Origin: Daejeonella sp. JGW-45
GTDB lineage: Bacteria > Bacteroidota > Bacteroidia > Sphingobacteriales > Sphingobacteriaceae
Assembly: GCF_029360805.1 (NCBI RefSeq)
Contig: NZ_JARKNC010000008.1
Coordinates: 124,001-188,000, forward strand
DNA length: 64,000 nt
Direction of reading: 5' to 3'
Shown: piece by piece, positions 1-64,000 of the stretch
Layout of the letters: each line of letters begins with the position of its first letter
How positions within the stretch are numbered: the stretch's first letter is position 1
The notes under the pieces: model-generated
What the model was told of the DNA's origin: nothing
Databases searched by the model: none
Seen by the model: only the letters and a program-made list of their open reading frames with translations
Made by a program: the position numbers and the translations under genes

Positions 1-792
1 TGAGTTAGTTTCGCCCGGTTTCAAACGCTTCATTTCAAGTGACATGGGGATGTCATTACCTTCTATTTTTACGGAAGCAGAAAGTGTTGCATTATTCCAT
101 GTATCCCCTTCGGCCCATCCGCCTTTTCCATCCGGTCTTTTAGTTATTATCTTTTGCAGGTGAGCATATACCTTGTCAGGTTTCCACCCCAGTCTAAGTG
201 GAATATGCATCACATGCATGCCGAGGTCGCCCATTACGCCTATCTCACCACAAAACTTCGATTGTCTTTTCCAGTTAATAGGTTTGAGCGGATCCATATC
301 ACTGGAGTGGCAGAACCCTGCGTTTATCTCAATGATCTCCCCAATTTTTCCTGATATTACTTCATTGATAACCCTCTGAGGACCGGGTAAAAAAGGCATT
401 TCTGAACAACATCTTACAAAACAGCCGGACCCGGAAATTGCCTCGTTGATGTTTTTTGCAGCATTAAGGTCTACCCCGAATGGCTTCTCGGCCAGGAGAT
501 CCTTTCCTGATTTAATCACCTCTATATAATACTGTTCGTGAAGAAAATGAGGAAGAGCTACATAAACCACATCTACTTTCGAAGATGCAAGCAGCTCTTT
601 ATAATCCGTAGTTAATAATTCCACCGATTGTATTTGCTCATACCATTTCAGGGCGTTTGCATCCAGGTCGCATACCGCTTTTAATTCAACTTTAACCGGG
701 TAGTCGTTCAGAGAGAACCACCGTCCAAATGCGGAGGCTACTTCCTTACCCATTAAACCACCACCAATGATGCCTACATTTACGACTTTCAT
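1..792 (-). CDS. Gfo/Idh/MocA family NAD(P)-dependent oxidoreductase (C-terminus beyond the window edge)
   Basis: The frame opens at an ATG at 790-792 and runs without a stop to the window edge, so 264 residues are visible and the C-terminus is missing. The N-terminus MKVVNVGIIGGGLMGKE is a Rossmann nucleotide-binding loop, and EKPFGVD near residue 105 is the conserved EKP motif whose lysine acts in catalysis in the family. Family members oxidise or reduce a ring hydroxyl of sugars or inositols with NAD(P). No signal peptide is seen, so it should be cytoplasmic. It lies 68 bp after the aldolase gene and appears to be a distal gene of the operon that begins at 9866. Family assignment is firm; the substrate is unknown. 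Confidence 0.88.
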   Translation of the reverse strand, partial: MKVVNVGIIGGGLMGKEVASAFGRWFSLNDYPVKVELKAVCDLDANALKWYEQIQSVELLTTDYKELLASSKVDVVYVALPHFLHEQYYIEVIKSGKDLLAEKPFGVDLNAAKNINEAISGSGCFVRCCSEMPFLPGPQRVINEVISGKIGEIIEINAGFCHSSDMDPLKPINWKRQSKFCGEIGVMGDLGMHVMHIPLRLGWKPDKVYAHLQKIITKRPDGKGGWAEGDTWNNATLSASVKIEGNDIPMSLEMKRLKPGETNS

Positions 793-860
793 TCTTATAT
801 ATATTTTTTTAATAAAAATGAAGTCCGTCGGGAAAACCCAGCGGACTTGCATAATTGTTC

Positions 861-1700
861 TTATTTATTCCCCTTAACCCAGCCTATTACGTCCTCTGGT
901 TTGGCATTATCGTGAACAATCGCCATCAAAGCCCGTGTCATGCCCCCAGAATTAACATGCTGCACTACGTTTCTGCCATAAACGATCCCTTTAACACCCT
1001 GCTTCATTAACCTGTAAGTACGGTCTAAAAGCTCCTCATCGTCAGCACGCCCGCCGCCTCTGACCAGGATCGGCACAGCACCGGCTACTTCAACAACCTT
1101 GTGGTAATCTTCTACTTTATCACAAGGATCGGCTTTGATTATATCAGCACCCAGTTCTACAGCCTGTCTTACTAAAGGCAATATGATATCGATATTGCCG
1201 TCAACCATATATCCGCCTGCCTCACTGTTCGGACGGAACACCAATGGCTCGATCATCAAAGGCATCGAGTAGTGATCGCACATTGGCTTTAATTTCAGAA
1301 TATTCTGGATACACTGATCAGTTACCTCCGGGGCTCCGGGTATACGGAACAGGTTAACAACCACACAGGTAGCATCAAGGCGCACGGCCTGAAGCACCGG
1401 TTCTTCGATCATTCTGCTATATAAAACTGATTGCAATTCCAGGCCGTAAACGTTTGCAACATCTGTTCGCAGCACTAAAGCCGGCTTCTTTTTGCCAGGT
1501 ACTGATTGTAAATGATGCGCTTGTCCAACAGTTAATTGTATAGCATCCGGATCAGCGTCAATCAGGATTCTAACTGACTTTTCAATGTTCTCTATACCTC
1601 CTAAAAATGTCAATTCATTGAAAAATCCATGATCGATAGCCACATCAAAGCATTTGCCTGATTTTTCATTGAACAATCTATTTAGTCTACTCTTTTTCAT
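861..1700 (-). CDS. DeoC/LacD-type class I aldolase (FbaB/LsrF-like)
   Basis: This 279-residue protein has the features of the archaeal-type class I aldolase / LsrF group of TIM barrels. AIDHG at residues 21-25 is the conserved first strand, IIKADPC at 187-193 carries the presumed Schiff-base lysine K189, and VRGGG (213-217) with GIVYGRN (238-244) forms the usual phosphate-binding end. Such enzymes cleave or thiolyse phosphorylated sugars or keto-sugars. It has no signal peptide. It follows a Gfo/Idh gene after a 214-bp spacer holding a possible gene remnant, and precedes another Gfo/Idh gene. I infer that it splits a phosphorylated intermediate made by this operon; the substrate is not deducible from sequence. 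Confidence 0.8.
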   Translation of the reverse strand: MKKSRLNRLFNEKSGKCFDVAIDHGFFNELTFLGGIENIEKSVRILIDADPDAIQLTVGQAHHLQSVPGKKKPALVLRTDVANVYGLELQSVLYSRMIEEPVLQAVRLDATCVVVNLFRIPGAPEVTDQCIQNILKLKPMCDHYSMPLMIEPLVFRPNSEAGGYMVDGNIDIILPLVRQAVELGADIIKADPCDKVEDYHKVVEVAGAVPILVRGGGRADDEELLDRTYRLMKQGVKGIVYGRNVVQHVNSGGMTRALMAIVHDNAKPEDVIGWVKGNK

Positions 1701-1731
1701 CTTCTTTATTTTTATTTAATTAACAATTACT

Positions 1732-1842
1732 TTAATTTTCTCTTCCGGCCTTCAGATATTTCGAAAGAAGCTGATTCATTCCTTCAGCATTAGAAATACC
1801 AGAGCCTGCCGACCTTCCAGCGCGCTCAATTGAACCGATATT
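1732..1842 (-). pseudogene. possible C-terminal gene remnant without a start codon
   Basis: In the 214-bp spacer upstream of the aldolase gene a 36-codon minus-strand frame, closed by stops on both sides, encodes protein-like sequence containing GSGISNAEGMNQLLSKYL and ending KAGREN. Its only ATG is internal, at codon 22, leaving 15 residues. The composition (alternating small and charged residues, an amphipathic end) looks like the tail of a soluble enzyme. It may be what is left of a deleted gene. I could not assign a family, and chance is possible for so short a frame. Confidence 0.28.
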
Positions 1843-1914
1843 TTAAATGATCTGAGAAGGCAGAAGCCTTTGCATGAAATTCAAAAAGTGAGATCCATCA
1901 GGAACGCACTTTAA

Positions 1915-2838
1915 TTATTTATTTTTTTTCCTACGTGATAATACATCCGACACGCTGACTGGGATACCACCCTTTCTCTTGCTTTCGTCAGCAGCATCCA
2001 TAAATGCATAAATTTCTATAGTTTCATCCTCAGACACAGGAGATTTTCCTGTACGGAAAAACTCTACTATGGCGACTACCAGTGGACGATATCCTGCAAA
2101 TACACCTATAGAAGCTATTTTTCCTTCTCCAAATGCCGTCCCTCCAAAACCGCTCTTTCCCTTCCTGACGCCACGAAAAACTCCTATGCGTCCATCACCC
2201 CAGTCGCCCACAACGACATCTGCACCATCGGTAAAGGTCCGGGTAACAGTCTTACAACCGGTTCCTCCCATTACTGTATAAAGAGACTCGACTGCATGAA
2301 TACCATCCCAAAAAAGATCCACGTGCGACTTCTGTATCGGGGCAGGCCCGTAGGTGTTTGCTCCCAAAACCCTTCCAACAACTTTTCCTTCACGGATATC
2401 CAGGGCCTCCTTGACGTAACGGAGAGGCGAGCACGAAAAAGTCGGAACCTTATATTTTCGGGCCATTTTAAAGATAGCCAATACATCAGACAAGCTTGCT
2501 GCAAGTGGCTTATCCACATAAACGGGCTTTCCCGCCTTCAGTACCGGCATGATCTCTTTAAAGTGAGGCCGGCCGTCGTTTGTCAGCAACATAACAGCGT
2601 CTACCTTTTTTACCATCTCTTTAATAGAGCCTACAAACTCGACACCCTGACCTTTTATCGTTTCAGTAAAATTTTGAAGCTGTGCTTCAGAGAACTCTAC
2701 ATCCGGGTTACCCGGAGGATGAAAGATCGCTACCACCTTGCAACCGCTGAATTCAGGGCTGGAGCCGCCGGAATTGATAATTTCAGTATAGGCGGCGCTG
2801 TGAACTGAAAGGCCGATAACTCCAACTCTGATTTCCAT
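1915..2838 (-). CDS. Gfo/Idh/MocA-like oxidoreductase, cytoplasmic paralogue
   Basis: A 307-residue Rossmann-fold protein of the Gfo/Idh/MocA type. The dinucleotide loop reads GVIGLSVH (residues 6-13) rather than the common GxGxxG, and the catalytic EKP motif appears as DKP at 109-111. DGIHAVESLY near residue 180 probably contains the active-site histidine. It is closely similar over its length to the product of 8844..9866, which carries an additional Tat leader; this copy begins directly at the Rossmann strand. The start lies 6 bp after the stop of the azurin-fusion gene, so the two are probably translationally linked. The substrate is unknown, and the altered loop leaves the cofactor less certain than in ordinary family members. 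Confidence 0.82.
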   Translation of the reverse strand: MEIRVGVIGLSVHSAAYTEIINSGGSSPEFSGCKVVAIFHPPGNPDVEFSEAQLQNFTETIKGQGVEFVGSIKEMVKKVDAVMLLTNDGRPHFKEIMPVLKAGKPVYVDKPLAASLSDVLAIFKMARKYKVPTFSCSPLRYVKEALDIREGKVVGRVLGANTYGPAPIQKSHVDLFWDGIHAVESLYTVMGGTGCKTVTRTFTDGADVVVGDWGDGRIGVFRGVRKGKSGFGGTAFGEGKIASIGVFAGYRPLVVAIVEFFRTGKSPVSEDETIEIYAFMDAADESKRKGGIPVSVSDVLSRRKKNK

Positions 2839-2844
2839 TATAAA

Positions 2845-5800
2845 TTAGTTTACCACTTTCATAATACCCCGCATCGTAAAAGAATGACCCGGGAAAGTAC
2901 AAACGAATGGGTATTCACCAGCGGCTGAAGGAGCGTTGAATTTGATGGTTTCCTTGCCACCGCCATTTAGTAATTTCGTAGCATAAAGTACCATCTCGGT
3001 GCCAGGATTAAAATGCTTTTCGGCACCTTTTTCTCCTAACTCAAGCGCCTTTTGCGCTACTACGTCAGCTGTCCCCGGTTTAGAAATAAGCAGATTATGC
3101 GGCATCAAGCCTAAATTCTCTACAGTCATTTCCACAGGCTGGGAGGCCTTAACACTAAACTCTGACAAAAGCTGGCCTTTAAATTTAAACCGTAGTTCGT
3201 CGGTTGCTTCAATGGTAAGAATAGCCGTCTTGTCATTTTGAAATTCAGGACCCTTACTTACCACCGGCGCTGCAGGCTTTGGAGCCGCCGCAGGCATATT
3301 GTGGTTTTGGTGCGGATTAACAGCTGCCGTGTTTACCGGTGCTTTCCAGAATTTCTCGTAACCAATTCGGTGATTCATACCACTTACTGTTGAGTCAGAT
3401 TTAGCCGGCTTAAAGGTATCTTTACCGCTCCAGAAGAAGTTTACCTTCTGTGCCGCCAGTCTTACCTGATATTCCGGCGAAGCAAGAACCTTTACAAGCA
3501 GCTCCCGGTTCACCACATTGTGCTGCTGGTGCAGCCACAGGATCTCAAGCATGGGTAACGCATCTTCCTTTTTCTTTGGATCTAATTTAGCGGCAAATTG
3601 CTGCGCTTTCTGGATCACTTCATCAGTATTTCTACCGCTAAGTTCAACACGCACTGCATGACGGATCCCATCAATCGGATGTCTGAATAATTCCAATAGA
3701 TTTTCTACAGGTTGACCGTATATTGACACGGGCTTTTGTAACGGTCGGTTAGTAGCAACCATCCGGTAGATCCTTCCATGCGTATGATCACGGCTTATGT
3801 CTCTCAAGTTATAGGGAGAGTGAGTAATAACAGCCTGGTGCCAATCAGCGAAGTAAAGTGCCCCGTCAAATCCAACTACCCCGTCACTGGGACGGAAATT
3901 AGGATCTCCTGTATAGTCTTTACCGATCACACGTGGAGTAGCTTCAGAGCTTGGAGCAAATTTGGGATCGCTTCCGGTAAAGATCAAATTACCTACCTCT
4001 TCTCCTTCAATTACCCCTTCATCGAGGTAATTCAACTTATATCTTTTAATTCCCTGGAAACCAATCACATTGTACACCAGATAATTATTCTGGTACTCTT
4101 CAGGGAAGTTTCCACTCGATAATATCTGATTCGAAGTAAATGGCCTGATGGTTTGCTTGAATAAAGGACGTTTTTCAAAATCACCTTTATCGGTGGTCGA
4201 AGTCACGGTACGCTTGAAATACACCTGGTATGACCTGCCGCTCGTGCCGTCAGAGATAAATTGATTCCCCCATTTATCAAAGCTAATTCCATGGGGATTA
4301 GGACTGTTATCTACAACAAGCGAGAAGTCAAAGGTGCGCGGGTTAAAGCGATATAAGCCAGACTCGCCCGACTCAGCGCTTTTACGCCATGGTGTCTCAA
4401 TGTTTTCAAGAATGAAAATACCACGCTGATAGTAGATATTCCCGTCAGGACCATAAATAAGGTTGTTTGCAGTATGGTGAGTATCATCAGAACCCAAACC
4501 GCCTAACATACGGTATCTCACATCCGCTACACCGTCTCCATTGGTATCCTTGAGGAATAAAATATCGGGTGCTGATACGACGATAACACCACCGTTCCAG
4601 AACTCGAAACCTGTAGGATTAGTAACATACGCAAATGTCGTGGCCTTATCGGCGACACCGTCTCCATTCTCATCGGTGAGTGTGACTATGCGGTCCCTCA
4701 TTGGTTTCATAGGCTCCCACTTCGGATAATCAGCCCAGGAAGCAACCCACATTTGTCCTTTAGTATCCACCTGCATAGCAACCGGATTAGCGATCTCAGG
4801 GAACTTATCCTCGGCTGCAAAAACTGTAACCTTCATATCTTTGGGGATAGTCATTCGCTTGATCGCGTCTTCTGCGCTTAAATATTGCACGTCGCGGGTG
4901 ATGTGTGTACCAACCGGATATGGCGGCGGGACGTTGCTGTCATCAACTTTGGCATCTTTACCCTGTGCCCTGACCCAAATACGCTTGTCGCGATTGGCGG
5001 TCATAGCTTCAAACATTTTCAATTCATTCTGCAGCGTAACGTGGTTACCATCCTGAATAGTACGCGTTCCCCAAACATCATTACCACTGGTTGAGCGGTA
5101 GCGGTTAAACCAATGCCAGTTCTTGTCTACTACGGCACTACGTAATGAATCAAGACCAACTTTTGCCATACTGACTTTTTTTCCAAACAGGGTCTCAGTG
5201 ATGTAGAGCGCTACTCTCCGGTTCCCCTCATTGTTCAAATGAATACCATTGATCGTTAACGGTTCCTTGGTAGTGTCATACATCTTCTGGGTTGCATTAA
5301 ACAGATCCACATATGCGACACCTTTTTCCCGCGCAACCTGCGACATGGCAGTTGAATAAGCCAGTAAACGGCGGTTATTCTCTTTTCCATCCGGCAAGTT
5401 CTTTGACTCCAGATTTTCGTGAGCTATAGGCGAAAACAGCACCAAACGCGGAGCCGCCTTTTTATCATATTTCTGTTTACGAGTATGATCTATAAAGGCA
5501 ACCAATTGCTTTTTAAACTCAGCCGGTTTGTCTTCGAACGACTCATTATAACCAAAAAATGCAAAAATAACACTCGCGCCAACGTTTGTCAGATGCGTAT
5601 CACTATCTCCGAAACCCGAATGGGCACGCGGGCGGTAGTGAACCTGATCACCGGTGTACCCCAGGTTCCTAAAAACTAATTTTCCTGTCGGGTAGGTAGA
5701 TTGAAGGTAAGTCTCCAACCAACCGTCATGCTGCATCCGGTCAGCAAGTCCGTTCCCGATAATGGCAATCTTATCACCCGGCCTGAGGTCAAACCTGGCA

Positions 5801-5931
5801 CTCTGTGTCCAGCTCACCAGGAAAATTATCAAGGGGATTAAAATTACAGGCGCAACCAATTTTAGAAGGAACCTGCCTTTTAAAAAGGCAGGTTGAACCG
5901 GTAATTTGTTTAGTGCTTTGAATCGATTCAT
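2845..5931 (-). CDS. membrane-anchored fusion: SGNH hydrolase-like + dehydrogenase beta-propeller + azurin-like copper domain
   Basis: About 1028 residues from the ATG at 5931; an ATG at 5970 would add 13 residues including five asparagines encoded by an AAT repeat, and I prefer 5931 because A-rich sequence precedes it. Order: transmembrane segment (about 22-41), SGNH/GDSL-like domain (about 52-270, [11 protein letters not shown]), the 'membrane-bound dehydrogenase' propeller common in Planctomycetes and Verrucomicrobia (about 360-760, with calcium-type DENGDGVAD and DTNGDGVAD loops), a helical linker, then a cupredoxin. The C-terminal [11 protein letters not shown] gives C1011, H1016 and M1020; with H945 (PHN) the spacings equal those of azurin (66, 5 and 9). 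No cytochrome c CxxCH is present. It probably acts periplasmically as a redox protein, with the copper domain as electron acceptor or carrier. Confidence 0.8.
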
Positions 5932-5972
5932 CGTTTTATTATTATTATTATTTCTCTCAGCAATATACATTA

Positions 5973-6905
5973 TTAATGCATTTCAACTGAACATGTACCC
6001 AGGCCGGACCTCAAAAAGTTGAACTGAACATTTGGGTGATCGGCAAGCACCGACATCGGCACAGATACGTCTGGAATATTGTTGGAAATCATGTATGTTG
6101 TCAACCTTTGTCCGAAAGGATTGTCATGCGCACCTGCGTGCCAGATTGAAACTTTCTCAGACTGCCAGGTTTCTTTAGGACCAACTGTTACTGCCTGCGT
6201 TGGGATCGTTGGAGCATTTCCTCCGCAATGTAATCTCGAGTTCTGTGCGATGGTTATTGGATGCAGATCGAGAACACGGGTGCTGAGTTGTTTATATTCT
6301 TCCACTGTAGGCGGGTTGTCGATGTACTTGCCCTCACGCATAGGTGGCTCATTAAAAGCCCAGTGCTTCACGTCGCCCTGACCTCCCTGCATAATAGCAC
6401 ATTTAGCTTTCGACCAGCTTTCTATATATTCTTTTGTATCAGCCTTTGCAAAATGGACGTTTTCATCAGGCATAACTAAATCCTTACGGATCCTGTTCAG
6501 ACATAATGTTTTGAAAGCCCGCTTAAACGACAACGGGTGTGTTTCGGGTACTTCTTTACCATCGATTACCCACTCGTCCATGCACCAGAAATGTGCGTGT
6601 TTAAGAGACAAACCCATCTCGTTTACCAACATGGCAACCAAAGGCAATTGCTCTGTCGGACCGATCGGTCCGCATATACCTACAGGATTGTCAGCAGTAG
6701 CCGATTTCCAGGTAGTAATAAACTCAAGAGCCTCAGCCAAATAAAATTCTTCTATTGTATCATAGAATACAACTTTGAAGCCCGGCCTTGACATACCAAT
6801 CATATCCTCAGCTGTCAAGCTTGCAATCTTATCTGTTACTTTCTGACCTAAATCCAAGGTAGTATAATCCCACCAACCCGGAGCAATCGAACTTTTCTTA
6901 CGCAT
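5973..6905 (-). CDS. NagB-like (glucosamine-6-phosphate deaminase/isomerase family) protein with altered active-site motif
   Basis: 310 residues with the NagB / 6-phosphogluconolactonase fold. [11 protein letters not shown] (78-88) resembles the phosphate loop and FWCMDEWVI (106-114) matches the catalytic aspartate region of NagB. The hallmark GxGxDGHIAFNEP segment is replaced by [15 protein letters not shown] (173-187): FNEP is kept, but the DGH triad that supplies the ring-opening histidine is rewritten. NagB converts glucosamine-6-phosphate to fructose-6-phosphate and ammonia; this protein may act on a related amino or keto sugar. It lies between the PIG-L deacetylase and the azurin-fusion gene, consistent with a deacetylate-then-deaminate order. 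Family is clear; activity is uncertain. Confidence 0.75.
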
Positions 6906-6956
6906 AATATATTTTTAAAAATGTTATAATTTATTGTTGTCTAATTCGTGTTGTTA

Positions 6957-7733
6957 TTATTCAAACTTATAGTCATTATTAACCAGGTAGCACTCTCCCA
7001 GATCCTTCAAAGGATCAAATCCCTCCTCAGAAAAGCCCACATGCAGGTGTCTTCTCCATCCCTCAGCATGCTGAAAACGGCCAGACATTGTTCCTACAGT
7101 CAAAGAGAACTGCTCCATCGACTTGATGTAAGAGTTCATCTTCTGGCTATCTTCCAGCCAATTTTGCTGACTCCTGTGAGCTTCAAGCGCCTCACGTTTA
7201 ACATGATGAACCGAACTTGTATCAATAAAGAGTTCAGGAATTACCTTCCGTCTTAACGGATCTAAAAGAGAGTGAGGCAAAGCATGGTAGACAGCACAGT
7301 CGTAATTATTGGTGGCGGAGTAGTCAGCAGCGAAATTCGGAACTCCGCGGATAAACGCAGCTGTAACGGCCAGGCGGCTGGTATTCATATGATCTTCCAT
7401 GTAGTCTGAAGGTGAATGTGTCAATATCACGGATGGCTTTACCAACCTTACAATACTTGTCAACTTCCTGAGCAGGTCGAGCTCATAGAAAATCTCAAAG
7501 TCGTTGCATATCGGATCGTGGAATTGAGCTCCCATGATCTTCGCTGAATTTTGAGCTTCCTTCAATCTTATTTCTGTAGTTGTAGAAGAATCGGTTTCGA
7601 TACTCCCACAATTACCCGTGGACAGATTCATATAATGGATCTCGTAGCCTTGATTTTTAAGTAAAATCAGGGTTCCGGCCATCAGGAATTCAATATCATC
7701 AGGATGTGCTGCTACTGCTAATGCTGTCTTCAT
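6957..7733 (-). CDS. PIG-L/LmbE family deacetylase
   Basis: 258 residues. The N-terminal AAHPDDIEF (8-16) is the zinc-binding AHPDD signature, and HSPSDYMEDHMNTSR around 105-120 carries the further metal-binding histidine. The family removes acetyl groups from N-acetylglucosamine-type sugars (MshB, PIG-L, BshB). There is no signal peptide, so it should act on an imported sugar in the cytoplasm. It sits 20 bp after a Gfo/Idh gene and 51 bp before the NagB-like gene. I infer that the substrate of this operon contains an N-acetylated amino sugar or is processed through one. Family confidence is high; substrate is inferred only from neighbours. Confidence 0.87.
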   Translation of the reverse strand: MKTALAVAAHPDDIEFLMAGTLILLKNQGYEIHYMNLSTGNCGSIETDSSTTTEIRLKEAQNSAKIMGAQFHDPICNDFEIFYELDLLRKLTSIVRLVKPSVILTHSPSDYMEDHMNTSRLAVTAAFIRGVPNFAADYSATNNYDCAVYHALPHSLLDPLRRKVIPELFIDTSSVHHVKREALEAHRSQQNWLEDSQKMNSYIKSMEQFSLTVGTMSGRFQHAEGWRRHLHVGFSEEGFDPLKDLGECYLVNNDYKFE

Positions 7734-7753
7734 CTTTTCCCTTCCGAATAATA

Positions 7754-8776
7754 TTACAATCTCACTGGTTTGCCGGTTGCTGCAGATTTATCAGCTGCGA
7801 AAATGATCTCATGGGTTTTGATTCCATCTTTCAGGCTTGTAAGCGGCATATCCTCACCAGCTGCCAGGCTTTCGAAAAATGTATCGAACTGTGCCTGATA
7901 AGGGTGATCTGCTACATCTCCCGTATCGAGCATTTTCATGGCCAATGAACTCCACAAATGATGATCAGTTCCGAGTTTCTCGGAGTGAAACTTATCATCC
8001 AACAGGCTTCCTTCGCTGCCAAAAAGATGAGTATGGAAATAATATGGTTGAATACAATCAATAATAGCTGAAGACTTACCCACTCTCCCATCTTTAAATT
8101 TGAAGATACTTACCCTGCTAGTTGTATACTCATAAGCCTGAAAAATCGGGTTTTTAGATTTCGTCTCGTAGCTTGTGACTTCTTCAACGTCGGTTCCCAT
8201 GAATAAAAGCAGGGCATCTAATGCATGGCAGCCAGCAGTAAGAATAGAGCTGCCACCTTTGTCCTTTTTAATATTCCAGTGGTACTGACCATACCAAGGA
8301 CCAAGCCCATGAAGATAATCAACCTCAGCATAGTGGATGTCTCCAATCAATCCTGTATCCACAAGTGATTTAGTAACCATGAATTGATTAGAATAACGGC
8401 ACTCGAAACATACGCAAACCTTTACACCTGCTTTTTTCACTTCAGATTCGATCATTAAGCAATCTTCCCACGAAAGCGCCATTGGCTTTTCAAGAATGAT
8501 GTGCTTTCCTGCTCTTGCTGCAGCAACTGCCTGGGCTGCATGCTGGTCTGAGTAACTTGTGATTGACACTGCGTCGATGCTCTTATCAGACAGCATAGCG
8601 TCTAAATCAGTATAGGTTTTGATTGGAGTCCCCCATTTTTCACTTTCTGCTGTATCATCATGCGGTCGTGATGAATAAATAGCCGTCACCTGAGCATTTG
8701 GACTCTTATTAATAGCTGTAATATGTGCAGTAGCTACCCAGCTATAACCAATTATTCCTACATTATACTTTTTCAT
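7754..8776 (-). CDS. Gfo/Idh/MocA family oxidoreductase
   Basis: 340 residues. The Rossmann start NVGIIGYSWVATAH (5-18) and the catalytic EKPMALS (from 96) are both present, and GCHALDALL near residue 185 supplies the typical histidine of the C-terminal substrate domain. It is cytoplasmic by absence of a leader. It is the second gene of the operon starting at 9866 and is separated from its neighbours by 67 and 20 bp. It is not a close paralogue of the two LSVH-type proteins in the same operon. In ThuB-type and related pathways such enzymes interconvert 3-keto and 3-hydroxy sugars; whether that holds here is inference. Confidence 0.88.
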   Translation of the reverse strand: MKKYNVGIIGYSWVATAHITAINKSPNAQVTAIYSSRPHDDTAESEKWGTPIKTYTDLDAMLSDKSIDAVSITSYSDQHAAQAVAAARAGKHIILEKPMALSWEDCLMIESEVKKAGVKVCVCFECRYSNQFMVTKSLVDTGLIGDIHYAEVDYLHGLGPWYGQYHWNIKKDKGGSSILTAGCHALDALLLFMGTDVEEVTSYETKSKNPIFQAYEYTTSRVSIFKFKDGRVGKSSAIIDCIQPYYFHTHLFGSEGSLLDDKFHSEKLGTDHHLWSSLAMKMLDTGDVADHPYQAQFDTFFESLAAGEDMPLTSLKDGIKTHEIIFAADKSAATGKPVRL

Positions 8777-8843
8777 AAATGCTTATTGTTTAAAAAATTA
8801 GAATTGTTGTATTACTTACATGATTTAAAGACCGTTACTTTCG

Positions 8844-9866
8844 TTATTTTGCTTTGGCAAGGACACTTGCTAAAGTCACCGGCACGCCACCGAGCTTCTT
8901 ACTTTCATCAGCTGCTTCCATAAATGCGTATATCTCCAGCGTCTCTTCTAAACTGACAGGAGATTTCCCGGTGCGGAAAAATTCTATAACTGCAACAAGC
9001 AATGGCCGGTATCCCTCGAACGTACCCAGATTGGCAATACCTTTTTCTCCAAATGCAGTTCCACCGTAACCTTTACTGCCTGTTCTGATTCCCCTGAACA
9101 CGCCAATACGCCCTCCTTCCCAGGTTCCAACGATGACATCCGCTCCCTCTGAATGTGTACGCGTGACTTGCTGGCAACCAACTCCACCCATGATCGTGTA
9201 GAGCGACTCGACGCCGTGGATCCCGTACCAGAACATATCTGTATGCGCTTCCTGCAATGAGGCAGGGCTATACGCGTCTGCACCCAGAACTCTTCCTACT
9301 TTACCATTCCGGATCTCTTGCGCGCTGCTTACGTAGCGCAGACTTGAAGAAGAGAACACAGGTACATTATATTTTCTGGCTTCATTTAAGATGGTGATTA
9401 CATCTTTAAGATTCGCAGCTATAGGTTTGTCAATGAATACCGGCTTCCTGGCCTTGAATACTGGCATCAGCTGCTCAAGGTGTGGTCGTCCATCGTTCGT
9501 CTCCAGCATTACCACATCCGACATTTCAAGCAACTTATCAACCGAATCAACGAGCTGGATACCGCGTTTTTTGGAATTCTCTGTCCACGTGGCCAGCGAC
9601 TCAGCCTTGAACTCAACATCAGGATTACCTTTAGGATGATAGATTGCTACTACCGTAAAACCGCTGATGTCCGGATTGTTTGTTTCCACGTTCAGCATTT
9701 CCGAGAACGCCTCAGTGTGAACCGACAAGCCAATAATACCTACTCTAACCTTTTTTTGACTAGTGCTGTTTGCAAACAGTAAGGGCGACATGCCGGTTAC
9801 TCCAACGCCTATTCCGGCAATTGCTGCAGTTTTCAGGAAGTTACGACGTAGAATTCTTTCTTTCAT
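8844..9866 (-). CDS. Tat-exported Gfo/Idh/MocA-like oxidoreductase
   Basis: 340 residues. RRNFLK (7-12) followed by a hydrophobic stretch is a twin-arginine signal, so the protein should be exported folded, probably with its nucleotide cofactor bound. The mature part begins at about 40 with VRVGIIGLSVH and has DKPIA (146-150) in place of EKP; both features are shared with the leaderless paralogue at 1915..2838. It is the first gene after promoter A. Tat-exported family members in Bacteroidota include glycosidases that use tightly bound NAD, so a redox-assisted hydrolytic role is possible. Family is clear; reaction is not. Confidence 0.85.
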   Translation of the reverse strand: MKERILRRNFLKTAAIAGIGVGVTGMSPLLFANSTSQKKVRVGIIGLSVHTEAFSEMLNVETNNPDISGFTVVAIYHPKGNPDVEFKAESLATWTENSKKRGIQLVDSVDKLLEMSDVVMLETNDGRPHLEQLMPVFKARKPVFIDKPIAANLKDVITILNEARKYNVPVFSSSSLRYVSSAQEIRNGKVGRVLGADAYSPASLQEAHTDMFWYGIHGVESLYTIMGGVGCQQVTRTHSEGADVIVGTWEGGRIGVFRGIRTGSKGYGGTAFGEKGIANLGTFEGYRPLLVAVIEFFRTGKSPVSLEETLEIYAFMEAADESKKLGGVPVTLASVLAKAK

Positions 9867-9888
9867 TTTAAACGTATTAGAGGGAAAT

Positions 9889-9966
9889 CAAATTTCACTT
9901 TCTTGAAGAATTTAATCAGATACTCCTGTTTACATTAGTGATACTTTTTTCTATATCTTGTATTCT
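9889..9966 (-). promoter_or_regulatory. promoter A: three in-phase half-sites upstream of a TAnnTTTG-like -7 element
   Basis: Read on the minus strand, the half-sites are AGAAT (9966-9962), AGTAT (9945-9941) and AGTAT (9924-9920), each exactly 21 bp from the next. After a 23-bp spacer comes GAAATTTG (9896-9889), a one-mismatch version of the Bacteroidota -7 element TAnnTTTG. The ATG of the Tat-Gfo/Idh gene is 23 bp further on. The same arrangement recurs at promoters B, C and D in this window. A 21-bp direct repeat next to the -33 region is the geometry expected of an activator that contacts RNA polymerase, for example AraC-type. The remainder of the 142-bp gap holds nothing else recognisable. 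Confidence 0.7.
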
Positions 9967-10008
9967 AATGGGAGATTGTTTCATTTATAGCAATTAAATA
10001 TAAATTAA

Positions 10009-11127
10009 TTACTTTTTATCCCGCGCTACACCTAAGGCGATTCTAAAACCGTCCCTGGAATCGGAATAGGCAATGCCCTGAAGTCCCAGACGGACCGCAA
10101 TACGTGCGTTACCGGGAACGTCAAAATAATTTCCGCTGCGGCAAACGGGACGATAGTTCTGATCCACAAAAAGAGGCTCTTCATGACCTCCCTTAGGATC
10201 AAAATGGTCCAATACAATTTCCCATACACCACCGCACATATCCGCCAGACCAAAACCATTTCTTCCTTTTTCTCCAAAATGATCAACTGGAGAAACAAAT
10301 GCAAAACCATCACTCCAGGGCGCTTTAGCTAATGGCCAGGTCTTATTTCGACCAGGCAGAAAGTCAATAGCGGAAATGTTCAACCGGCCTTCACCTTCGC
10401 TCAGATCATTGCCCCACCAGTAGTAAGTATCTTCACGTCCACCCCTCGCTGCATATTCCCATTCTGCTTCAGTAGGTAAGCGATATTCAAGTCCTTTTGG
10501 AAGCCGGCCCGCAGCCCTTTCCCGCTTAGTCAGCCACTCGCAAAATGCTCTGCCATCATTCCAGCTCACGCAGACCACCGGATATACATCTCTCAGGGGG
10601 AAACCGAAATTAGGATCTCGCCAGCTCTTACCGCTTAGAGATATCCAAGGATGAGGTGGTGCCTTAGCGGTGATCTTCCATTCAGGGTCGAAAACCTGGG
10701 TTTTGCCTCCTGGCTTCTCCGCATCTGTAATATACCCGCTTTCCTCAACGAAGCGTCTAAACTGGCCGACGCTAACTTCTGTACGACCCATCCAGAAACC
10801 ATCCTTCACGCGCATCGGACGTGGGTGTTCACCTTCATAGGACTCGCGTGAAGTTCCGGGTGTTGCGCCACCTTCAATACCTGTAGCCCAGGCCTTTTCT
10901 GCAGCCGTGCTGCCCATTTTAAATTCCCCGGGCGGGATATAAAGCATCTCGAGAGACACACCTCCTCCCAGATCAAGTTTTTTTACCGTATTCTGCCCAG
11001 GTCTGTCTGCATCAGACTTGAGCTTGTCTGCGTTACCCTTAGCTGTTGCCATGACCCCAGGTATGGATCGTAAATCCAGAAAGACAATAAATACCAAAAA
11101 TAAAATAAGCAAAAAAGTCCTTTTCAT
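10009..11127 (-). CDS. secreted SUMF1-fold (formylglycine-generating-enzyme-like) protein lacking the FGE cysteine pair
   Basis: 372 residues with an N-terminal hydrophobic leader (about 4-27). The FGE/SUMF1 domain is evident from FKMGSTAAEKAW, YPVVCVSWNDGRAFCEWL, RLPTEAEWEYAARGG, DMCGGVWEIVLDHF and DSRDGFRIAL. In true formylglycine-generating enzymes the last part carries two catalytic cysteines (RGGSFLC-x4-C type); here that segment reads CRSGNYFDVPGNARIAVR, with one cysteine displaced before the arginine. No sulfatase gene is nearby. It is therefore probably a SUMF1-fold protein with another extracytoplasmic role. It is the third gene of the operon that starts with SusC at 16030, separated from SusD by 142 bp containing a perfect hairpin. 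Confidence 0.83.
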   Translation of the reverse strand: MKRTFLLILFLVFIVFLDLRSIPGVMATAKGNADKLKSDADRPGQNTVKKLDLGGGVSLEMLYIPPGEFKMGSTAAEKAWATGIEGGATPGTSRESYEGEHPRPMRVKDGFWMGRTEVSVGQFRRFVEESGYITDAEKPGGKTQVFDPEWKITAKAPPHPWISLSGKSWRDPNFGFPLRDVYPVVCVSWNDGRAFCEWLTKRERAAGRLPKGLEYRLPTEAEWEYAARGGREDTYYWWGNDLSEGEGRLNISAIDFLPGRNKTWPLAKAPWSDGFAFVSPVDHFGEKGRNGFGLADMCGGVWEIVLDHFDPKGGHEEPLFVDQNYRPVCRSGNYFDVPGNARIAVRLGLQGIAYSDSRDGFRIALGVARDKK

Positions 11128-11182
11128 GATATTGATTTTGATAACTTGATTAAATTGTCAGAACAGAAACAATCATGTTATA

Positions 11183-11218
11183 AGCTTTTCCGGCCTGCAA
11201 ATGCAGGCCGGAAAAGCT
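11183..11218. repeat. perfect 17-bp hairpin between susD-like and SUMF1-like genes
   Basis: Arms at 11183-11199 and 11202-11218 are perfectly complementary (17 bp) around a 2-nt centre; the arm core is TTTTCCGGCCTGCA. No T-run follows on the minus strand, so it is not a standard intrinsic terminator. It may lower expression of the downstream SUMF1-like gene relative to SusCD or protect the 3' end of the SusCD message. Confidence 0.7.
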
Positions 11219-11269
11219 ATATACTTCTTTCAATACAGCATAATTTTCACAAAATCCTATGTTTCCTGA

Positions 11270-12895
11270 TCAATGGTCAGGGTTCTGAATTAACTTTGGA
11301 TTCAGCTGAGTTTCAGTCAAAGGAATAGGGAGTAGTGCCCAACCCGGTTTATGTGTTCCTTTTTTATTTATCGTCTTCAGGTGACCTCTGTATTTTCCTG
11401 TAAGCTCAACTGATGCACCCGTAAAAGTTTCCGGAGTATCGGTTAGCTTCATTCCGTGGAATTGTTGTTCCATCACAGTAAACCAAATACCCCATCTGCG
11501 AATATCCATGTACCGGATATCTTTCTCCAGCGCGAATTCGATGCGCCTTTCAAGGCGCACTATCTCTCTTAATTTGGCGCGATCCAATTCCGTAACGGCA
11601 GGCATAGCTACTTCTGCCCTGCCCCTGACTTTGTTTATGGTCTCATCAAGCAGTTCCTGGGTGATAGCTTCATTATTTTCAAGTTTAGCCTCTAAATAAC
11701 TTAAAAGCACTTCTGCATAGCGTATATGTATTACATCGTCACCAGATGACCCCATATCTCCGAGATAGCCTTCTGTAGCATACTTTTTCCAGCCATATCC
11801 GGTTGCACCAACCAAAGTCCCTATTGCGCTGTTTGCCCTTGTGAAGAGCTTCCCATTAAATACAGTATATCCAGGTAGGAAGACAGTAGCATACAGGCGA
11901 GGGTCGCGATTCTCGAATGGCTTAGCCGGATCATATAATGGCGATGTTTCAATGGGCAATCCGTCTTTCATCAAGTAGCTGCTTATTAGCTCCTCATAAA
12001 CGTTAGTTTCCTGATAGCCACCGTAAGCGTCCGGAAGATAATTACGCTGAGCTTTGGTATTACCGAAAAGACCGGCGATGAAATTGGTTGACAAGATAGT
12101 TTCTTTAGTATCTTCTCCTCTTTCTTCGAATATAGCCTTGTAACGAGGGTCAATAATATGTACTTTCAGATCAATAATCTCTTTATAGGTTTTAGCGGCG
12201 TCAGCCCACTTCTTTTCCATGAGTTCTAATCTTCCTTTAACAGCAAGTGCTGCGGCTTTCAGTATACGCCCTTTTTCGCTCGCAGGTCTGGTGGCCGGCA
12301 AATCTTTTGCAGCTGCCGTCAGCTCAGCTTTAGCAAAATCCGATACTTCTGCCAGGGTAGCACGGACCTGGGTTTTCGACTCATCAACAGTTAAAACTTG
12401 CTTAATTAATGGAACCCCTCCATAAAACATTGCAAGTTGCCAATACTCGTAAGCTCGCAAGAATTTAGCTTCAGCAATCAGCTGGGCTTTCTTCGTTGCA
12501 TCCATGGTTACTTTGTCTATATTAGCAAGAAAATAATTGGCCTTAAAAATGGTGCGATAACCCCTTGTCCAGATCGAACCAGCTACCTGGGCATCACTGG
12601 AAACCACGTATCCGCTATAAATAAGTCCCACTTTACTATTTTTATAGTCTGAATCATCGGTCATACTTGACAGGATAAGCAGCTCATTACCATTGTTATT
12701 ACCAGTACCTACGCTACTCCCGTTGTACATCCCCGTTAAAGCCAGAAGAGCATCACCTTCACTATTCCAAAACGCACCCTCCGACAGGTCTGTCAGTGGC
12801 TGTTGATCCAGCAGATCTTTTTGACATCCGGATAGACTGACTATAGAAATCAGTATGCCTGCGCTTACTATCCTTATTCTATTAAATATTTTCAT
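11270..12895 (-). CDS. SusD/RagB family outer-membrane lipoprotein (pair 1)
   Basis: 541 residues. The leader ends in the lipobox LSGC followed by QKDLLDQQP, the usual start of mature SusD proteins. RYAEVLLSYLEAKLENNE and VRLERRIEFALEKDIRYMDIRRWG are the conserved C-terminal SusD motifs. It forms the lid on the partner SusC channel encoded directly upstream (13004..16030) and binds the imported ligand at the cell surface. The gap to SusC is 108 bp. Length is normal for the family. Ligand specificity cannot be read from sequence. Confidence 0.93.
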   Translation of the reverse strand: MKIFNRIRIVSAGILISIVSLSGCQKDLLDQQPLTDLSEGAFWNSEGDALLALTGMYNGSSVGTGNNNGNELLILSSMTDDSDYKNSKVGLIYSGYVVSSDAQVAGSIWTRGYRTIFKANYFLANIDKVTMDATKKAQLIAEAKFLRAYEYWQLAMFYGGVPLIKQVLTVDESKTQVRATLAEVSDFAKAELTAAAKDLPATRPASEKGRILKAAALAVKGRLELMEKKWADAAKTYKEIIDLKVHIIDPRYKAIFEERGEDTKETILSTNFIAGLFGNTKAQRNYLPDAYGGYQETNVYEELISSYLMKDGLPIETSPLYDPAKPFENRDPRLYATVFLPGYTVFNGKLFTRANSAIGTLVGATGYGWKKYATEGYLGDMGSSGDDVIHIRYAEVLLSYLEAKLENNEAITQELLDETINKVRGRAEVAMPAVTELDRAKLREIVRLERRIEFALEKDIRYMDIRRWGIWFTVMEQQFHGMKLTDTPETFTGASVELTGKYRGHLKTINKKGTHKPGWALLPIPLTETQLNPKLIQNPDH

Positions 12896-13003
12896 CTGTT
12901 TATTTGTTTGTTTGTTATTGGTGATGAAGCAATCATGATTTGATAATCATACCCCTGCGGGCTTTGGCAAAATCATGATGGTTTCATAATCGTTTTTGAT
13001 TGA

Positions 13004-16000
13004 TTAAAATTTCAAACTTAAACCTGCAACATACATTCTCGTAAGCGGGTAGTACCAGTCAGCACCACCGGTTACCATTTCAGGATCCCATCCTTTGTAG
13101 AAATCAGAAAGGGTGAATAAATTCTCACCGCTAACATATAAGCGTAGACTGCTTACACCCACTCGGCCCAATAAGCCTTTAGGCAGTGTATATCCGATTT
13201 GAGCATTTTTCAGTCTTAAGAAGGTTGCATCACGGTACCAGAAATCAACACGGTTGGTATTAAAAAATCCGGAAGCTATGTTACGTAATTTAGGGTATGC
13301 AGCGTTCGGATTTGGATTTGCCGCAGTCCAGCGGTTCTCATAAGCATCACGTTGCACGTTGCTGTTGTTTTCAAGAGGAAAGAAAAACTGGCCCAGAGTT
13401 ACCTGATCATTTCTTCCGCCCTCTCCCTGCAGCATGAAATTAAAATCGAAGTTCTTATATCCTCCGTTTAAAGTAAGTGCATAGGTTGACGTAGGTAGAG
13501 GCTGTCCAATGATAGTTCTGTCATAGGCTGCATTTACAACACCGTCAGGCACACCATTTGGACCGCTGATATCTAAATATTTTATTCCTCCGCCTTGCGC
13601 CTGATCAGCAAAGGGCTGAGTCGGATAACCGGCAACATCTGCATTACTGCCAAACAAGCCATCACTTTTGAAGCCGTAAGTACTACCGATAGGATATCCA
13701 ACAAATAATCCTCTGGCAATATCCTGATTAATATTTGTTAGTTTGGTCACCTTATTATCGACAAGTGATAAGATAGCAGAGACGCCATAAGAAAAATCTC
13801 CAATATTATTCCTGTAATTAAGGTTAAAATCCCATCCTCTGTTTTCAACTGATCCGGCATTAGCCAACGACGGGGTCGCACCTAATGTGCTGGAAACAGA
13901 TACACTATAAAGAATATCCTCAGTGGTCTTTACAAAATAATCAGCTGAAAGCGACAACTTATTGTTAAACATGCCCAGATCAACCCCGACGTTATTGATG
14001 GTTGTGGTTTCCCAGGTAATGTCTTTATTAGCTATCGTGGTAACCGCAGCACCCGCACTTAACGTACTGCCGAAAGGGTAAACCGGTGCGAGTGACAACA
14101 GATCCTGGTAAGGATAATTTCCAATAGATTGATTTCCTAGCTGTCCCCATGAAGCACGAAGTTTAAGATCGCTTAAGAATGATATCGCATCTTTGAAGAA
14201 GCCTTCTTGCGATACCCGCCAAGCTGCTGAGAACGAAGGAAATAACCCCCATCTGCTGTCTTTCGGGAAACGGGATGATCCATCATACCTGGCATTCGCC
14301 TCGAACAGATACTTCTCACGGAAATTGTAATTGAATCGCCCGAAATAAGACTGTAGGGTATTTCGTGATGCACTTCCTGTCTGCGTTCCACGAGCAGTTG
14401 ATCCAGCGTTAATTTCATAAATACTATTATTCGGAAACGCGTCTCTGAAAGCACCAAGACCTCTACCGTCAAAAGTCTGACCTGAAACTCCACCGAGCAC
14501 ATAAAATGTGTGATCTTTCACTTTTTTGTTATACTCGACAAGAGTTTGTAAGGTAAGTGCGGTACTTTCAGACCAATCTTCTCTTAAACTATTTAACGCA
14601 TTACCATAGGTTGGAGTGATGGCGTATTTCGCAGTATACGCTTTTGTTTGAAAATTTCCATATGTATATCCCAACTGTCCTGTAACCTTCAGATCTTTGA
14701 ATACATCCCATATTACGCTTCCGTTAGTAATAAAATTAGTGCTTCTATTATTCCGAAATGAAGCGCTTTCCAAATCTGCTTCGGGATGAAGAGTTTCATT
14801 TCTACCGTAAAAGCCATCCGGCGTTCTTCCCGGGATAGTATTTGCATTACGCATTGCACCACCCACTATATTACCGAGACCACCGCCGCCGATCCCTGAC
14901 GGCTGACCATTCTTGTTTAAATTTCCGGCGAGCTTAAGGCTGAACCTTAGTTTATCATTTAGCCTCGTATCAAGGTTCGTACGAATATTATAACGATTTG
15001 CATTGTTTTTGGTAATGATACCGTTTTCATTATAATAGCCTAATGAAAACATATACTGCGTTTGCTCAGATCCCCCGCGAACACCTATATCGTGACGGTT
15101 GGAAATCCCATTGCCTGAATTGAATAAATTACCGATGTGGTCAAAATTTGGAAAGTTAACCGGATCTTCACCTGATCTGAATTTCGCGATATCGGCATCA
15201 GAATATCTTTTAGCTGCGCCGGCATCCACAAAGACCTGATTAATTACCTCTGCGTATTCCCATGAGTTGATCATCTCCGGAACCATTGTAGCTTCTGACT
15301 TACCTACATAAGTATTATAGGTAAATACCGGCTTGCCAACAACGCCTCTTTTCGTTTCAACCAGGATAACTCCGTTCGCAGCTTTGGATCCAAAGATGGC
15401 CGCAGATGCCGCGTCTTTCAAAACAGAAACACTCTGAATATCGTTAGGGTCAACAAGGTCAAGCGACCCCTCTATCCCGTCAACCAGAACGAGCGGGCTA
15501 TTACCGGCGCCACTGAATGTACCTTGCCCTCTGACAACCAGGGAAGCCCCGTTATTAGCCGGGTTACCTCCACCTTGCCGCACCTGGATACCGCTCATCT
15601 GTCCTTGTAATACAAGTGACGATTTTGTTGCCGCTCTCTTTTCCAGTTGTTCAGCAGATACTGAAGCCACCGACCCTGTCAGGTTCACTTTCTTTTGTGT
15701 ACCAAAACCCACAACAACCACTTCATCTAATGCCTGTTGATCGCTGACCAAAGTGATATCAACTGAAGTTTGATTGTTTACAGCAACTTCCTGGGTTACA
15801 AAACCGATGTAGGTAACTACCAACGTACTGTTGTTATCCGGTACATTGATTGAAAATCTTCCGTCCGTGCCCGAGCTAACCCCCGCAGAGGTTCCCTTTA
15901 GTTTAATACTAACTCCGGGAAGAGTTTCTCCTTTCGAATCAGTTACTTTTCCAGTAACAGTTCGACTTTGTGCACTTGCATAGTACGAGGTACTAAACAG

Positions 16001-16030
16001 TACGAGAAATAGTAGTAAAATACTTTTCAT
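13004..16030 (-). CDS. SusC/RagA TonB-dependent outer-membrane transporter (pair 1)
   Basis: 1008 residues with signal peptide (cleavage likely after YYASA). Next come a carboxypeptidase-regulatory-like domain (TVTGKVTDSKGETLPGVSI, about 22-100), a TonB-dependent plug starting DEVVVVGFGTQKKVNLTGSV, and a 22-strand barrel ending GLSLKF with a terminal aromatic residue. Unlike the second SusC in this window it lacks an STN signalling domain, so it should not signal to an anti-sigma factor. It is the first gene after promoter B and pairs with the SusD at 11270. It imports an oligomeric or large ligand with energy from TonB. Confidence 0.95.
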   Translation of the reverse strand: MKSILLLFLVLFSTSYYASAQSRTVTGKVTDSKGETLPGVSIKLKGTSAGVSSGTDGRFSINVPDNNSTLVVTYIGFVTQEVAVNNQTSVDITLVSDQQALDEVVVVGFGTQKKVNLTGSVASVSAEQLEKRAATKSSLVLQGQMSGIQVRQGGGNPANNGASLVVRGQGTFSGAGNSPLVLVDGIEGSLDLVDPNDIQSVSVLKDAASAAIFGSKAANGVILVETKRGVVGKPVFTYNTYVGKSEATMVPEMINSWEYAEVINQVFVDAGAAKRYSDADIAKFRSGEDPVNFPNFDHIGNLFNSGNGISNRHDIGVRGGSEQTQYMFSLGYYNENGIITKNNANRYNIRTNLDTRLNDKLRFSLKLAGNLNKNGQPSGIGGGGLGNIVGGAMRNANTIPGRTPDGFYGRNETLHPEADLESASFRNNRSTNFITNGSVIWDVFKDLKVTGQLGYTYGNFQTKAYTAKYAITPTYGNALNSLREDWSESTALTLQTLVEYNKKVKDHTFYVLGGVSGQTFDGRGLGAFRDAFPNNSIYEINAGSTARGTQTGSASRNTLQSYFGRFNYNFREKYLFEANARYDGSSRFPKDSRWGLFPSFSAAWRVSQEGFFKDAISFLSDLKLRASWGQLGNQSIGNYPYQDLLSLAPVYPFGSTLSAGAAVTTIANKDITWETTTINNVGVDLGMFNNKLSLSADYFVKTTEDILYSVSVSSTLGATPSLANAGSVENRGWDFNLNYRNNIGDFSYGVSAILSLVDNKVTKLTNINQDIARGLFVGYPIGSTYGFKSDGLFGSNADVAGYPTQPFADQAQGGGIKYLDISGPNGVPDGVVNAAYDRTIIGQPLPTSTYALTLNGGYKNFDFNFMLQGEGGRNDQVTLGQFFFPLENNSNVQRDAYENRWTAANPNPNAAYPKLRNIASGFFNTNRVDFWYRDATFLRLKNAQIGYTLPKGLLGRVGVSSLRLYVSGENLFTLSDFYKGWDPEMVTGGADWYYPLTRMYVAGLSLKF

Positions 16031-16055
16031 AATTAATTATTGTTTAAGGTGAAAT

Positions 16056-16112
16056 CAAATTTAACCTTAGAACAAGCCTCATTCCAGTACTTATATTTAC
16101 ATTCATAATACT
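16056..16112 (-). promoter_or_regulatory. promoter B: 21-bp direct repeat upstream of TAAATTTG
   Basis: On the minus strand AGTAT (16112-16108) and AGTAC (16091-16087) are 21 bp apart, then a 23-bp spacer leads to TAAATTTG (16063-16056), a perfect TAnnTTTG -7 element. The SusC ATG follows 25 bp later. Spacing is identical to promoters A, C and D. A 12-base core around the -7, AAATTTGATTTC, is shared with promoter A. Confidence 0.78.
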
Positions 16113-16118
16113 ATATTC

Positions 16119-16154
16119 CAAGAAACCTGATTTATCGATAAATCAGGTTTCTTG
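16119..16154. repeat. perfect 36-bp palindrome
   Basis: The 18-base arms CAAGAAACCTGATTTATC and its exact complement meet without a spacer (centre 16136/16137). It lies downstream of the ThuA gene (stop at 16302) and immediately upstream of promoter B. It may terminate the ThuA operon on the minus strand as a 16-bp stem with a TCGA loop, though no clear T-run follows; an operator role is the alternative. The rest of the 270-bp gap (16155-16301) holds nothing I can name. Confidence 0.65.
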
Positions 16155-16301
16155 TTAAAATTATCGCTGCCAGAATCGTCTGAGGGTCGATTTACTGCAA
16201 GTGCATTATTGAAATGCGTATTCAAAAGGACGTGATCATGAGTACCAGAAGACTTCTTTCCGGCAAATACTATTAGTCGGTAAGATCCATGGTACTTTAT
16301 T

Positions 16302-17348
16302 CTATTTAAAATCCACAGGCTTTTTACCCTTCTTGAATCCTTCCATTCCGAACATGGTGGGTTCGTAAGTTCCTACATAATCCACATTGCTCTTCTCTGG
16401 TATGTTTTTCTCCAGGCCCACGGCCCAGTATGAAGCATTAACCACCAAGCGACGCAGATCTTCACTTATAAAATCAATCGCTGCACCCGTGGTGGTTGTG
16501 AAAACCCTGCCCACCCTTCCTGACTCACTTAAATAAGTCCTTGTCCAGGCAAGCGGCATGATAGTTTTGGTCCAGATGGCCGGGCTGGTTGCGGTTAAGC
16601 CTTCCGTTCCCTGTCCCCATAGAAGAATCTTTGAGTTAGCAGGCAGGCTCTTAATCCCATAAACTTCCGTCGTAGTCCAGATATCATTGATACCCTTTAA
16701 TATAGGATTTGCATCGGCAACCTCAAGACCGCTTATCAATGCACGGGTTCCCTCCTTGGCATTTGCACCATGATGATTTACCCAATTCTCCCCGAGTATG
16801 CGTTTACCAAATCCGCCTTCCCATCCTTCGGTGGTACTTCTGAACCCATACTTTGCATACTTATTATTCGGGTCACGTTTATAATAGAAAGCGTGGGTAG
16901 CAGTTCTCAGGCCGATTACCGGCTTACCTGCAACCAGATACCTGTGAATATGCTCCATCTGATCATCGGGCAGTTCCCTGAACCTCGTAGCTATGATCAT
17001 CAGATCGGCAGCTGCGAGAAACTCCAGTCCGGGAATATTCTGATGATAATTCGGATCTACGAATTGGGTTTCCGGGTTGATAGAGAATAGTACTGTTGTG
17101 CGGAAGCCGTGCCGCTCAGATAATATTTTAGCCAGCATAGGCAGTGATTCTTCAGAACGGTATGCTTCATCCCCCCCGATAAGGACGATGTGCTTTCCGT
17201 TCGCCTGTCCGGCAGGGGGTGAAAACTGCAGCCATGGACCGGTTTTCTGCGCGAATGCGACGTGCATACACAGGATTAAAATGCCGGTTAAGACGTACTT
17301 CATAAAAATTGAGCTTCTGTTTAAAAAAGGGTTTGCTTGTTTGTTCAT
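16302..17348 (-). CDS. ThuA domain protein, exported (copy 1)
   Basis: 348 residues from the ATG at 17348. A longer frame opens at 17666 but would run through low-complexity spacer repeat, and the chosen start gives exactly the length of the paralogue at 27144. The leader MKYVLTGILILCMHVAFAQ is a signal peptide. GKHIVLIGGDEAYRSEE and FGKRILGENWVNHHG are typical of ThuA-like proteins, which have a class I glutamine-amidotransferase-like fold and occur in trehalose and keto-sugar catabolism. It is the last gene of operon C, following the PQQ dehydrogenase. A periplasmic role on a 3-keto-sugar is plausible but inferred. Confidence 0.85.
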   Translation of the reverse strand: MNKQANPFLNRSSIFMKYVLTGILILCMHVAFAQKTGPWLQFSPPAGQANGKHIVLIGGDEAYRSEESLPMLAKILSERHGFRTTVLFSINPETQFVDPNYHQNIPGLEFLAAADLMIIATRFRELPDDQMEHIHRYLVAGKPVIGLRTATHAFYYKRDPNNKYAKYGFRSTTEGWEGGFGKRILGENWVNHHGANAKEGTRALISGLEVADANPILKGINDIWTTTEVYGIKSLPANSKILLWGQGTEGLTATSPAIWTKTIMPLAWTRTYLSESGRVGRVFTTTTGAAIDFISEDLRRLVVNASYWAVGLEKNIPEKSNVDYVGTYEPTMFGMEGFKKGKKPVDFK

Positions 17349-17363
17349 TGTTGTATTTTTTGA

Positions 17364-17455
17364 GACATGAGGTTTGAAGTGTGAGATATGAGCAGGGTAG
17401 TCTTGGTTTTGGTTCTTGGTTCTTGATTCTTGATTCTTAATTTGTGATTCCTGAT
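17364..17455. repeat. 7-bp-period spacer repeat (E1)
   Basis: The spacer between the PQQ dehydrogenase and ThuA genes is two runs of degenerate heptamers. Positions 17364-17391 are four units of form nnnnTGA, and 17401-17455 hold eight units (one of 6 bp) around TCTTGAT, for example TCTTGGT and TTGTGAT. On the transcribed strand the recurrent anchor is TCA. Related arrays occur at 19596, 30989, 33281, 41649 and 54251. Confidence 0.7.
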
Positions 17456-17460
17456 CCTCC

Positions 17461-19566
17461 TTATTTACCAAGTTTAAAAGCAACAACATGGTCGCCTTTT
17501 TCGGCGCCGAGCCTTGTTCCACCGCAGGCCACAACAACATATTGGACCCCATCGACCATGTAAGTGCTCGGTGTTGCATAGCCCGCTGTTGGAAGGTCAG
17601 CTTCCCACAATAGTTTCCCGTTGATTTTATCGAATACCCGGAACTTACCGTCCTTTGTAGCCGCAATGAAGATTAAACCACTGGCCGTCACTACCGGGCC
17701 CCCATAATTTTCGGTACCGGTCGGGGGAAGTCCCTGGTCTTTATATTTTTTAACATCTCCCAACGGCACTTTCCATTTATGTAAGCCAGTATTCAGGTCG
17801 ACGGCTGTCAGGATTCCCCAGGGTGGCTTAATACCCGGATCGCCGTTGCTATCCAGAAATTTACTGTAACCTTTCAGGTCCCAGGGCTCCACAGCACTGA
17901 ATACATCCTTCGCCGAAGCTGCTTTATCCTTGGCGCTTTCATCATCAAACAGATAGCTTATGATCGCATTTCTGTCCTCACTCGAAATTTGCGGGAATCC
18001 TGGCATCTTTCCTTTACCTGTGGCTATAATCTCGTAAACTTCTGTTTTCTTTAACGTGTTTTTGATAGTTTTCAGCGCAGGAAAGCCGCTTGCCGGATTT
18101 CCAAATCTATCTACACCATGGCAGGGACTGCAGTTTTGCACATACATCGCCTGTCCCCGGCTCATTTCGCCCAGGTTTGTGTTTGATTTAATAGTAACAA
18201 TCCAGGGAACTTCGTTAGAATTGACATATAAAATACCATCCTTATCTGCCGCAGCTCCGCCCCACTCTGCTCCGCCATTAAGCCCGGGCACTACCAGTGT
18301 GGGTTTATCGCTCAGCGGATGAAATATACCCCTCACAGTTCCTCTATATACCTGGAGCAGAGAATCATAATCCGGAGAGGATTTATGAAGATCTGATTCG
18401 GTGATCAAATTTCTGGAGACCGGGGCCGGTATAGTTGGCAGAGGTTGCGTCGGCCAGGCCTCCTCCTCTGCAACCGGTGATTTTGGTACTGCGACGTCTT
18501 CGATCGGGAAAATTGGTTTCCCTGTTTTTCTGTCGAACACAAAAACATGACCGGATTTTGTAAACTGGGCAACGACATCCATGCTTTTGCCATTCCTTTT
18601 TATGGTTATCAAGTTTGGTGGTGAAGGGATATCCCTATCCCAGATATCATGTCTTACGAATTGATAGTGCCAGATCCTCTTACCCGTATTAACATCTAAG
18701 GCAAGCAGCGTGCTGGCAAATAAGTTTGCTCCTTTCCTGCTCCCGCCAAAAAAATCCGGAGCTGCCGATCCGGTAGGCGCGTAAACAATACCCCGTTTCT
18801 TATCGATCGCCATTCCGGTCCAGTTATTCGCACCGCCCACAATTCCCTTGTCATGTACGTCCGCAGGCCAGGTGTCATGACCAAACTCGCCTGGCAAGGG
18901 TATCGTATGAAAAACCCATGCTATCTTTCCGGTCCTGACATTGAAGGCTTGAATAAAGCCAGGTGCGGCTCCGGCGCTTTCCATCATCACAGTTGGCATA
19001 ATGAGCAGGTCTTTGTAGATGGTACCCGGGGTTCTCGACATCAGATACTTCTTTTCCAGGGCTTCAGGTTTACCAAGGCCAGATTTTAAGCTTACCCGGC
19101 CATTGTTGCCAAACTCTTTAACAGGCTTCCCCGTCTTCGCGTCGAGGGCATATAACCACTGATCATAACTGCATAATATACGCTTATCCGCGCCATCCTC
19201 CCAGTAGGTCACCCCCCGGTTAACAAGAAATCGTTTAACGGTATCGGGATTAAATCGCCACTTCTCTTCGCCGGTCGCCCCATTTAAGGCAAATACATTA
19301 CCTGCTGCAGAGATCCCATAAAGTACTCCTTTGATAATTATCGGATTACACTGGAACACTCCTGAGTCACCTGTGTTATATTGCCAGGCGACTTCAAGCC
19401 GGTTAACGTTCGATCTGTTTATCTGATCCAGCTTAGAATAATGATTCATTTCTGAGCCTCCAAGATATGCCGGCCAGTCGCCTTCATCATTTACTTCCCC
19501 GGTAAACGCAAACATGCCCAACACCAGCATTGATAAAATACAGAGAAACAGTAGTAGTTTTTTCAT
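17461..19566 (-). CDS. PQQ-dependent dehydrogenase with inserted cytochrome c domain
   Basis: 701 residues. A signal peptide or anchor (about 3-22) is followed by GDWPAYLGG and an eight-bladed quinoprotein propeller, with repeats such as YALDAKTGKPVKEFG and LALDVNTGKRIWHYQ. A c-type haem site NCSPCHG lies at about 477-483, followed by a short cytochrome c domain with GKMPGF supplying the axial methionine. The last propeller blades follow, so the haem domain is an insertion. Such enzymes oxidise sugars or alcohols in the periplasm and pass electrons to the respiratory chain. It follows SusD2 and precedes ThuA1, so it probably oxidises the ligand brought in by SusC2/SusD2. The organism would have to make or import PQQ. 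Confidence 0.88.
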   Translation of the reverse strand: MKKLLLFLCILSMLVLGMFAFTGEVNDEGDWPAYLGGSEMNHYSKLDQINRSNVNRLEVAWQYNTGDSGVFQCNPIIIKGVLYGISAAGNVFALNGATGEEKWRFNPDTVKRFLVNRGVTYWEDGADKRILCSYDQWLYALDAKTGKPVKEFGNNGRVSLKSGLGKPEALEKKYLMSRTPGTIYKDLLIMPTVMMESAGAAPGFIQAFNVRTGKIAWVFHTIPLPGEFGHDTWPADVHDKGIVGGANNWTGMAIDKKRGIVYAPTGSAAPDFFGGSRKGANLFASTLLALDVNTGKRIWHYQFVRHDIWDRDIPSPPNLITIKRNGKSMDVVAQFTKSGHVFVFDRKTGKPIFPIEDVAVPKSPVAEEEAWPTQPLPTIPAPVSRNLITESDLHKSSPDYDSLLQVYRGTVRGIFHPLSDKPTLVVPGLNGGAEWGGAAADKDGILYVNSNEVPWIVTIKSNTNLGEMSRGQAMYVQNCSPCHGVDRFGNPASGFPALKTIKNTLKKTEVYEIIATGKGKMPGFPQISSEDRNAIISYLFDDESAKDKAASAKDVFSAVEPWDLKGYSKFLDSNGDPGIKPPWGILTAVDLNTGLHKWKVPLGDVKKYKDQGLPPTGTENYGGPVVTASGLIFIAATKDGKFRVFDKINGKLLWEADLPTAGYATPSTYMVDGVQYVVVACGGTRLGAEKGDHVVAFKLGK

Positions 19567-19595
19567 ACGTTTTTATTTACAGATTCTTATCGGTG

Positions 19596-19644
19596 TCAGG
19601 TATGAGGTATCAGGCCGCTCAAACCTGATACCTCATACCTGATT
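19596..19644. repeat. 7-bp-period inverted repeat (E2)
   Basis: Seven heptamers in register fill the gap between SusD2 and the PQQ dehydrogenase. The first three (TCAGGTA, TGAGGTA and a variant) are the exact complement of the last three, giving a perfect 19-bp stem (19596-19614 with 19624-19642) and a 9-nt loop. It is both a heptamer array and a hairpin. It may set the ratio of SusCD to dehydrogenase transcript. Confidence 0.75.
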
Positions 19645-19645
19645 T

Positions 19646-21361
19646 CTACCACCCCGGATTTTGTTTATAGTTTTTATTTAATGTAAGCTCTAATGATGCA
19701 AGTGGATTTAAGTAATCCCGCTCCGGTTTAAAGCCATATCCCGCGGGCAGTGCTTTTAAATAAGGATCTATGTATCCGTTTGCATCCAGGTAAATATTAG
19801 TACCTGGTTTCATTTCCGGGAAATCGGCCTGAACGAACCTCGCCCCCAACGATCTTTTGTTCACAATTAAGTGATGTGCCCGCCATCTCAGGAAATCTTG
19901 CAGCCTTAATCCTTCAAAAGCCAGCTCAACTCTTCTTTCCCTTCTAACCTCATTTATGATAGGTGATAAAGAAGGGAAATCCCAGTTAGGGTCATTTGTG
20001 ATACCATTCAATTGCAAACGTGCCATTCCAACGCGGTCTCGCAATTTATTTATTGTCAGGTCTACATCTGCCTGGGTAATCTCTCCCAACTCAGCACGGG
20101 CCTCTGCATAGTTCAGCAAGGCCTCAGCGTATCTGAAAATGATTGAACCAATCTGCGACTGGTAATAATTTTGCTTCAAGTTTTCACCCCATGCGTTTGA
20201 GTGTTTTTTTAATTGGTACCCGGTTACGTTCAAATAAGAACCTGTTTGATGAAGGTCCGCTCTTTTAAAGAACGTGGTATCATTAGCGCCGAGAATATTA
20301 AGCGCATCACCGGGAACCCAGATACTTTGTGCCAGACGCGGGTCTCTGTTTTTCACAACATTGGTCAGGTTTGCATCACCGGCATACAGCGGGCTTCTGG
20401 ATATAGGCATACCGTCTATTGATAAATAGCTATCTACCATATCTTTCGTAACACCCATACCCATTCCCCATATACTTGGAGCCCAGCGAACCAATCCAAG
20501 GCTTGCATCCCATTTCTTCCAGAGCATCACCTCTGGATTACTACTGTAATCATTCTGTCCGAACAGGTAAGCATAGCTGTTCCTGGGATTGCCAGAGGTA
20601 TAAACATTATAATCTCCGCCATCAATAAGTTGCTTTGCAGCATTACGGGCCAGTTCCAGATATTTCCTGCCGTCAGAACCTGTCACTCCAAAAGGAGTTC
20701 CCGCGTGATATTTCTCCCAGGTACCTTCAAAAAGCGCAACCCGGGATTTGAGCAATTTTGCCACCTGGCTGTTTAAGCGCGACGCAGAAGCCTGGCCTTT
20801 ACCCTTCATTAACAGGACGGCTTTGTCCAGGTCGGCTAAAACTGAATCGACCACTACGTTGCGCGGTGTCCTGGCCATTTGCAGCTCGCTGGAATTTTGA
20901 TCCAGGGGCTTATTTACCCAGGGCACATCCCCGTAATCGCGCACCAATGCAAAGTAAAAGTAAGCCCGGAAAAAATAAGCTTCCCCTATAAATTGGTTAA
21001 TCGAAGCTGCAGGTGCGGATACTCTTTTGTAATTTTGAAGGAAGTAGTTTACGCTTCTTATGTTAGTCCACGACGACGACCATGCACCACCTGAAGCCGG
21101 TACGATACGGGTTCCTGCTAAAGTTGGGTTAAACCCAACCAAGATCAGATTATCGCTATTACCGTCCAGCAGGTTCATATCGTTCCTGGTTTCATTTGGA
21201 AACACCGTGTAATACTGGTTCACATACATTTCCAGGTCCGCAGCAGTTTTCCAATACACATCGCCGGATACGGCATCCAATGGTTGCTTATCCAGGAACT
21301 CCTCCTTACATGAACCCAGAACAAGAATAAACAGGATGATATATAAATTATAGATTTTCAT
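19646..21361 (-). CDS. SusD/RagB family outer-membrane lipoprotein (pair 2)
   Basis: 571 residues. Lipobox LGSC is followed by KEEFLDKQPLDAVSGDVYW, typical of mature SusD. IIFRYAEALLNYAEARAELGE and RRERRVELAFEGLRLQDFLRWR are the conserved SusD motifs. It is the surface ligand-binding partner of the STN-type SusC whose gene ends 11 bp upstream. It is clearly distinct in sequence from the SusD at 11270, which suggests different ligands or different parts of one ligand. Confidence 0.93.
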   Translation of the reverse strand: MKIYNLYIILFILVLGSCKEEFLDKQPLDAVSGDVYWKTAADLEMYVNQYYTVFPNETRNDMNLLDGNSDNLILVGFNPTLAGTRIVPASGGAWSSSWTNIRSVNYFLQNYKRVSAPAASINQFIGEAYFFRAYFYFALVRDYGDVPWVNKPLDQNSSELQMARTPRNVVVDSVLADLDKAVLLMKGKGQASASRLNSQVAKLLKSRVALFEGTWEKYHAGTPFGVTGSDGRKYLELARNAAKQLIDGGDYNVYTSGNPRNSYAYLFGQNDYSSNPEVMLWKKWDASLGLVRWAPSIWGMGMGVTKDMVDSYLSIDGMPISRSPLYAGDANLTNVVKNRDPRLAQSIWVPGDALNILGANDTTFFKRADLHQTGSYLNVTGYQLKKHSNAWGENLKQNYYQSQIGSIIFRYAEALLNYAEARAELGEITQADVDLTINKLRDRVGMARLQLNGITNDPNWDFPSLSPIINEVRRERRVELAFEGLRLQDFLRWRAHHLIVNKRSLGARFVQADFPEMKPGTNIYLDANGYIDPYLKALPAGYGFKPERDYLNPLASLELTLNKNYKQNPGW

Positions 21362-21372
21362 GACTGTAAAAT

Positions 21373-24300
21373 TTAAAATGTAATGTTTAGACCACCTACA
21401 AATGCGCGGGATAGCGGATATACAGGAGTGCCTGCAGCCGATCTTACGTTTGTTTCAGGATCAAATGATTCCATCATTTTTGAAAACGTAAATACATTTT
21501 CACCTCCTACATAAAACCTGGCTTTTTGAATACCCACCCTTCTGGATATTTGTGTAGGTAATGAGAACCCAAGTTGAATATTCTTCAGACGCATGTAAGC
21601 GGCATTCTGAAGATACCTGGACTGAACCTGCTGATTCTTGAAGTTTTCTGCAGTCAGGTATGGTCTGGCGAAATAAGAATCGGTATTGGACGGACTCCAG
21701 TAATCCAGCGTATGTGCAGGAATGATCGTACTGGTCCAGGATCCGCCGAAGCCGTAGAAAAATTGGCTGGACATCCACAGATCTCTTTTTCCTACACCCT
21801 GCAAGAACATAGAGAAGTCGAATAACTTATAACTTACGCTTCCGTTTATTCCGAATAAATACCTGGGAGAAGTATTTCCAATCACTTTCATGTCCCCAGG
21901 ATTAGCCAGCGTCTGATTGCCATTAGTAATTTTCCCGTCACCGTTCAGATCCTTATACCTTACATCACCTGCGCCCCACCTGCTATACAGACTGGCCTGG
22001 TTAGGCCCCGCGGCTGCTTCCGCGTCAGTTTGAAACAGTCCTGCAGTTTCATAGCCCCATACCTCGCCGTAATTCTGGCCGTTATAGAAGTTACCTATAA
22101 AGTTGGTCGGATTATTATATTTCGTAATTACTGTTTTGTTATCTGAAAGCACTAACCCTATATTATAGTTCAGATTATTGTTTACCGATTGTCTCCAGTT
22201 AATAGCGAGTTCGATACCTTTTGTTTCCAGGGTAGCGTTGTTATTCAGCGGAACACTCGCTCCGTAAATAGCCGGCACAGATTCTCCCGGCCCGAACATA
22301 TTTTCCGTCTTCCGGTTATACCAGTCTAAAGTAAAACCTAAGCGGTTATTAAGAGCTTCGGCATCAATACCGAAATTGAGGGTCTTAGATGTCTCCCAGG
22401 TTAAGCCAAGGCTTCTGTTAGAGGGTACGGTAGTATATACCGGCCGCTTTCCATCAATTATCCAGGGCAAATTAGTCTGTACCGGAACGGTCTCCACGTG
22501 CAGATAGTTGGCAACGTTCTGGTTGCCCAGCGAGCCGTAAGATGCGCGGAGCTTCAGTGCATTTACAACATTGGATACAGGCTCCCAGAATTTCTCTTTC
22601 GAGATATTATACCCAACCGAAGCAGACGGGAAGAAGCCCCATCTCCTGCCGCTTTGGAACCGCGACGACCCGTCATACCTTCCGTTTAGCTCAAGGAGAT
22701 ACTTTTCACTGAAATTATATGAAAATCGCATAAATGTGCCCAGAGTAGACCAATGCGACATGTTTTCATCCACGTCCTTATCACCTATCGCGGTGCTGAT
22801 CGCAGGTACCTCTTCACTGATCAAGTCCCTGCGCCAGCCGTTAAGAACCAGGTCGTTGGACAGTTCAGCTTGCCCGCCCAGCATTACAGCGAAGGAATGA
22901 TTTTTAATCTGCCTGGTATATTCTGAATACACGTTAGAAGTGAAATATTCATTATAGGATAATTCCTGGAACATTCTGTTCCAGTTTTGGCTATAATGCT
23001 TAATAGGCGTTACCCCATCAGTGGCTAATCCCCAAATAACTTTTCTATGATCACTCCTTCTGTAACTATTTGTATTAAAGCTGACATCACCGTTAACCTT
23101 CCAGTTTTTAGCCAGTTTCAATTCAAATGAAGGGTTTAGCCATAAATCGGTAATGTACTGCTTATCACTGCCACCATTTGCCAAAACCGGGGGTTGGTTC
23201 TTGTCCATCGCAAAATCCCCATTGGGAGTATAAACCGGATCCGTTGGCCATGATATTCCCAAACTTGAGAAGAAACTCTGTCTGTCGCTTGCAATCTGTG
23301 ATTGAAAATATTTTTGATAACTCCGGTTAAGTTTGGCTTTCACTGATACGGTAAACTTCTCAGTAACCTTCATGGAGATATTTGAAGTCAGATTATATCT
23401 TTGAAATTGTTCATCAGCAAAGTTCAGTTTACCCGGCTCACTCAACCAGCCCAAGCCAACGTAGTAGTTTGTATTCTTAGAACCGCCGCTTATCCCTGCA
23501 TTATGCCGTTGCGATAGAGCCCAGTCTTTATAAAGTACATCATACCAGTCCGTATTGGCATTTCCCAGGTTCCAGTATCCCCACCCATTAGGGTCACTGG
23601 GATTTTTTACCATCGAGGGAGTATTAACGGGATCGGCCTGATATTTAACGATCCTGGCAAGGGTTTCATCGTTAAATATCCTGTTCTGGCCAGAATTGGT
23701 TGCCGCTTCGTTTATACTATTGGCAAATGTCAGGGAATTAACGAAGCCGGGGAGATACGTAGGCTGCGCCATGGCAAAGCTATTATTATAGCTTACCTTC
23801 ATCTGTTCGTTTAATTTGCCTGATTTGGTAGTGATCAAAATAACACCATACGCAGCCCTTGATCCGTAGATTGCGGTCGACGCTGCGTCTTTAAGTACAG
23901 ATATCGATTCCACATCATTCGGATTAACACTATTCAGATCCATAGGAGCGCCGTCAACAAGAATGTATGGGGAACCGCCTGAAAGGGAGCCAATTCCCCG
24001 TATATTGATGCCCATATTTGCGTTGGCTTCACCTCCAAGACTAGGGTTCGTAGAAATATTCAGGCCAGGCGCAACTCCCTGCAGGGCCTGATCAATATTG
24101 GTTACCGCCCTGTTTTCCAGGCGTTCTGATGTGATCTGGCTTACCGCACCTGTTAAATTCTCTTTCTTTTGGGTACCGTAGCCTACCACCAGTACCTCGG
24201 CCAGCCCCTGCATATCCTCTGCCAGTACTACATCGATTCTCGTCCGGTTGTTCATATTTACCTCCTGGGTAGCATATCCTATTGACGAAAATACAAGTAT

Positions 24301-24894
24301 CCCCTGTCCGGCGGGTGTCGTGAGTCTGTAATTTCCGTCCGCATCAGTAACCGCCCCCGAACCGCTTCCTTTATATTTAACACTTACACCGGGCACAGGA
24401 AGCCCGTTTTTATCGGTAACTTTTCCTGAGATATCGATCTTTTGGTTTTCATCCGCTATTTGCGGCTTCGGAGCGGGACGTTCCAGTTCTTTAATAACGA
24501 TCGTCCGATCCTTAATAGAGTAGGTGAAAGGCTGGTTCTTAAAGCATATTTCAAGCACTTCCAAAAGAGGGGCGTCCGCCACATGAATATTGATCTTTCC
24601 TGCTTTGGTAACCAGACGGTTTGAATAGATAAAATCATAATCACTTTGTGCCTGGATTGCCTTGAAAACATCAACAATTGACGCATTATTTTTAGTCAGG
24701 GTTATTTTCTGAGCATACGTTGATGCACTAACCTGCAGTAAAGCTGTTGCCATTAAGATCAGGACAATATTAATCCTCATAATAATTTTGCGTTTAAGTG
24801 CCGGATTCAAAAACGAAATACCGTTATCTAAATTCAGCCTGGCCCTACTTATCCTCCGGAATTCTCCGGCGGGACCACAATCATAAAATTTCAT
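21373..24894 (-). CDS. SusC/RagA TonB-dependent transporter with STN signalling domain (pair 2)
   Basis: 1173 residues. After a long N-terminal leader (signal core IVLILMATALLQVSAS, about 42-57) comes an STN domain (about 65-135; NASIVDVFKAIQAQSDYDFIY), then a carboxypeptidase-regulatory-like domain, then a plug beginning LAEVLVVGYGTQKKENLTGAV, then the barrel ending GGLNITF. STN domains let the transporter contact a FecR anti-sigma factor when ligand is bound. That fits the FecR and ECF sigma genes directly upstream (25022 and 26307), so this pair is probably self-regulated by its substrate. SusD2 begins 11 bp downstream. Confidence 0.95.
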   Translation of the reverse strand: MKFYDCGPAGEFRRISRARLNLDNGISFLNPALKRKIIMRINIVLILMATALLQVSASTYAQKITLTKNNASIVDVFKAIQAQSDYDFIYSNRLVTKAGKINIHVADAPLLEVLEICFKNQPFTYSIKDRTIVIKELERPAPKPQIADENQKIDISGKVTDKNGLPVPGVSVKYKGSGSGAVTDADGNYRLTTPAGQGILVFSSIGYATQEVNMNNRTRIDVVLAEDMQGLAEVLVVGYGTQKKENLTGAVSQITSERLENRAVTNIDQALQGVAPGLNISTNPSLGGEANANMGINIRGIGSLSGGSPYILVDGAPMDLNSVNPNDVESISVLKDAASTAIYGSRAAYGVILITTKSGKLNEQMKVSYNNSFAMAQPTYLPGFVNSLTFANSINEAATNSGQNRIFNDETLARIVKYQADPVNTPSMVKNPSDPNGWGYWNLGNANTDWYDVLYKDWALSQRHNAGISGGSKNTNYYVGLGWLSEPGKLNFADEQFQRYNLTSNISMKVTEKFTVSVKAKLNRSYQKYFQSQIASDRQSFFSSLGISWPTDPVYTPNGDFAMDKNQPPVLANGGSDKQYITDLWLNPSFELKLAKNWKVNGDVSFNTNSYRRSDHRKVIWGLATDGVTPIKHYSQNWNRMFQELSYNEYFTSNVYSEYTRQIKNHSFAVMLGGQAELSNDLVLNGWRRDLISEEVPAISTAIGDKDVDENMSHWSTLGTFMRFSYNFSEKYLLELNGRYDGSSRFQSGRRWGFFPSASVGYNISKEKFWEPVSNVVNALKLRASYGSLGNQNVANYLHVETVPVQTNLPWIIDGKRPVYTTVPSNRSLGLTWETSKTLNFGIDAEALNNRLGFTLDWYNRKTENMFGPGESVPAIYGASVPLNNNATLETKGIELAINWRQSVNNNLNYNIGLVLSDNKTVITKYNNPTNFIGNFYNGQNYGEVWGYETAGLFQTDAEAAAGPNQASLYSRWGAGDVRYKDLNGDGKITNGNQTLANPGDMKVIGNTSPRYLFGINGSVSYKLFDFSMFLQGVGKRDLWMSSQFFYGFGGSWTSTIIPAHTLDYWSPSNTDSYFARPYLTAENFKNQQVQSRYLQNAAYMRLKNIQLGFSLPTQISRRVGIQKARFYVGGENVFTFSKMMESFDPETNVRSAAGTPVYPLSRAFVGGLNITF

Positions 24895-24962
24895 ATCTTT
24901 GTTTGGGTTTTAGTTAACAATCTTGTGTCAATCAATATTATAAGGCATAAACCCATACTTCG

Positions 24963-24993
24963 CCGGAGGTGTACCACCACCTCCGGTTTTTTT
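24963..24993 (+). terminator. intrinsic-terminator-like hairpin facing the plus strand
   Basis: A perfect 9-bp GC-rich stem (CCGGAGGTG at 24963-24971 with its complement at 24978-24986) is followed on the plus strand by seven Ts. It lies between FecR and SusC2, both on the minus strand, so the T-run points against the operon. It could stop antisense transcription; on the minus strand it is only a hairpin. Confidence 0.45.
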
Positions 24994-25021
24994 GGGCTCC
25001 ACCTAAAACGAGTGTAAAAGT

Positions 25022-26218
25022 CTAAGGCATCACCGTAACCCTCCTTCCTTGTATTTTAAAATGAACGTCACCGGTTAATTCCAGCAATTTCAAAATCTCG
25101 GAAATATTCTTAGACCTCGATACAGATCCTCCGAACCCGGTTCCGATCATCTCACCTTGGTATTCAACTTCTACATCATACCAGCGCGAAAGCATTCGCA
25201 TGATAGTCTTAATGTCTGCATTGGAAAATTGTGTCTTCCCGTTCTTCCAGGCTACTGATTCGGAAATATCTGCCTCCGTTACAGCAATGGTTTGATCTAT
25301 CAGCGATTGCTGGCCTGGTCGCAATTTTACGGTATTATTTCCCGAGCGTACCTTCACACTGCCCTCCAGCAAGGTAGTCTTAACCGATACCTCTTCCGGG
25401 TAGGCGTTTATATTAAAATGGGTTCCCAATACTTCAACCACCTGCTTATGACTAATTACCTTAAAAGGCATAGTCTTATTTTCAGCAATCTCGAAATAAG
25501 CCTCACCAGTTAATTCAACTTTACGCTCATTACCTGCAAATGCCACCGGATAACGTAAGGAAGAGGCAGCATTCAGCCAGATCCGGGAACCATCAGGCAA
25601 GTTTATTTGATACTGTCCTCCGCGAGGTGTTTCTATGGTATTAAATAAGGCAGCATTAGCAGCCTCCTTGGCTGAATTGCCTACAGTGTATACCAGCTGT
25701 CCGTCTTCGGTTTTTACGATGCTAATCCCTGCCTGTCTGGCCAGCTCGCCATCATTAGCATCAGTCAACGATAATTTCGTTCCGTTTGCCAGAGTTAAAA
25801 ATGCCTTATTGCCGCCTGGTAGAACATCCTCTACCACTTCAGCTTTTGCAAGATGCTGAGGTTTTACCTCGTCTCGATGCGAATACAACATAATACCCAG
25901 AGACGCAAAAATCACGATTGCAGCAGCTGCCATCAGGCTGTACAATGAGCGTTTGTAGATATAAGACGACGATTTTTCTATGGTTCCCAAGTCAATATCC
26001 GCCTTGATCTTGTCGTGAACTTTTGCAAGCCTTGTAAGTTCTTCGAATGTGACATCAGACGGATCATCAACTGAGTCCAGTTCCTGCCTGATCAGTTTAT
26101 TCAGGTCTTCTAAACTGGTGATCTTAAAATGCAGGAACAGTAAATTTAATTCCGCATCGGTACACTCCCCGCTTAAAAACTTCTGATAAAGTGGTACTAG
26201 TTGTTCTCGATTTTGCAA
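25022..26218 (-). CDS. FecR family anti-sigma factor
   Basis: 398 residues. A cytoplasmic N-terminal region (1-90) precedes one transmembrane helix (about 91-111, SLMAAAAIVIFASLGIMLYS). The FecR domain follows (about 190-290, with TPRGGQYQINLPDGSRIWLNAAS), then a DUF4974-type C-terminus (about 320-398). It sits between the ECF sigma gene and the STN-type SusC gene, the standard trans-envelope signalling order. It should hold the sigma factor until SusC2 signals that ligand is present. Confidence 0.93.
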   Translation of the reverse strand: MQNREQLVPLYQKFLSGECTDAELNLLFLHFKITSLEDLNKLIRQELDSVDDPSDVTFEELTRLAKVHDKIKADIDLGTIEKSSSYIYKRSLYSLMAAAAIVIFASLGIMLYSHRDEVKPQHLAKAEVVEDVLPGGNKAFLTLANGTKLSLTDANDGELARQAGISIVKTEDGQLVYTVGNSAKEAANAALFNTIETPRGGQYQINLPDGSRIWLNAASSLRYPVAFAGNERKVELTGEAYFEIAENKTMPFKVISHKQVVEVLGTHFNINAYPEEVSVKTTLLEGSVKVRSGNNTVKLRPGQQSLIDQTIAVTEADISESVAWKNGKTQFSNADIKTIMRMLSRWYDVEVEYQGEMIGTGFGGSVSRSKNISEILKLLELTGDVHFKIQGRRVTVMP

Positions 26219-26306
26219 AACAATAATTCTTTTTATTGCTATTACGCATGAGATTAGTCCGCCATCTACCTGGAGGACAAAAAAATATTCGGAAAGACAA
26301 GGAAGT

Positions 26307-26897
26307 TTAGAAACTGGTCAGGACCAGTGAGAAGATAAAGAAAAAGAGAGCATTCTGTTCCCTGAAGATGTACCCTTTCACGCTTCTGGTCGCTTTAACT
26401 ATATGACCGTTAATAGTGGATGAAGAAATTCCTAATGCAGCACCTGCGTCTTCATAGCTTTTTCCCTCCAGTTTGCACAATGTAAAAACAAGCTTCTGCT
26501 GCGATGGTAAATTGTTTATGGCTTTATTCAGTATTTCATTCGTTTCCTTTAGGAAAATTTCCTCTTCTACATGCACATACATCTCTGAGTTGGCAGATTT
26601 AATTAATCCCTGGAGTTTCTCCTCCCGGGCCAACTTGCGATAAAAGTCATAAACAAGGTTTTGTGCGATTGTGTACAGGTAAGACTTAAACGACTGGTCC
26701 GGATCAATGCCCTGGCGTCGGTCCCATATCTTGACGAAGACATCCTGCATCAGTTCTTCAGCGATTACTTCAACACGCACCATCTTAAGAACCTTTCTAT
26801 AGATCCTCAGACTATATTGATGATAGAAATAATCCAAGGCCTGACAGCTCCCGTCACGGAGTTGAATCAATAGCTCTTTTTCATCCTCAGTATACAC
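26307..26897 (-). CDS. ECF-type RNA polymerase sigma-70 factor
   Basis: 196 residues. Region 2 (QALDYFYHQYSLRIYRKVLKM to DVFVKIWDRR) and region 4 (NLPSQQKLVFTLCKLEGKSYEDAGAALGISSSTINGHIVKA) are both clear. The C-terminus ends in a hydrophobic tail (ALFFFIFSLVLTSF), which is common in Bacteroidota ECF factors next to SusC genes. It begins an operon with FecR, SusC2, SusD2, the PQQ dehydrogenase and ThuA1. Its own promoter (C) has the shared direct-repeat architecture, so the sigma gene is itself a target of the unknown regulator. Confidence 0.94.
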   Translation of the reverse strand: MYTEDEKELLIQLRDGSCQALDYFYHQYSLRIYRKVLKMVRVEVIAEELMQDVFVKIWDRRQGIDPDQSFKSYLYTIAQNLVYDFYRKLAREEKLQGLIKSANSEMYVHVEEEIFLKETNEILNKAINNLPSQQKLVFTLCKLEGKSYEDAGAALGISSSTINGHIVKATRSVKGYIFREQNALFFFIFSLVLTSF

Positions 26898-27037
26898 TTA
26901 ATTAGTTTTTTAATAGAGTCTTTAAGATCTGACTGCTCAAGTATCTAAAATTACAATCTGACTATTTGCTCGTTTTGAATCAAACTAATAGTTGATCATA
27001 ATGATGAGCAAAAAATTGTGCAAAGGAACTCCTAACT

Positions 27038-27094
27038 CAAATTTAGCCTGCATTCCCAGGATAATCTGATACTTTTTTTCATATTGGTAATACT
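27038..27094 (-). promoter_or_regulatory. promoter C: 21-bp direct repeat upstream of TAAATTTG
   Basis: On the minus strand AGTAT (27094-27090) and AGTAT (27073-27069) are 21 bp apart, followed by a 23-bp spacer and TAAATTTG (27045-27038). The ECF sigma ATG lies 140 bp further on, leaving an AT-rich leader with no recognised structure. Proximal half-sites in C and A share AGTATC(A/T)GATTA. Spacing is identical to promoters A, B and D. Confidence 0.78.
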
Positions 27095-27143
27095 ATATTT
27101 CAGAAAGTATAACAGGGTGTTATAAACGGAAGCTGCAGGTCGT

Positions 27144-28190
27144 TTACTTGTAATCAGCAGGCTTCTTATTCTTTTTGAAACCGTTCATGCTGAACATAGT
27201 CGGTTCATAGATACCAACAAAATTCACATTGCTTCTCGCAGGTATGCTTTTCTCCAGACCAACAGCCCAGTAAGAGGCATTAATCACGAGTCGCCTCAGA
27301 TCCTCGCTGGCAAAATCAGTAGCAGCACCCATTGTCGTTGTAAAAACCCGGCCGGTCTTTCCCGATTCACTCAAATAGGTCCTGGTCCAGGCGATCGGCA
27401 TGATGGATTTTGTCCAGACACCCGCGGCTGATGGGGTCATACCGTCTGTTATCTGCCCCCATAGGAGCACATTAGAATTGGATGGCAGGCTTTTAATGCC
27501 ATACACATCTGTTGAAGTCCATATATCGTTAACACCCTTTAAGATCGGGTTGGCATCAGCTGCTTCAAGCCCGTTTATTAAGGCCCGGGTGCCCTGCTTG
27601 GTATGGGTACCATGATGGTTTACCCAATTTTCTCCCAATATGCGTTTACCGAAACCACCTTCCCATCCTTTAACCATACTTTTATAACCATACTTTGCAT
27701 ATTTATTATCAGGATTCCGGCTATAGTGGAAAGCGTGTGTTGCTGTTCTCAGTCCGATGACAGGCTTACCCGCAAACAGGTAATTGTGAATATGCTCCAT
27801 CTGCTGATCAGGAAGTTCCCTGAACCTGCTGCCAATAATCATCAGGTCGGCAGAAGAAAGGAATTCAAGACCCGGGATGTTCTGGCTGTAATTCGGGTCG
27901 ATGAGCTGCGTTTCCGGGTCAATAGCAAAAAGCACGGTCGTGCGAAAGCCATGACGGGCAGATAATATTTTTGCAAGCATCGGCAAATATTCTTCAGAAC
28001 GGTATTCTTCATCACCGCCCACCAGAACAATATGCTTTCCATTCGCCTGCCCTGCAGGAGGTGTAAACTGCAGCCAGGATCCGTTCTTCTGAGCGAATGA
28101 AAATTGTATGCAGAATAAAAATGCTGCGGTTAAAGCATATTTTATCGGGATTGACTTTCTGGTTAACACGGAGCTTAGTGTCTTCTTCAT
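27144..28190 (-). CDS. ThuA domain protein, exported (copy 2)
   Basis: 348 residues, visibly very close to the product of 16302..17348 throughout, including GKHIVLVGGDEEYRSEE and FGKRILGENWVNHHG. The N-terminal leader (about 15-34) differs most and is a signal peptide. It is the last gene of operon D, 133 bp after the D-threonine-aldolase-like gene; that spacer contains no TAnnTTTG element on this strand. Having near-identical ThuA proteins at the ends of two operons suggests the same keto-sugar-type reaction is needed for both modules. Function is inferred from family only. Confidence 0.85.
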   Translation of the reverse strand: MKKTLSSVLTRKSIPIKYALTAAFLFCIQFSFAQKNGSWLQFTPPAGQANGKHIVLVGGDEEYRSEEYLPMLAKILSARHGFRTTVLFAIDPETQLIDPNYSQNIPGLEFLSSADLMIIGSRFRELPDQQMEHIHNYLFAGKPVIGLRTATHAFHYSRNPDNKYAKYGYKSMVKGWEGGFGKRILGENWVNHHGTHTKQGTRALINGLEAADANPILKGVNDIWTSTDVYGIKSLPSNSNVLLWGQITDGMTPSAAGVWTKSIMPIAWTRTYLSESGKTGRVFTTTMGAATDFASEDLRRLVINASYWAVGLEKSIPARSNVNFVGIYEPTMFSMNGFKKNKKPADYK

Positions 28191-28323
28191 TAGATGGCTT
28201 TATGAATGCTGATCATAATATACTAATGTCCGGTTAAAAGTTCTTAATTAAAATATGTTTTTATTCCTTGCAGTGGATATTTAGTAGCAAGATTTATGTA
28301 GTCAGAGATTGTTCAACCCCTCC

Positions 28324-29442
28324 TCAATAAGTAATCACTCTGTCTCTGGCTACTACCCTCCAGGTATCCGTCAATTCTCCGTCTTGCACAACTAAGGCGT
28401 TCTCAAATAAAGCCACAGTTGGACAAATATGGACCGGCACGGCGTAGAAAATATCACCTATCTTAAAACTGTGACCCTTCTCGACCTCTATCACCATATG
28501 CTCCTCACTATGTCCTGAAGGCTTCAGCTCTGGATAGTTCAAAAAGCCGACGCGGTTGGTTAGCTCATTTTCTGAAGCAACCGACTTATAACCCAGATCA
28601 ATGCAAATTTTATTTTCAGCCGGAAGAGACACTACCCTGGTCATTACGAGGGCTGCGTACTTGAAATCCTGTTCGGGCAGAGTGTCACGATATCCTTTAT
28701 CCCAGAAAACAAATGTTCCCGGGCAGCATTCTGTGTTCACTTTCTTTGAATGAATTGCAAAAGTAGGTGATCCACCTGCTACCAATAGCGGAAGCTGCCC
28801 CCCTTCCTCCTTTATCTTTTCCCGCAGCACTTCTGCTTCTTTAAAATCATTTTCGCAATGAGCTGTGCGTTCGGCAAGGTCAACATCCCTTATGTGGCCA
28901 TCATAAGCATGAAATCCTTTAAATTCCAACTCCCTGAGGCTTTGAATATCATTGAACAAGCCATATGCCGCACCAGGTTTGATGCCAGTACGGTTCATGC
29001 CCACGTTTAGATCTATAAACACTGGAAGCACTGCTCCCCTCTTTGCCGCTTCTGAGTTTGAAAACAAGTCGGCGAACATCCGGCCGGATTCGATATTATC
29101 AAGCAGGCAGGAATACCTTGTGCCCGGGTATTCTCTTATAAGGTTCAGGAAGCGAAGAAATTTCGGTCTCCCAGGCTGATAAGCTAACATTACATCTTCT
29201 GCTCCCGCTATTCCCAGCATTTCTGCCTCGGCTATACTTGCGGCCTTAAATTTCCTTATCCCTGCGTCCTGCATCATCCGGCAGATCTCAGTCAGTTTAT
29301 GCGTCTTAACATGCGGACGAAGTTGCTTGGGATCCCTAACCATGGTCAAAACCTGACGGATATTATCCAAAGCCCGGTCCTTGTAGACAAGAAGAGCAGG
29401 AGAATCGATGTTCTCAGCGTTTTTGACTGTATACCAGTGCAT
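28324..29442 (-). CDS. D-threonine aldolase-like PLP-dependent enzyme
   Basis: 372 residues of the DSD1/D-threonine-aldolase family, which has the fold-type III alanine-racemase-like barrel. LRPHVKTHK (41-49) contains the PLP-binding lysine, probably K46. GGSPTFAIHSK and VPVHICPTVALFENALVV near the C-terminus fit the metal-binding domain. Family members cleave D-threonine and other D-3-hydroxy amino acids, or dehydrate D-serine. The gene starts 14 bp after the M19 dipeptidase and is presumably co-translated. The substrate in this sugar-oxidation context is not obvious. Confidence 0.83.
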   Translation of the reverse strand: MHWYTVKNAENIDSPALLVYKDRALDNIRQVLTMVRDPKQLRPHVKTHKLTEICRMMQDAGIRKFKAASIAEAEMLGIAGAEDVMLAYQPGRPKFLRFLNLIREYPGTRYSCLLDNIESGRMFADLFSNSEAAKRGAVLPVFIDLNVGMNRTGIKPGAAYGLFNDIQSLRELEFKGFHAYDGHIRDVDLAERTAHCENDFKEAEVLREKIKEEGGQLPLLVAGGSPTFAIHSKKVNTECCPGTFVFWDKGYRDTLPEQDFKYAALVMTRVVSLPAENKICIDLGYKSVASENELTNRVGFLNYPELKPSGHSEEHMVIEVEKGHSFKIGDIFYAVPVHICPTVALFENALVVQDGELTDTWRVVARDRVITY

Positions 29443-29456
29443 AAGAAATTAATTAA

Positions 29457-30545
29457 TCAGGCCCAGGCTTTGCGAAGGAACCTCAGCCAGTTTTTATAAA
29501 ATATATTCTCAATGTCCTCGGTCGAATAGCCCCGTCTTTGGAGCATGCCATTGAGCTTCTGCAAATCTGAAATGTCTTCCAGGTCATATGGGGATTGCTC
29601 TTTTCCATAGGCACCGTCCAGATCGCTGCCAATGGCAACATTGAGGCTATTACCGGCAAGCTGGCAGATGTGGTCATAGTGGTCAACGATCAGCTCAAGG
29701 TGTACATTTCTTTCTTTAGGATCATCTTTACCCCGCACCCAGTTATCCGTAAGCATCCAGGTATCGAAAACTCCACCAATAACAGAATCCCTTTCGATCA
29801 AAACACGAATCTGATCATCAGTCAGCTGCCTTTGATGATCGACCAGTTTTCGGCAATTATGATGACTTGCCCAGATAGGTCCCTTGTACATCGCTGTTGC
29901 TTCTTCAAAACCTTTGTCTGTAAGATGGGTAATATCCAATATCATATTCAGCCTATCCATCTCCGCAAGAAGCTCCCGTCCCGCGGCGGTAAGCCCCTCT
30001 GTCCTGCCAGTACCTGCTGCATACCTGCCGGGACCATAGTGCGCAGGGCCACAGGCCCGGAGGCCGTAGCTATAAGCTTTTTCCAGGTAAGATATATCAA
30101 CCAATGAATCGGCCCCCTCAAGGCTCAGAATATACCCAACAGGTTTGCCCTCGTCCGGTATCGTTTTATCAAGCCAAAGAGTCAGATGTCTCTCCAGCTG
30201 CATAAGATCAACTATCTGCACCATCTCCCCCTGATCTTCCATGGCGCGGTACCAGGCCAACTGCGCCTGGGAAATCCCCCAGGCAATTTCAGGTGAATTC
30301 CAGCCGGGAATAAGACTGCCAGCGTCAACGTAACGGGCTATCTGGGTGGCCACTACCAGTCCGATATTTCCTTTTCGCAATTCAGGTAATGCCACCGTCC
30401 CGAGCGCACGGTCCAGCTTATCGCTCATCCCCTTTTCACGCTCCCGGATCTCGTAAACAGATTGTTTAAGGTCGCGGTTCCACTCAATCGCATTCATCGA
30501 AAGATCGAGATGGCAATCGAATATAAATATTGATTCCTCAGGCAT
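29457..30545 (-). CDS. M19 family membrane dipeptidase (renal-dipeptidase-like)
   Basis: 362 residues. FDCHLDL (9-15) is the HxD metal pair, WASHHNCR (about 225) supplies further histidines, and IGSDLDGA near residue 312 is the conserved aspartate segment. The family hydrolyses dipeptides, including those with D-residues at the C-terminal side. No signal peptide is visible, so it is probably cytoplasmic here. It lies 11 bp after RidA and 14 bp before the D-threonine-aldolase-like gene. With those neighbours it suggests processing of an amino-acid-containing product. Confidence 0.88.
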   Translation of the reverse strand: MPEESIFIFDCHLDLSMNAIEWNRDLKQSVYEIREREKGMSDKLDRALGTVALPELRKGNIGLVVATQIARYVDAGSLIPGWNSPEIAWGISQAQLAWYRAMEDQGEMVQIVDLMQLERHLTLWLDKTIPDEGKPVGYILSLEGADSLVDISYLEKAYSYGLRACGPAHYGPGRYAAGTGRTEGLTAAGRELLAEMDRLNMILDITHLTDKGFEEATAMYKGPIWASHHNCRKLVDHQRQLTDDQIRVLIERDSVIGGVFDTWMLTDNWVRGKDDPKERNVHLELIVDHYDHICQLAGNSLNVAIGSDLDGAYGKEQSPYDLEDISDLQKLNGMLQRRGYSTEDIENIFYKNWLRFLRKAWA

Positions 30546-30556
30546 TTTAGCGGATG

Positions 30557-30958
30557 TTATTTTCCGGGCTGGCGCACAGCGATCGCATCGATCTCCACTT
30601 TAATACCATGACCTAAAACCGACTGTACGGTGGTCCTTGCTGGCTTCACCTTGGTAAAGTAACTTGCATAAACCGCATTGTAACGGTCAAAGTCTTTGAT
30701 ATCGCTCAGGTGAACCGTACATTTCACAATGTCATCCAAAGTGAAACCGGCTGCTTCACAAATACGCTTAACATTATGCATAGTCAGGTGCGTTTCTTCT
30801 TCAATAGTTCCCAAAGTAAAAGAACTGGTTGTAAAATCTACTGCAGCCTGGCCGCTTACAAATAGCCAGTCTCCTAATACCTGTACCCCGGCCGAATAGG
30901 CTCCTGTGGTAAATGACTTATCTGCTTTGTCCGGGTGATGTATTTCTATCTTTTCCAT
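30557..30958 (-). CDS. RidA/YjgF family protein
   Basis: 133 residues from the ATG at 30958 (MEKIEIHHPDKADK). A longer frame to 31045 runs through heptamer-repeat DNA and is rejected. GAYSAGVQVLGDWLFVSGQ and ARTTVQSVLGHGIKVEIDAIAV are RidA signatures, the arginine of ARTTVQ being the catalytic one. RidA hydrolyses reactive 2-aminoacrylate-type imines released by PLP enzymes, which fits the D-threonine-aldolase-like enzyme in the same operon. It may also be a Rid-subfamily deaminase with a pathway-specific imine. Confidence 0.88.
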   Translation of the reverse strand: MEKIEIHHPDKADKSFTTGAYSAGVQVLGDWLFVSGQAAVDFTTSSFTLGTIEEETHLTMHNVKRICEAAGFTLDDIVKCTVHLSDIKDFDRYNAVYASYFTKVKPARTTVQSVLGHGIKVEIDAIAVRQPGK

Positions 30959-30988
30959 TTTTAATATATTTAATAGTTTAGGTTGCTT

Positions 30989-31079
30989 TGGGCTATGAGC
31001 CATGGGCTTTGAGTTATGGGCTTCACAAAACAGCTCACAGCTCACAGTTCATAGCTCACTGCTCACTACTCATAGCCCA
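30989..31079. repeat. 7-bp-period inverted array (E3)
   Basis: Two heptamer arrays face each other between RidA and the dehydrogenase gene. The left array (30989-31023) has five units such as TGGGCTA and TGAGTTA. The right array (31031-31079) has seven units such as CAGCTCA, TAGCTCA and TAGCCCA. Their outer ends are exact complements over 11 bp (TGGGCTATGAG, 30989-30999, with 31069-31079), so the transcript can fold into a long imperfect hairpin. Confidence 0.78.
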
Positions 31080-31084
31080 TATCA

Positions 31085-32083
31085 CTAACCTTCTTTTTCT
31101 TCTTTCAATTTTGCGAGTTTCCTTTGGACGATATCAAAAGGATATTTCATAGCCAGTTTCCTGATCTCGTAGTTGAAATCCGCAAAAGTTTCTTCCCACA
31201 TTTTCGATTCTTCTGGTGTGTATTTATAGAAGCCATGACCGTTAGCCACACCTTTGCCGCCTGCCTTCACTATATCATCGATGAGTTTAGGCACATGTGT
31301 ATCATTGCACAGGGTCGGGTTAAGGTCTTTCATCACATTGTGATACGCAGGCACACCGGTAAGGTCCATCCAACCGAAAACTCCAACCAGGGTCATCCAG
31401 TAACCGGTATTATTGCGGCATGCACGGTCGACATCTTCAACCGTTGCGTAACCATTTTCAACCAGGTAAAAAGCTTCACGATACATCGCGTACATCAAAC
31501 GATTGGTAATAAACCCGCGGATATCTTTTCTGACCAAAGTCGCTTCCTTATTCCAGTAATTCGACAACTCATAGAGGAACTCGCCTTTTTCGATGTCGCT
31601 TTGTTCTCCACAGATCACCTCAAGGAAGCGGGTCGTGTGCGAGGGTTCAGCCCAGTGCAGACCAAAAAACCGGTCGGGGTGTTTGGTCATCTTCTGCAGG
31701 ATACTGATCGGAATTGCCGAGGTGTTGCTCGTCATGAGCGCGTCGTCTGCAATTACAGCTTCGATCTTCGCATATACTTCTTTTTTTATTTCCTCGCTCT
31801 CCAGCGTACATTCTATAGCCAGTTTACAAGGTCTTAACGCGGCGTAGTCTTCCGTAATGATCAGGTTCTTAAAATAGAATTCCGGATCTTCTGTAACCAT
31901 TCCCTCCTCTTTTGCTTTAATAAAGTGTTTACGGATACGTGACTCCGCTGTCGTCATATCAACACTAATCGGGGCAATGGCTACCACCGGATGCCCGGCC
32001 ATCAGGAGGCAAGTGGTAATGCTGCAGCCCATAAGACCCAGGCCGATAACACCTACCGGGATTTCATTTGTTTTAATTGACAT
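31085..32083 (-). CDS. 3-hydroxyacyl-CoA dehydrogenase family oxidoreductase
   Basis: 332 residues. GVIGLGLMGCSITTCLLMAG (12-31) is the NAD loop and MTSNTSAIPISILQ with FFGLHWAEPSHTTRFLEVI marks the 3-hydroxyacyl-CoA / 3-hydroxybutyryl-CoA dehydrogenase family. There is a single two-domain unit without a hydratase domain. The operon is otherwise sugar- and amino-acid-like, so the substrate may be a hydroxy acid rather than an acyl-CoA; L-gulonate 3-dehydrogenase, a sugar-acid enzyme, belongs to the same superfamily. It follows the Gfo/Idh gene by 47 bp. Confidence 0.82.
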   Translation of the reverse strand: MSIKTNEIPVGVIGLGLMGCSITTCLLMAGHPVVAIAPISVDMTTAESRIRKHFIKAKEEGMVTEDPEFYFKNLIITEDYAALRPCKLAIECTLESEEIKKEVYAKIEAVIADDALMTSNTSAIPISILQKMTKHPDRFFGLHWAEPSHTTRFLEVICGEQSDIEKGEFLYELSNYWNKEATLVRKDIRGFITNRLMYAMYREAFYLVENGYATVEDVDRACRNNTGYWMTLVGVFGWMDLTGVPAYHNVMKDLNPTLCNDTHVPKLIDDIVKAGGKGVANGHGFYKYTPEESKMWEETFADFNYEIRKLAMKYPFDIVQRKLAKLKEEKEG

Positions 32084-32130
32084 ATCTATTTTTTTCTGAT
32101 CGATAAGAAGTTTCTGGGTAAGCCGGTATG

Positions 32131-33213
32131 TTATAACTTAACCACCTGTCCGGTTCTAACAGACTCATCACAGGCAAAAGCGATGCGTAAGCTGTTCACC
32201 GCATCATCCCCGTGATCGGTCAGATCAGTGTCTTCTTTTATAGCTTTCAGGAAAAATGCCTGCTCACGGTTACATAGCTCCTGATGATCAGGTTCATCCT
32301 GCAAGTTGATCCAGGTATCCTCTTTTGCAAACAACTCATCCTTGGTAAGATCAGCGTGATGGAAACGTATAGATTCAGTTTTGGTATGAGCCTCGATAGA
32401 AGAAGATTTTCCGACACCTCCGGCATCTTTCGCAACAATAGATACAGAGCCTTTCGGGCCAACCACGTCCTTCACAAAAAACGCTGTTTCACTCATCATC
32501 GGACCCCAGCCTGCTTCATACCAACCCACTGACCCATCTTCAAAGCGGATCTGCAACTGACCGTAATTATAATTTCCTGCCGGAATATCTTCTGTTAACC
32601 TGGCTCCGATCGCATACACCTGTGTTGGTTTCGAACGTGTCATCTGGCACATTACATCAATATAATGAACTCCACAATCCACGATCGGGCTCAGAGCATT
32701 CATCAGGTTACGGTGAAGTGTCCACATAGCACCATCGCTCTGCTGGTTCAAGTTCATCCGCATCACCAGCGGCCTGCCCAGTTCGCCGGTCAGCTCTATA
32801 AATTTCTCCCATGACGGGTGATGACGCAGGATATATCCGACCACTAATTTCTTATTTGCCTTCTTTGCAGCAGCAACAACGCGCTCAGCACCTTCAACAG
32901 AATCAGCCACCGGCTTTTCAATAAACACGTGACAGCCAGCCTCGAAAGCCATAATCGCGTAGTGCTCATGGGTATCCGGATAAGTCGAAATACAAACAGC
33001 ATCAGGCTTTGTAGCCTTCATAGCTTCATCCATATCATTAAACAGGGCATATTTATTGCCCATTTTCGCATTCAGCGTTTCCTTTGATTTTCCGCGAGAT
33101 ACAAGCCCGACGATTTCGAATCCATCATTCGTGTGATAAGCCATGGCGTGAGACGCACCCATGTTCCCGCAGCCCAGCACAAGGACTCTCACGGGTTTAA
33201 CCTGATTTGACAT
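32131..33213 (-). CDS. Gfo/Idh/MocA family oxidoreductase
   Basis: 360 residues. VRVLVLGCGNMGASHAMAYH (about 8-27) is a normal GxGxxG Rossmann loop, FIEKPVADS near residue 100 has the catalytic EKP lysine, and DCGVHYIDVM near 180 the active-site histidine. It is cytoplasmic. It lies directly downstream of the GMC oxidoreductase (98-bp gap with a heptamer repeat), and GMC plus Gfo/Idh pairs are known from 3-keto-glycoside metabolism. I infer it reduces or further oxidises the product of the GMC enzyme. Confidence 0.9.
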   Translation of the reverse strand: MSNQVKPVRVLVLGCGNMGASHAMAYHTNDGFEIVGLVSRGKSKETLNAKMGNKYALFNDMDEAMKATKPDAVCISTYPDTHEHYAIMAFEAGCHVFIEKPVADSVEGAERVVAAAKKANKKLVVGYILRHHPSWEKFIELTGELGRPLVMRMNLNQQSDGAMWTLHRNLMNALSPIVDCGVHYIDVMCQMTRSKPTQVYAIGARLTEDIPAGNYNYGQLQIRFEDGSVGWYEAGWGPMMSETAFFVKDVVGPKGSVSIVAKDAGGVGKSSSIEAHTKTESIRFHHADLTKDELFAKEDTWINLQDEPDHQELCNREQAFFLKAIKEDTDLTDHGDDAVNSLRIAFACDESVRTGQVVKL

Positions 33214-33280
33214 AATATTAATTGTTAATTATTTTTGTTAATTGCTAGTTGCCAGATTCCTAGTATTTCCGCGGATCCAC

Positions 33281-33308
33281 TTTCAACTTTCAACTCTCAA
33301 CCTTCAAC
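33281..33308. repeat. 7-bp-period tandem repeat (E4)
   Basis: Four contiguous heptamers, TTTCAAC twice and then two variants (TCTCAAC, CTTCAAC), end 4 bp before the stop codon of the GMC gene. It is the shortest and most regular of the heptamer arrays here and has no inverted partner. Confidence 0.75.
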
Positions 33309-33311
33309 TGT

Positions 33312-35015
33312 TTACAAATTTCCTTTCTTTAATTCTTTAACGGCATGATCACAAGCCCTGGCTGTGAAGGCCATATAGGTTAAAGATGGATTCTGGCATG
33401 CATTTGAAGTCATGAATGCACCGTCAGTTACGAATACATTCTTCACATCGTGCATCTGGTTCCATTTATTCAGTACCGAAGTTTTAGGATCGTGTCCCAT
33501 GCGGGCCGTACCCATTTCGTGAATAGCCCTTCCCGGAACTGCTCCATTATCGAATGTCGTAATATCTTTCATTCCGGCAGCTTCGAGGATCTCTGCGGCA
33601 TCATTCTTCATATCGATACGCATTTTGCGTTCATTCTCTCCGAACTCGCAATCGACCGCCAATAAAGGTATGCCCCACTTATCTTTCTTTGTCCTATCGA
33701 GGAAAACCTTGTTTTTATACTCTGGCAAGTGTTCACCGAAAGAACCAAGTCCCATAACCCATGGTCCCGGTTCGGTTGTGGTTTCCTTGAAGTCTTCGCC
33801 GTAACCCATTTCAGGAATGGCGCGTTGCCAGCCGGTTCTGCTGGCACTTCCGCCGTAATGGAAACCACGTAAGTAATCCCGCTCCGGCTTATCACCAAGG
33901 TTACGGTAACGTGGAATATAAATCCCTATCGGACGCCTTCCGTAATAATATTTATCATCAAAGCCTTCCGCCTTTCCTGAAGCTCCAATCTGGAAATGGT
34001 GGTCCATCAGGTTGTGCCCCAGCTGACCACTGCTATTGCCCAGTCCTTCAGGGAAAGTATCAGACGTTGAGTTCAGCAGGATCTGCGTAGTACCCAGGGT
34101 CGAAGCGTTCATAAAGATCACTTTGGCAAAGTACTCAATATGCTCGTTCGTTTCTGTGTCGATCACCATCACCCCTTTTGCTTTTTTTGTTTCCTTATCA
34201 TAAAGCACCTCGCTCACGATGGAGTATGGACGAAGAGTAAGGTTGCCTGTAGCTACTGCGGCGGGTAAAGTTGCCGACTGGGTGCTGAAATAAGCCCCAA
34301 ACGGACATCCTCTGGAGCAAAGACTTCGGCTCATACAGCTCCCACGTCCATTGTGAGGGACAGTGAGATTGGCCATCCGGTAAACAGTCATCATCCGCTC
34401 CCGATTATAGTGCTTTTCAATACGTTCTTTCACCGCCTTTTCCACACAATTCATTTCGAAGGGAGGCAGGAATACTCCGTCAGGCAATTGTGCAAGTCCC
34501 TCGTTTTGTCCGCTGATACCAGCAAAACGCTCTACATAATCATACCATGGCGAGATATCTTTGTAACGTACAGGCCAGTCAACGCCATAGCCATCTTTTG
34601 CGTTGGCTGCAAAATCCATTTCACTAAGACGCAGGCATCCGCGTCCCCACATAAGGGATCTACCACCAACATGATATCCCCGGATCCAGTCGAAGCTTTT
34701 TTCTTCTGTATAAGGACATTCTATATCGTCTACCCAAAATTTTGCGTTAAACTCAGTGTACTGCCCACCGCGAATCTGGACCTGGTGCCGGCTTCGCTCT
34801 TCAGGCGTTATTCTTCCCCTGTGTTTAAATTCCCAGGGTTTCATCATTGCTGTATCGTAATCTTTTACATGTTCCACATTACGGCCACGTTCAAGCATTA
34901 ATACTTTCAATCCTTTTTCGGTTAATTCTTTGGCTGCCCAGCCACCGCTAATACCCGAACCAACTACGATCGCATCATAGGTATTCTGCTGCGTTCCTTT
35001 TATATTAATATTCAT
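33312..35015 (-). CDS. GMC (glucose-methanol-choline) oxidoreductase, large flavoprotein subunit
   Basis: 567 residues. DAIVVGSGISGGWAAKEL (14-31) is the FAD-binding loop, and VLMLERG follows it. MWGRGCLR and GRGSCMSRSLCSRGCPFGAYF fit gluconate/2-keto-sugar and glucoside-3-dehydrogenase large subunits. IHEMGTARMG and SNACQNPSLTYMAF near the C-terminus carry the catalytic histidine and asparagine. It lacks its own leader. The small subunit gene immediately upstream (31-bp gap) encodes a twin-arginine protein, so the pair is probably exported together by Tat. It should oxidise a sugar hydroxyl in the periplasm; a cytochrome c subunit is not in the operon. Confidence 0.91.
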   Translation of the reverse strand: MNINIKGTQQNTYDAIVVGSGISGGWAAKELTEKGLKVLMLERGRNVEHVKDYDTAMMKPWEFKHRGRITPEERSRHQVQIRGGQYTEFNAKFWVDDIECPYTEEKSFDWIRGYHVGGRSLMWGRGCLRLSEMDFAANAKDGYGVDWPVRYKDISPWYDYVERFAGISGQNEGLAQLPDGVFLPPFEMNCVEKAVKERIEKHYNRERMMTVYRMANLTVPHNGRGSCMSRSLCSRGCPFGAYFSTQSATLPAAVATGNLTLRPYSIVSEVLYDKETKKAKGVMVIDTETNEHIEYFAKVIFMNASTLGTTQILLNSTSDTFPEGLGNSSGQLGHNLMDHHFQIGASGKAEGFDDKYYYGRRPIGIYIPRYRNLGDKPERDYLRGFHYGGSASRTGWQRAIPEMGYGEDFKETTTEPGPWVMGLGSFGEHLPEYKNKVFLDRTKKDKWGIPLLAVDCEFGENERKMRIDMKNDAAEILEAAGMKDITTFDNGAVPGRAIHEMGTARMGHDPKTSVLNKWNQMHDVKNVFVTDGAFMTSNACQNPSLTYMAFTARACDHAVKELKKGNL

Positions 35016-35046
35016 TTCTTTTAATCAATATTCATGAATCAATTAC

Positions 35047-35619
35047 TTAAGTTGCCCATGCTTTCTGTCCTGGCTTCAGAGGAACGCAAGCCTCATATTT
35101 ACCAGGAATATCGACATATCTCAAAGCCTTCGTAGCACCTATTTCTGAGGTATAATAACCCAGGCATGTCAATTCGTAAAACAGCGGAAAAAAATTCGAA
35201 GTAGCCGTTCCAGCTTTCCGCTGGGCTATGGCCTCTGCTTTGAAAAGTTTAAATATCTCTTCACGCTCTTTTAAAGTCAGCGCTGTAAATGGTCTCTTAT
35301 ACTGGTTTTGAGAGACCTCGTCTACTTTCATCAGACCATCTGCGAAATTCTTTTGGACATTTGCTGTGTAACAATCCTGCAGCATCATCACCACAAAGGG
35401 TCCAACGCCTGCGGCTTTTGCACCCGGCACATCTTTGGTATCCGGAATGATCGTATCGGCAATTGCTGCGATCAATGCTTCCTGGGACTCAATTGATTTA
35501 GCTTCCACACCACTCCCGCTCACCGGGCCGAGCACTTCAGCAAGGGCTCCAAAGCCCGACATAGTCAGCGCGCCACCCAACAAAAAGGTAGCCCGTTTGA
35601 CTGCTTCTCTTCTGTTCAT
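35047..35619 (-). CDS. gluconate 2-dehydrogenase subunit 3-like protein with Tat leader
   Basis: 190 residues. NRREAVKRATFLLGGALTMSG is a twin-arginine leader, followed by the gluconate-2-dehydrogenase subunit 3 domain (EALIAAIADTIIPDTKDVPGAKAAGVG). It acts as small subunit and export carrier for the GMC flavoprotein encoded next. It is the first gene of operon D. The start at 35619 is supported by the twin-arginine position near the N-terminus. A leader of about 230 nt separates it from promoter D. Confidence 0.88.
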   Translation of the reverse strand: MNRREAVKRATFLLGGALTMSGFGALAEVLGPVSGSGVEAKSIESQEALIAAIADTIIPDTKDVPGAKAAGVGPFVVMMLQDCYTANVQKNFADGLMKVDEVSQNQYKRPFTALTLKEREEIFKLFKAEAIAQRKAGTATSNFFPLFYELTCLGYYTSEIGATKALRYVDIPGKYEACVPLKPGQKAWAT

Positions 35620-35850
35620 CTGTCTTTTTTCTCTAGTTATTATTCAAATTAACCACCGGCTATTAACCGGTTGAACTCGTAGGTTTCTAATATTTGACTA
35701 TAATAAGTATTTTTCTTTAAACTGGAGGTCTTGAAAAAAATTGCATTAAGCTTCAGGATGAATCAGGCACATATGCATCTTTTCTCAATCCGATCCCGCA
35801 TGCGCTTGTTTCCCCGAAAAATCCGGCTAGGAACTTGTCGTTCCCTGTTT

Positions 35851-35907
35851 CAAACCTAGTCATCACGCCCGAATCAAACTGATACTATTAACCAGAATAA
35901 TTGTACT
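35851..35907 (-). promoter_or_regulatory. promoter D: 21-bp direct repeat upstream of TAGGTTTG
   Basis: On the minus strand AGTAC (35907-35903) and AGTAT (35886-35882) are 21 bp apart, followed by a 23-bp spacer and TAGGTTTG (35858-35851), a perfect TAnnTTTG. The -7 sequence differs from A-C in its variable bases, so the match is not simple copying. The 644-bp gap 35620-36263 holds this promoter, a long leader with a possible hairpin around 35656-35671 (ACCGGC/ACCGGT), and a small divergent frame at 35996; nothing else was recognised. Confidence 0.75.
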
Positions 35908-35995
35908 ATAGTGTAATGGTAAACACCATTACAGATTTGACACAGAACCAACACATGCCGTTTAAACCCACAGCTATATTTCGTATCTTTGTTTT

Positions 35996-36136
35996 ATGGG
36001 CAGTAAATTTCATATTTATTCTAAAAACACCGCGCTGCAGCTTCAGGTTGCTGCGGCAGGGTTTTTACGTGTCCTGACCAGTCAGTACGAACTTGGAGAT
36101 GCTTTCCTGAAAAGCAGCAAAGACTTCATAATCTAA
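35996..36136 (+). CDS. possible 46-residue small protein, divergent from operon D
   Basis: An ATG at 35996 opens a 46-codon frame (MGSKFHIYSKNTALQLQ to KSSKDFII). It is preceded at once by TATCTTTG (35984-35991), a perfect Bacteroidota -7 element only 4 bp before the ATG, which would give a leaderless or near-leaderless message. The peptide has no recognised family, leader or membrane segment. It may be a real small protein, the remnant of a longer gene, or chance. It is transcribed away from operon D, close to promoter D. Confidence 0.3.
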   Translation: MGSKFHIYSKNTALQLQVAAAGFLRVLTSQYELGDAFLKSSKDFII

Positions 36137-36263
36137 TCCCGATCCTTTCCAGGACGGGAACCTTCTAAACTTTAAGGAATTAAAATGGGTTGCAATCGCG
36201 ACCGTTTCCGTGCTGCGCGCATGCGCTTGAACCAATTTATATTTCACTTAATCTCAAATTATT

Positions 36264-36662
36264 ATGAACACTGAAGTAAAAACTTCCGCGCAACCAATTA
36301 TGGTTACGACCGCAATGTATGACCTTTTAAAGGAAGAGCTCCGAAAGCGGAAACAAAGCAAGTACAATGAAGAAAAGCTGAGGCTCGAACTGAAAGAAGC
36401 ACGACAGGTTTTAAGGAAAGAAATACCAGAAAATGTTGTAACAGTAAATAAAGCTGTTAAAGTGAAAGATGTGAATACCGGAGAGGAGTTTAACTATAAG
36501 CTAGTTGCCCCGGATAAAGCAAAACGTAAAAATATGACGCAGTCTATCCTTTCGCCTATTGGTGTGGCTATCCTTGGTTACAGCGAAGGTGCCGAAGTGG
36601 TATGGGAAATGCCCGACGGCATTAGAACGTTCACTATACTCGAAGTTAGGAACATACAATAA
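36264..36662 (+). CDS. GreA/GreB-family C-terminal-domain protein
   Basis: 132 residues. An N-terminal charged helical segment (about 15-55, LKEELRKRKQSKYNEEKLRLELKEA in part) precedes the GreA/GreB C-terminal FKBP-like domain (about 65-130) with LSPIGVAILGYSEGAEVVWEMPDG. It is shorter than GreA (about 158 residues), and the coiled coil appears reduced, so RNA-cleavage stimulation is doubtful; Rnk-like binding to RNA polymerase is possible. It stands alone, with a hairpin downstream at 36733. Confidence 0.8.
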   Translation: MNTEVKTSAQPIMVTTAMYDLLKEELRKRKQSKYNEEKLRLELKEARQVLRKEIPENVVTVNKAVKVKDVNTGEEFNYKLVAPDKAKRKNMTQSILSPIGVAILGYSEGAEVVWEMPDGIRTFTILEVRNIQ

Positions 36663-36732
36663 CCGTTGTACGCTTGTATGTTAGTACAAACGCAGTAACC
36701 GAGGCTGCATCCGCACATAACATGATGACAAT

Positions 36733-36753
36733 GAGGGGCTGAAACAGCCCCTC
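36733..36753. terminator. hairpin between convergent genes
   Basis: A 9-bp stem GAGGGGCTG (36733-36741) with its complement (36745-36753) and an AAA loop lies between the GreA/GreB-like gene and the convergent lipoprotein gene. No strong T-run follows on either strand, so it is a weak bidirectional terminator candidate. Confidence 0.55.
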
Positions 36754-36778
36754 TATTACAACTCATAATTTCTACCCA

Positions 36779-36994
36779 TCAATGGCTCCGGTCCAGCGTG
36801 GTATCTCCTATTCCGATGTTGGCAGAATCGATCACCCGATTGGTACTATCCGGCGCCCGGCCCATAATTGTATCATGGCCAGACTCCTTTGCCGGATCCG
36901 GTTCCTGGCCTTTATGGCTATCATAATGATTAGGGTCGCCGCAGGCGCTTAACAGGCCGAATAGAAACAGCCCTCCAAAAAATTTCGTTCGCAT
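36779..36994 (-). CDS. small lipoprotein
   Basis: 71 residues. A short leader MRTKFFGGLFLFGLLSAC ends in lipobox LSAC, followed by a hydrophilic, aspartate-rich mature part without cysteine. It starts 3 bp after the stop of the upstream hypothetical gene and forms a two-gene unit with it. No family was recognised. The lipobox makes membrane anchoring likely; function is unknown. Confidence 0.65.
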   Translation of the reverse strand: MRTKFFGGLFLFGLLSACGDPNHYDSHKGQEPDPAKESGHDTIMGRAPDSTNRVIDSANIGIGDTTLDRSH

Positions 36995-36997
36995 AGC

Positions 36998-37264
36998 TTA
37001 TTTTTTATAGGTTGGATTGATATTGTTAGCAGTACCTGTTTTGCGAGGCTTCTGATAGATCTCCTTAAACACCTCCGGGTCAAGCTCTCCCCTTTCATTA
37101 GTCACCGCGTCTACGCCAGGCAGCAAGGTATCATCATTATTTTCGGGTGATTCGCTCATCGAATCTTTCATACTTTCGCCAACTTTTTCCGACTGGGCGG
37201 CGATGTTTTTCCCCGTGTTTTCAGCTGATTTATTCATAAGGCTGTTTAATATGTTTAACAACAT
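36998..37264 (-). CDS. hypothetical protein, 88 residues
   Basis: A hydrophilic 88-residue protein (MLLNILNSLMNKSAENTG) rich in Asn, Glu and Lys, with an acidic centre (SPENNDDTLLPGVD) and basic end (NPTYKK). No leader, membrane segment or recognised domain is present. It is followed after 3 bp by the small lipoprotein gene, so the two are probably expressed together. Frame length and coupling support it as real, but nothing indicates a function. Confidence 0.5.
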   Translation of the reverse strand: MLLNILNSLMNKSAENTGKNIAAQSEKVGESMKDSMSESPENNDDTLLPGVDAVTNERGELDPEVFKEIYQKPRKTGTANNINPTYKK

Positions 37265-37282
37265 CCATGTCAGCCGGTTTTA

Positions 37283-37290
37283 TAAATTTG
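37283..37290 (+). promoter_or_regulatory. candidate -7 element for the M20 peptidase gene
   Basis: TAAATTTG matches TAnnTTTG on the plus strand 118 bp upstream of the peptidase ATG. No convincing -33 element was seen, so this is only a candidate. Confidence 0.3.
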
Positions 37291-37408
37291 AGAAGCTTCC
37301 ATCTTTTCATTCAGTAAATTGAGTTAATTTCCGTGATTGCTTAATTTATACTATCAATATCCATATCAAATAATATATATATTTAGTTTCTCAAAGCTAT
37401 TCCACTAT

Positions 37409-38704
37409 ATGAAAAGAATACCTCTTCTTATACTCTTATCCATTACAGCATTTTCGGCCTTTGCACAGAATGAAAAGACCATTTCAGCAAAAACGTTATA
37501 CAAAACGGAGATCGATAAGATCGCAGCAGATAAAAAAGTAAGAAAGGCATTCGAGATCATCCAGGAACTGGAACCAACAAGTATAAAAGAACTGATCGAA
37601 CTTACCCAGATCCCTGCTCCTCCATTTATGGAACAAAAAAGGGCGAAGCGCTTCAAGGAAATGCTCCGTGAAGCAGGTATTGATTCAGTGTGGGTAGACG
37701 AAGCAGGCAATGTGCTTGCTTTACGCAGGGGAACTGGGAACGGCAAGACCGTCCTCTTTGAAGGCCACCTTGACACGGTGTTTCCGTTAGATACAGATGT
37801 GACCGTAAAAATGAGGGGCGACACATTATTTGCCCCCGGAATTGGTGATGACACCAGAGCCCTTAGCGTAGTGCTTACTGTGATGAAAGCAATGAACAAA
37901 GCCGCGATCTCTACAGAATCTGATATTTTAATTGCAGGAACCGTCGGCGAGGAAGGTCTTGGTGATCTACGGGGTGTGAAGCATTTATTTAAACCGGGAA
38001 ACCTGAAAATCGACTCGCATATTGCATTGGATGGGGGAGAGATCGGTGCATTGCTGACGAATGGCCTCGGATCCGTTCGCTATAAGATTACGTTCAAAGG
38101 CCCTGGAGGACATTCATGGGGCGCATTTGGTTTAGCAAATCCGCATCACGCCATGGGAAAGGCGATCGATTATTTCAGCACGGCGGCTGGAGCTCTAGTG
38201 GCCAGTGGACCCAAAACCAGTTATAACGTAGGACGTATCGGAGGCGGCACTTCCGTAAATTCTATTCCTTTTGAAAGCTGGATCGAAGTAGATATGCGAT
38301 CCGTCAGCCCGGACAAGCTGAAAGACATAGAACAAATTCTATTAAACCAGGTCAATAAGGCGATCAATGAATATAACTCCGTCATTAAAGCCAAAGAAAA
38401 ACTTACTGCTCATGTTGAAAAAATAGGAGAACGGCCATCAGGCACACAATCCCCCGATCTTCCCCTGATTCAAAAAGGCCTTGCAGCTATCGAGTACTTC
38501 AAAGCTAAGCCTTCGATAACTACAGGATCAACAAATTCCAACATACCGATCTCTTTGGGTATACCCAGTATTACCATTGGAAGAGGCGGAAAAGGCGGCG
38601 AATCTCATTCTCTGGGTGAATGGTGGATCAATGAGAATGGCGCAGAAGCGATCAGGTTTGCGTTAGTGGTACTGCTGGCGGAAGCAGGATTGAAAAGTGA
38701 TTGA
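37409..38704 (+). CDS. M20 family metallopeptidase, exported
   Basis: 431 residues from the ATG at 37409; an upstream in-frame ATG would add 24 residues before an otherwise clean signal peptide (MKRIPLLILLSITAFSAFAQ), so the shorter form is chosen. FEGHLDTVFP holds the first metal His and Asp, GTVGEEGLGDLRG the catalytic and metal glutamates, and SHSLGEW the last histidine. The dimerisation domain lies in the middle. The family cleaves dipeptides or N-acyl amino acids; this one should act in the periplasm. It stands alone between divergent and convergent neighbours, with a strong terminator at 38722. Confidence 0.88.
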   Translation: MKRIPLLILLSITAFSAFAQNEKTISAKTLYKTEIDKIAADKKVRKAFEIIQELEPTSIKELIELTQIPAPPFMEQKRAKRFKEMLREAGIDSVWVDEAGNVLALRRGTGNGKTVLFEGHLDTVFPLDTDVTVKMRGDTLFAPGIGDDTRALSVVLTVMKAMNKAAISTESDILIAGTVGEEGLGDLRGVKHLFKPGNLKIDSHIALDGGEIGALLTNGLGSVRYKITFKGPGGHSWGAFGLANPHHAMGKAIDYFSTAAGALVASGPKTSYNVGRIGGGTSVNSIPFESWIEVDMRSVSPDKLKDIEQILLNQVNKAINEYNSVIKAKEKLTAHVEKIGERPSGTQSPDLPLIQKGLAAIEYFKAKPSITTGSTNSNIPISLGIPSITIGRGGKGGESHSLGEWWINENGAEAIRFALVVLLAEAGLKSD

Positions 38705-38721
38705 GCCGAACCGATATTTTT

Positions 38722-38810
38722 AACGCAAGGATGCAAAGTGACGCGCAATCACCCTTCCATAAAAGCTTCGCGTCCTCCGCGCGTACTTTGTGGCCTTTGC
38801 GTTTTTTTTT
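38722..38810 (+). terminator. long imperfect inverted repeat ending in a T-run
   Basis: The left arm 38722-38746 (AACGCAAGG...GACGCGC) pairs imperfectly with 38779-38802 (GCGCG...TTTGCGTT), and nine Ts follow at 38802-38810. It lies 18 bp after the M20 stop and 4 bp before the convergent esterase stop. Within the arms the word GCAAAG/GCAAGG recurs, like dispersed intergenic repeats seen in many bacterial genomes. Confidence 0.7.
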
Positions 38811-38814
38811 AACT

Positions 38815-40884
38815 TTACTGGTCTCCGAAGCTAGTTTCGCCCGGTTGCTTACTTAGCTTTCGGATCCTGGCAAACTCCGCGGCATACTCCTGGAGCTTTA
38901 TACCGCTGATCTTTTCCCCGGACATGCTCACCGGGCTAAGTATTCTGACCGGTTTACCGCCTAAAGCTGCCGCCAGTGAAACGTCGCCCCAGTTCAAAAA
39001 TCCCGGGAGATGAATGGCCATACTGAAAAAGTCGATATTCTCCCGGCCGTCAAAAAGATAACTAACCGGGGCATCGCGCATCGTTACACTGCTTACGTTC
39101 CCCCCGGTAGCGGCCAGAAATAAACCCGCTAAGCCGGATTCTTTATTACCATCAATAATTACCGATTGTGCCTTATACGTCGATCTTAGAAAATCAGTCA
39201 CGATCCTGAGCTCCTTTACCCATTCTCCCAAAAGGGTTTTACCCAACCACAACTCCGATCGCGACAGGGTATGAAGAACCATGCTTTTATTATTTGCGAT
39301 CTCTGCCCGGGAGAATAGCTCGCCTGTACCCGACAGGTCGACAAGTACAATACCTTGTCCCTTCTTCTTAAATCCCTCTATAAGCTCAGACGAAATGGAT
39401 TGTTTGCCCCCGGTATTACTAACCAGCATATAACCCAGTGATGGGTTGACCGGGGCCAGGTGCAATATTGGAATTAACTTCCCATCACTGGTTTCCAAAG
39501 CAAAACGGTCCCAACCGCCCTGGCTGACATACCTGTGTGCTTTCTTCAGCTCCGGCAGTTCATTGATCCGCAGCACATTAAGCAGTTCATTTCTTTTTAG
39601 TCCCGCATCAAATGCATCTTTGCCGATATAGGCAGAACGCAGATCAGCGCCCCGAAGGCGGCAGTATGCAGCAGTGGTCATTACTCCATGATCTCTCTGG
39701 CCTTTTGTAAACGTCATTAATTTCTCCTCAGGTATCAGCTCAAAAGCCTGCTCCTCTTTTGCTTCCCCGGTTCCTGTTCCTTTCAGCTGCAGGTCAAACC
39801 ATCCCAGCATGGCTTTCCTGTCTTCGGTATGGTAACCATGTGTCAGGTCAAATACCCTGTTTGAGATTTTATGCCCCGCTCCCAGCATGGCAAATACATC
39901 CTTCGCGTTCTCATAACTTCTGAGCATTTCCTTTGGCAAAAAGGAAGGCGCATCCCTGATATGATTCGAAGGCATAATTGCCCGGGATAAAGCCAGCACG
40001 CCAGCTTCTTCAGTAAAGGTCAGTCCATCTATCAGGAGCTCGCATATGCAATTTGAACGCATAACATAGGATTCAAATGTGCCTACACTGACTACCGGAA
40101 CTGCCGCTTTAACACGTCCATCCAGTGCTGCAAGCCACATCGTCTGGTTGCCCCCGCCGCTGGCGCCTGTAGCACCAATCTTTGCAGGATCAACAAAAGG
40201 CAAGGTACTTAACAGGTCGACAGCCCTGATATTATCAGAAATCTGCATCCCCATTAATGATTCCCCGATATTCATTAATGAAGCCCCGAGGCCGGCGCCG
40301 TGATACTCGGATATCCCGTGGCTGGTTGTACGTTCACCGGCTCCCCAGGGGTCGACTGCCAGCGCAACATATCCGTTCAGCGCCAGGGTATGTCCCACTG
40401 ACTGATAATTGTTGTAAAACCTGCCATTGGAAGAATGTCCGGCCATCAGAACGATTCCGGGAAAAGGCCCCTTCCCATCGGGAATATAGAGGTTCGCTGT
40501 GGCATAAACCCCCGGAAGGGTTTGAAAGGATACATTCCGGATCGTATACCCCTTCAGTTGAAGCGAACCTGTTTCCTTCATATTCAAAGGAAGTTTCGGA
40601 TTAAAGACCACGCCGGCTTTATCAATAATGTTAGCCCGGAGCCGGTCACGATATTTTTCCCAATCCTTCAAATTATCGGGTAGCTGATGAGTTCCGAATT
40701 TCAATATGGCCTGGTTCCTTAACCTGCTTTCGACCAGGTCTGCATGATTTTTAGGTAAAACTGACGGCAGGCTATCCGCCATGGAAAGTCGCCCCTGTAA
40801 ATTAACGGTCCCTGATACACCTGCCGCCAGGAAACAGGTAATTATCAGCGGGAAGCAGATGCATATTATTCTAAAGGTCTTCAC
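38815..40884 (-). CDS. exported alpha/beta hydrolase, acetyl-xylan-esterase-like
   Basis: 689 residues with a signal peptide (about 5-24). FPGIVLMAGHSSNGR, LALNGYVALAVDPWGAGER and GATGASGGGNQTMW (nucleophile serine in GASGG) define an alpha/beta hydrolase of the AXE1 or dienelactone type, and LTHGYHTEDRKAMLGWF carries the catalytic histidine. A second, degenerate hydrolase-like half follows (about 400-680). Such proteins deacylate plant polysaccharides. The gene is alone, with 786 bp upstream before the MG2 gene. Hydrolase assignment is firm; esterase specificity is tentative. Confidence 0.78.
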   Translation of the reverse strand: MKTFRIICICFPLIITCFLAAGVSGTVNLQGRLSMADSLPSVLPKNHADLVESRLRNQAILKFGTHQLPDNLKDWEKYRDRLRANIIDKAGVVFNPKLPLNMKETGSLQLKGYTIRNVSFQTLPGVYATANLYIPDGKGPFPGIVLMAGHSSNGRFYNNYQSVGHTLALNGYVALAVDPWGAGERTTSHGISEYHGAGLGASLMNIGESLMGMQISDNIRAVDLLSTLPFVDPAKIGATGASGGGNQTMWLAALDGRVKAAVPVVSVGTFESYVMRSNCICELLIDGLTFTEEAGVLALSRAIMPSNHIRDAPSFLPKEMLRSYENAKDVFAMLGAGHKISNRVFDLTHGYHTEDRKAMLGWFDLQLKGTGTGEAKEEQAFELIPEEKLMTFTKGQRDHGVMTTAAYCRLRGADLRSAYIGKDAFDAGLKRNELLNVLRINELPELKKAHRYVSQGGWDRFALETSDGKLIPILHLAPVNPSLGYMLVSNTGGKQSISSELIEGFKKKGQGIVLVDLSGTGELFSRAEIANNKSMVLHTLSRSELWLGKTLLGEWVKELRIVTDFLRSTYKAQSVIIDGNKESGLAGLFLAATGGNVSSVTMRDAPVSYLFDGRENIDFFSMAIHLPGFLNWGDVSLAAALGGKPVRILSPVSMSGEKISGIKLQEYAAEFARIRKLSKQPGETSFGDQ

Positions 40885-41670
40885 TTTAATGTGCCGTAAA
40901 TTTTACAAAGGGAGAAATTAGTATTTCTTCCCATCATTCTGCAGATAAATTTTGTTTTATTTGATTAACTAAAGTAACCATTGCAGTATAAGCGCGAAGG
41001 CGCTAAATTATCAGTTCAGTTTACCTTAGTGTATTTGCTTTGTTTCAAGTCAGAAATTAACCCCACGGATAGTTCCCTTATCCCTCCAGTCAATCCGGCC
41101 ATATACTCCCTTTCACCCGGCTCGAAAGGAGAAAAAATGCGACTTCTCTAATTTGCATCAAAACGCGTTTTTAGACTAAAATAGAAATCAGTATAAAAAA
41201 GAGGTTTTGTTCGTACCTTCTTCGTCTCTCCTTCGTCTCGAAGGCCATTTTGACCATCGCCAGGCAGATAATAGACAAAGAAGGTACGAAGAAGGTACGA
41301 AGAAGGCCCTAACGGGGTGTTTTGCTGACTAAAAATCAATGAAATCCGAATCAGAAGCAGGATGTAGCTGGTACTTTAAGTTCCTGAGCCAAAATTAGCC
41401 CTCTGGCAGACTTTTTTCACAATGTCTGGTCTCTATGACTGGCTGTCGTAAAAATGCCGCCATAGAGGAGCATTTGACAGAAACCCTGGGGGCGGATGTG
41501 AGCCGGTGAAATACAACAGTACATCTATGGAAAACTTCTTGTAATTACAGGCACGGATACGGATAGTCTGCGGGGCGCTTATGCAAACAACTTAGTGTAA
41601 ATCAACATCGATATCCATTTATACATTACTCCCTCTGCGGCCCAGTTCTCTATTCCCTATTCCTTCTTCC
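40885..41670. other. 786-bp intergenic region without a supported gene
   Basis: The region separates the esterase-like gene from the end of the MG2 gene. It holds the repeat block at 41210-41308 and the start of heptamer array E5. A 63-codon minus-strand frame at 41148-41339 lies across the repeat block and looks non-coding. No promoter matching TAnnTTTG was found for the esterase. Confidence 0.6.
41210..41308. repeat. inverted and tandem GAAGGTACGAA repeats
   Basis: GAAGGTACGAA is tandemly repeated at 41280-41301 (11-bp unit, then GAAGG), and its complement CGTACCTTCTTCG occurs at 41212-41224. The two blocks can pair over 13 bp (with 41287-41299) around a 62-nt spacer. Period and sequence differ from the heptamer arrays. 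Confidence 0.65.
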
Positions 41671-41683
41671 CTATTCCCGCTTC
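41649..41683. repeat. 7-bp-period tandem repeat (E5) running into the MG2 3' end
   Basis: Five contiguous heptamers (TCTATTC, CCTATTC three-fold with variants, CCGCTTC) run from 41649 to 41683 and overlap the last codons of the MG2 gene, whose stop is at 41671-41673. It has no inverted partner. Confidence 0.6.
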
Positions 41684-44424
41684 ACCACCTCAACACTCAC
41701 CTCCTTATACCCGATCCTGCCGTCAGCGGCTATCGCCTCCACTACCACCAACTGTAATCCTGTATTATCTGAATTATAGAAAGAAACAAATGCCTTTCCC
41801 TCTCCGTCAGTTCTTATCGCGGGCTGCCAGTGTACCAGGGTACGTTTATCGGGCTTTTTCCAGTCTTCCGGTGTAAGCTGTTCATATTTGGGAGTATAGA
41901 ATTCCCTGGGAGCGGCAAAGACCGGAACGGTGTGCCGGGCCAGCCCGACGGGAGATTTTACACCGAATAAGCCCTTGCCGGCATGGGTGTAAATAGCTAT
42001 AACATTCCCCTTGGTTGGTGTGTCCATCCCACACTCCCCTGTTGTTTCGCAAAACAGGTTCCTGAAATTCCTGGCATAAGGGATCAGCTCAAAACTCTTC
42101 ACTTCGCCGGGCGGGATACTTGGGATGTGGCCATAGTTATCCCACATGACAGGCATGCCATCAATTACAACCAGGGTGATCTCGCCATTGGGAATATATG
42201 CATACAAACCACCCACACCATACGACCTCACCTTGACCTCGGGAAAACTGAACATCAACACACTGTACAGGCCGTATGACCATTTTTCTTCTTTTGCCCG
42301 GATATCTTCTCCGCTGATCACGGTTTTTGCCTTACCATATGTGTCTTCCACTCGTTTTTTCTCAGGCGTAAGCACAGTTTCAGAGACCACTACTTCCTGC
42401 AATGTTATTCCTTCAATTGACCGGATATAAGCCTCATCCGCTTTCTTCCGGTCAAGGCTTCGACTGACATAAGCCCGCTCGATGCTATCGGGCTTCTGCA
42501 GGGTAAAGAGCGGATCAAAAGAGGTCTCTGGGGATGTCTTTTTATCGAAGATCATCGTATAATCTCTCTTTTTACCTGATTTGTTATTGCTTTGCACAAG
42601 AACCTGGACAGTGTGCCCTTCCTGTTCATCAATGTTAAAGCTGAACCTCCCTAAGCTATCTGTATTCGTCGCCTGTGCAAGGGGAGTGCGCCCAAAGACC
42701 ATCATGGTTAGGCCAACACCAGTCTTTTCTTTCTTTTGAGCAAGCAGGGCGCCAACATACCCTGATACAGCCAGATTTGGTTCGACTGGAAAAATTATTT
42801 TGCCCGGCGGCGGACTCGTGTATTTATACTTGCGCCAGCCCTGCGTCAGCAGCAGCGCATCCAGGTCCTGGTACCGGTTTATATCTCCCCTGAAATATGA
42901 CCCGGGTGATTCTATCCTGCCCTTCAGGTCTGAACTCAGCAACATATATGACAGGATATTTTCACGTGAACCCTGTAGCTCGCCGATGTCAGCTTTGTTC
43001 AATACCAAAACCGACAGGTCGACATCTAAAGCCCTTCCTGCAGAATCCCTGGCTGTGATAGCCAGTTTACTGAGTTCACGTTGTGTATAACTCGCTTTAT
43101 CCGCTTCCACCGAAAGTTCGATCCGGTTTTCGGGACGAATATTAAAATACAGGCGCTCGGCAACAGGTTGCCGCGATAAGGTCATCAACGTAAAGCAAAT
43201 CACTCCTTCAGGCAAAAGGTCAGAGGGCACGAAGAACTCCCAGGTTCCATTTCGCAGGCGGCTCTTGAACTCGAAATGAGCTTCTCCGCGACAAGAAGCT
43301 TTTACGATCATACTGTCATTAAGCAGGTAATTTGAAGTCGCTTTCAGGTAGGTCCTTCCAGTCAGTTTTCTTACAGTGAGCATATTTCCCTTGCCAACGG
43401 GAGCGGGCAGCGGATATCTGACCTGGGCCTGGTTTCCTAAGGGTATTAAACGGGCAGTGTACTTTTCCGCACTATCGACGTCCAAAAGCATGAAAGATCC
43501 CATTCCAAACTCGTTACTCGCAAAGGTAGTAAGCACCTGATCTTTGGCATTCAATATTTCCCCGCTAACCCTAATACCTTTGCCCGACCCGTCCAGGGCT
43601 TTGAAGCCCACCACATTGTGCGCACCATGCAGCATTTCACCGCTTTCGGGGAAAAACTGCAGGTCAAGGAAACTCTCATCCAAAACTATCGTACGTGAAT
43701 ACGTGGAATTGTTCCGCGTATTCAGTTTGAGTGTGACTAAATTCGATCCCGGCGGTATCGCATAATCAAGCTGATAATTGTTCCCGCTACTTCGCGATAC
43801 CATGACTGTATCGTGCCTGGCTCCTGCCGTTATTACAAGAGTAAGATCCCTTTTATGCAGGCTGTCGATCGCTGAAGGATTGATGGTCGCCCTGATCCGT
43901 CGCTCAGTTTTAGCACCTGTCAGCGTAATGTTCTTTATCGGGTTGGGCTCAGCAAGGGTTCCGTCGCCATACAGCTGTATATAGCCCTTAAAGAAAAAAT
44001 TTTCTCCGAAGTTCCTGTTCCATTCGGTATATGCCCTCAACTGGTAATGTCCATCCGGGTAATTTGAATTCAGCTGGAAAAATCCGTCGCCTATTCCGCC
44101 CGTTAGCCGGATCAACTTCTTATCCACAATTTGCTGATTTTGATCGATCAGGTCTACATGCAATACCCCGCTAATCAAGGAGCTTGTGTGATCTGTTGAC
44201 TGCGTTACTATCGCTTTGAACCATACAGTTTGATCGCTAGTATAAACTTTATTATCCAGCTGAAGATATATCTTTTCGGGTGGCGGTAACGGGTCGCTTT
44301 CATCCCCGAAAACCTTAGACTGATCAGGTATTGCTGACGATTCCTGGTCCTGGGCTATGGCAGTAATTACGCAACACAGGATAACGGCTACCAGAAAAAT
44401 TTTAAATCGAAATCCAGTTATCAA
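41671..44424 (-). CDS. MG2-domain / TonB-plug-like outer-envelope protein
   Basis: 917 residues with a signal peptide (about 6-25). PEKIYLQLDNKVYTSDQTVWFKAIV begins the macroglobulin MG2 domain typical of a large Bacteroidota family. Near the C-terminus LQEVVVSE and a plug-like segment with LVVIDGMPVMWDNYG resemble a TonB-dependent receptor plug without a barrel. The last part (KRTLVHWQPAIRTDGEGKAFVSFYNSDNTG) is the usual family C-terminus. The role of the family is unclear; a link to surface protein secretion or receptor function has been proposed from domains only. Confidence 0.8.
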   Translation of the reverse strand: MITGFRFKIFLVAVILCCVITAIAQDQESSAIPDQSKVFGDESDPLPPPEKIYLQLDNKVYTSDQTVWFKAIVTQSTDHTSSLISGVLHVDLIDQNQQIVDKKLIRLTGGIGDGFFQLNSNYPDGHYQLRAYTEWNRNFGENFFFKGYIQLYGDGTLAEPNPIKNITLTGAKTERRIRATINPSAIDSLHKRDLTLVITAGARHDTVMVSRSSGNNYQLDYAIPPGSNLVTLKLNTRNNSTYSRTIVLDESFLDLQFFPESGEMLHGAHNVVGFKALDGSGKGIRVSGEILNAKDQVLTTFASNEFGMGSFMLLDVDSAEKYTARLIPLGNQAQVRYPLPAPVGKGNMLTVRKLTGRTYLKATSNYLLNDSMIVKASCRGEAHFEFKSRLRNGTWEFFVPSDLLPEGVICFTLMTLSRQPVAERLYFNIRPENRIELSVEADKASYTQRELSKLAITARDSAGRALDVDLSVLVLNKADIGELQGSRENILSYMLLSSDLKGRIESPGSYFRGDINRYQDLDALLLTQGWRKYKYTSPPPGKIIFPVEPNLAVSGYVGALLAQKKEKTGVGLTMMVFGRTPLAQATNTDSLGRFSFNIDEQEGHTVQVLVQSNNKSGKKRDYTMIFDKKTSPETSFDPLFTLQKPDSIERAYVSRSLDRKKADEAYIRSIEGITLQEVVVSETVLTPEKKRVEDTYGKAKTVISGEDIRAKEEKWSYGLYSVLMFSFPEVKVRSYGVGGLYAYIPNGEITLVVIDGMPVMWDNYGHIPSIPPGEVKSFELIPYARNFRNLFCETTGECGMDTPTKGNVIAIYTHAGKGLFGVKSPVGLARHTVPVFAAPREFYTPKYEQLTPEDWKKPDKRTLVHWQPAIRTDGEGKAFVSFYNSDNTGLQLVVVEAIAADGRIGYKEVSVEVVKRE

Positions 44425-44504
44425 ATTAAAAAGTGTATCTGTCCTAAATATAAGAAACTTCTACTGCCTCTAAACACTTAAGGAAAGATACGAAAAGTCC
44501 TGAA

Positions 44505-45170
44505 TCAAAGCCCCTTCACCGCAGCCTTCAATGAAGCCACCTCCCCATTATCAATTGCACCGCTGTTAAAAATAGCGGCTGCGGAGCCATTGGTTTTATA
44601 AAAAGCCGAATTAGCATCCTGGTCGACCGAAAGTTTGGATCCGTTAAGGCTAATTCCAGCGAAGAGCCCTTTGCTGCGCGAGTACGAATATACTGCGGCA
44701 TCCAGCTTGGTATCGGTACCTGCTGAACTGCTTCTTCCGTAAGGGCCGGCTGCTACCGAAGCACTGCCGCTGAGATTAAATTCTCCCTTCTCAAGGCTTG
44801 GCAAAATACCTCCGTCGGTAAACACCAGCACTAGGTCGATGGCCTGGACGCCCGCCTGGAATCCGATGCTTCCGCCGGTAAGAGTTACAAATACCGGATT
44901 GCTCCAGCTGCCGTCAGCTTTTTTCACCATCGCAACACCTTTACCGCGCTGCGCGCCAATACCCAACCCGGCATTGATCAGGTTAGGGATCACCACGATA
45001 CCCTGCGCCCGCTGCATTAGCTGCGCGGGGATATTTTCCCGGATGCCGCCGAATTCACGGACGACTTCCTCCGACTTCCTGATTTTTTCATCCTGTTTCT
45101 CCTGCGAAAAGACCACAAGGGAGCTTACCATCAAGGCTACTACCAGATTAATTTTTTTTAACGCTTTCAT
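44505..45170 (-). CDS. SYLF-domain (YSC84-like) lipid-binding protein, exported
   Basis: 221 residues with a signal peptide (MKALKKINLVVALMVSSLVVFS). The SYLF domain covers most of the rest: IPAQLMQRAQGIVVIPNLINAGLGIGAQRGKGV, GSIGFQAGVQAIDLVLVFTD and KGLFAGISLNGSKL are typical. SYLF domains bind lipids in eukaryotes; bacterial members are periplasmic with unknown role. The gene is transcribed alone. Confidence 0.88.
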   Translation of the reverse strand: MKALKKINLVVALMVSSLVVFSQEKQDEKIRKSEEVVREFGGIRENIPAQLMQRAQGIVVIPNLINAGLGIGAQRGKGVAMVKKADGSWSNPVFVTLTGGSIGFQAGVQAIDLVLVFTDGGILPSLEKGEFNLSGSASVAAGPYGRSSSAGTDTKLDAAVYSYSRSKGLFAGISLNGSKLSVDQDANSAFYKTNGSAAAIFNSGAIDNGEVASLKAAVKGL

Positions 45171-45455
45171 AATATGTGTATTTGATCTATAACATCAAGA
45201 CTGCGGCCAGAAACGGCTCGCCCAGTCCATTTCATGTCGTGTATTAACCCGATCATGCGGGGTGATTAAGCTACTTTTAAAAGACAAAGGTTGCGGGGAA
45301 TTAGTTTTAAAAAATGTGCTTTTCTGCCTTGAGCGCTCGACCGGGCAGAGTTCACTTCCCCGAAACTTTTGATAAACAAGAATAGTTTACTTTAAAACAA
45401 GAATCCGTACTTTGACTTGAGTAAACGGTCAAATCCTTCATTTAAAAAGGCAAAA

Positions 45456-45926
45456 ATGAAAAATCTCACATTAAACGTCCTGGCCATTGCCCTGTCAGCT
45501 AGTGCTTGCACTTCTGGTACAGACAGAACTAAAATAAAGGACAGTGTAACCACTGCCACAGAAGTGGTAAGCAGCGAATGCTATACTGGTGTCCAGGGCG
45601 GTGACTCCGCATCCATGAAACTTAATACATCAGGAAACGGCAAAGTCACCGGCGAGCTGGTGATCAAATACACTAAAAACCCGGCCAATACCGGCACTCT
45701 GAGCGGAGAGTTTAAGGGTGACACTTTATTTGCAGATTACTACTTCACCACGGGCGAAAGCAAAACGAAATATAAAAATCCTATGGCTATTCTTCGCAAG
45801 GGTGACCGGATGATTCTTGGCGTCGGCGAAATAGAGTCGTACCTGGGCAAGTCCTATTTCAAAAAGGGGGTGCCTATTGATTTTGAAATTGCAAAATTCA
45901 AATTGGACAAGGGAGATTGTAAATAA
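45456..45926 (+). CDS. hypothetical lipoprotein
   Basis: 156 residues from the ATG at 45456; the in-frame ATG at 45417 would place 13 charged residues before the leader and is rejected. MKNLTLNVLAIALSASAC ends in a lipobox. The mature part is beta-rich with repeated GxxTGEL and GTLSGEFKGDTLFADYYF segments, resembling small Bacteroidota lipoproteins of unknown function. No operon partner is seen. Confidence 0.72.
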   Translation: MKNLTLNVLAIALSASACTSGTDRTKIKDSVTTATEVVSSECYTGVQGGDSASMKLNTSGNGKVTGELVIKYTKNPANTGTLSGEFKGDTLFADYYFTTGESKTKYKNPMAILRKGDRMILGVGEIESYLGKSYFKKGVPIDFEIAKFKLDKGDCK

Positions 45927-46144
45927 CTGCCATTCAAAAATCCATAGTAACATTTAACACGATCAGGTTACGCAATCGCCAGATCTCTTTATCATTTAAG
46001 CTGATATGCCGCTTGTTTCATTCTTTGCTGAGCTAATCATTTCCTATGCAAGAACTATGGCAGCCAACGGATTTAGAGATGCCACAAAATAATTTCACTA
46101 TTTTAATCCGGAATTAAACCACCCAACGCAATTATTTCAGAATA

Positions 46145-47572
46145 ATGAAAAAACATGACAAGCAATTTTCCAGAAGAGACCTTTTTAAAGGTGCTGCCCA
46201 TGTGGGATTAGCATCGGTTCTCATCCCGCTATCCACTGCTTCAGCAAGCAGCCCTTATCACAAAGAACATCCACAAGCCCGGTCCGTAATAGAGTCTCCA
46301 GACGTAAATGCGGCGGCGGCGATCTACATGCCGTCAGTAATTTATACGGTGGAAGGAGTGGAAACAAATATCTATTTCGATAATGTTGTATTTTCAAACT
46401 TGCCAAATGAGTTGTTGGCCATTGATGTTGTTTGTGGAAAGGGGCGGCAATATGACAAATTCTGGAGGATCACTCCACAGCCGGGCGATGAAGGGATAAG
46501 CTCATTCAGGATAGACGTTAGTTTTGCAGGTCAATTGATAGCTTCCAAAACTTCCGAGCTGATCATTACTTCTAAGTCTAAAGGTTCTGGCAAATCGCTG
46601 AAGGTGCTCTGCATTGGCGATAGTACAACCGCTGGAGGAAATTACATCAGTATTATCAATACCGATTTCCAACCATTAAATAGTCCTTCCATGACTTTTC
46701 TGGGCACGAGGGGAACCGGTCCAACAAAGCATGAGGGAAGAGGCGGATGGAAATTCAGCCAGTATGCGGGCGATGGCGGCCAGAGCACCTACCAGTTTAG
46801 CATGAGCGGGATAGACGAAGCTCCGGGCAGTGCGTCAGTCTATACGGACGGAAGATCGGAGTTCACAATAAGTGAAATAAATATTACCGGCGGCAAGGGG
46901 TATGTGGCTGGCAGAAGAAGCAAAGGAACTGAAAGCCCTGCTTCCAGCGGAACGCTTACTAAAATATCCGGAGTTGGCGCTGCAGCAATACCATACAGCA
47001 ATTCGGTAATGACAGCCGCCAATCCATTCTGGAATCTGAAAACCCAGCGTCTTGATTTTAAAAAATACCTCGCCGACCATGCTTATACGATGACAAAGGA
47101 CGACCTGATTACTGTCCACCTGGGGATAAATGATGTTTTCCTTGAAAACTCGCCTGCAAAACTTGCGAGCATTAAGGATGACTTCAATAAAATGGTAGCC
47201 GAGTTTAGATCCGTTGTTCCGCAGATCAATATCGGACTTTGCATCACAATCCCTCCTTCCATTTCGCAGGATGCCTTCGCCGTGAGCTATGCGTCGGGGC
47301 AAACATTAAAGGGATATATGGAAAATTACAAGCAATTGGTTGATTTCCTGCTTGTAAATTACGATACAACGCAAATGAGAGCGTCCAGGATCTATTGCAT
47401 TGGCTTTAATTACTCCATCGACAGGACCAATAATTTCCATAAAACAACGATGAAGGCTAATGCAAGAAGTAGTCAAATGGTCGAAACCTGGGGTAATGGA
47501 GTTCATCCGGACAATTCAGGATACTACCAGATGGGAGACGCGTTATATGGGTTTATAAAGAGTTTAATTTAA
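46145..47572 (+). CDS. Tat-exported SGNH/GDSL hydrolase
   Basis: 475 residues. SRRDLFKGAAHVGLASVLIPL is a twin-arginine leader. A beta-rich N-terminal domain (about 50-145) precedes the SGNH domain with LCIGDSTTAGG (block I serine near 157), VHLGINDVF (block III Asn) and GVHPDNSGYYQMGDALY (block V Asp-x-x-His type). Such enzymes remove acetyl or other acyl groups from glycans. It stands alone and is followed by a structured intergenic segment. The leader decides the start at 46145. Confidence 0.87.
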   Translation: MKKHDKQFSRRDLFKGAAHVGLASVLIPLSTASASSPYHKEHPQARSVIESPDVNAAAAIYMPSVIYTVEGVETNIYFDNVVFSNLPNELLAIDVVCGKGRQYDKFWRITPQPGDEGISSFRIDVSFAGQLIASKTSELIITSKSKGSGKSLKVLCIGDSTTAGGNYISIINTDFQPLNSPSMTFLGTRGTGPTKHEGRGGWKFSQYAGDGGQSTYQFSMSGIDEAPGSASVYTDGRSEFTISEINITGGKGYVAGRRSKGTESPASSGTLTKISGVGAAAIPYSNSVMTAANPFWNLKTQRLDFKKYLADHAYTMTKDDLITVHLGINDVFLENSPAKLASIKDDFNKMVAEFRSVVPQINIGLCITIPPSISQDAFAVSYASGQTLKGYMENYKQLVDFLLVNYDTTQMRASRIYCIGFNYSIDRTNNFHKTTMKANARSSQMVETWGNGVHPDNSGYYQMGDALYGFIKSLI

Positions 47573-47638
47573 CGCCGCTCCCCGGCTTTAGGCCGAACGA
47601 ACTGGTCAGTTCGATCGTGCGGTTCAGGGGAAGCGGCG
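47573..47638 (+). other. structured intergenic segment after the SGNH gene
   Basis: Directly after the stop codon an 11-bp outer stem (47573-47583 with 47627-47638, one bulged base) encloses two small hairpins: CGGC/GCCG around 47583-47595 and CGAACT/AGTTCG at 47598-47613. The fold is multibranched. No T-run follows, so a simple terminator is unlikely. It could be a 3'-UTR element or small RNA. The rest of the 270-bp gap to 47843 shows nothing recognisable. Confidence 0.4.
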
Positions 47639-47842
47639 GCCTTATTGCCTGTTTAGGGCTGCATCGTCAGATTCCTATTAAAAACGCTGGGCTTTTGCTT
47701 TGAAACAATTTACATCATTAACCGTATTTAGAAATACGCGGCGAGGTGTTGGAGGTGTCTTCTGCGACCGTATCAAGAAATACTGCCTTGACTATACGCC
47801 TGCAATATCTGAGAACTATGTTCCAATTTCCAGGCTGATATA

Positions 47843-49921
47843 ATGGACTATACATTCGAATATCCTTTATTTGACGATTATCCGGACCCTGTGTTTACGC
47901 TCGATCTGAAGGGCAAATTTACCAGTGTCAACAAGGCCCTTGTTCGGCTGGCCGAATGCTCAAGGGAAGAGTTACTTCAAATGACATTTGATGCCTTCGT
48001 TGACGCGGAAAATATCGGAAAAGTCTCAAATATCTTCCAAAACGCCTCAAAAGGCGAGATCCAGAACTTCGAAGCGGAGGTGGTAAGCGCAAAAGGCACG
48101 CCATTGACGCTCTGCATTACCAATATCCCTATTGTCAGCAATGGGATCGTCAAAGGAGTATATGCGATCGCACAGGACATTACCGACCAAAAGAAAACGG
48201 AACAGAAACTTGCCGAATATAATCACCAGATATCCGCGATCCTTGAGAGTATAACCGATGCATTCTTTGCAGTTGACAAAAACTGGATAGTAACCTACTG
48301 GAACCGGGAGGCTGTCCGTCTTTTAGACACACCCCGGAAAGAAATTGTAGGAAAAAGCCTTTGGGAAGTATTTGAGGATGCCCGTCCGCTCAAGTTTTAT
48401 GAGGAGTATCATATAGCAATGGCTGAACAGATTTCGCGAAGGTTTGAGGAATACTACCCGGCCGCTAATCTGTGGGTGGAAGTTTCCGCCTACCCTTCCC
48501 CTGATGGGCTTTCTGTCTACTTCCGAGATATTACTGGCCGGAAAAATGCTGAGAATCAGCTTAAAGTTGAGAAGGAAAGGTACCATACCCTTTTTAACCT
48601 CAACCCTCTCCCACAATGGGTATACGAGGTAGAATCACTTAAATTCCTGGACGTTAACGCAGCTGCCATCAGGCATTACGGGTATTCAAGAAAAGAGTTT
48701 TTGTCGCTGACCCTTCGGGACATCCGCCCTTTGGACGAACTCAAGTCCTTCGAAAAGACTCTGAATGTGGGAATAAGGGACAAGAGCTTTCACCAAAGCC
48801 TGGTCCGGCATTTGAAGAAAAACGGTGAGATCATCATAGTTAAGGTTCAAGGCAACCACGTAACTTATGAAGACAAGAATGCAAGGCTGGTAGTGGCTGT
48901 CGACGAAACCGAAAAAATCGGCGCACTCCGGTCGCTGGAAGCCAGTGAGAAACGGTTTAAGGCATTGGTGCAGGATGGCTCGGACCTGATCGCTATTCTC
49001 GATAATAATGGGAACTACTCCTACGTGAGTCCGACTTCAAAATCAGTACTGGGCATTGAATACAGCGCCCTCATTAACCGAAATATCCTGTCATTTATTC
49101 ACGAGGAAGACAAAAAGCTATTCGCCGGAAAACTGTTGCACATCAAACCTGGACAGCATGTTAAGATACCTCCTCTAAGATTTAAGGATGAAGATGGGAA
49201 TTATCGCTGGATAGAAACCATTATTACCGATATGTCTGATGACCCGGCGATCTCAGGGATCATCGCCAACTCGCGGGATGTTACGCAGCGTATCGTAGAT
49301 AACATGAAAACGAAAGAGAGTATTGACAGGCTTGACGTCCTCTCTAAAGCTACTACAGATGCTATCTGGGATTGGAGTTTTCTTACTGATGACCTAATAT
49401 GGAACAACGCGCTTGCTACCAATTATGGCTACCCGGAACTTCGTTACTCTATGCAGTGGTGGTACGATAATTTGCATCCGGACGATAGCACGCAAGTGAT
49501 TGAGCAGCTGGATACGATGATAAAAAACCGTGAGACAAATATGACATTCGAATATCGGTTCAGATGTTACGACGGAACATATAAAGATGTGCTCGACCGG
49601 GCATTTGTGATTTTCAATAATGAAGGCGAACCAATCCGCATGATCGGTTCCCTCCAGGATATTTCTGAGCGAAACAACTATATCAGGTCCATTGAAGATC
49701 AAAACCGCAGGCTGCGCGAAATAGCATGGGTCCAGTCCCACGTTGTGCGTGCGCCCTTGTCGCGTATTATGGGGCTCACTAAATTAATTTTCGATAAGAA
49801 CACAAGTGACGAGTTGAAAAAGGAACTACTTACCCACTTGGATACTTCAGCAGAAGAGTTGGATGAGATCATCCGGGATATTATTAAAAAATCTGAAGAG
49901 ATCAATTTACTTGAGTCCTGA
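47843..49921 (+). CDS. five-PAS protein with DHp-like H-box but no kinase ATPase domain
   Basis: 692 residues, cytoplasmic. Five PAS domains can be seen at about 8-115, 127-235, 245-355, 370-490 and 500-615 (motifs such as ITDAFFAVDKNWIVTYWN and MIGSLQDISE). The end (about 620-692) contains AWVQSHVVRAPLSRIMGLTKLIF, which resembles the histidine phosphorylation helix of sensor kinases, but the protein stops 50 residues later and no HATPase domain follows in any frame before the convergent gene. It may be a phospho-acceptor or a partner of a separate kinase. Related short-tailed PAS proteins occur in Sphingobacteriaceae. Confidence 0.82.
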   Translation: MDYTFEYPLFDDYPDPVFTLDLKGKFTSVNKALVRLAECSREELLQMTFDAFVDAENIGKVSNIFQNASKGEIQNFEAEVVSAKGTPLTLCITNIPIVSNGIVKGVYAIAQDITDQKKTEQKLAEYNHQISAILESITDAFFAVDKNWIVTYWNREAVRLLDTPRKEIVGKSLWEVFEDARPLKFYEEYHIAMAEQISRRFEEYYPAANLWVEVSAYPSPDGLSVYFRDITGRKNAENQLKVEKERYHTLFNLNPLPQWVYEVESLKFLDVNAAAIRHYGYSRKEFLSLTLRDIRPLDELKSFEKTLNVGIRDKSFHQSLVRHLKKNGEIIIVKVQGNHVTYEDKNARLVVAVDETEKIGALRSLEASEKRFKALVQDGSDLIAILDNNGNYSYVSPTSKSVLGIEYSALINRNILSFIHEEDKKLFAGKLLHIKPGQHVKIPPLRFKDEDGNYRWIETIITDMSDDPAISGIIANSRDVTQRIVDNMKTKESIDRLDVLSKATTDAIWDWSFLTDDLIWNNALATNYGYPELRYSMQWWYDNLHPDDSTQVIEQLDTMIKNRETNMTFEYRFRCYDGTYKDVLDRAFVIFNNEGEPIRMIGSLQDISERNNYIRSIEDQNRRLREIAWVQSHVVRAPLSRIMGLTKLIFDKNTSDELKKELLTHLDTSAEELDEIIRDIIKKSEEINLLES

Positions 49922-49960
49922 AACTTCTCTTTCCCTGCTGGTAATCCCGCTGGTCCTAAT

Positions 49961-51208
49961 TTATTTACTTCGGATGGCCTCTACAGGATCTAACCGGGAG
50001 GCATTATAAGCAGGTATAAAACCCGAAATCAAGCCTATAGCTGTCGACAGGATAATGGTGAGTATTACCTTACCGATATCCACAATAATAGTCAAGTCGA
50101 AGAATGTTTTAGAGACATAAGCTAGGATAAATACAATCCCCAGGCCGATCGCCCCACCCATAAGACACAGCATGACAGATTCGATGAGGAACTGAAGCAT
50201 GATGAAATAATTCTTAGCTCCCAGTGATTTCTGGATACCAATGATATTAGTACGTTCTTTTACCGATACAAACATAATATTGGCAATTCCGAAACCTCCC
50301 ACGAGTATAGAGAAACCTCCGATAAAAGCACCGGCAAAGTCTATAATACCGAAAAGCTGGTCAAGCTGAGCAGTCAGAATAGTAGTTTTATTCAGCGAAA
50401 AATCATCGTCCTCACCAGGCCCGAGGCGGTGAATGGACCGTAATGTACCCTTTAGCTCTGCTTCAAGTTCATTGACCGAAATATGTTCCTTGCCCTTTAC
50501 AGTTATCTGCGGGTTATAACGCTCGTCCTCAACTTTGATAACTCCTTTTGCGAAATTAAGTGGCACGAGGACTGTCTTATCAGCAGATACACCGAGCATA
50601 TCTTCACCCTCTTCTTTGAACACTCCCACAATCGTCACCTTTCTACCCAGAACAGTTATAACCTTACCAACAGGATCTATATTGGGGAATAAACCTTCTG
50701 CAATCTGGAAACCAATAATAGCCAGAGGTCTTCCGGCTTTTGATTCGCTGTCGGTAAAATACCGCCCGCTTTCGAAATCAAACTTCCAGACCTTGTAGTA
50801 ATCATGAGCAGCGGCCGATATCTGCGCACCTTCTATACTATTATTCTTATACTTGATGGTGCGGTTACCTATGCCGATCTCATAAGAAATACCTTCGGCG
50901 CCCTGCAGGCGTTCGCTAAGCTTATCATAATCGCGCAGGGAAGGCTGCGGGCGGCTGATGTATTTCCACCAGGGAAAATCCGGTCCGCCTGTCCATGGCC
51001 ATTTTTGAATATAAATGGTGTTACTCCCCAGCTTCTCAACACTGCTCTGGATATTATTTCGCAGCGTATCCACCGCCGAGAAAACACTCACAATGGTCAT
51101 AATACCAATGGTAATGCCTAAGAGCGACAAGATAGTCCTGAGCTTATTTTGTCTTAATGCCTCGAAAGCAAAAAGAAAGCTCTCCTTAAGAAGTTTAAGA
51201 AAGATCAT
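49961..51208 (-). CDS. MacB-type ABC transporter permease
   Basis: 415 residues from the ATG at 51208 (MIFLKLLKESFLFAFEALRQNK). A frame to 51343 would add 45 residues overlapping the queA promoter and is rejected. One N-terminal helix (LRTILSLLGITIGIMTIVSVF), a periplasmic MacB-core domain (about 65-270) and three C-terminal FtsX-type helices are visible. It exports substrates from the periplasmic face or lipoproteins, with a LolD/MacB-type ATPase. A matching ATPase gene lies 3 kb away at 54352 rather than adjacent. Confidence 0.88.
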   Translation of the reverse strand: MIFLKLLKESFLFAFEALRQNKLRTILSLLGITIGIMTIVSVFSAVDTLRNNIQSSVEKLGSNTIYIQKWPWTGGPDFPWWKYISRPQPSLRDYDKLSERLQGAEGISYEIGIGNRTIKYKNNSIEGAQISAAAHDYYKVWKFDFESGRYFTDSESKAGRPLAIIGFQIAEGLFPNIDPVGKVITVLGRKVTIVGVFKEEGEDMLGVSADKTVLVPLNFAKGVIKVEDERYNPQITVKGKEHISVNELEAELKGTLRSIHRLGPGEDDDFSLNKTTILTAQLDQLFGIIDFAGAFIGGFSILVGGFGIANIMFVSVKERTNIIGIQKSLGAKNYFIMLQFLIESVMLCLMGGAIGLGIVFILAYVSKTFFDLTIIVDIGKVILTIILSTAIGLISGFIPAYNASRLDPVEAIRSK

Positions 51209-51290
51209 AGTCCGGTTTAGACCAAATTTAGGTAAAAACGTTACAGGTGATGCACGATTTAGGAATTTTCTCTTTCCCATTTTATTTATG

Positions 51291-51298
51291 TAAATTTG
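51291..51298 (+). promoter_or_regulatory. -7 promoter element of queA-ispD
   Basis: TAAATTTG on the plus strand 25 bp upstream of the queA ATG matches TAnnTTTG. A -33 element is not clear. Transcription should begin near 51304. Confidence 0.55.
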
Positions 51299-51323
51299 CG
51301 CCCTTAAATCCACACCAAAAAAT

Positions 51324-52373
51324 ATGAAATTATCACAGTTCAAGTTTGATTTACCCGAATCTTTAATAGCTCACAATCCATCGGAACAACGTGACGAAGC
51401 ACGCCTGATGGTACTGGATAGAAAGACGGGAGCTATTGAGCACAAAATATTTAAAGATATTTTGGGATATTTTGGTGATAAAGACGTGATGATCTTGAAT
51501 AATACCAAGGTTTTTCCAGCTCGTTTATATGGAAATAAAGAAAAAACCGGGGCTACTATTGAAGTGTTCTTGCTGCGCGAATTGAACAGGGAACTCCGTT
51601 TATGGGATGTCCTGGTGGATCCGGCACGCAAAATCCGCGTTGGAAACAAGCTGTACTTTGGCGATGATGATCTATTAGTAGCAGAAGTTGTGGACAATAC
51701 CACCTCACGCGGACGTACGATCCGTTTTCTTTTTGACGGTACCGATGAGGAATTCCGTCGTAACATAGAGATCCTGGGTGAAACACCGCTGCCGAAATAT
51801 ATCAAGCGTAAAGCAACTGCCGAAGATAAAGAACGTTATCAAACGATCTTCGCCAAGAAAGAAGGTGCCGTAGCAGCCCCTACTGCCGGCCTGCACTTCA
51901 GCCGTGAGCTGATGAAACGCCTTGAATTAAAAGGAGTTGATTTTGCCGAAGTTACCCTGCACGTAGGGCTGGGAACGTTCAGGGCTGTAGAAGTAGAAGA
52001 CCTGACCAAACACAAAATGGATTCTGAACAGTTCATCATTGAGCAAAAAGATGTGAACCTTGTAAATAGGGCCATTGAAAATAAACAAAAGGTCTGCGCT
52101 GTAGGCACCACCTCTATGCGCGCTATTGAATCAGCTGTATCAGCTGGCAGGGAACTAAAGGCAGCTAATGACTGGACAAGCAAATTCATTTTCCCTCCGT
52201 ATGAGTTCAGCATTGCTAACTCTATGATCACCAACTTCCACACTCCTGAATCAACTCTACTGATGATGGTCGCAGCATTCGGGGGTTACGACCATGTAAT
52301 GAAGGCATATGAAGTGGCTGTAAAAGAAAAATATCGCTTCTACAGCTATGGAGATGCCATGCTGATTATTTAA
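51324..52373 (+). CDS. queA: S-adenosylmethionine:tRNA ribosyltransferase-isomerase QueA
   Basis: 349 residues, normal for Que[58 protein letters not shown] and [22 protein letters not shown] are family signatures. The enzyme transfers the ribosyl part of SAM to preQ1 in tRNA and makes epoxyqueuosine at the wobble position of GUN anticodons. Its last stop base is the first base of the ispD start codon (TAATG), so the two genes are translationally coupled. Confidence 0.95.
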
Positions 52374-53050
52374 TGCCTGAAAAAAAATACTTCGCTCTGA
52401 TTGTTGGTGGCGGGTCGGGAAGCCGGATGCAGTCCGACATCCCTAAGCAGTTCATGCTGTTAAACGGAAGGCCTGTCCTGATGCATACCATACAGGCATT
52501 CCATACTTCGAGCTCAAATCCAGAAATAATCGTGGTACTTCATTCAGACTTTCATCAGTACTGGAGGGACCTTTGCCAACAATATAACTTCACAATTGCC
52601 CATAAGCTGGTAGCTGGCGGCGAACATCGATTTCACTCTGTTCGAAACGGACTTAAGGACATTAGAAGTGAAGCCATCGTTGCCGTACATGATGCCGTTC
52701 GGCCCTGTATAAGACCTTCCCTGATTGATGCTGCCTACACGCAGGCTAAAGTAAGCGGCAGCGCGGTTGCCGCCATCAAAAGCCGCGATTCGGTAAGGCA
52801 AAAAAGCCCGACCGGCAGTACCAGCTTAAAAAGGGAAAATATTTATTTGGTCCAGACACCCCAGGTTTTCGGCATAGAGGTGCTTAAAAAGGCTTACATG
52901 CAGGACTTCAATGAAGAATTCACTGACGATGCGTCGGTAGTAGAGAAGACCGGTGCAGAGATCAGGTTGATAGAAGGGGACGTGACAAATATAAAGATAA
53001 CCTATCCTGACGATATCGGCATTGCCGGTATGTACCTGCCTCGGTCCTGA
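52373..53050 (+). CDS. ispD: 2-C-methyl-D-erythritol 4-phosphate cytidylyltransferase IspD
   Basis: 225 residues. ALIVGGGSGSRMQSDIPKQFMLLNGRPVL is the nucleotide-binding start, AVHDAVRPCI the metal site, and TDDASVVEKTGAEIRLIEGD the usual C-terminal part. It makes CDP-methylerythritol in the non-mevalonate isoprenoid pathway. It overlaps queA by one base and is followed by a hairpin at 53058. Confidence 0.93.
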   Translation: MPEKKYFALIVGGGSGSRMQSDIPKQFMLLNGRPVLMHTIQAFHTSSSNPEIIVVLHSDFHQYWRDLCQQYNFTIAHKLVAGGEHRFHSVRNGLKDIRSEAIVAVHDAVRPCIRPSLIDAAYTQAKVSGSAVAAIKSRDSVRQKSPTGSTSLKRENIYLVQTPQVFGIEVLKKAYMQDFNEEFTDDASVVEKTGAEIRLIEGDVTNIKITYPDDIGIAGMYLPRS

Positions 53051-53057
53051 AAATTAA

Positions 53058-53089
53058 AACCGCACCCATTGCAATCAACAGGTGCGGTT
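53058..53089. terminator. terminator between ispD and a convergent small membrane protein gene
   Basis: A 9-bp stem AACCGCACC (53058-53066) with its complement (53081-53089) has a 14-nt loop. Read on the minus strand the stem is followed by a T-rich tract, so it ends the lmo0937-like gene; on the plus strand it may end queA-ispD. Confidence 0.65.
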
Positions 53090-53097
53090 AATATGGT

Positions 53098-53253
53098 TTA
53101 GACGGTGCCTCCGCGGATGACACGCAGTAAGATCGCTATGATCGCTATTACAAGAAGAATGTGAATAAGGTTACCGCCCATTGGCGAAATAAATGCTCCG
53201 AAGATCCAGAAAATGATCAAAATAACTGCGATCAAATAAAGTAGATTGCCCAT
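53098..53253 (-). CDS. lmo0937-family small membrane protein
   Basis: 51 residues, MGNLLYLIAVILIIFWIFGAF at the start and LLRVIRGGTV at the end. Two hydrophobic helices are separated by SPMGGNLIH, the layout of the lmo0937 / DUF5670 family of tiny membrane proteins that is abundant in Bacteroidota. Function is unknown. It ends at the hairpin 53058-53089 and has a separate promoter region upstream. Confidence 0.8.
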   Translation of the reverse strand: MGNLLYLIAVILIIFWIFGAFISPMGGNLIHILLVIAIIAILLRVIRGGTV

Positions 53254-53363
53254 AGTTTTAAGTTTTAGTTAATTAATAGCTGATTTAGTTATACCATTAA
53301 TACTAAAACTGTACCGATTGTTTTAACAATCTGAAAAAACGGGTCCGGTGACTTGGTTCAACG

Positions 53364-53387
53364 AAAAAAAATCCCGCAATTGCGGGA
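53364..53387 (-). terminator. intrinsic terminator of the DUF2795 gene
   Basis: The perfect palindrome TCCCGCAATTGCGGGA (53372-53387) is followed on the minus strand by eight Ts (53371-53364). It lies 8 bp after the DUF2795 stop codon. Confidence 0.85.
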
Positions 53388-53395
53388 CCAGTTTT

Positions 53396-53617
53396 TTAGT
53401 ATTCGTCTTCGTTAAAGAAGAAGTCGTCTTTAGTAGGATAATCAGGCCAGATTTCCTCGATATTCTCATAGGGCTCGCCGTCATCTTCCAAAGCCTGAAG
53501 ATTTTCGATAACCTCGACAGGAGCACCGGAGCGGATTGCGTAATCAATAAGCTCATCCTTAGTAGCAGGCCATGGTGCGTCCTCTAAATGCGACGCTAAT
53601 TCTAATGTCCAATACAT
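53396..53617 (-). CDS. DUF2795 domain protein
   Basis: 73 residues. YWTLELASHLEDAPWPATKDELIDYAIRSGAPVEVIENLQ is the DUF2795 fold, followed by an acidic tail (EDDGEPYENIEEIWPDYPTKDDFFFNEDEY). Members are small acidic cytoplasmic proteins common in Bacteroidota; the function is unknown. It has its own promoter at 53647 and terminator at 53364, so it is a single-gene unit. Confidence 0.9.
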   Translation of the reverse strand: MYWTLELASHLEDAPWPATKDELIDYAIRSGAPVEVIENLQALEDDGEPYENIEEIWPDYPTKDDFFFNEDEY

Positions 53618-53634
53618 ATTCTTAGAATTTGATT

Positions 53635-53656
53635 TATACTTTTCTGCAAAAGTATA
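53635..53656 (-). promoter_or_regulatory. promoter of the DUF2795 gene with overlapping inverted repeat
   Basis: On the minus strand TACTTTTG (53654-53647) is a perfect TAnnTTTG -7 element, 29 bp from the ATG. It is embedded in an inverted repeat, TATACTTTT (53635-53643) with its complement (53648-53656), which could bind a repressor or form a 5' hairpin. Confidence 0.6.
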
Positions 53657-53697
53657 ATAATTTATATAAGATTATTAATTAATTTTTAAGATGTTAC

Positions 53698-54246
53698 CTA
53701 AAGCCTCGGTATCCATTTATTCTCTGGTAAATTTCTGTCGTGACAGATTTTCCGGGCAAGCACAAAGAGGAAATCGCTAAGACGGTTTAGATAAACAATA
53801 ACTTTCTCGTCAACAAAGCTTTCTTCGCTAAGATGAACGGCAATCCGCTCAGCACGGCGGCATACACACCTGGAAATATGGCAGTACGATACTACGGTGT
53901 CGCCGCCGGGAAGGATAAAATGTTTCAGCTCAGGCAAGACTTCGTTCATTTCATCTATTTGGTTTTCAATAAATTCTATATCGGAAACGTGAAGATCCGG
54001 AACCTTCATCTTCGACTTCTCAGGATCTGATGCAAGCGCCGCGCCAATGGTAAAAAGCCTATCCTGTATTTCTTTTATGATATCCTTCAGTGATACAGGA
54101 ATATCTTGATCACGAATCATCCCGATATAAGAATTCAGTTCATCGACAGTTCCGTAGCTCTCGATCCTGAGATCATACTTAGGAACCCTCGTACCTCCTA
54201 TTAAAGACGTAAGGCCTTTATCTCCTGTTTTGGTGTAGATTTTCAT
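53698..54246 (-). CDS. PduO-type cob(I)yrinic acid a,c-diamide adenosyltransferase
   Basis: 182 residues. KIYTKTGDKGLTSLIGGTRVPKYDLRIESYGTVDELNSYIG is the ATP-binding start, and SRCVCRRAERIAVHLSEE with VIVYLNRLSDFLFVLAR is the conserved C-terminal part. It adenosylates cob(I)alamin to form coenzyme B12. It is downstream of the ABC ATPase gene across heptamer array E6. Confidence 0.93.
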   Translation of the reverse strand: MKIYTKTGDKGLTSLIGGTRVPKYDLRIESYGTVDELNSYIGMIRDQDIPVSLKDIIKEIQDRLFTIGAALASDPEKSKMKVPDLHVSDIEFIENQIDEMNEVLPELKHFILPGGDTVVSYCHISRCVCRRAERIAVHLSEESFVDEKVIVYLNRLSDFLFVLARKICHDRNLPENKWIPRL

Positions 54247-54250
54247 CGGC

Positions 54251-54354
54251 TATGGGCTGGGCTATGGGCTTAGGGTTGTGAGCTCTGTAAATGATTGTTA
54301 AAGACTCGCACGGAGCTCATTTCTCAAAACTCAAAGCTCATTAATCACAGTTCA
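54251..54354. repeat. 7-bp-period inverted arrays (E6)
   Basis: Left array 54251-54285: five heptamers such as TGGGCTA, TGGGCTT and TGAGCTC. Right array 54313-54354: six heptamers of form nnnnTCA such as GAGCTCA, AAGCTCA and CAGTTCA, ending inside the last codon of the ABC ATPase gene. Unit words are shared with E3 at 30989, 23 kb away. Confidence 0.75.
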
Positions 54355-55113
54355 TTCAATCTTCTCGAAATCACTTCCTTTCATCTTCATACCCTCCAGT
54401 CTTGGTGACACAGTTTTAATATTTTCATTAAGATAGTCGTTCTCTATCAGTCCGTCGCGCATCCTTACAATGCGGTGTGCATGCTGGGCGATATCTTCTT
54501 CGTGAGTTACCAGAATAATAGTGTTCCCTTTGGAGTGGATCTCTTCAAGCAGTCCCATAATCTCAACGGAAGTTTTGGTATCGAGGTTCCCTGTAGGTTC
54601 ATCCGCCAGGATAATAGACGGATTGTTAACCAGCGCACGTGCAACGGCTACCCGCTGGCGCTGCCCTCCTGAGAGCTCGTTCGGCTTATGATGTACCCTG
54701 TTTCCAAGGCCTACACTTTCGAGTGCTTTTTGGGCTATATCCTCTCTTGATGACCGTCCCACACCTGCATATACCAACGGCAGGGCTACGTTTTCAAGTG
54801 AGGAAGAGCGCGGTAAAAGATTAAAAGTCTGAAAAACGAACCCGATTTCCTGGTTCCTGACTTCGGCGAGCTCGCTGTCGGTCATCTCACTCACGTGTTT
54901 ACCATTTAAAACGTACACGCCTTTGGTCGGGGTATCCAGGCACCCCAGGATATTCATCAATGTAGATTTACCTGAACCCGAGGGCCCCATTAATGCTACG
55001 AACTCTCCCTTATTAATGGATAGCGTAACCGATTTCAAGGCATGGATGGTTTCGGCACCAATCACATATTTTCTACCGATATCTGTTAAAGTAATAAGAG
55101 GGTCTTTAGCCAT
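54352..55113 (-). CDS. LolD/MacB-type ABC transporter ATPase
   Basis: 253 residues. Walker [10 protein letters not shown] (near 43-51), Q-loop [11 protein letters not shown], signature [15 protein letters not shown] and Walker [13 protein letters not shown] are all intact. The closest types are LolD, MacB and FtsE-like ATPases. A partner permease of the MacB type is at 49961, 3 kb away across queA, ispD and other genes, so they may form one transporter without sharing an operon. Confidence 0.92.
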
Positions 55114-55164
55114 GCGTTTATTTTTAGACTGCCCGTATGGATGTATTGTTACAGCCTGATGAAA

Positions 55165-55458
55165 TTACTGTTTATTGATCACTTTAGCTACCCGGAAAAA
55201 TTTCCCATCCTGTTTAGGCGCATTCTGCAGAGCTTCGTACCTGCTGATCACCTGCGTAACTTCATCCTCTCTAACTATATTTACCTCATCATTCATGTAT
55301 ACCAGCGGCTCGACGTCATCGGTGTTTACCTCGTTGAGCTTATCCATAAAACTGAGGATATTATTCATATCATCCAGAAGGCCTTGCTTATCTTCTTCTT
55401 TAACCTCCAGCCTTGCCAGGTGAGCTACTTTTTCTATGGTTTCGAGGTCTACTTTCAT
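55165..55458 (-). CDS. gatC: Asp/Glu-tRNA amidotransferase subunit GatC
   Basis: 97 residues. VDLETIEKVAHLARLEVKEEDKQGLLDDMNNILSFMDKLNEVNTDDVEPL is the GatC pattern. GatC stabilises the GatA-GatB complex that converts Glu-tRNA(Gln) to Gln-tRNA(Gln). GatA and GatB are not in the window. It lies 51 bp before the ABC ATPase gene. Confidence 0.92.
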   Translation of the reverse strand: MKVDLETIEKVAHLARLEVKEEDKQGLLDDMNNILSFMDKLNEVNTDDVEPLVYMNDEVNIVREDEVTQVISRYEALQNAPKQDGKFFRVAKVINKQ

Positions 55459-55488
55459 ATCTAATCAAATTCTATTTATACGCAGTCT

Positions 55489-56235
55489 CTACCCCATCGA
55501 TGAATGATGCCTTTTCAGTCGCCCATGGATCAGGTCATAAACCATCTCCCTGAGGCTTTCGGCATCCTGGGATTGCATCCCGGTTGTTTCGATTGGAGCG
55601 TGGATGTAAATATCGCAAATCCCGGGCTTACTTCCATACTTGTTGCCGTCATCCCACATTAATTCCCAGTTATCTACTATCGTAACAGGCAGAATTGCCA
55701 CTCCCTGATCTATAGCAAGCTTAAACGGGCCGTTCTTAAACGGCTGAAGCACAGGCGGGTAAAACTCACTGATCATTCCTTCTGGAAATATAACCACGCT
55801 TTTACCTTCTTTTATGCTTTCTTCGGCTTTTTTAAATGCCCGGAAGGCTGACATCTTGCTTTCACGTTTCACCGGGATATCTATAGTTCGAAAATAGATC
55901 CCGGTGATGAAATTTTTAAGCAATTCCTCTTTTCCCATGAAAACGATGTTGTTCCCGGCCAGCAGGATGATGGCCGTAATATCGAGGTTAGAAGTGTGGT
56001 TGGCACAGATGATATAAGTTTTGCTCCAGTCGACCTTTTGTTCGTAGGTAAATTTGTAAAAAATACCCGACAGGCTTGTGCTGATGAAACTGAATGCCCA
56101 GCGGAGGCTGTTCATGCCTTTGAAGTTGACCGGACGACGCGAGAAGAAATAGATCAGCGGATACAACAGGATAAAAGCCAACGCCAGAACTACCAGGAAA
56201 TAATACAGGTGCAGCTTTTTGAGAATTCCTTTCAT
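55489..56235 (-). CDS. 1-acyl-sn-glycerol-3-phosphate acyltransferase (PlsC family)
   Basis: 248 residues from the ATG at 56235 (MKGILKKLHLYYFLV); a frame to 56262 is rejected because a perfect -7 element TATTTTTG (56249-56242) lies within it. One N-terminal membrane helix precedes NHTSNLDI (the NHxxxxD acyltransferase motif) and FPEGMISEFYPP. It acylates lysophosphatidate in phospholipid synthesis, or a similar acceptor. With the -7 element 6 bp from the ATG the transcript may be nearly leaderless. Confidence 0.88.
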   Translation of the reverse strand: MKGILKKLHLYYFLVVLALAFILLYPLIYFFSRRPVNFKGMNSLRWAFSFISTSLSGIFYKFTYEQKVDWSKTYIICANHTSNLDITAIILLAGNNIVFMGKEELLKNFITGIYFRTIDIPVKRESKMSAFRAFKKAEESIKEGKSVVIFPEGMISEFYPPVLQPFKNGPFKLAIDQGVAILPVTIVDNWELMWDDGNKYGSKPGICDIYIHAPIETTGMQSQDAESLREMVYDLIHGRLKRHHSSMG

Positions 56236-56330
56236 TCTGATCAAAAATAGAAAAATCCGCAAGAATTTACGCGGCTTTTGAGGAGCACGGGTTCACCTGT
56301 TAGAGAAAAAATCCTTACTTTCGCCCCATT

Positions 56331-57326
56331 ATGGAAACTGTTGTTAGTGGGATTCGCAGTACCGGAAAACTGCATTTAGGGAACTTTTACGGGGCTGTTA
56401 AGAACTTCGTACAGATGCAGCACGAGTACAATTGCTATTTTTTTATAGCAGATTACCACTCGTTAACCACCCATCCTACCCCACAGGATCTGCACGGCAA
56501 CGTGAAACAGGTTCTGGTAGAGTACCTGGCCGCAGGTATTGACCCTGAACGTGCTACAATCTATGTGCAATCTGATGTTCCTGAAATAACAGAACTATAC
56601 TTGTACTTAAACATGAACGCTTATATGGGTGAACTGGAAAGAAGTGCGTCGTTCAAAGATAAAGTGCGTGCACATCCCGATAATGTGAACGCCGGCCTTT
56701 TAACGTATCCGGTGCTGATGGCTGCAGATATACTGATCCATAAAGCGACCAAGGTCCCTGTTGGCAAAGACCAGGAGCAGCACCTGGAAATGGCGCGTAC
56801 GTTCGGCAACCGTTTTAACAGGCTCTACAATAATGAATACTTCCCCGAGCCATACGCCTTCAGTTTTAGCGATAAACTGGTAAAGGTACCTGGCCTTGAC
56901 GGAAAGGGTAAGATGGGAAAATCGGAGGGCGAGGGAAATGCTGTCTACCTTTCTGATGAGCCTGAAATTATCCGGAAGAAAGTGATGCGCGCTGTAACCG
57001 ACAGCGGCCCGACAGAAGAAAATCAGCCTAAGCCCGAAGCCATTCAAAACTTGTTTGACTTGCTTAAGATAGTTTCGGCTGAAGATACATATTCTCATTT
57101 CGACCGGCTCTACAATAGCTGCCAGATCCGTTACGGTGACTTCAAAAAGCAGCTGGCAGAAGATATGATCATTGCTACGGCACCTATCCGTGAGAAGATA
57201 AATGCCATTGCCGCGGATGATACTTATTTGAGGGAGGTAGCACGCTTCGGCGCAGTTAAAGCCCGTGAAAGTGCTGCAACAACCATCCGGGAAGTCCGGG
57301 AGATCATCGGCTTTAAAACTTTCTAG
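56331..57326 (+). CDS. trpS: tryptophan-tRNA ligase
   Basis: 331 residues, normal for bacterial TrpRS. GIRSTGKLHLGNFYGAV contains the HIGH-type HLGN, PVGKDQEQHLE binds tryptophan and ATP, and KMGKSEG is the KMSKS loop. It charges tRNA(Trp). TACTTTCG at 56316-56323 is a one-mismatch -7 element only 7 bp before the ATG. It heads a plus-strand run with the kinase and kdsB genes. Confidence 0.95.
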   Translation: METVVSGIRSTGKLHLGNFYGAVKNFVQMQHEYNCYFFIADYHSLTTHPTPQDLHGNVKQVLVEYLAAGIDPERATIYVQSDVPEITELYLYLNMNAYMGELERSASFKDKVRAHPDNVNAGLLTYPVLMAADILIHKATKVPVGKDQEQHLEMARTFGNRFNRLYNNEYFPEPYAFSFSDKLVKVPGLDGKGKMGKSEGEGNAVYLSDEPEIIRKKVMRAVTDSGPTEENQPKPEAIQNLFDLLKIVSAEDTYSHFDRLYNSCQIRYGDFKKQLAEDMIIATAPIREKINAIAADDTYLREVARFGAVKARESAATTIREVREIIGFKTF

Positions 57327-57404
57327 CTTTTTGCCGGAATAAAAAAACAATTTGTATTTTCAAACTCGCTTTGCGCCTGCCGCTTTGCACTTACCTTATT
57401 TCTC

Positions 57405-58019
57405 ATGCATATAGCTATCGTTGGAAACATTGGAGCCGGCAAAACTACTCTTACAGAACTGCTTGCCAAGCATCTCGGCTATGAAGCCCAGTTTGAAGCT
57501 GTTGATAATAATCCCTATTTAGAAGACTTTTACAGCGACATGAAAAGGTGGAGTTTCAACCTGCAGATCTATTTCCTTAACAGCCGTTTTCAGCAGATAC
57601 TTGAGCTTCAGAAAACTAATAAGAACATTATTCAGGACCGTACAATCTACGAAGACGCCTACATCTTTGCTGAGAACCTACACGATATGGGACTGATGAC
57701 GTCCCGTGATTACGATAATTATACCTCGATCTTCGAGAACATCACGGCGTTTATCAAACCACCCGATCTTTTAATCTTTCTGAAAGCATCGGTTCCTACA
57801 CTGGTTAATAATATTCAGCGACGCGGAAGGGAATATGAAGCAGGTATCCGTTTGGACTATCTCTCCAAACTGAATGAGAAATACAAAAAGTGGATAGACT
57901 CTTATACGCAGGGTAAACTTCTTATTCTTGATAAGGATAAGCTTGATTTTGCGAACAAACCTGAGGATCTGGGTTTTGTAATCAATAGCATCGAACGCGA
58001 AATCCACGGCTTATTTTAA
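57405..58019 (+). CDS. deoxynucleoside kinase
   Basis: 204 residues. IAIVGNIGAGKTTLTELLA is the P-loop, DNNPYLEDFYSDMKRWSF and QDRTIYEDAYIFAENLH (the DRS-like motif) are typical, and RGREYEAGIRLDYL is the lid region. It phosphorylates deoxynucleosides for salvage, probably deoxyadenosine or deoxyguanosine. It lies between trpS and kdsB in the same direction. Confidence 0.92.
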   Translation: MHIAIVGNIGAGKTTLTELLAKHLGYEAQFEAVDNNPYLEDFYSDMKRWSFNLQIYFLNSRFQQILELQKTNKNIIQDRTIYEDAYIFAENLHDMGLMTSRDYDNYTSIFENITAFIKPPDLLIFLKASVPTLVNNIQRRGREYEAGIRLDYLSKLNEKYKKWIDSYTQGKLLILDKDKLDFANKPEDLGFVINSIEREIHGLF

Positions 58020-58039
58020 AGACAATGCCGGGAGGAAGG

Positions 58040-58786
58040 ATGAAAATAATCGGAATCATACCAGCCCGCTACGCTTCCAGTCGCTTCCCTGGTAAACCCC
58101 TTGCCGACATAGCGGGTAAAAGCATGATTCGCAGGGTTTACGAGCAATGTCAAAAGTCCTCACAACTCGATAAAATTGTTGTTGCAACGGATGACAACAG
58201 GATATTTGATCACGTAGCAGGTTTTGGGGGAGACGTAATTATGACCTCCGAACGTCATCCCAGCGGAACAGACAGATGCAATGAAGTTGCAACGAAACTT
58301 CCGGGCTTCGACGTATGTATTAACATTCAGGGCGATGAACCGCTGATCAATCCCTCACAAATCGACTTGTTGTGTGCTTGCTTTAACGATGATGCCGTAG
58401 AACTCGCCACACTCGTTAAAAAGATCCATACGGAAGAAGAACTTTTTAATCAGAATACTCCAAAGGTGGTACTTAATCAGGAGATGGAAGCCGTGTACTT
58501 CAGCCGTGCAAGTATCCCTTTTCTTAGGGGCATCCAACAGGCAGACTGGATTCAAACTCACACGTTCTTTAAACATATAGGCATCTATGGATACAGAACA
58601 GCAACACTTTCAGCTATAACAACGCTGCAAACTTCAGTTCTTGAAATGGCAGAAGCTCTTGAACAACTACGCTGGATTGAGAACGGATATAAAATCAAAG
58701 TTGCCGTCACGGATTCAGAAAGTCAGGCAATAGATACACCCGAAGACCTTCAAAAGTTACTGGCTCACTTCAGCCCCGGTGCATAA
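58040..58786 (+). CDS. kdsB: 3-deoxy-manno-octulosonate cytidylyltransferase
   Basis: 248 residues from the ATG at 58040, chosen because the sequence GGAGG lies 7 bp upstream at 58030-58034 (an in-frame ATG at 58025 would include it in the coding region). GIIPARYASSRFPGKPLADIAGK and INIQGDEPLINPSQID are KdsB hallmarks. It activates Kdo with CTP for lipopolysaccharide synthesis. Confidence 0.94.
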   Translation: MKIIGIIPARYASSRFPGKPLADIAGKSMIRRVYEQCQKSSQLDKIVVATDDNRIFDHVAGFGGDVIMTSERHPSGTDRCNEVATKLPGFDVCINIQGDEPLINPSQIDLLCACFNDDAVELATLVKKIHTEEELFNQNTPKVVLNQEMEAVYFSRASIPFLRGIQQADWIQTHTFFKHIGIYGYRTATLSAITTLQTSVLEMAEALEQLRWIENGYKIKVAVTDSESQAIDTPEDLQKLLAHFSPGA

Positions 58787-58800
58787 ACCAAATTCCAGTC

Positions 58801-59892
58801 ATGAAATTATCCGCTCTATTCATTTGCTGCATCATGATCACTAACACAGCGCAGGCCCAGCTAGAGAAAAAACTCGATTCAATAATTGCAAACAGCATCC
58901 AACCGGGTGAGCCGGGAGTAGCATTATATGTTGAGAATAATGGCAAAGTTATTTACAAAAATGCGTTCGGTCTTACTGCTATCAATGGAAAAGAATTAGA
59001 TGCATCTACTAATTTCCGTATGGCATCGGTATCCAAGCAGTTCACAGCGATGTGTATATTACTGTTGGAGAAAGATGGAAAGGTTTCGTTCGACGATCCG
59101 ATCTCGCGTTTCTTTCCTGAGATCCCCGCGGTCGTTGCAAATAAGGTACTGTTAAGGCACCTGCTTACCCACTCATCAGGTGTGATCGACTATGAAAGCC
59201 TTATGGATGCTTCCGAAACAAGCCAGTTGCTTGACGCTGATGTGCTGGCCCTGCTTTCGAAGCAAGACACCACCTATTTCGCTCCCGGAAGCCAGTTCAG
59301 GTACAGCAATTCGGCATATGCTCTGCTGGCTTTAATAACCGAACGGGTTTCAGGACAATCCTTCCCTCAATTTATGAAAGAAAGGATCTTCAAGCCTCTT
59401 AAAATGAAGAATTCTTCGGTTTATGAGGCATCGTCTGATATAAAGAACCGTGCGATGGGTTTTGCAAGGAACCGGAATAAGGAACTTTTTGCAAACGATC
59501 AGAGCTCAACCAGTGCTGTCAAGGGTGACGGCGGTGTATATACTTCTCTAAACGATTACCGGAAATGGACGCATGCCCAATGGAGAAACACCCTCGTTGA
59601 CCTTCCCCCGGTACTGAAGCGGTTAAATTACTCCATTAAAGAAGTTACGGGAAGCTATTACGGTCCGGGATTGTTTTACTTTGATAAGGCAGAGCCGTCC
59701 TTATTTCATTCGGGCAGTACCTGCGGATTCAGCACATTTTCGGTTAATATTCCAGGGCAAAAAACGTCTATAGTTTATTATTCAAACATTGCCAACAACG
59801 CTGTAACCTTCAAAAAAATATTGGAAATCCTGGCCAGCCACGGGATCGGCGATCCCGTACAAGTGTTTCAGTTGCATGAATTAACCCGCTAA
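58801..59892 (+). CDS. exported serine hydrolase of the beta-lactamase/PBP class C family
   Basis: 363 residues with a signal peptide (MKLSALFICCIMITNTAQAQ). SVSK (76-79) holds the nucleophile serine and lysine, RYSNSAYALLA near 170 the tyrosine motif, and HSGST near residue 305 the third motif. The family includes esterases and D-aminopeptidases more often than true beta-lactamases. It follows kdsB by 14 bp. Confidence 0.88.
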   Translation: MKLSALFICCIMITNTAQAQLEKKLDSIIANSIQPGEPGVALYVENNGKVIYKNAFGLTAINGKELDASTNFRMASVSKQFTAMCILLLEKDGKVSFDDPISRFFPEIPAVVANKVLLRHLLTHSSGVIDYESLMDASETSQLLDADVLALLSKQDTTYFAPGSQFRYSNSAYALLALITERVSGQSFPQFMKERIFKPLKMKNSSVYEASSDIKNRAMGFARNRNKELFANDQSSTSAVKGDGGVYTSLNDYRKWTHAQWRNTLVDLPPVLKRLNYSIKEVTGSYYGPGLFYFDKAEPSLFHSGSTCGFSTFSVNIPGQKTSIVYYSNIANNAVTFKKILEILASHGIGDPVQVFQLHELTR

Positions 59893-59993
59893 GTGATAAA
59901 AAATCTAATCATCAACGACTTTTTACACGCAGCAAACATTCTTTTAGTTAAACTTGCAGTCTAATTAATGGCCCTGCGCCTACGCTTTAAACA

Positions 59994-60809
59994 ATGAACG
60001 AGGATTTTTTCAGGCAAATATTTCAAAAACAAAAGGATGCGGAAGAAGTCCCCTCCAATAAGGAGATTGCACGTTGGGCTACCGAACTGATCCGGCTGAT
60101 CTTTCCTGAACAATCCAAGCGGCCCTTTGCTTCGATCGACGACATTAAGGCTGAGTTCGGACAGCTGGAAAAAGAACTATCGAGGATAATGGTGGCTACA
60201 AAAGCCTGCGATCACTGCAATCACGAACAGTTATCACAAGATCTATTTGCACAGATACCCGAATTATACAGGGTATTGAAAACTGACATACAAGCGATAT
60301 TTAATGGGGACCCGGCGGCAAAAAGCGAGTTTGAAGTCATACGCGCTTATCCGGGGTTCTATGCGATATCTTTTTATCGCCTTGCCCATGCCCTGTCGGT
60401 TCTCGATGTGCCGCTGATACCCCGCATTCTGACAGAATATGCCCATTCCAAGACAGGTATTGACATCCACCCCGGCGCAGATATCGACGAATACTTTCAC
60501 ATCGATCATGGAACCGGCATAGTTATCGGCGAGACCTGCAAGATCGGTAAACATGTGAAACTTTACCAGGGGGTTACCATGGGTGCCCTTAGCGTAGATA
60601 AGAGCATGGCGAACACAAAACGTCACCCTACTGTAGAGGACCATGTGGTTATCTATTCCGGAGCCACGATCTTAGGTGGAGAGACCGTAATAGGGCATCA
60701 CAGCATAATAGGGGGCAATGTATGGCTCACCAAAAGTGTTCCCCCGGGATCCTCTGTATACAACACTGCCGATGTGGTAATTTCAACCGGCAGGAAAATT
60801 AATTTATAA
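59994..60809 (+). CDS. cysE: serine O-acetyltransferase
   Basis: 271 residues. A helical N-terminal domain (1-140) precedes the hexapeptide left-handed beta-helix (about 155-265; IDIHPGADIDEYFHIDHGTGIVIGE, KHVKLYQGVTMGA, IGHHSIIGGNVWLTKSVPPGS). It makes O-acetylserine. The stop is 1 bp from the cysM ATG, so the pair is a translationally linked cysteine-synthesis operon. Confidence 0.93.
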   Translation: MNEDFFRQIFQKQKDAEEVPSNKEIARWATELIRLIFPEQSKRPFASIDDIKAEFGQLEKELSRIMVATKACDHCNHEQLSQDLFAQIPELYRVLKTDIQAIFNGDPAAKSEFEVIRAYPGFYAISFYRLAHALSVLDVPLIPRILTEYAHSKTGIDIHPGADIDEYFHIDHGTGIVIGETCKIGKHVKLYQGVTMGALSVDKSMANTKRHPTVEDHVVIYSGATILGGETVIGHHSIIGGNVWLTKSVPPGSSVYNTADVVISTGRKINL

Positions 60810-60810
60810 A

Positions 60811-61683
60811 ATGGCCGACCTTATAGATATTGTTGGTAATACACCGCAGGTTGAGATTAAACGATTGAATCCTAACCCGAACGTAAAGATCTTTGCAAAA
60901 CTTGAAGGGAATAACCCAGGCGGCAGTGTAAAAGACCGGGCTGCATTGAATATGATCCGCAGTGCTATAGAGCGCGGAGAAATAAAGAAGAATATACCCC
61001 TTATTGAAGCTACCAGCGGCAATACCGGCATAGCGCTTGCCATGATGGCCAGGCTATATGATCTGGAAATTGAACTGGTCATGCCCTCCAGCTCGACAAA
61101 AGAGCGCACCCTTACGATGGAAGCTTATGGCGCCAAAGTAACGTTACTCGATAACATTGAGCTATGCCGCGATTATGCTGATGAAAAGGCTGCATCAGGA
61201 AAGAGTTTTATGCTTAACCAATTTGCTAATGCAGATAACTACCTGGCGCATTATAAGACTACGGCGCCTGAGATATGGAACGACACCCATGGGGCTATTA
61301 CCCATTTTGTGAGTTCTATGGGTACAACCGGAACGATTATGGGATGCTCCATGTATTTCAAGGAGCAAAACCCTGCAATCACTATTGTGGGATGCCAGCC
61401 TACCGAAGACTCTTCAATACCAGGCATTCGCCGCTGGCCTCAGGCTTACCTCCCTAAAATATTTGATCCATCGCGCGTAGACCGGATTATGGATATATCT
61501 GAGAGCGAAGCGGTGTCGGTGACCAGGCAACTGGCCAGGAGCGAAGCTATCTTCGCAGGAATGAGCAGCGGAGGCGCCGCTTCTGCCGCAATACGATTAG
61601 CCAAGGAACTGGATAAGGGTGTGATCGTTTTCATTGTTTGCGACCGCGGAGACAGGTATTTATCGAGTGAACTGTTTGGTTAG
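60811..61683 (+). CDS. cysM: cysteine synthase B
   Basis: 290 residues. EGNNPGGSVKDRAALNMI contains the PLP lysine (about K41), EATSGNTGIALA the substrate loop, and SMGTTGTIMGCSMYF the phosphate loop. The short length and the absence of the OASTL-A interface favour CysM over CysK. It converts O-acetylserine with sulfide or thiosulfate to cysteine or S-sulfocysteine. Confidence 0.92.
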   Translation: MADLIDIVGNTPQVEIKRLNPNPNVKIFAKLEGNNPGGSVKDRAALNMIRSAIERGEIKKNIPLIEATSGNTGIALAMMARLYDLEIELVMPSSSTKERTLTMEAYGAKVTLLDNIELCRDYADEKAASGKSFMLNQFANADNYLAHYKTTAPEIWNDTHGAITHFVSSMGTTGTIMGCSMYFKEQNPAITIVGCQPTEDSSIPGIRRWPQAYLPKIFDPSRVDRIMDISESEAVSVTRQLARSEAIFAGMSSGGAASAAIRLAKELDKGVIVFIVCDRGDRYLSSELFG

Positions 61684-61755
61684 AATTGGCAGCTATTTGA
61701 CACTTTCGGATTTGGCCTAAAAATCCTATATTGAATTAACCAATTCAAATCGATC

Positions 61756-62127
61756 ATGGATGAAAGCAAACCTGGGCAGATTCTCTGGCACGACCTCACT
61801 GTTGACAATGCTGAACTTGTAAGTGATTTTTATCATGGAGTTCTTGGATGGGAAAAGGAAGGCTTGAACATGAGCGGCTACGACGATTTTGTTATAAAAA
61901 GCTCTAAAGAAGGCGAAGTAGTTGCCGGCGTATGTCATGCGAAGGGCGTCAATAAAGATATCCCTCCCCAGTGGCTCATGTATGTAAAGGTATCCAACCT
62001 GGAAGAAAGCATTGCTAAATGCAGGGAACTCGGAGGAAAAACGCTTGGAAATAGACGAAAAATGGGCGAAGGGCATTACCAGCTTATTCAAGACCCCGCA
62101 GGTGCCTATATGATGCTGTGTGAGTAG
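61756..62127 (+). CDS. VOC family (glyoxalase-fold) protein
   Basis: 123 residues. QILWHDLTVDNAELVSDFYHGVLGW is the first betaalphabetabetabeta unit and PPQWLMYVKVSNLEESIAKCRELGGKTLG the second, with LIQDPAGAYMMLCE at the end. VOC proteins bind metals and act as glyoxalases, dioxygenases or resistance proteins; this one cannot be assigned further. It converges on the glycosyltransferase gene with a 6-bp gap. Confidence 0.87.
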   Translation: MDESKPGQILWHDLTVDNAELVSDFYHGVLGWEKEGLNMSGYDDFVIKSSKEGEVVAGVCHAKGVNKDIPPQWLMYVKVSNLEESIAKCRELGGKTLGNRRKMGEGHYQLIQDPAGAYMMLCE

Positions 62128-62133
62128 GAGAAA

Positions 62134-63156
62134 TTAGCTTATGTTCCTTAATCCGATAGCCTCAGGATGATTCATATTATCCTGAACGACGCGGTCAATT
62201 ATTTCTTGGGTTATGTTAGGATAATCAACCTCAACCCGTCGTTCATTTTCAATCCAGCTGGCTATTACCATATCATATCTGTCTTTCAGGCTTCTAATTA
62301 CAGGCACACCCATTTCTTTAAGTGCTGCGGCATTAAGCTGCTGTTCGTATTGATTTTTCATCGGAATAACTAACAGCTTCTTTTTCATAAAAAGTGCCTC
62401 TGCGGGAGTTTCGAAACCCGCACCGCACAACACGCCAGCGCTACCTGCCATGCTTTTGATAAACTTATCATTATGGATTGGCTGGATGGTGACGTTTTTA
62501 GCTCTATATGCCTTCTTATTATGCTTTGAAAATACATCCCAGACAACATTTTTGAACTGACTTAATTTCAAAATCAATCTTTTATCATCGTAAGCTGGCA
62601 AATAAACGGTATAGTGCCCACCTTCGGTCACTTTATGCTCCCGTATTTGTTTACGAATAACCGGGGTATAAATATCCTTGCCATAAGGTTTAAAGTGAAA
62701 ACCATATTGTTTAGTATTGGGGGCATAATTTCTTAAAATAAGCTTCCCCATCATGTCAGTGACGTCAGGCTCAGGCGCTTCCTCTGCAAGTACGGCCGCC
62801 TGGTGACTGAGGCCTATGCAGGGAATATTCCTTGTATAGCAGGCCCAGGCAGAAACAGGTTCAAAATCATTGATAACGAGGTCATACTTTTCGATGGGCA
62901 ATGCTTTGATTTCGCTGACAAGCTTACGGATATTAGACCTCACCAGGGTCTTCCACAGGTCTACGCCCCCACTTTTCCCGAAGATAAAGCTAAGTCCCCG
63001 GAATTTATATTTGATCGGATAAGGTATAGTCAAATCACTTTGAATACCGCTAACCAGTATATCAACCTCTCCATGCTGCATTAAACATGGTATCACGTCC
63101 ATAGCTCGGCTTAGATGGCCATTTCCCGTGCCCTGAATAGCGTAAAGTATCTTCAT
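62134..63156 (-). CDS. GT-B fold glycosyltransferase (MurG/UGT-like)
   Basis: 340 residues. KILYAIQGTGNGHLSRAMDVI is the N-terminal acceptor-side loop. GSAGVLCGAGFETPAEALFMKKKLLVIPMKNQYEQQLNA is the nucleotide-sugar-binding part of the C-terminal domain in UDP-glucuronosyltransferase and MurG relatives. Donor and acceptor are unknown. It is transcribed alone between two plus-strand genes. Confidence 0.85.
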   Translation of the reverse strand: MKILYAIQGTGNGHLSRAMDVIPCLMQHGEVDILVSGIQSDLTIPYPIKYKFRGLSFIFGKSGGVDLWKTLVRSNIRKLVSEIKALPIEKYDLVINDFEPVSAWACYTRNIPCIGLSHQAAVLAEEAPEPDVTDMMGKLILRNYAPNTKQYGFHFKPYGKDIYTPVIRKQIREHKVTEGGHYTVYLPAYDDKRLILKLSQFKNVVWDVFSKHNKKAYRAKNVTIQPIHNDKFIKSMAGSAGVLCGAGFETPAEALFMKKKLLVIPMKNQYEQQLNAAALKEMGVPVIRSLKDRYDMVIASWIENERRVEVDYPNITQEIIDRVVQDNMNHPEAIGLRNIS

Positions 63157-63288
63157 TCTTGTATTCTTTGCTAAGTTATGTAATTAGAATGCTTATATAA
63201 CCATTAGACCGGCTGGAAAGTTCTCTTTTACATCGTACAACCACCCTTTACGAAGAATATTTCTATTTTTACAGCCTAACGATTCATT

Positions 63289-63570
63289 ATGATAACAGTA
63301 AACGAATATTTTGACGGCAATGTGAAATCTCTGGGATATAACTCGGTAGAAGGAAAATCAACAATAGGAATAATTGAGCAGGGGGAATATGAATTTGGCA
63401 CATCCCAGCATGAAACTATGACGGTTATTGAAGGCGCCCTTCAAGTTTTACTACCCGGTGAATCCGCATGGGAATTAGTTAAGGCGGGCGAGTCGTTTGA
63501 AATCGACGCTGGCAGCTCTTTTAAAGTCCAGGCCGAACGTCAGACCTCATATTTGTGTAAATACAAATAA
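63289..63570 (+). CDS. ppnP: pyrimidine/purine nucleoside phosphorylase PpnP
   Basis: 93 residues. NVKSLGYNSVEGKSTIGIIEQGEYEFGTSQHETMTVIEGAL and GESFEIDAGSSFKVQ match the small cupin-like PpnP (YaiE) family, which splits various nucleosides with phosphate. A strong terminator follows at 63581. Confidence 0.92.
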   Translation: MITVNEYFDGNVKSLGYNSVEGKSTIGIIEQGEYEFGTSQHETMTVIEGALQVLLPGESAWELVKAGESFEIDAGSSFKVQAERQTSYLCKYK

Positions 63571-63580
63571 ACCTACATAA

Positions 63581-63608
63581 AAAAGCCGCCTTTCCAGGCG
63601 GCTTTTTT
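63581..63608. terminator. bidirectional intrinsic terminator
   Basis: An 11-bp stem AAAAGCCGCCT (63581-63591) with its complement (63596-63606) and a TTCC loop is flanked by A- and T-runs on both sides. It serves ppnP on the plus strand and the convergent gene at 63621 on the minus strand. Confidence 0.9.
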
Positions 63609-63620
63609 TAGGTTACAACC

Positions 63621-63929
63621 TTATAAAAGCAATATTAATAATAAAATAATAATGATAATTGCTCCTACGGATAGATAAACTCCCCCGCTCAGTGCTTTAG
63701 CTTCTTTTTTCATTTCCTGCAGCTCATTGCGAAGTGCCTTACGTTCTTCCCTGCTTAGTTCAGATCTGTCCATGCTTTTGATCTCGTCAACTCTTCTTGT
63801 AATTTCAGCAAAACGGGCTTTTTGAGTCTCCGTCATATCAGGTTTAGACTTAGTGTCTTTCGCCATTACTGAAGGGGCTGATAACATTAACATTAATGCT
63901 GTAGCCAGGAGGTAAATTTTCTTTTTCAT
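63621..63929 (-). CDS. hypothetical exported protein with C-terminal membrane helix
   Basis: 102 residues. A signal peptide (MKKKIYLLATALMLMLSAPSVMA) precedes a charged helical region (about 30-80, TQKARFAEITRRVDEIKSMDR in part, likely coiled coil) and a C-terminal hydrophobic helix (IIIIILLLILLL). The family is common in Sphingobacteriaceae and Cytophagales but has no known function. It ends at the shared terminator at 63581. Confidence 0.78.
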   Translation of the reverse strand: MKKKIYLLATALMLMLSAPSVMAKDTKSKPDMTETQKARFAEITRRVDEIKSMDRSELSREERKALRNELQEMKKEAKALSGGVYLSVGAIIIIILLLILLL

Positions 63930-64000
63930 CGTGCTTGTTTTTAGGTGTTTTTCTTTAAACAGAAAGTTTTATAAAAAGTTTAAGAATTAAGTTACTTAAC

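Follow-up and report, generated by a model that had tools for sequence, protein, structure and literature searches.

In Escherichia coli, AraC joins a cupin to a double helix-turn-helix domain, and its tandem half-sites at araBAD lie 21 bp apart and adjoin the core promoter. One report gives direct repeats with a 21-bp period for AraC-family rhamnose regulators of Bacteroides and other bacteria (PMC3870299), and another gives direct repeats with an average distance of 21 bp for the HTCS regulators of Bacteroides thetaiotaomicron (PMC3878776). Since 21-bp AraC-type repeats are known in Bacteroides, the one-component AraC regulon of Daejeonella (Sphingobacteriaceae) described here is of a known kind; the regulon itself is new, and no paper on such a regulator or motif was found for Daejeonella or its family in the open-access literature.

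In its published description the RhaR regulon of Bacteroides and other bacteria resembles the present one in its local, one-component AraC-family regulator (RhaR being an activator) and in its 21-bp direct repeats (PMC3870299). The genes differ, and in Daejeonella one regulator would span a cluster of 64 kb that includes SusCD, PQQ, GMC and cytochrome genes. The HTCS regulons of B. thetaiotaomicron likewise have an AraC-type DNA-binding domain, 21-bp repeats and SusCD operons among their targets (PMC3878776), but the Daejeonella protein is a one-component protein of 312 aa, in which Pfam finds only the AraC-type domain and neither a kinase, a receiver nor a periplasmic sensor domain. With E. 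coli AraC it shares tandem half-sites at a distance of 21 bp that adjoin the core promoter, a putative operator beside the regulator gene and a predicted structure that matches 2arc and 2k9s. It differs in that the promoters have a Bacteroidota -7 element in place of -10/-35, that sequence identity is low and that there is no sign of DNA looping.

Six promoters of constant geometry

The window analysed is a stretch of 64,000 nucleotides, C9:124001-188000 (window base 1 = C9:124001), in a genome of 4,095,353 bp and 10 contigs. The original prediction had described four minus-strand promoters in it, each with two AGTA(T/C) half-sites at a fixed distance from a TAnnTTTG-type -7 element. Their coordinates and spacing proved exact, and they are the sole matches: the promoter pattern occurs exactly four times in the window and 0.00 times in 100 dinucleotide-preserving shuffles. 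The genome-wide search that had been proposed returned few and clustered hits, namely five matches to the written pattern, all on the minus strand within one 42-kb stretch, the fifth lying 6.2 kb left of the window. A sixth site, on the plus strand, was found with a weight matrix; the first pattern (AGTAH) had missed it because the fifth base of its second half (AGTAG) is a G. The architecture is therefore present at all four predicted promoters, but is not limited to them, two more sites lying outside the window:

Promoter A: 9889..9945, minus strand; distal AGTAT 9941-9945, proximal AGTAT 9920-9924, -7 element GAAATTTG 9889-9896
Promoter B: 16056..16112, minus strand; pattern match, heads SusC-SusD-SUMF1
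Promoter C: 27038..27094, minus strand; pattern match, heads ECF sigma-FecR-SusC-SusD-PQQ/cytochrome-ThuA
Promoter D: 35851..35907, minus strand; pattern match, heads gluconate-DH subunit 3-GMC-Gfo-3HCDH-RidA-M19-D-Ser dehydratase-ThuA
Promoter 5: C9:117782-117838, minus strand; outside the window, pattern match, ceramidase-like genes directly behind
Promoter 6: C9:96862-96918, plus strand; outside the window, found with the matrix, precedes an MFS transporter and a Gfo/Idh gene

The operons behind the four promoters of the window are:

First gene of operon A: 8844..9866, minus strand; Gfo/Idh/MocA, Tat-type N terminus by eye, the operon running leftwards
Operon B: 10009..16030, minus strand; SusC 13004-16030, SusD 11270-12895, SUMF1/FGE 10009-11127
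Operon C: 16302..26897, minus strand; ThuA, PQQ-cytochrome c, SusD, SusC, FecR, ECF sigma
Operon D: 27144..35619, minus strand; ThuA, D-Ser dehydratase, M19, RidA, 3HCDH, Gfo, GMC, gluconate-DH subunit 3

When the distance to TTTG was left free (12-42), the genome yielded nine matches, five at one distance and four scattered, and the reversed control 12. Within 144 kb around the cluster, five AGTAY pairs with a -7 element stand at distance 21 and gap 24 (counted to ANNTTTG), and none at any other half-site distance (6-60) or -7 gap (0-79). Once a single mismatch is tolerated, most hits of the relaxed pattern are due to chance (seven in the genome itself, nine in its reversed control).

From 17 sites of the genus, which include orthologs and are not independent, the consensus AGTAT-N6-T(12)...AGTAY-N5-T(32)...TAnnTTTG was obtained; positions 12 and 32 are T in all 17, although neither was required by the search. 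In the genome itself both are T in the five pattern-found sites, and the matrix-found sixth has T at 12 but A at 32. The predicted AGTA(T/C) half-sites are thus present, but each is longer than had been described: about 12 bp, AGTA being followed by a T 10-11 bp further on, with the halves 21 bp apart. The site thus offers four putative contacts at intervals of about 10 bp, as a pair of AraC-type domains, each with two helix-turn-helix motifs, would require, and its sequence fits AraC/XylS tandem half-sites about 21 bp apart with two major-groove contacts each. Over the six sites 16 of 57 columns are invariant, and the search itself had fixed 13 of these; positions 26 to 50 contain no invariant column, yet the distance to the -7 element is constant.

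The downstream element is (T/G)AnnTTTG in all six sites. The predicted TAnnTTTG, the primary-sigma -7 of Bacteroidota, is found in five, the exception being promoter A, which has a G at the first -7 position (GAAATTTG). If TAnnTTTG is taken as -12 to -5, following PMC9723704, the proximal half-site falls at about -40 to -30 and thus over the -33 position, so that a protein bound there would take the place of the -33 element; start sites implied by this numbering are predicted ones. In four of the six sites no TTG occurs 10-24 bp before the -7 element; promoters 5 and D have TTTG at 16 bp before it, and promoter 5 also has TTG at 21. These promoters do not follow the -33 TTTG of Bacteroidota primary-sigma promoters.

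The candidate regulator

The original prediction had found no candidate regulator gene in the window. This holds for its interior, but a pair of AraC-family genes stands outside it, 27-29 kb to the left, the second being C9:94895-95776 and the first our candidate:

Candidate regulator: C9:95852-96790, minus strand; 312 aa, AraC-family (Pfam), 27 kb left of the window

The sixth site lies 71 bp from the start codon of this gene, on the opposite strand, and faces the divergent transporter gene. Pfam matches the protein to HTH_18 (8.2e-22) and HTH_AraC (7.9e-14), both above cut-offs, and its C-terminal DNA-binding domain is of the AraC/XylS type with two helix-turn-helix motifs, to which profile matches point as well; no cupin or ligand-binding model of Pfam matches it. 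A structural model built from 38 sequences, of moderate quality (mean pLDDT 73.8), predicts a seven-strand N-terminal and a two-HTH C-terminal part. The seven predicted strands, in residues 17-95, match the sensor domains of AraC, RhaR and BgaR loosely (target TM 0.51-0.63), and the predicted helices 184-286 match solved AraC-type domains with an rmsd of about 1.6-2.6 for the C-terminal domain alone. In Foldseek, full-length AraC-family structures rank first, with a superposition that is poor overall (rmsd 9-13, query TM about 0.4).

Ten of the 19 other genomes of the genus encode an ortholog of the 312-aa protein (88-92% identity), and in all 11 genomes with the gene, our own included, a site lies 69-71 bp upstream of it at the same distance from its -7 element; conservation of spacing in relatives, proposed beforehand as a check, is borne out at this gene. 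The relaxed pattern has 42 exact matches in the 11 regulator-bearing genomes; the remaining nine have two, both in low-complexity, AGTA-rich simple sequence. This comparative evidence strongly supports the originally predicted co-ordination of the operons by one AraC-type protein, and the sites are very probably the operators of the regulator encoded at C9:95852-96790, which would act on six promoters by class II-type activation. The protein would bind, as a dimer or as two monomers, to the two direct half-sites of about 12 bp on one helix face and, to judge from the geometry, would occupy the -33 place and most likely recruit RNA polymerase with the primary sigma factor. It would so control six promoters in one catabolic cluster of 64 kb, among them the promoter of the transporter gene that diverges from its own gene. 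The cupin-like part probably binds a sugar or sugar derivative as inducer.

Conservation of the sites and rival explanations

The NagB-like gene of operon A is found in 10 of 20 genomes, namely the regulator-bearing ones minus G019, and in none of the nine without regulator. Since regulator, sites and cluster go together, co-occurrence alone cannot separate the regulator from the cluster. A partial separation is suggested by operon D: its GMC gene is present in G010 and G013 (89-90%) without a regulator ortholog and without a site before that gene, while in G006, G014, G015 and G016, which have the regulator, the proximal half-site and TATTTTTA alone are kept at the same spacing. These four partial sites score 10.5-15.5 and overlap the ten highest scores of the reversed background (11.7-20.5, in 1.28 Mb). 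No site was found at promoter D in G004, G009 and G017, the regulator copy of G009 carrying a stop; the comparison leaves out G019, where the contig ends.

At the other promoters the sites were followed through the genus individually. The site of promoter A precedes the same gene in G006, G009, G014 and G017, and a similar sequence occurs, with that gene not in view, in G003 (contig end), G004 (C172) and G018 (C247); in G015 no site precedes the gene, and in G003, G004, G017 and G018 the element reads TTCG instead of TTTG. Orthologous sites of promoter B were found in G003, G004, G006, G014, G015, G017 and G018, that of G017 being 1 bp longer, and no site stands at the place of promoter 5 in G014. 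One of the 42 relaxed matches, on contig C73 of G014, also looks like chance. It should be noted that the weight matrix was trained on genus sites, so that high scores within the genus arise partly by construction; its value as evidence lies in hits in other genera and in positions outside the selection.

Relatives of the 312-aa protein with 52-63% identity were found in 22 genomes of other genera, 399 genomes of the family having been searched. Outside the genus the pattern scan of these 399 genomes gave mostly chance matches (58, against 47 in the reversed control), and only those in G239 and G161 looked genuine. In G152 and G203 (57% identical) a site lies 70 bp upstream of the gene for this relative, and the gene that the site faces in G152 is SusC-like by eye. 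G239 and G161 (60-61%) have, 79-80 bp upstream, a variant whose first half reads AATA and which is directed at a RidA-like gene, again by eye. In each of the latter two genomes another three sites, their -7 elements equally far away, stand no more than about 45 kb from the gene; in G239 two of the three score near background (11.5 and 12.2), the reversed control having six hits of at least 12 in 2.63 Mb. Among 27 more distant relatives (47-63% identity, including paralogs of G006 and G110, one Chitinophagaceae contig and near-identical pairs), 11 have a strict half-site 68-83 bp upstream, compared with 0.18 on average and never more than 2 in 500 shuffles, where the half-site pattern was picked post hoc and the shuffles preserve base composition only. 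Of the other 16, two have a half-site only at 164 bp and 14 have none within 300 bp; several of these 14 show related sequence at the same place, which is no more than suggestive.

We consider it unlikely that the AraC protein, once bound to these sites, acts chiefly as a repressor or in a dual role and blocks polymerase at -33. A proximal half-site over -33 also fits blocking, and through the adjacent site the AraC gene could be under repression of its own product, but most promoters look too weak to need a repressor because four of the six have no TTG 10-24 bp before the -7 element, and the 21-bp direct repeat is predicted for the RhaR of Bacteroides, which is described as an activator (PMC3870299).

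It is also very improbable that a different protein is the binder, be it the product of the second AraC gene or the ECF sigma factor of operon C, even though both genes belong to the cluster or its neighbourhood. Close relatives of the second AraC protein (63-65%, E up to 1e-60) occur only in G006, G009, G013, G014 and G015; at that level there is none in the site-bearing G003, G004, G016, G017, G018 and G019, and one is present in the site-free G013. For the ECF sigma factor a search of the 19 other genomes of the genus gave no relative at E 1e-40, and downstream the sites carry a TAnnTTTG-type element, as opposed to the CGT box of an ECF motif given in PMC9723704. As the regulator, both genes are ruled out by their distribution over the genus genomes. 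Hardly credible, finally, is the view that the promoters are recent duplicates of one sequence, sharing their architecture without regulatory meaning: several do share stretches such as AATGTAAA between the half-sites, but the six sites keep a constant -7 distance across positions 26-50 with no invariant column there, and the spacing is retained in other genera before other genes. Operators of the 312-aa AraC/XylS regulator thus remain our preferred reading.

Operons and the possible exchange of uptake cassettes

By strand continuity, up to 2 (promoter 6), 10 (promoter 5), 13 (A), 3 (B), 6 (C) and 8 (D) ORFs lie behind the promoters, so that the regulon, originally put at about 26 genes, may be larger and comprise up to 42 ORFs under six promoters. 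Since gaps within these ORF runs reach 358 bp, internal promoters are likely, and G006, G014 and G015 do have an extra site within the gene run of promoter 5, in front of the DUF7133-cytochrome gene. Pfam assigns to the cluster Gfo/Idh, PIG-L, DUF7133-azurin, aldolase, ceramidase-like, SusCD, SUMF1, PQQ-cytochrome, GMC/gluconate-DH3 and ThuA genes; NagB-like, IolC-like and LutB-like genes have NCBIfam matches below curated cut-offs, and LutA, LutC and sulfatase genes were assigned by eye. The cluster is likely to serve the oxidation of a sugar or sugar derivative, the family matches that bear on the substrate being mixed and mostly below curated cut-offs; the literature on 3-keto-sugar genes gave no direct lead to its compound. 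A distant target operon found in four genomes consists of a Gfo gene and a gene for 997-1011 aa, preceded in G015 by one for 427 aa; our own genome has no exact site match of that kind.

What lies beneath a given promoter differs between genomes. In our genome ECF-FecR-SusCD separates the site of promoter C from the PQQ gene, and a similar site stands directly before the PQQ gene in five relatives (G004, G014, G015, G017 and G018). Promoter B of G015 matches that of G014 together with the signal-peptide region, and the SusC behind it is 37% identical over the first 370 residues and poorly alignable thereafter; the protein following SusC in G015 does not match the SusD of G014 significantly. 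The site at the position of promoter 5 is followed directly by ceramidase-like genes in our genome, in G015 and in G018; in G003 and G004 a SusC gene comes first, and in G006 ECF-FecR-SusCD, its ECF and FecR being recognised by weak similarity and by eye. From these three single cases it is quite possible, if not quite probable, that the promoters are more stable than the operons and that SusCD cassettes, with or without ECF sigma and anti-sigma genes, are exchanged beneath the docking promoters of one AraC protein.

About half of the genomes searched in the genus share the sugar-oxidation cluster, and the present analysis yields a candidate regulator, a putative operator and a target list for this large set of PQQ, GMC, Gfo/Idh, DUF7133-cytochrome and SusCD genes. 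The constant geometry towards the -7 element makes it a clean system for asking by what means an activator of Bacteroidota makes up for the lack of a -33 element. Cassette exchange beneath conserved promoters suggests how such clusters evolve: if it takes place, new outer-membrane uptake systems would fall under an existing sugar control at once.

A putative distant target operon and the 998-aa gene

A distant target operon carrying the same kind of site is present in four relatives of the genus, where it comprises a Gfo/Idh gene and a gene of 997-1011 aa; ECF-, FecR- or SusCD-like genes additionally adjoin it in G014 and G015. A 998-aa gene lies between operon D (the GMC operon) and the PQQ gene in G014 and G015, as well as in G009 and G018; it is absent at the corresponding place in the genome of the window.

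Distant target operon (genome:contig; stretches L186-L189): G006:C41, G014:C63, G015:C19, G016:C147
998-aa gene: G014:C21:115537-118533 (L048)
998-aa gene: G015:C2:70120-73116 (L054)

AraC-family genes and similar repeats

Left of the window lies a second AraC-family gene, distinct from that of the 312-aa regulator. Genes for a PEP-synthase-like protein (PPDK_N) and fructose-bisphosphatase are oriented divergently from it, and gluconeogenesis during growth on the cluster's substrate may be among its control targets.

C9:94895-95776 (L007:10895-11776, + in L007): second AraC-family gene

In G009, the reading frame of the regulator gene (L076, G009:C90) is interrupted by a TAA stop near codon 59, reflecting either a pseudogene or a MAG error; the site adjoining this copy is intact.

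Direct repeats of the form AGTACCATT...AGTACCAT, likewise spaced by 21 bp, were found in other genera, and their distance from a -7-like element equals that at the genus sites; possibly, they are operators for related AraC proteins.

Repeat loci: G347:C4:336741, G302:C1:4895216, G102:C29:2368, G277:C2:123834, G360:C102:12417

Natural promoter variants

TTCG replaces TTTG in the -7 element of promoter A (Gfo/Idh operon) in G003, G004, G017 and G018, and the spacer of promoter B (SusC-SusD-SUMF1) is 1 bp longer in G017. These variants provide natural material for probing spacing tolerance.
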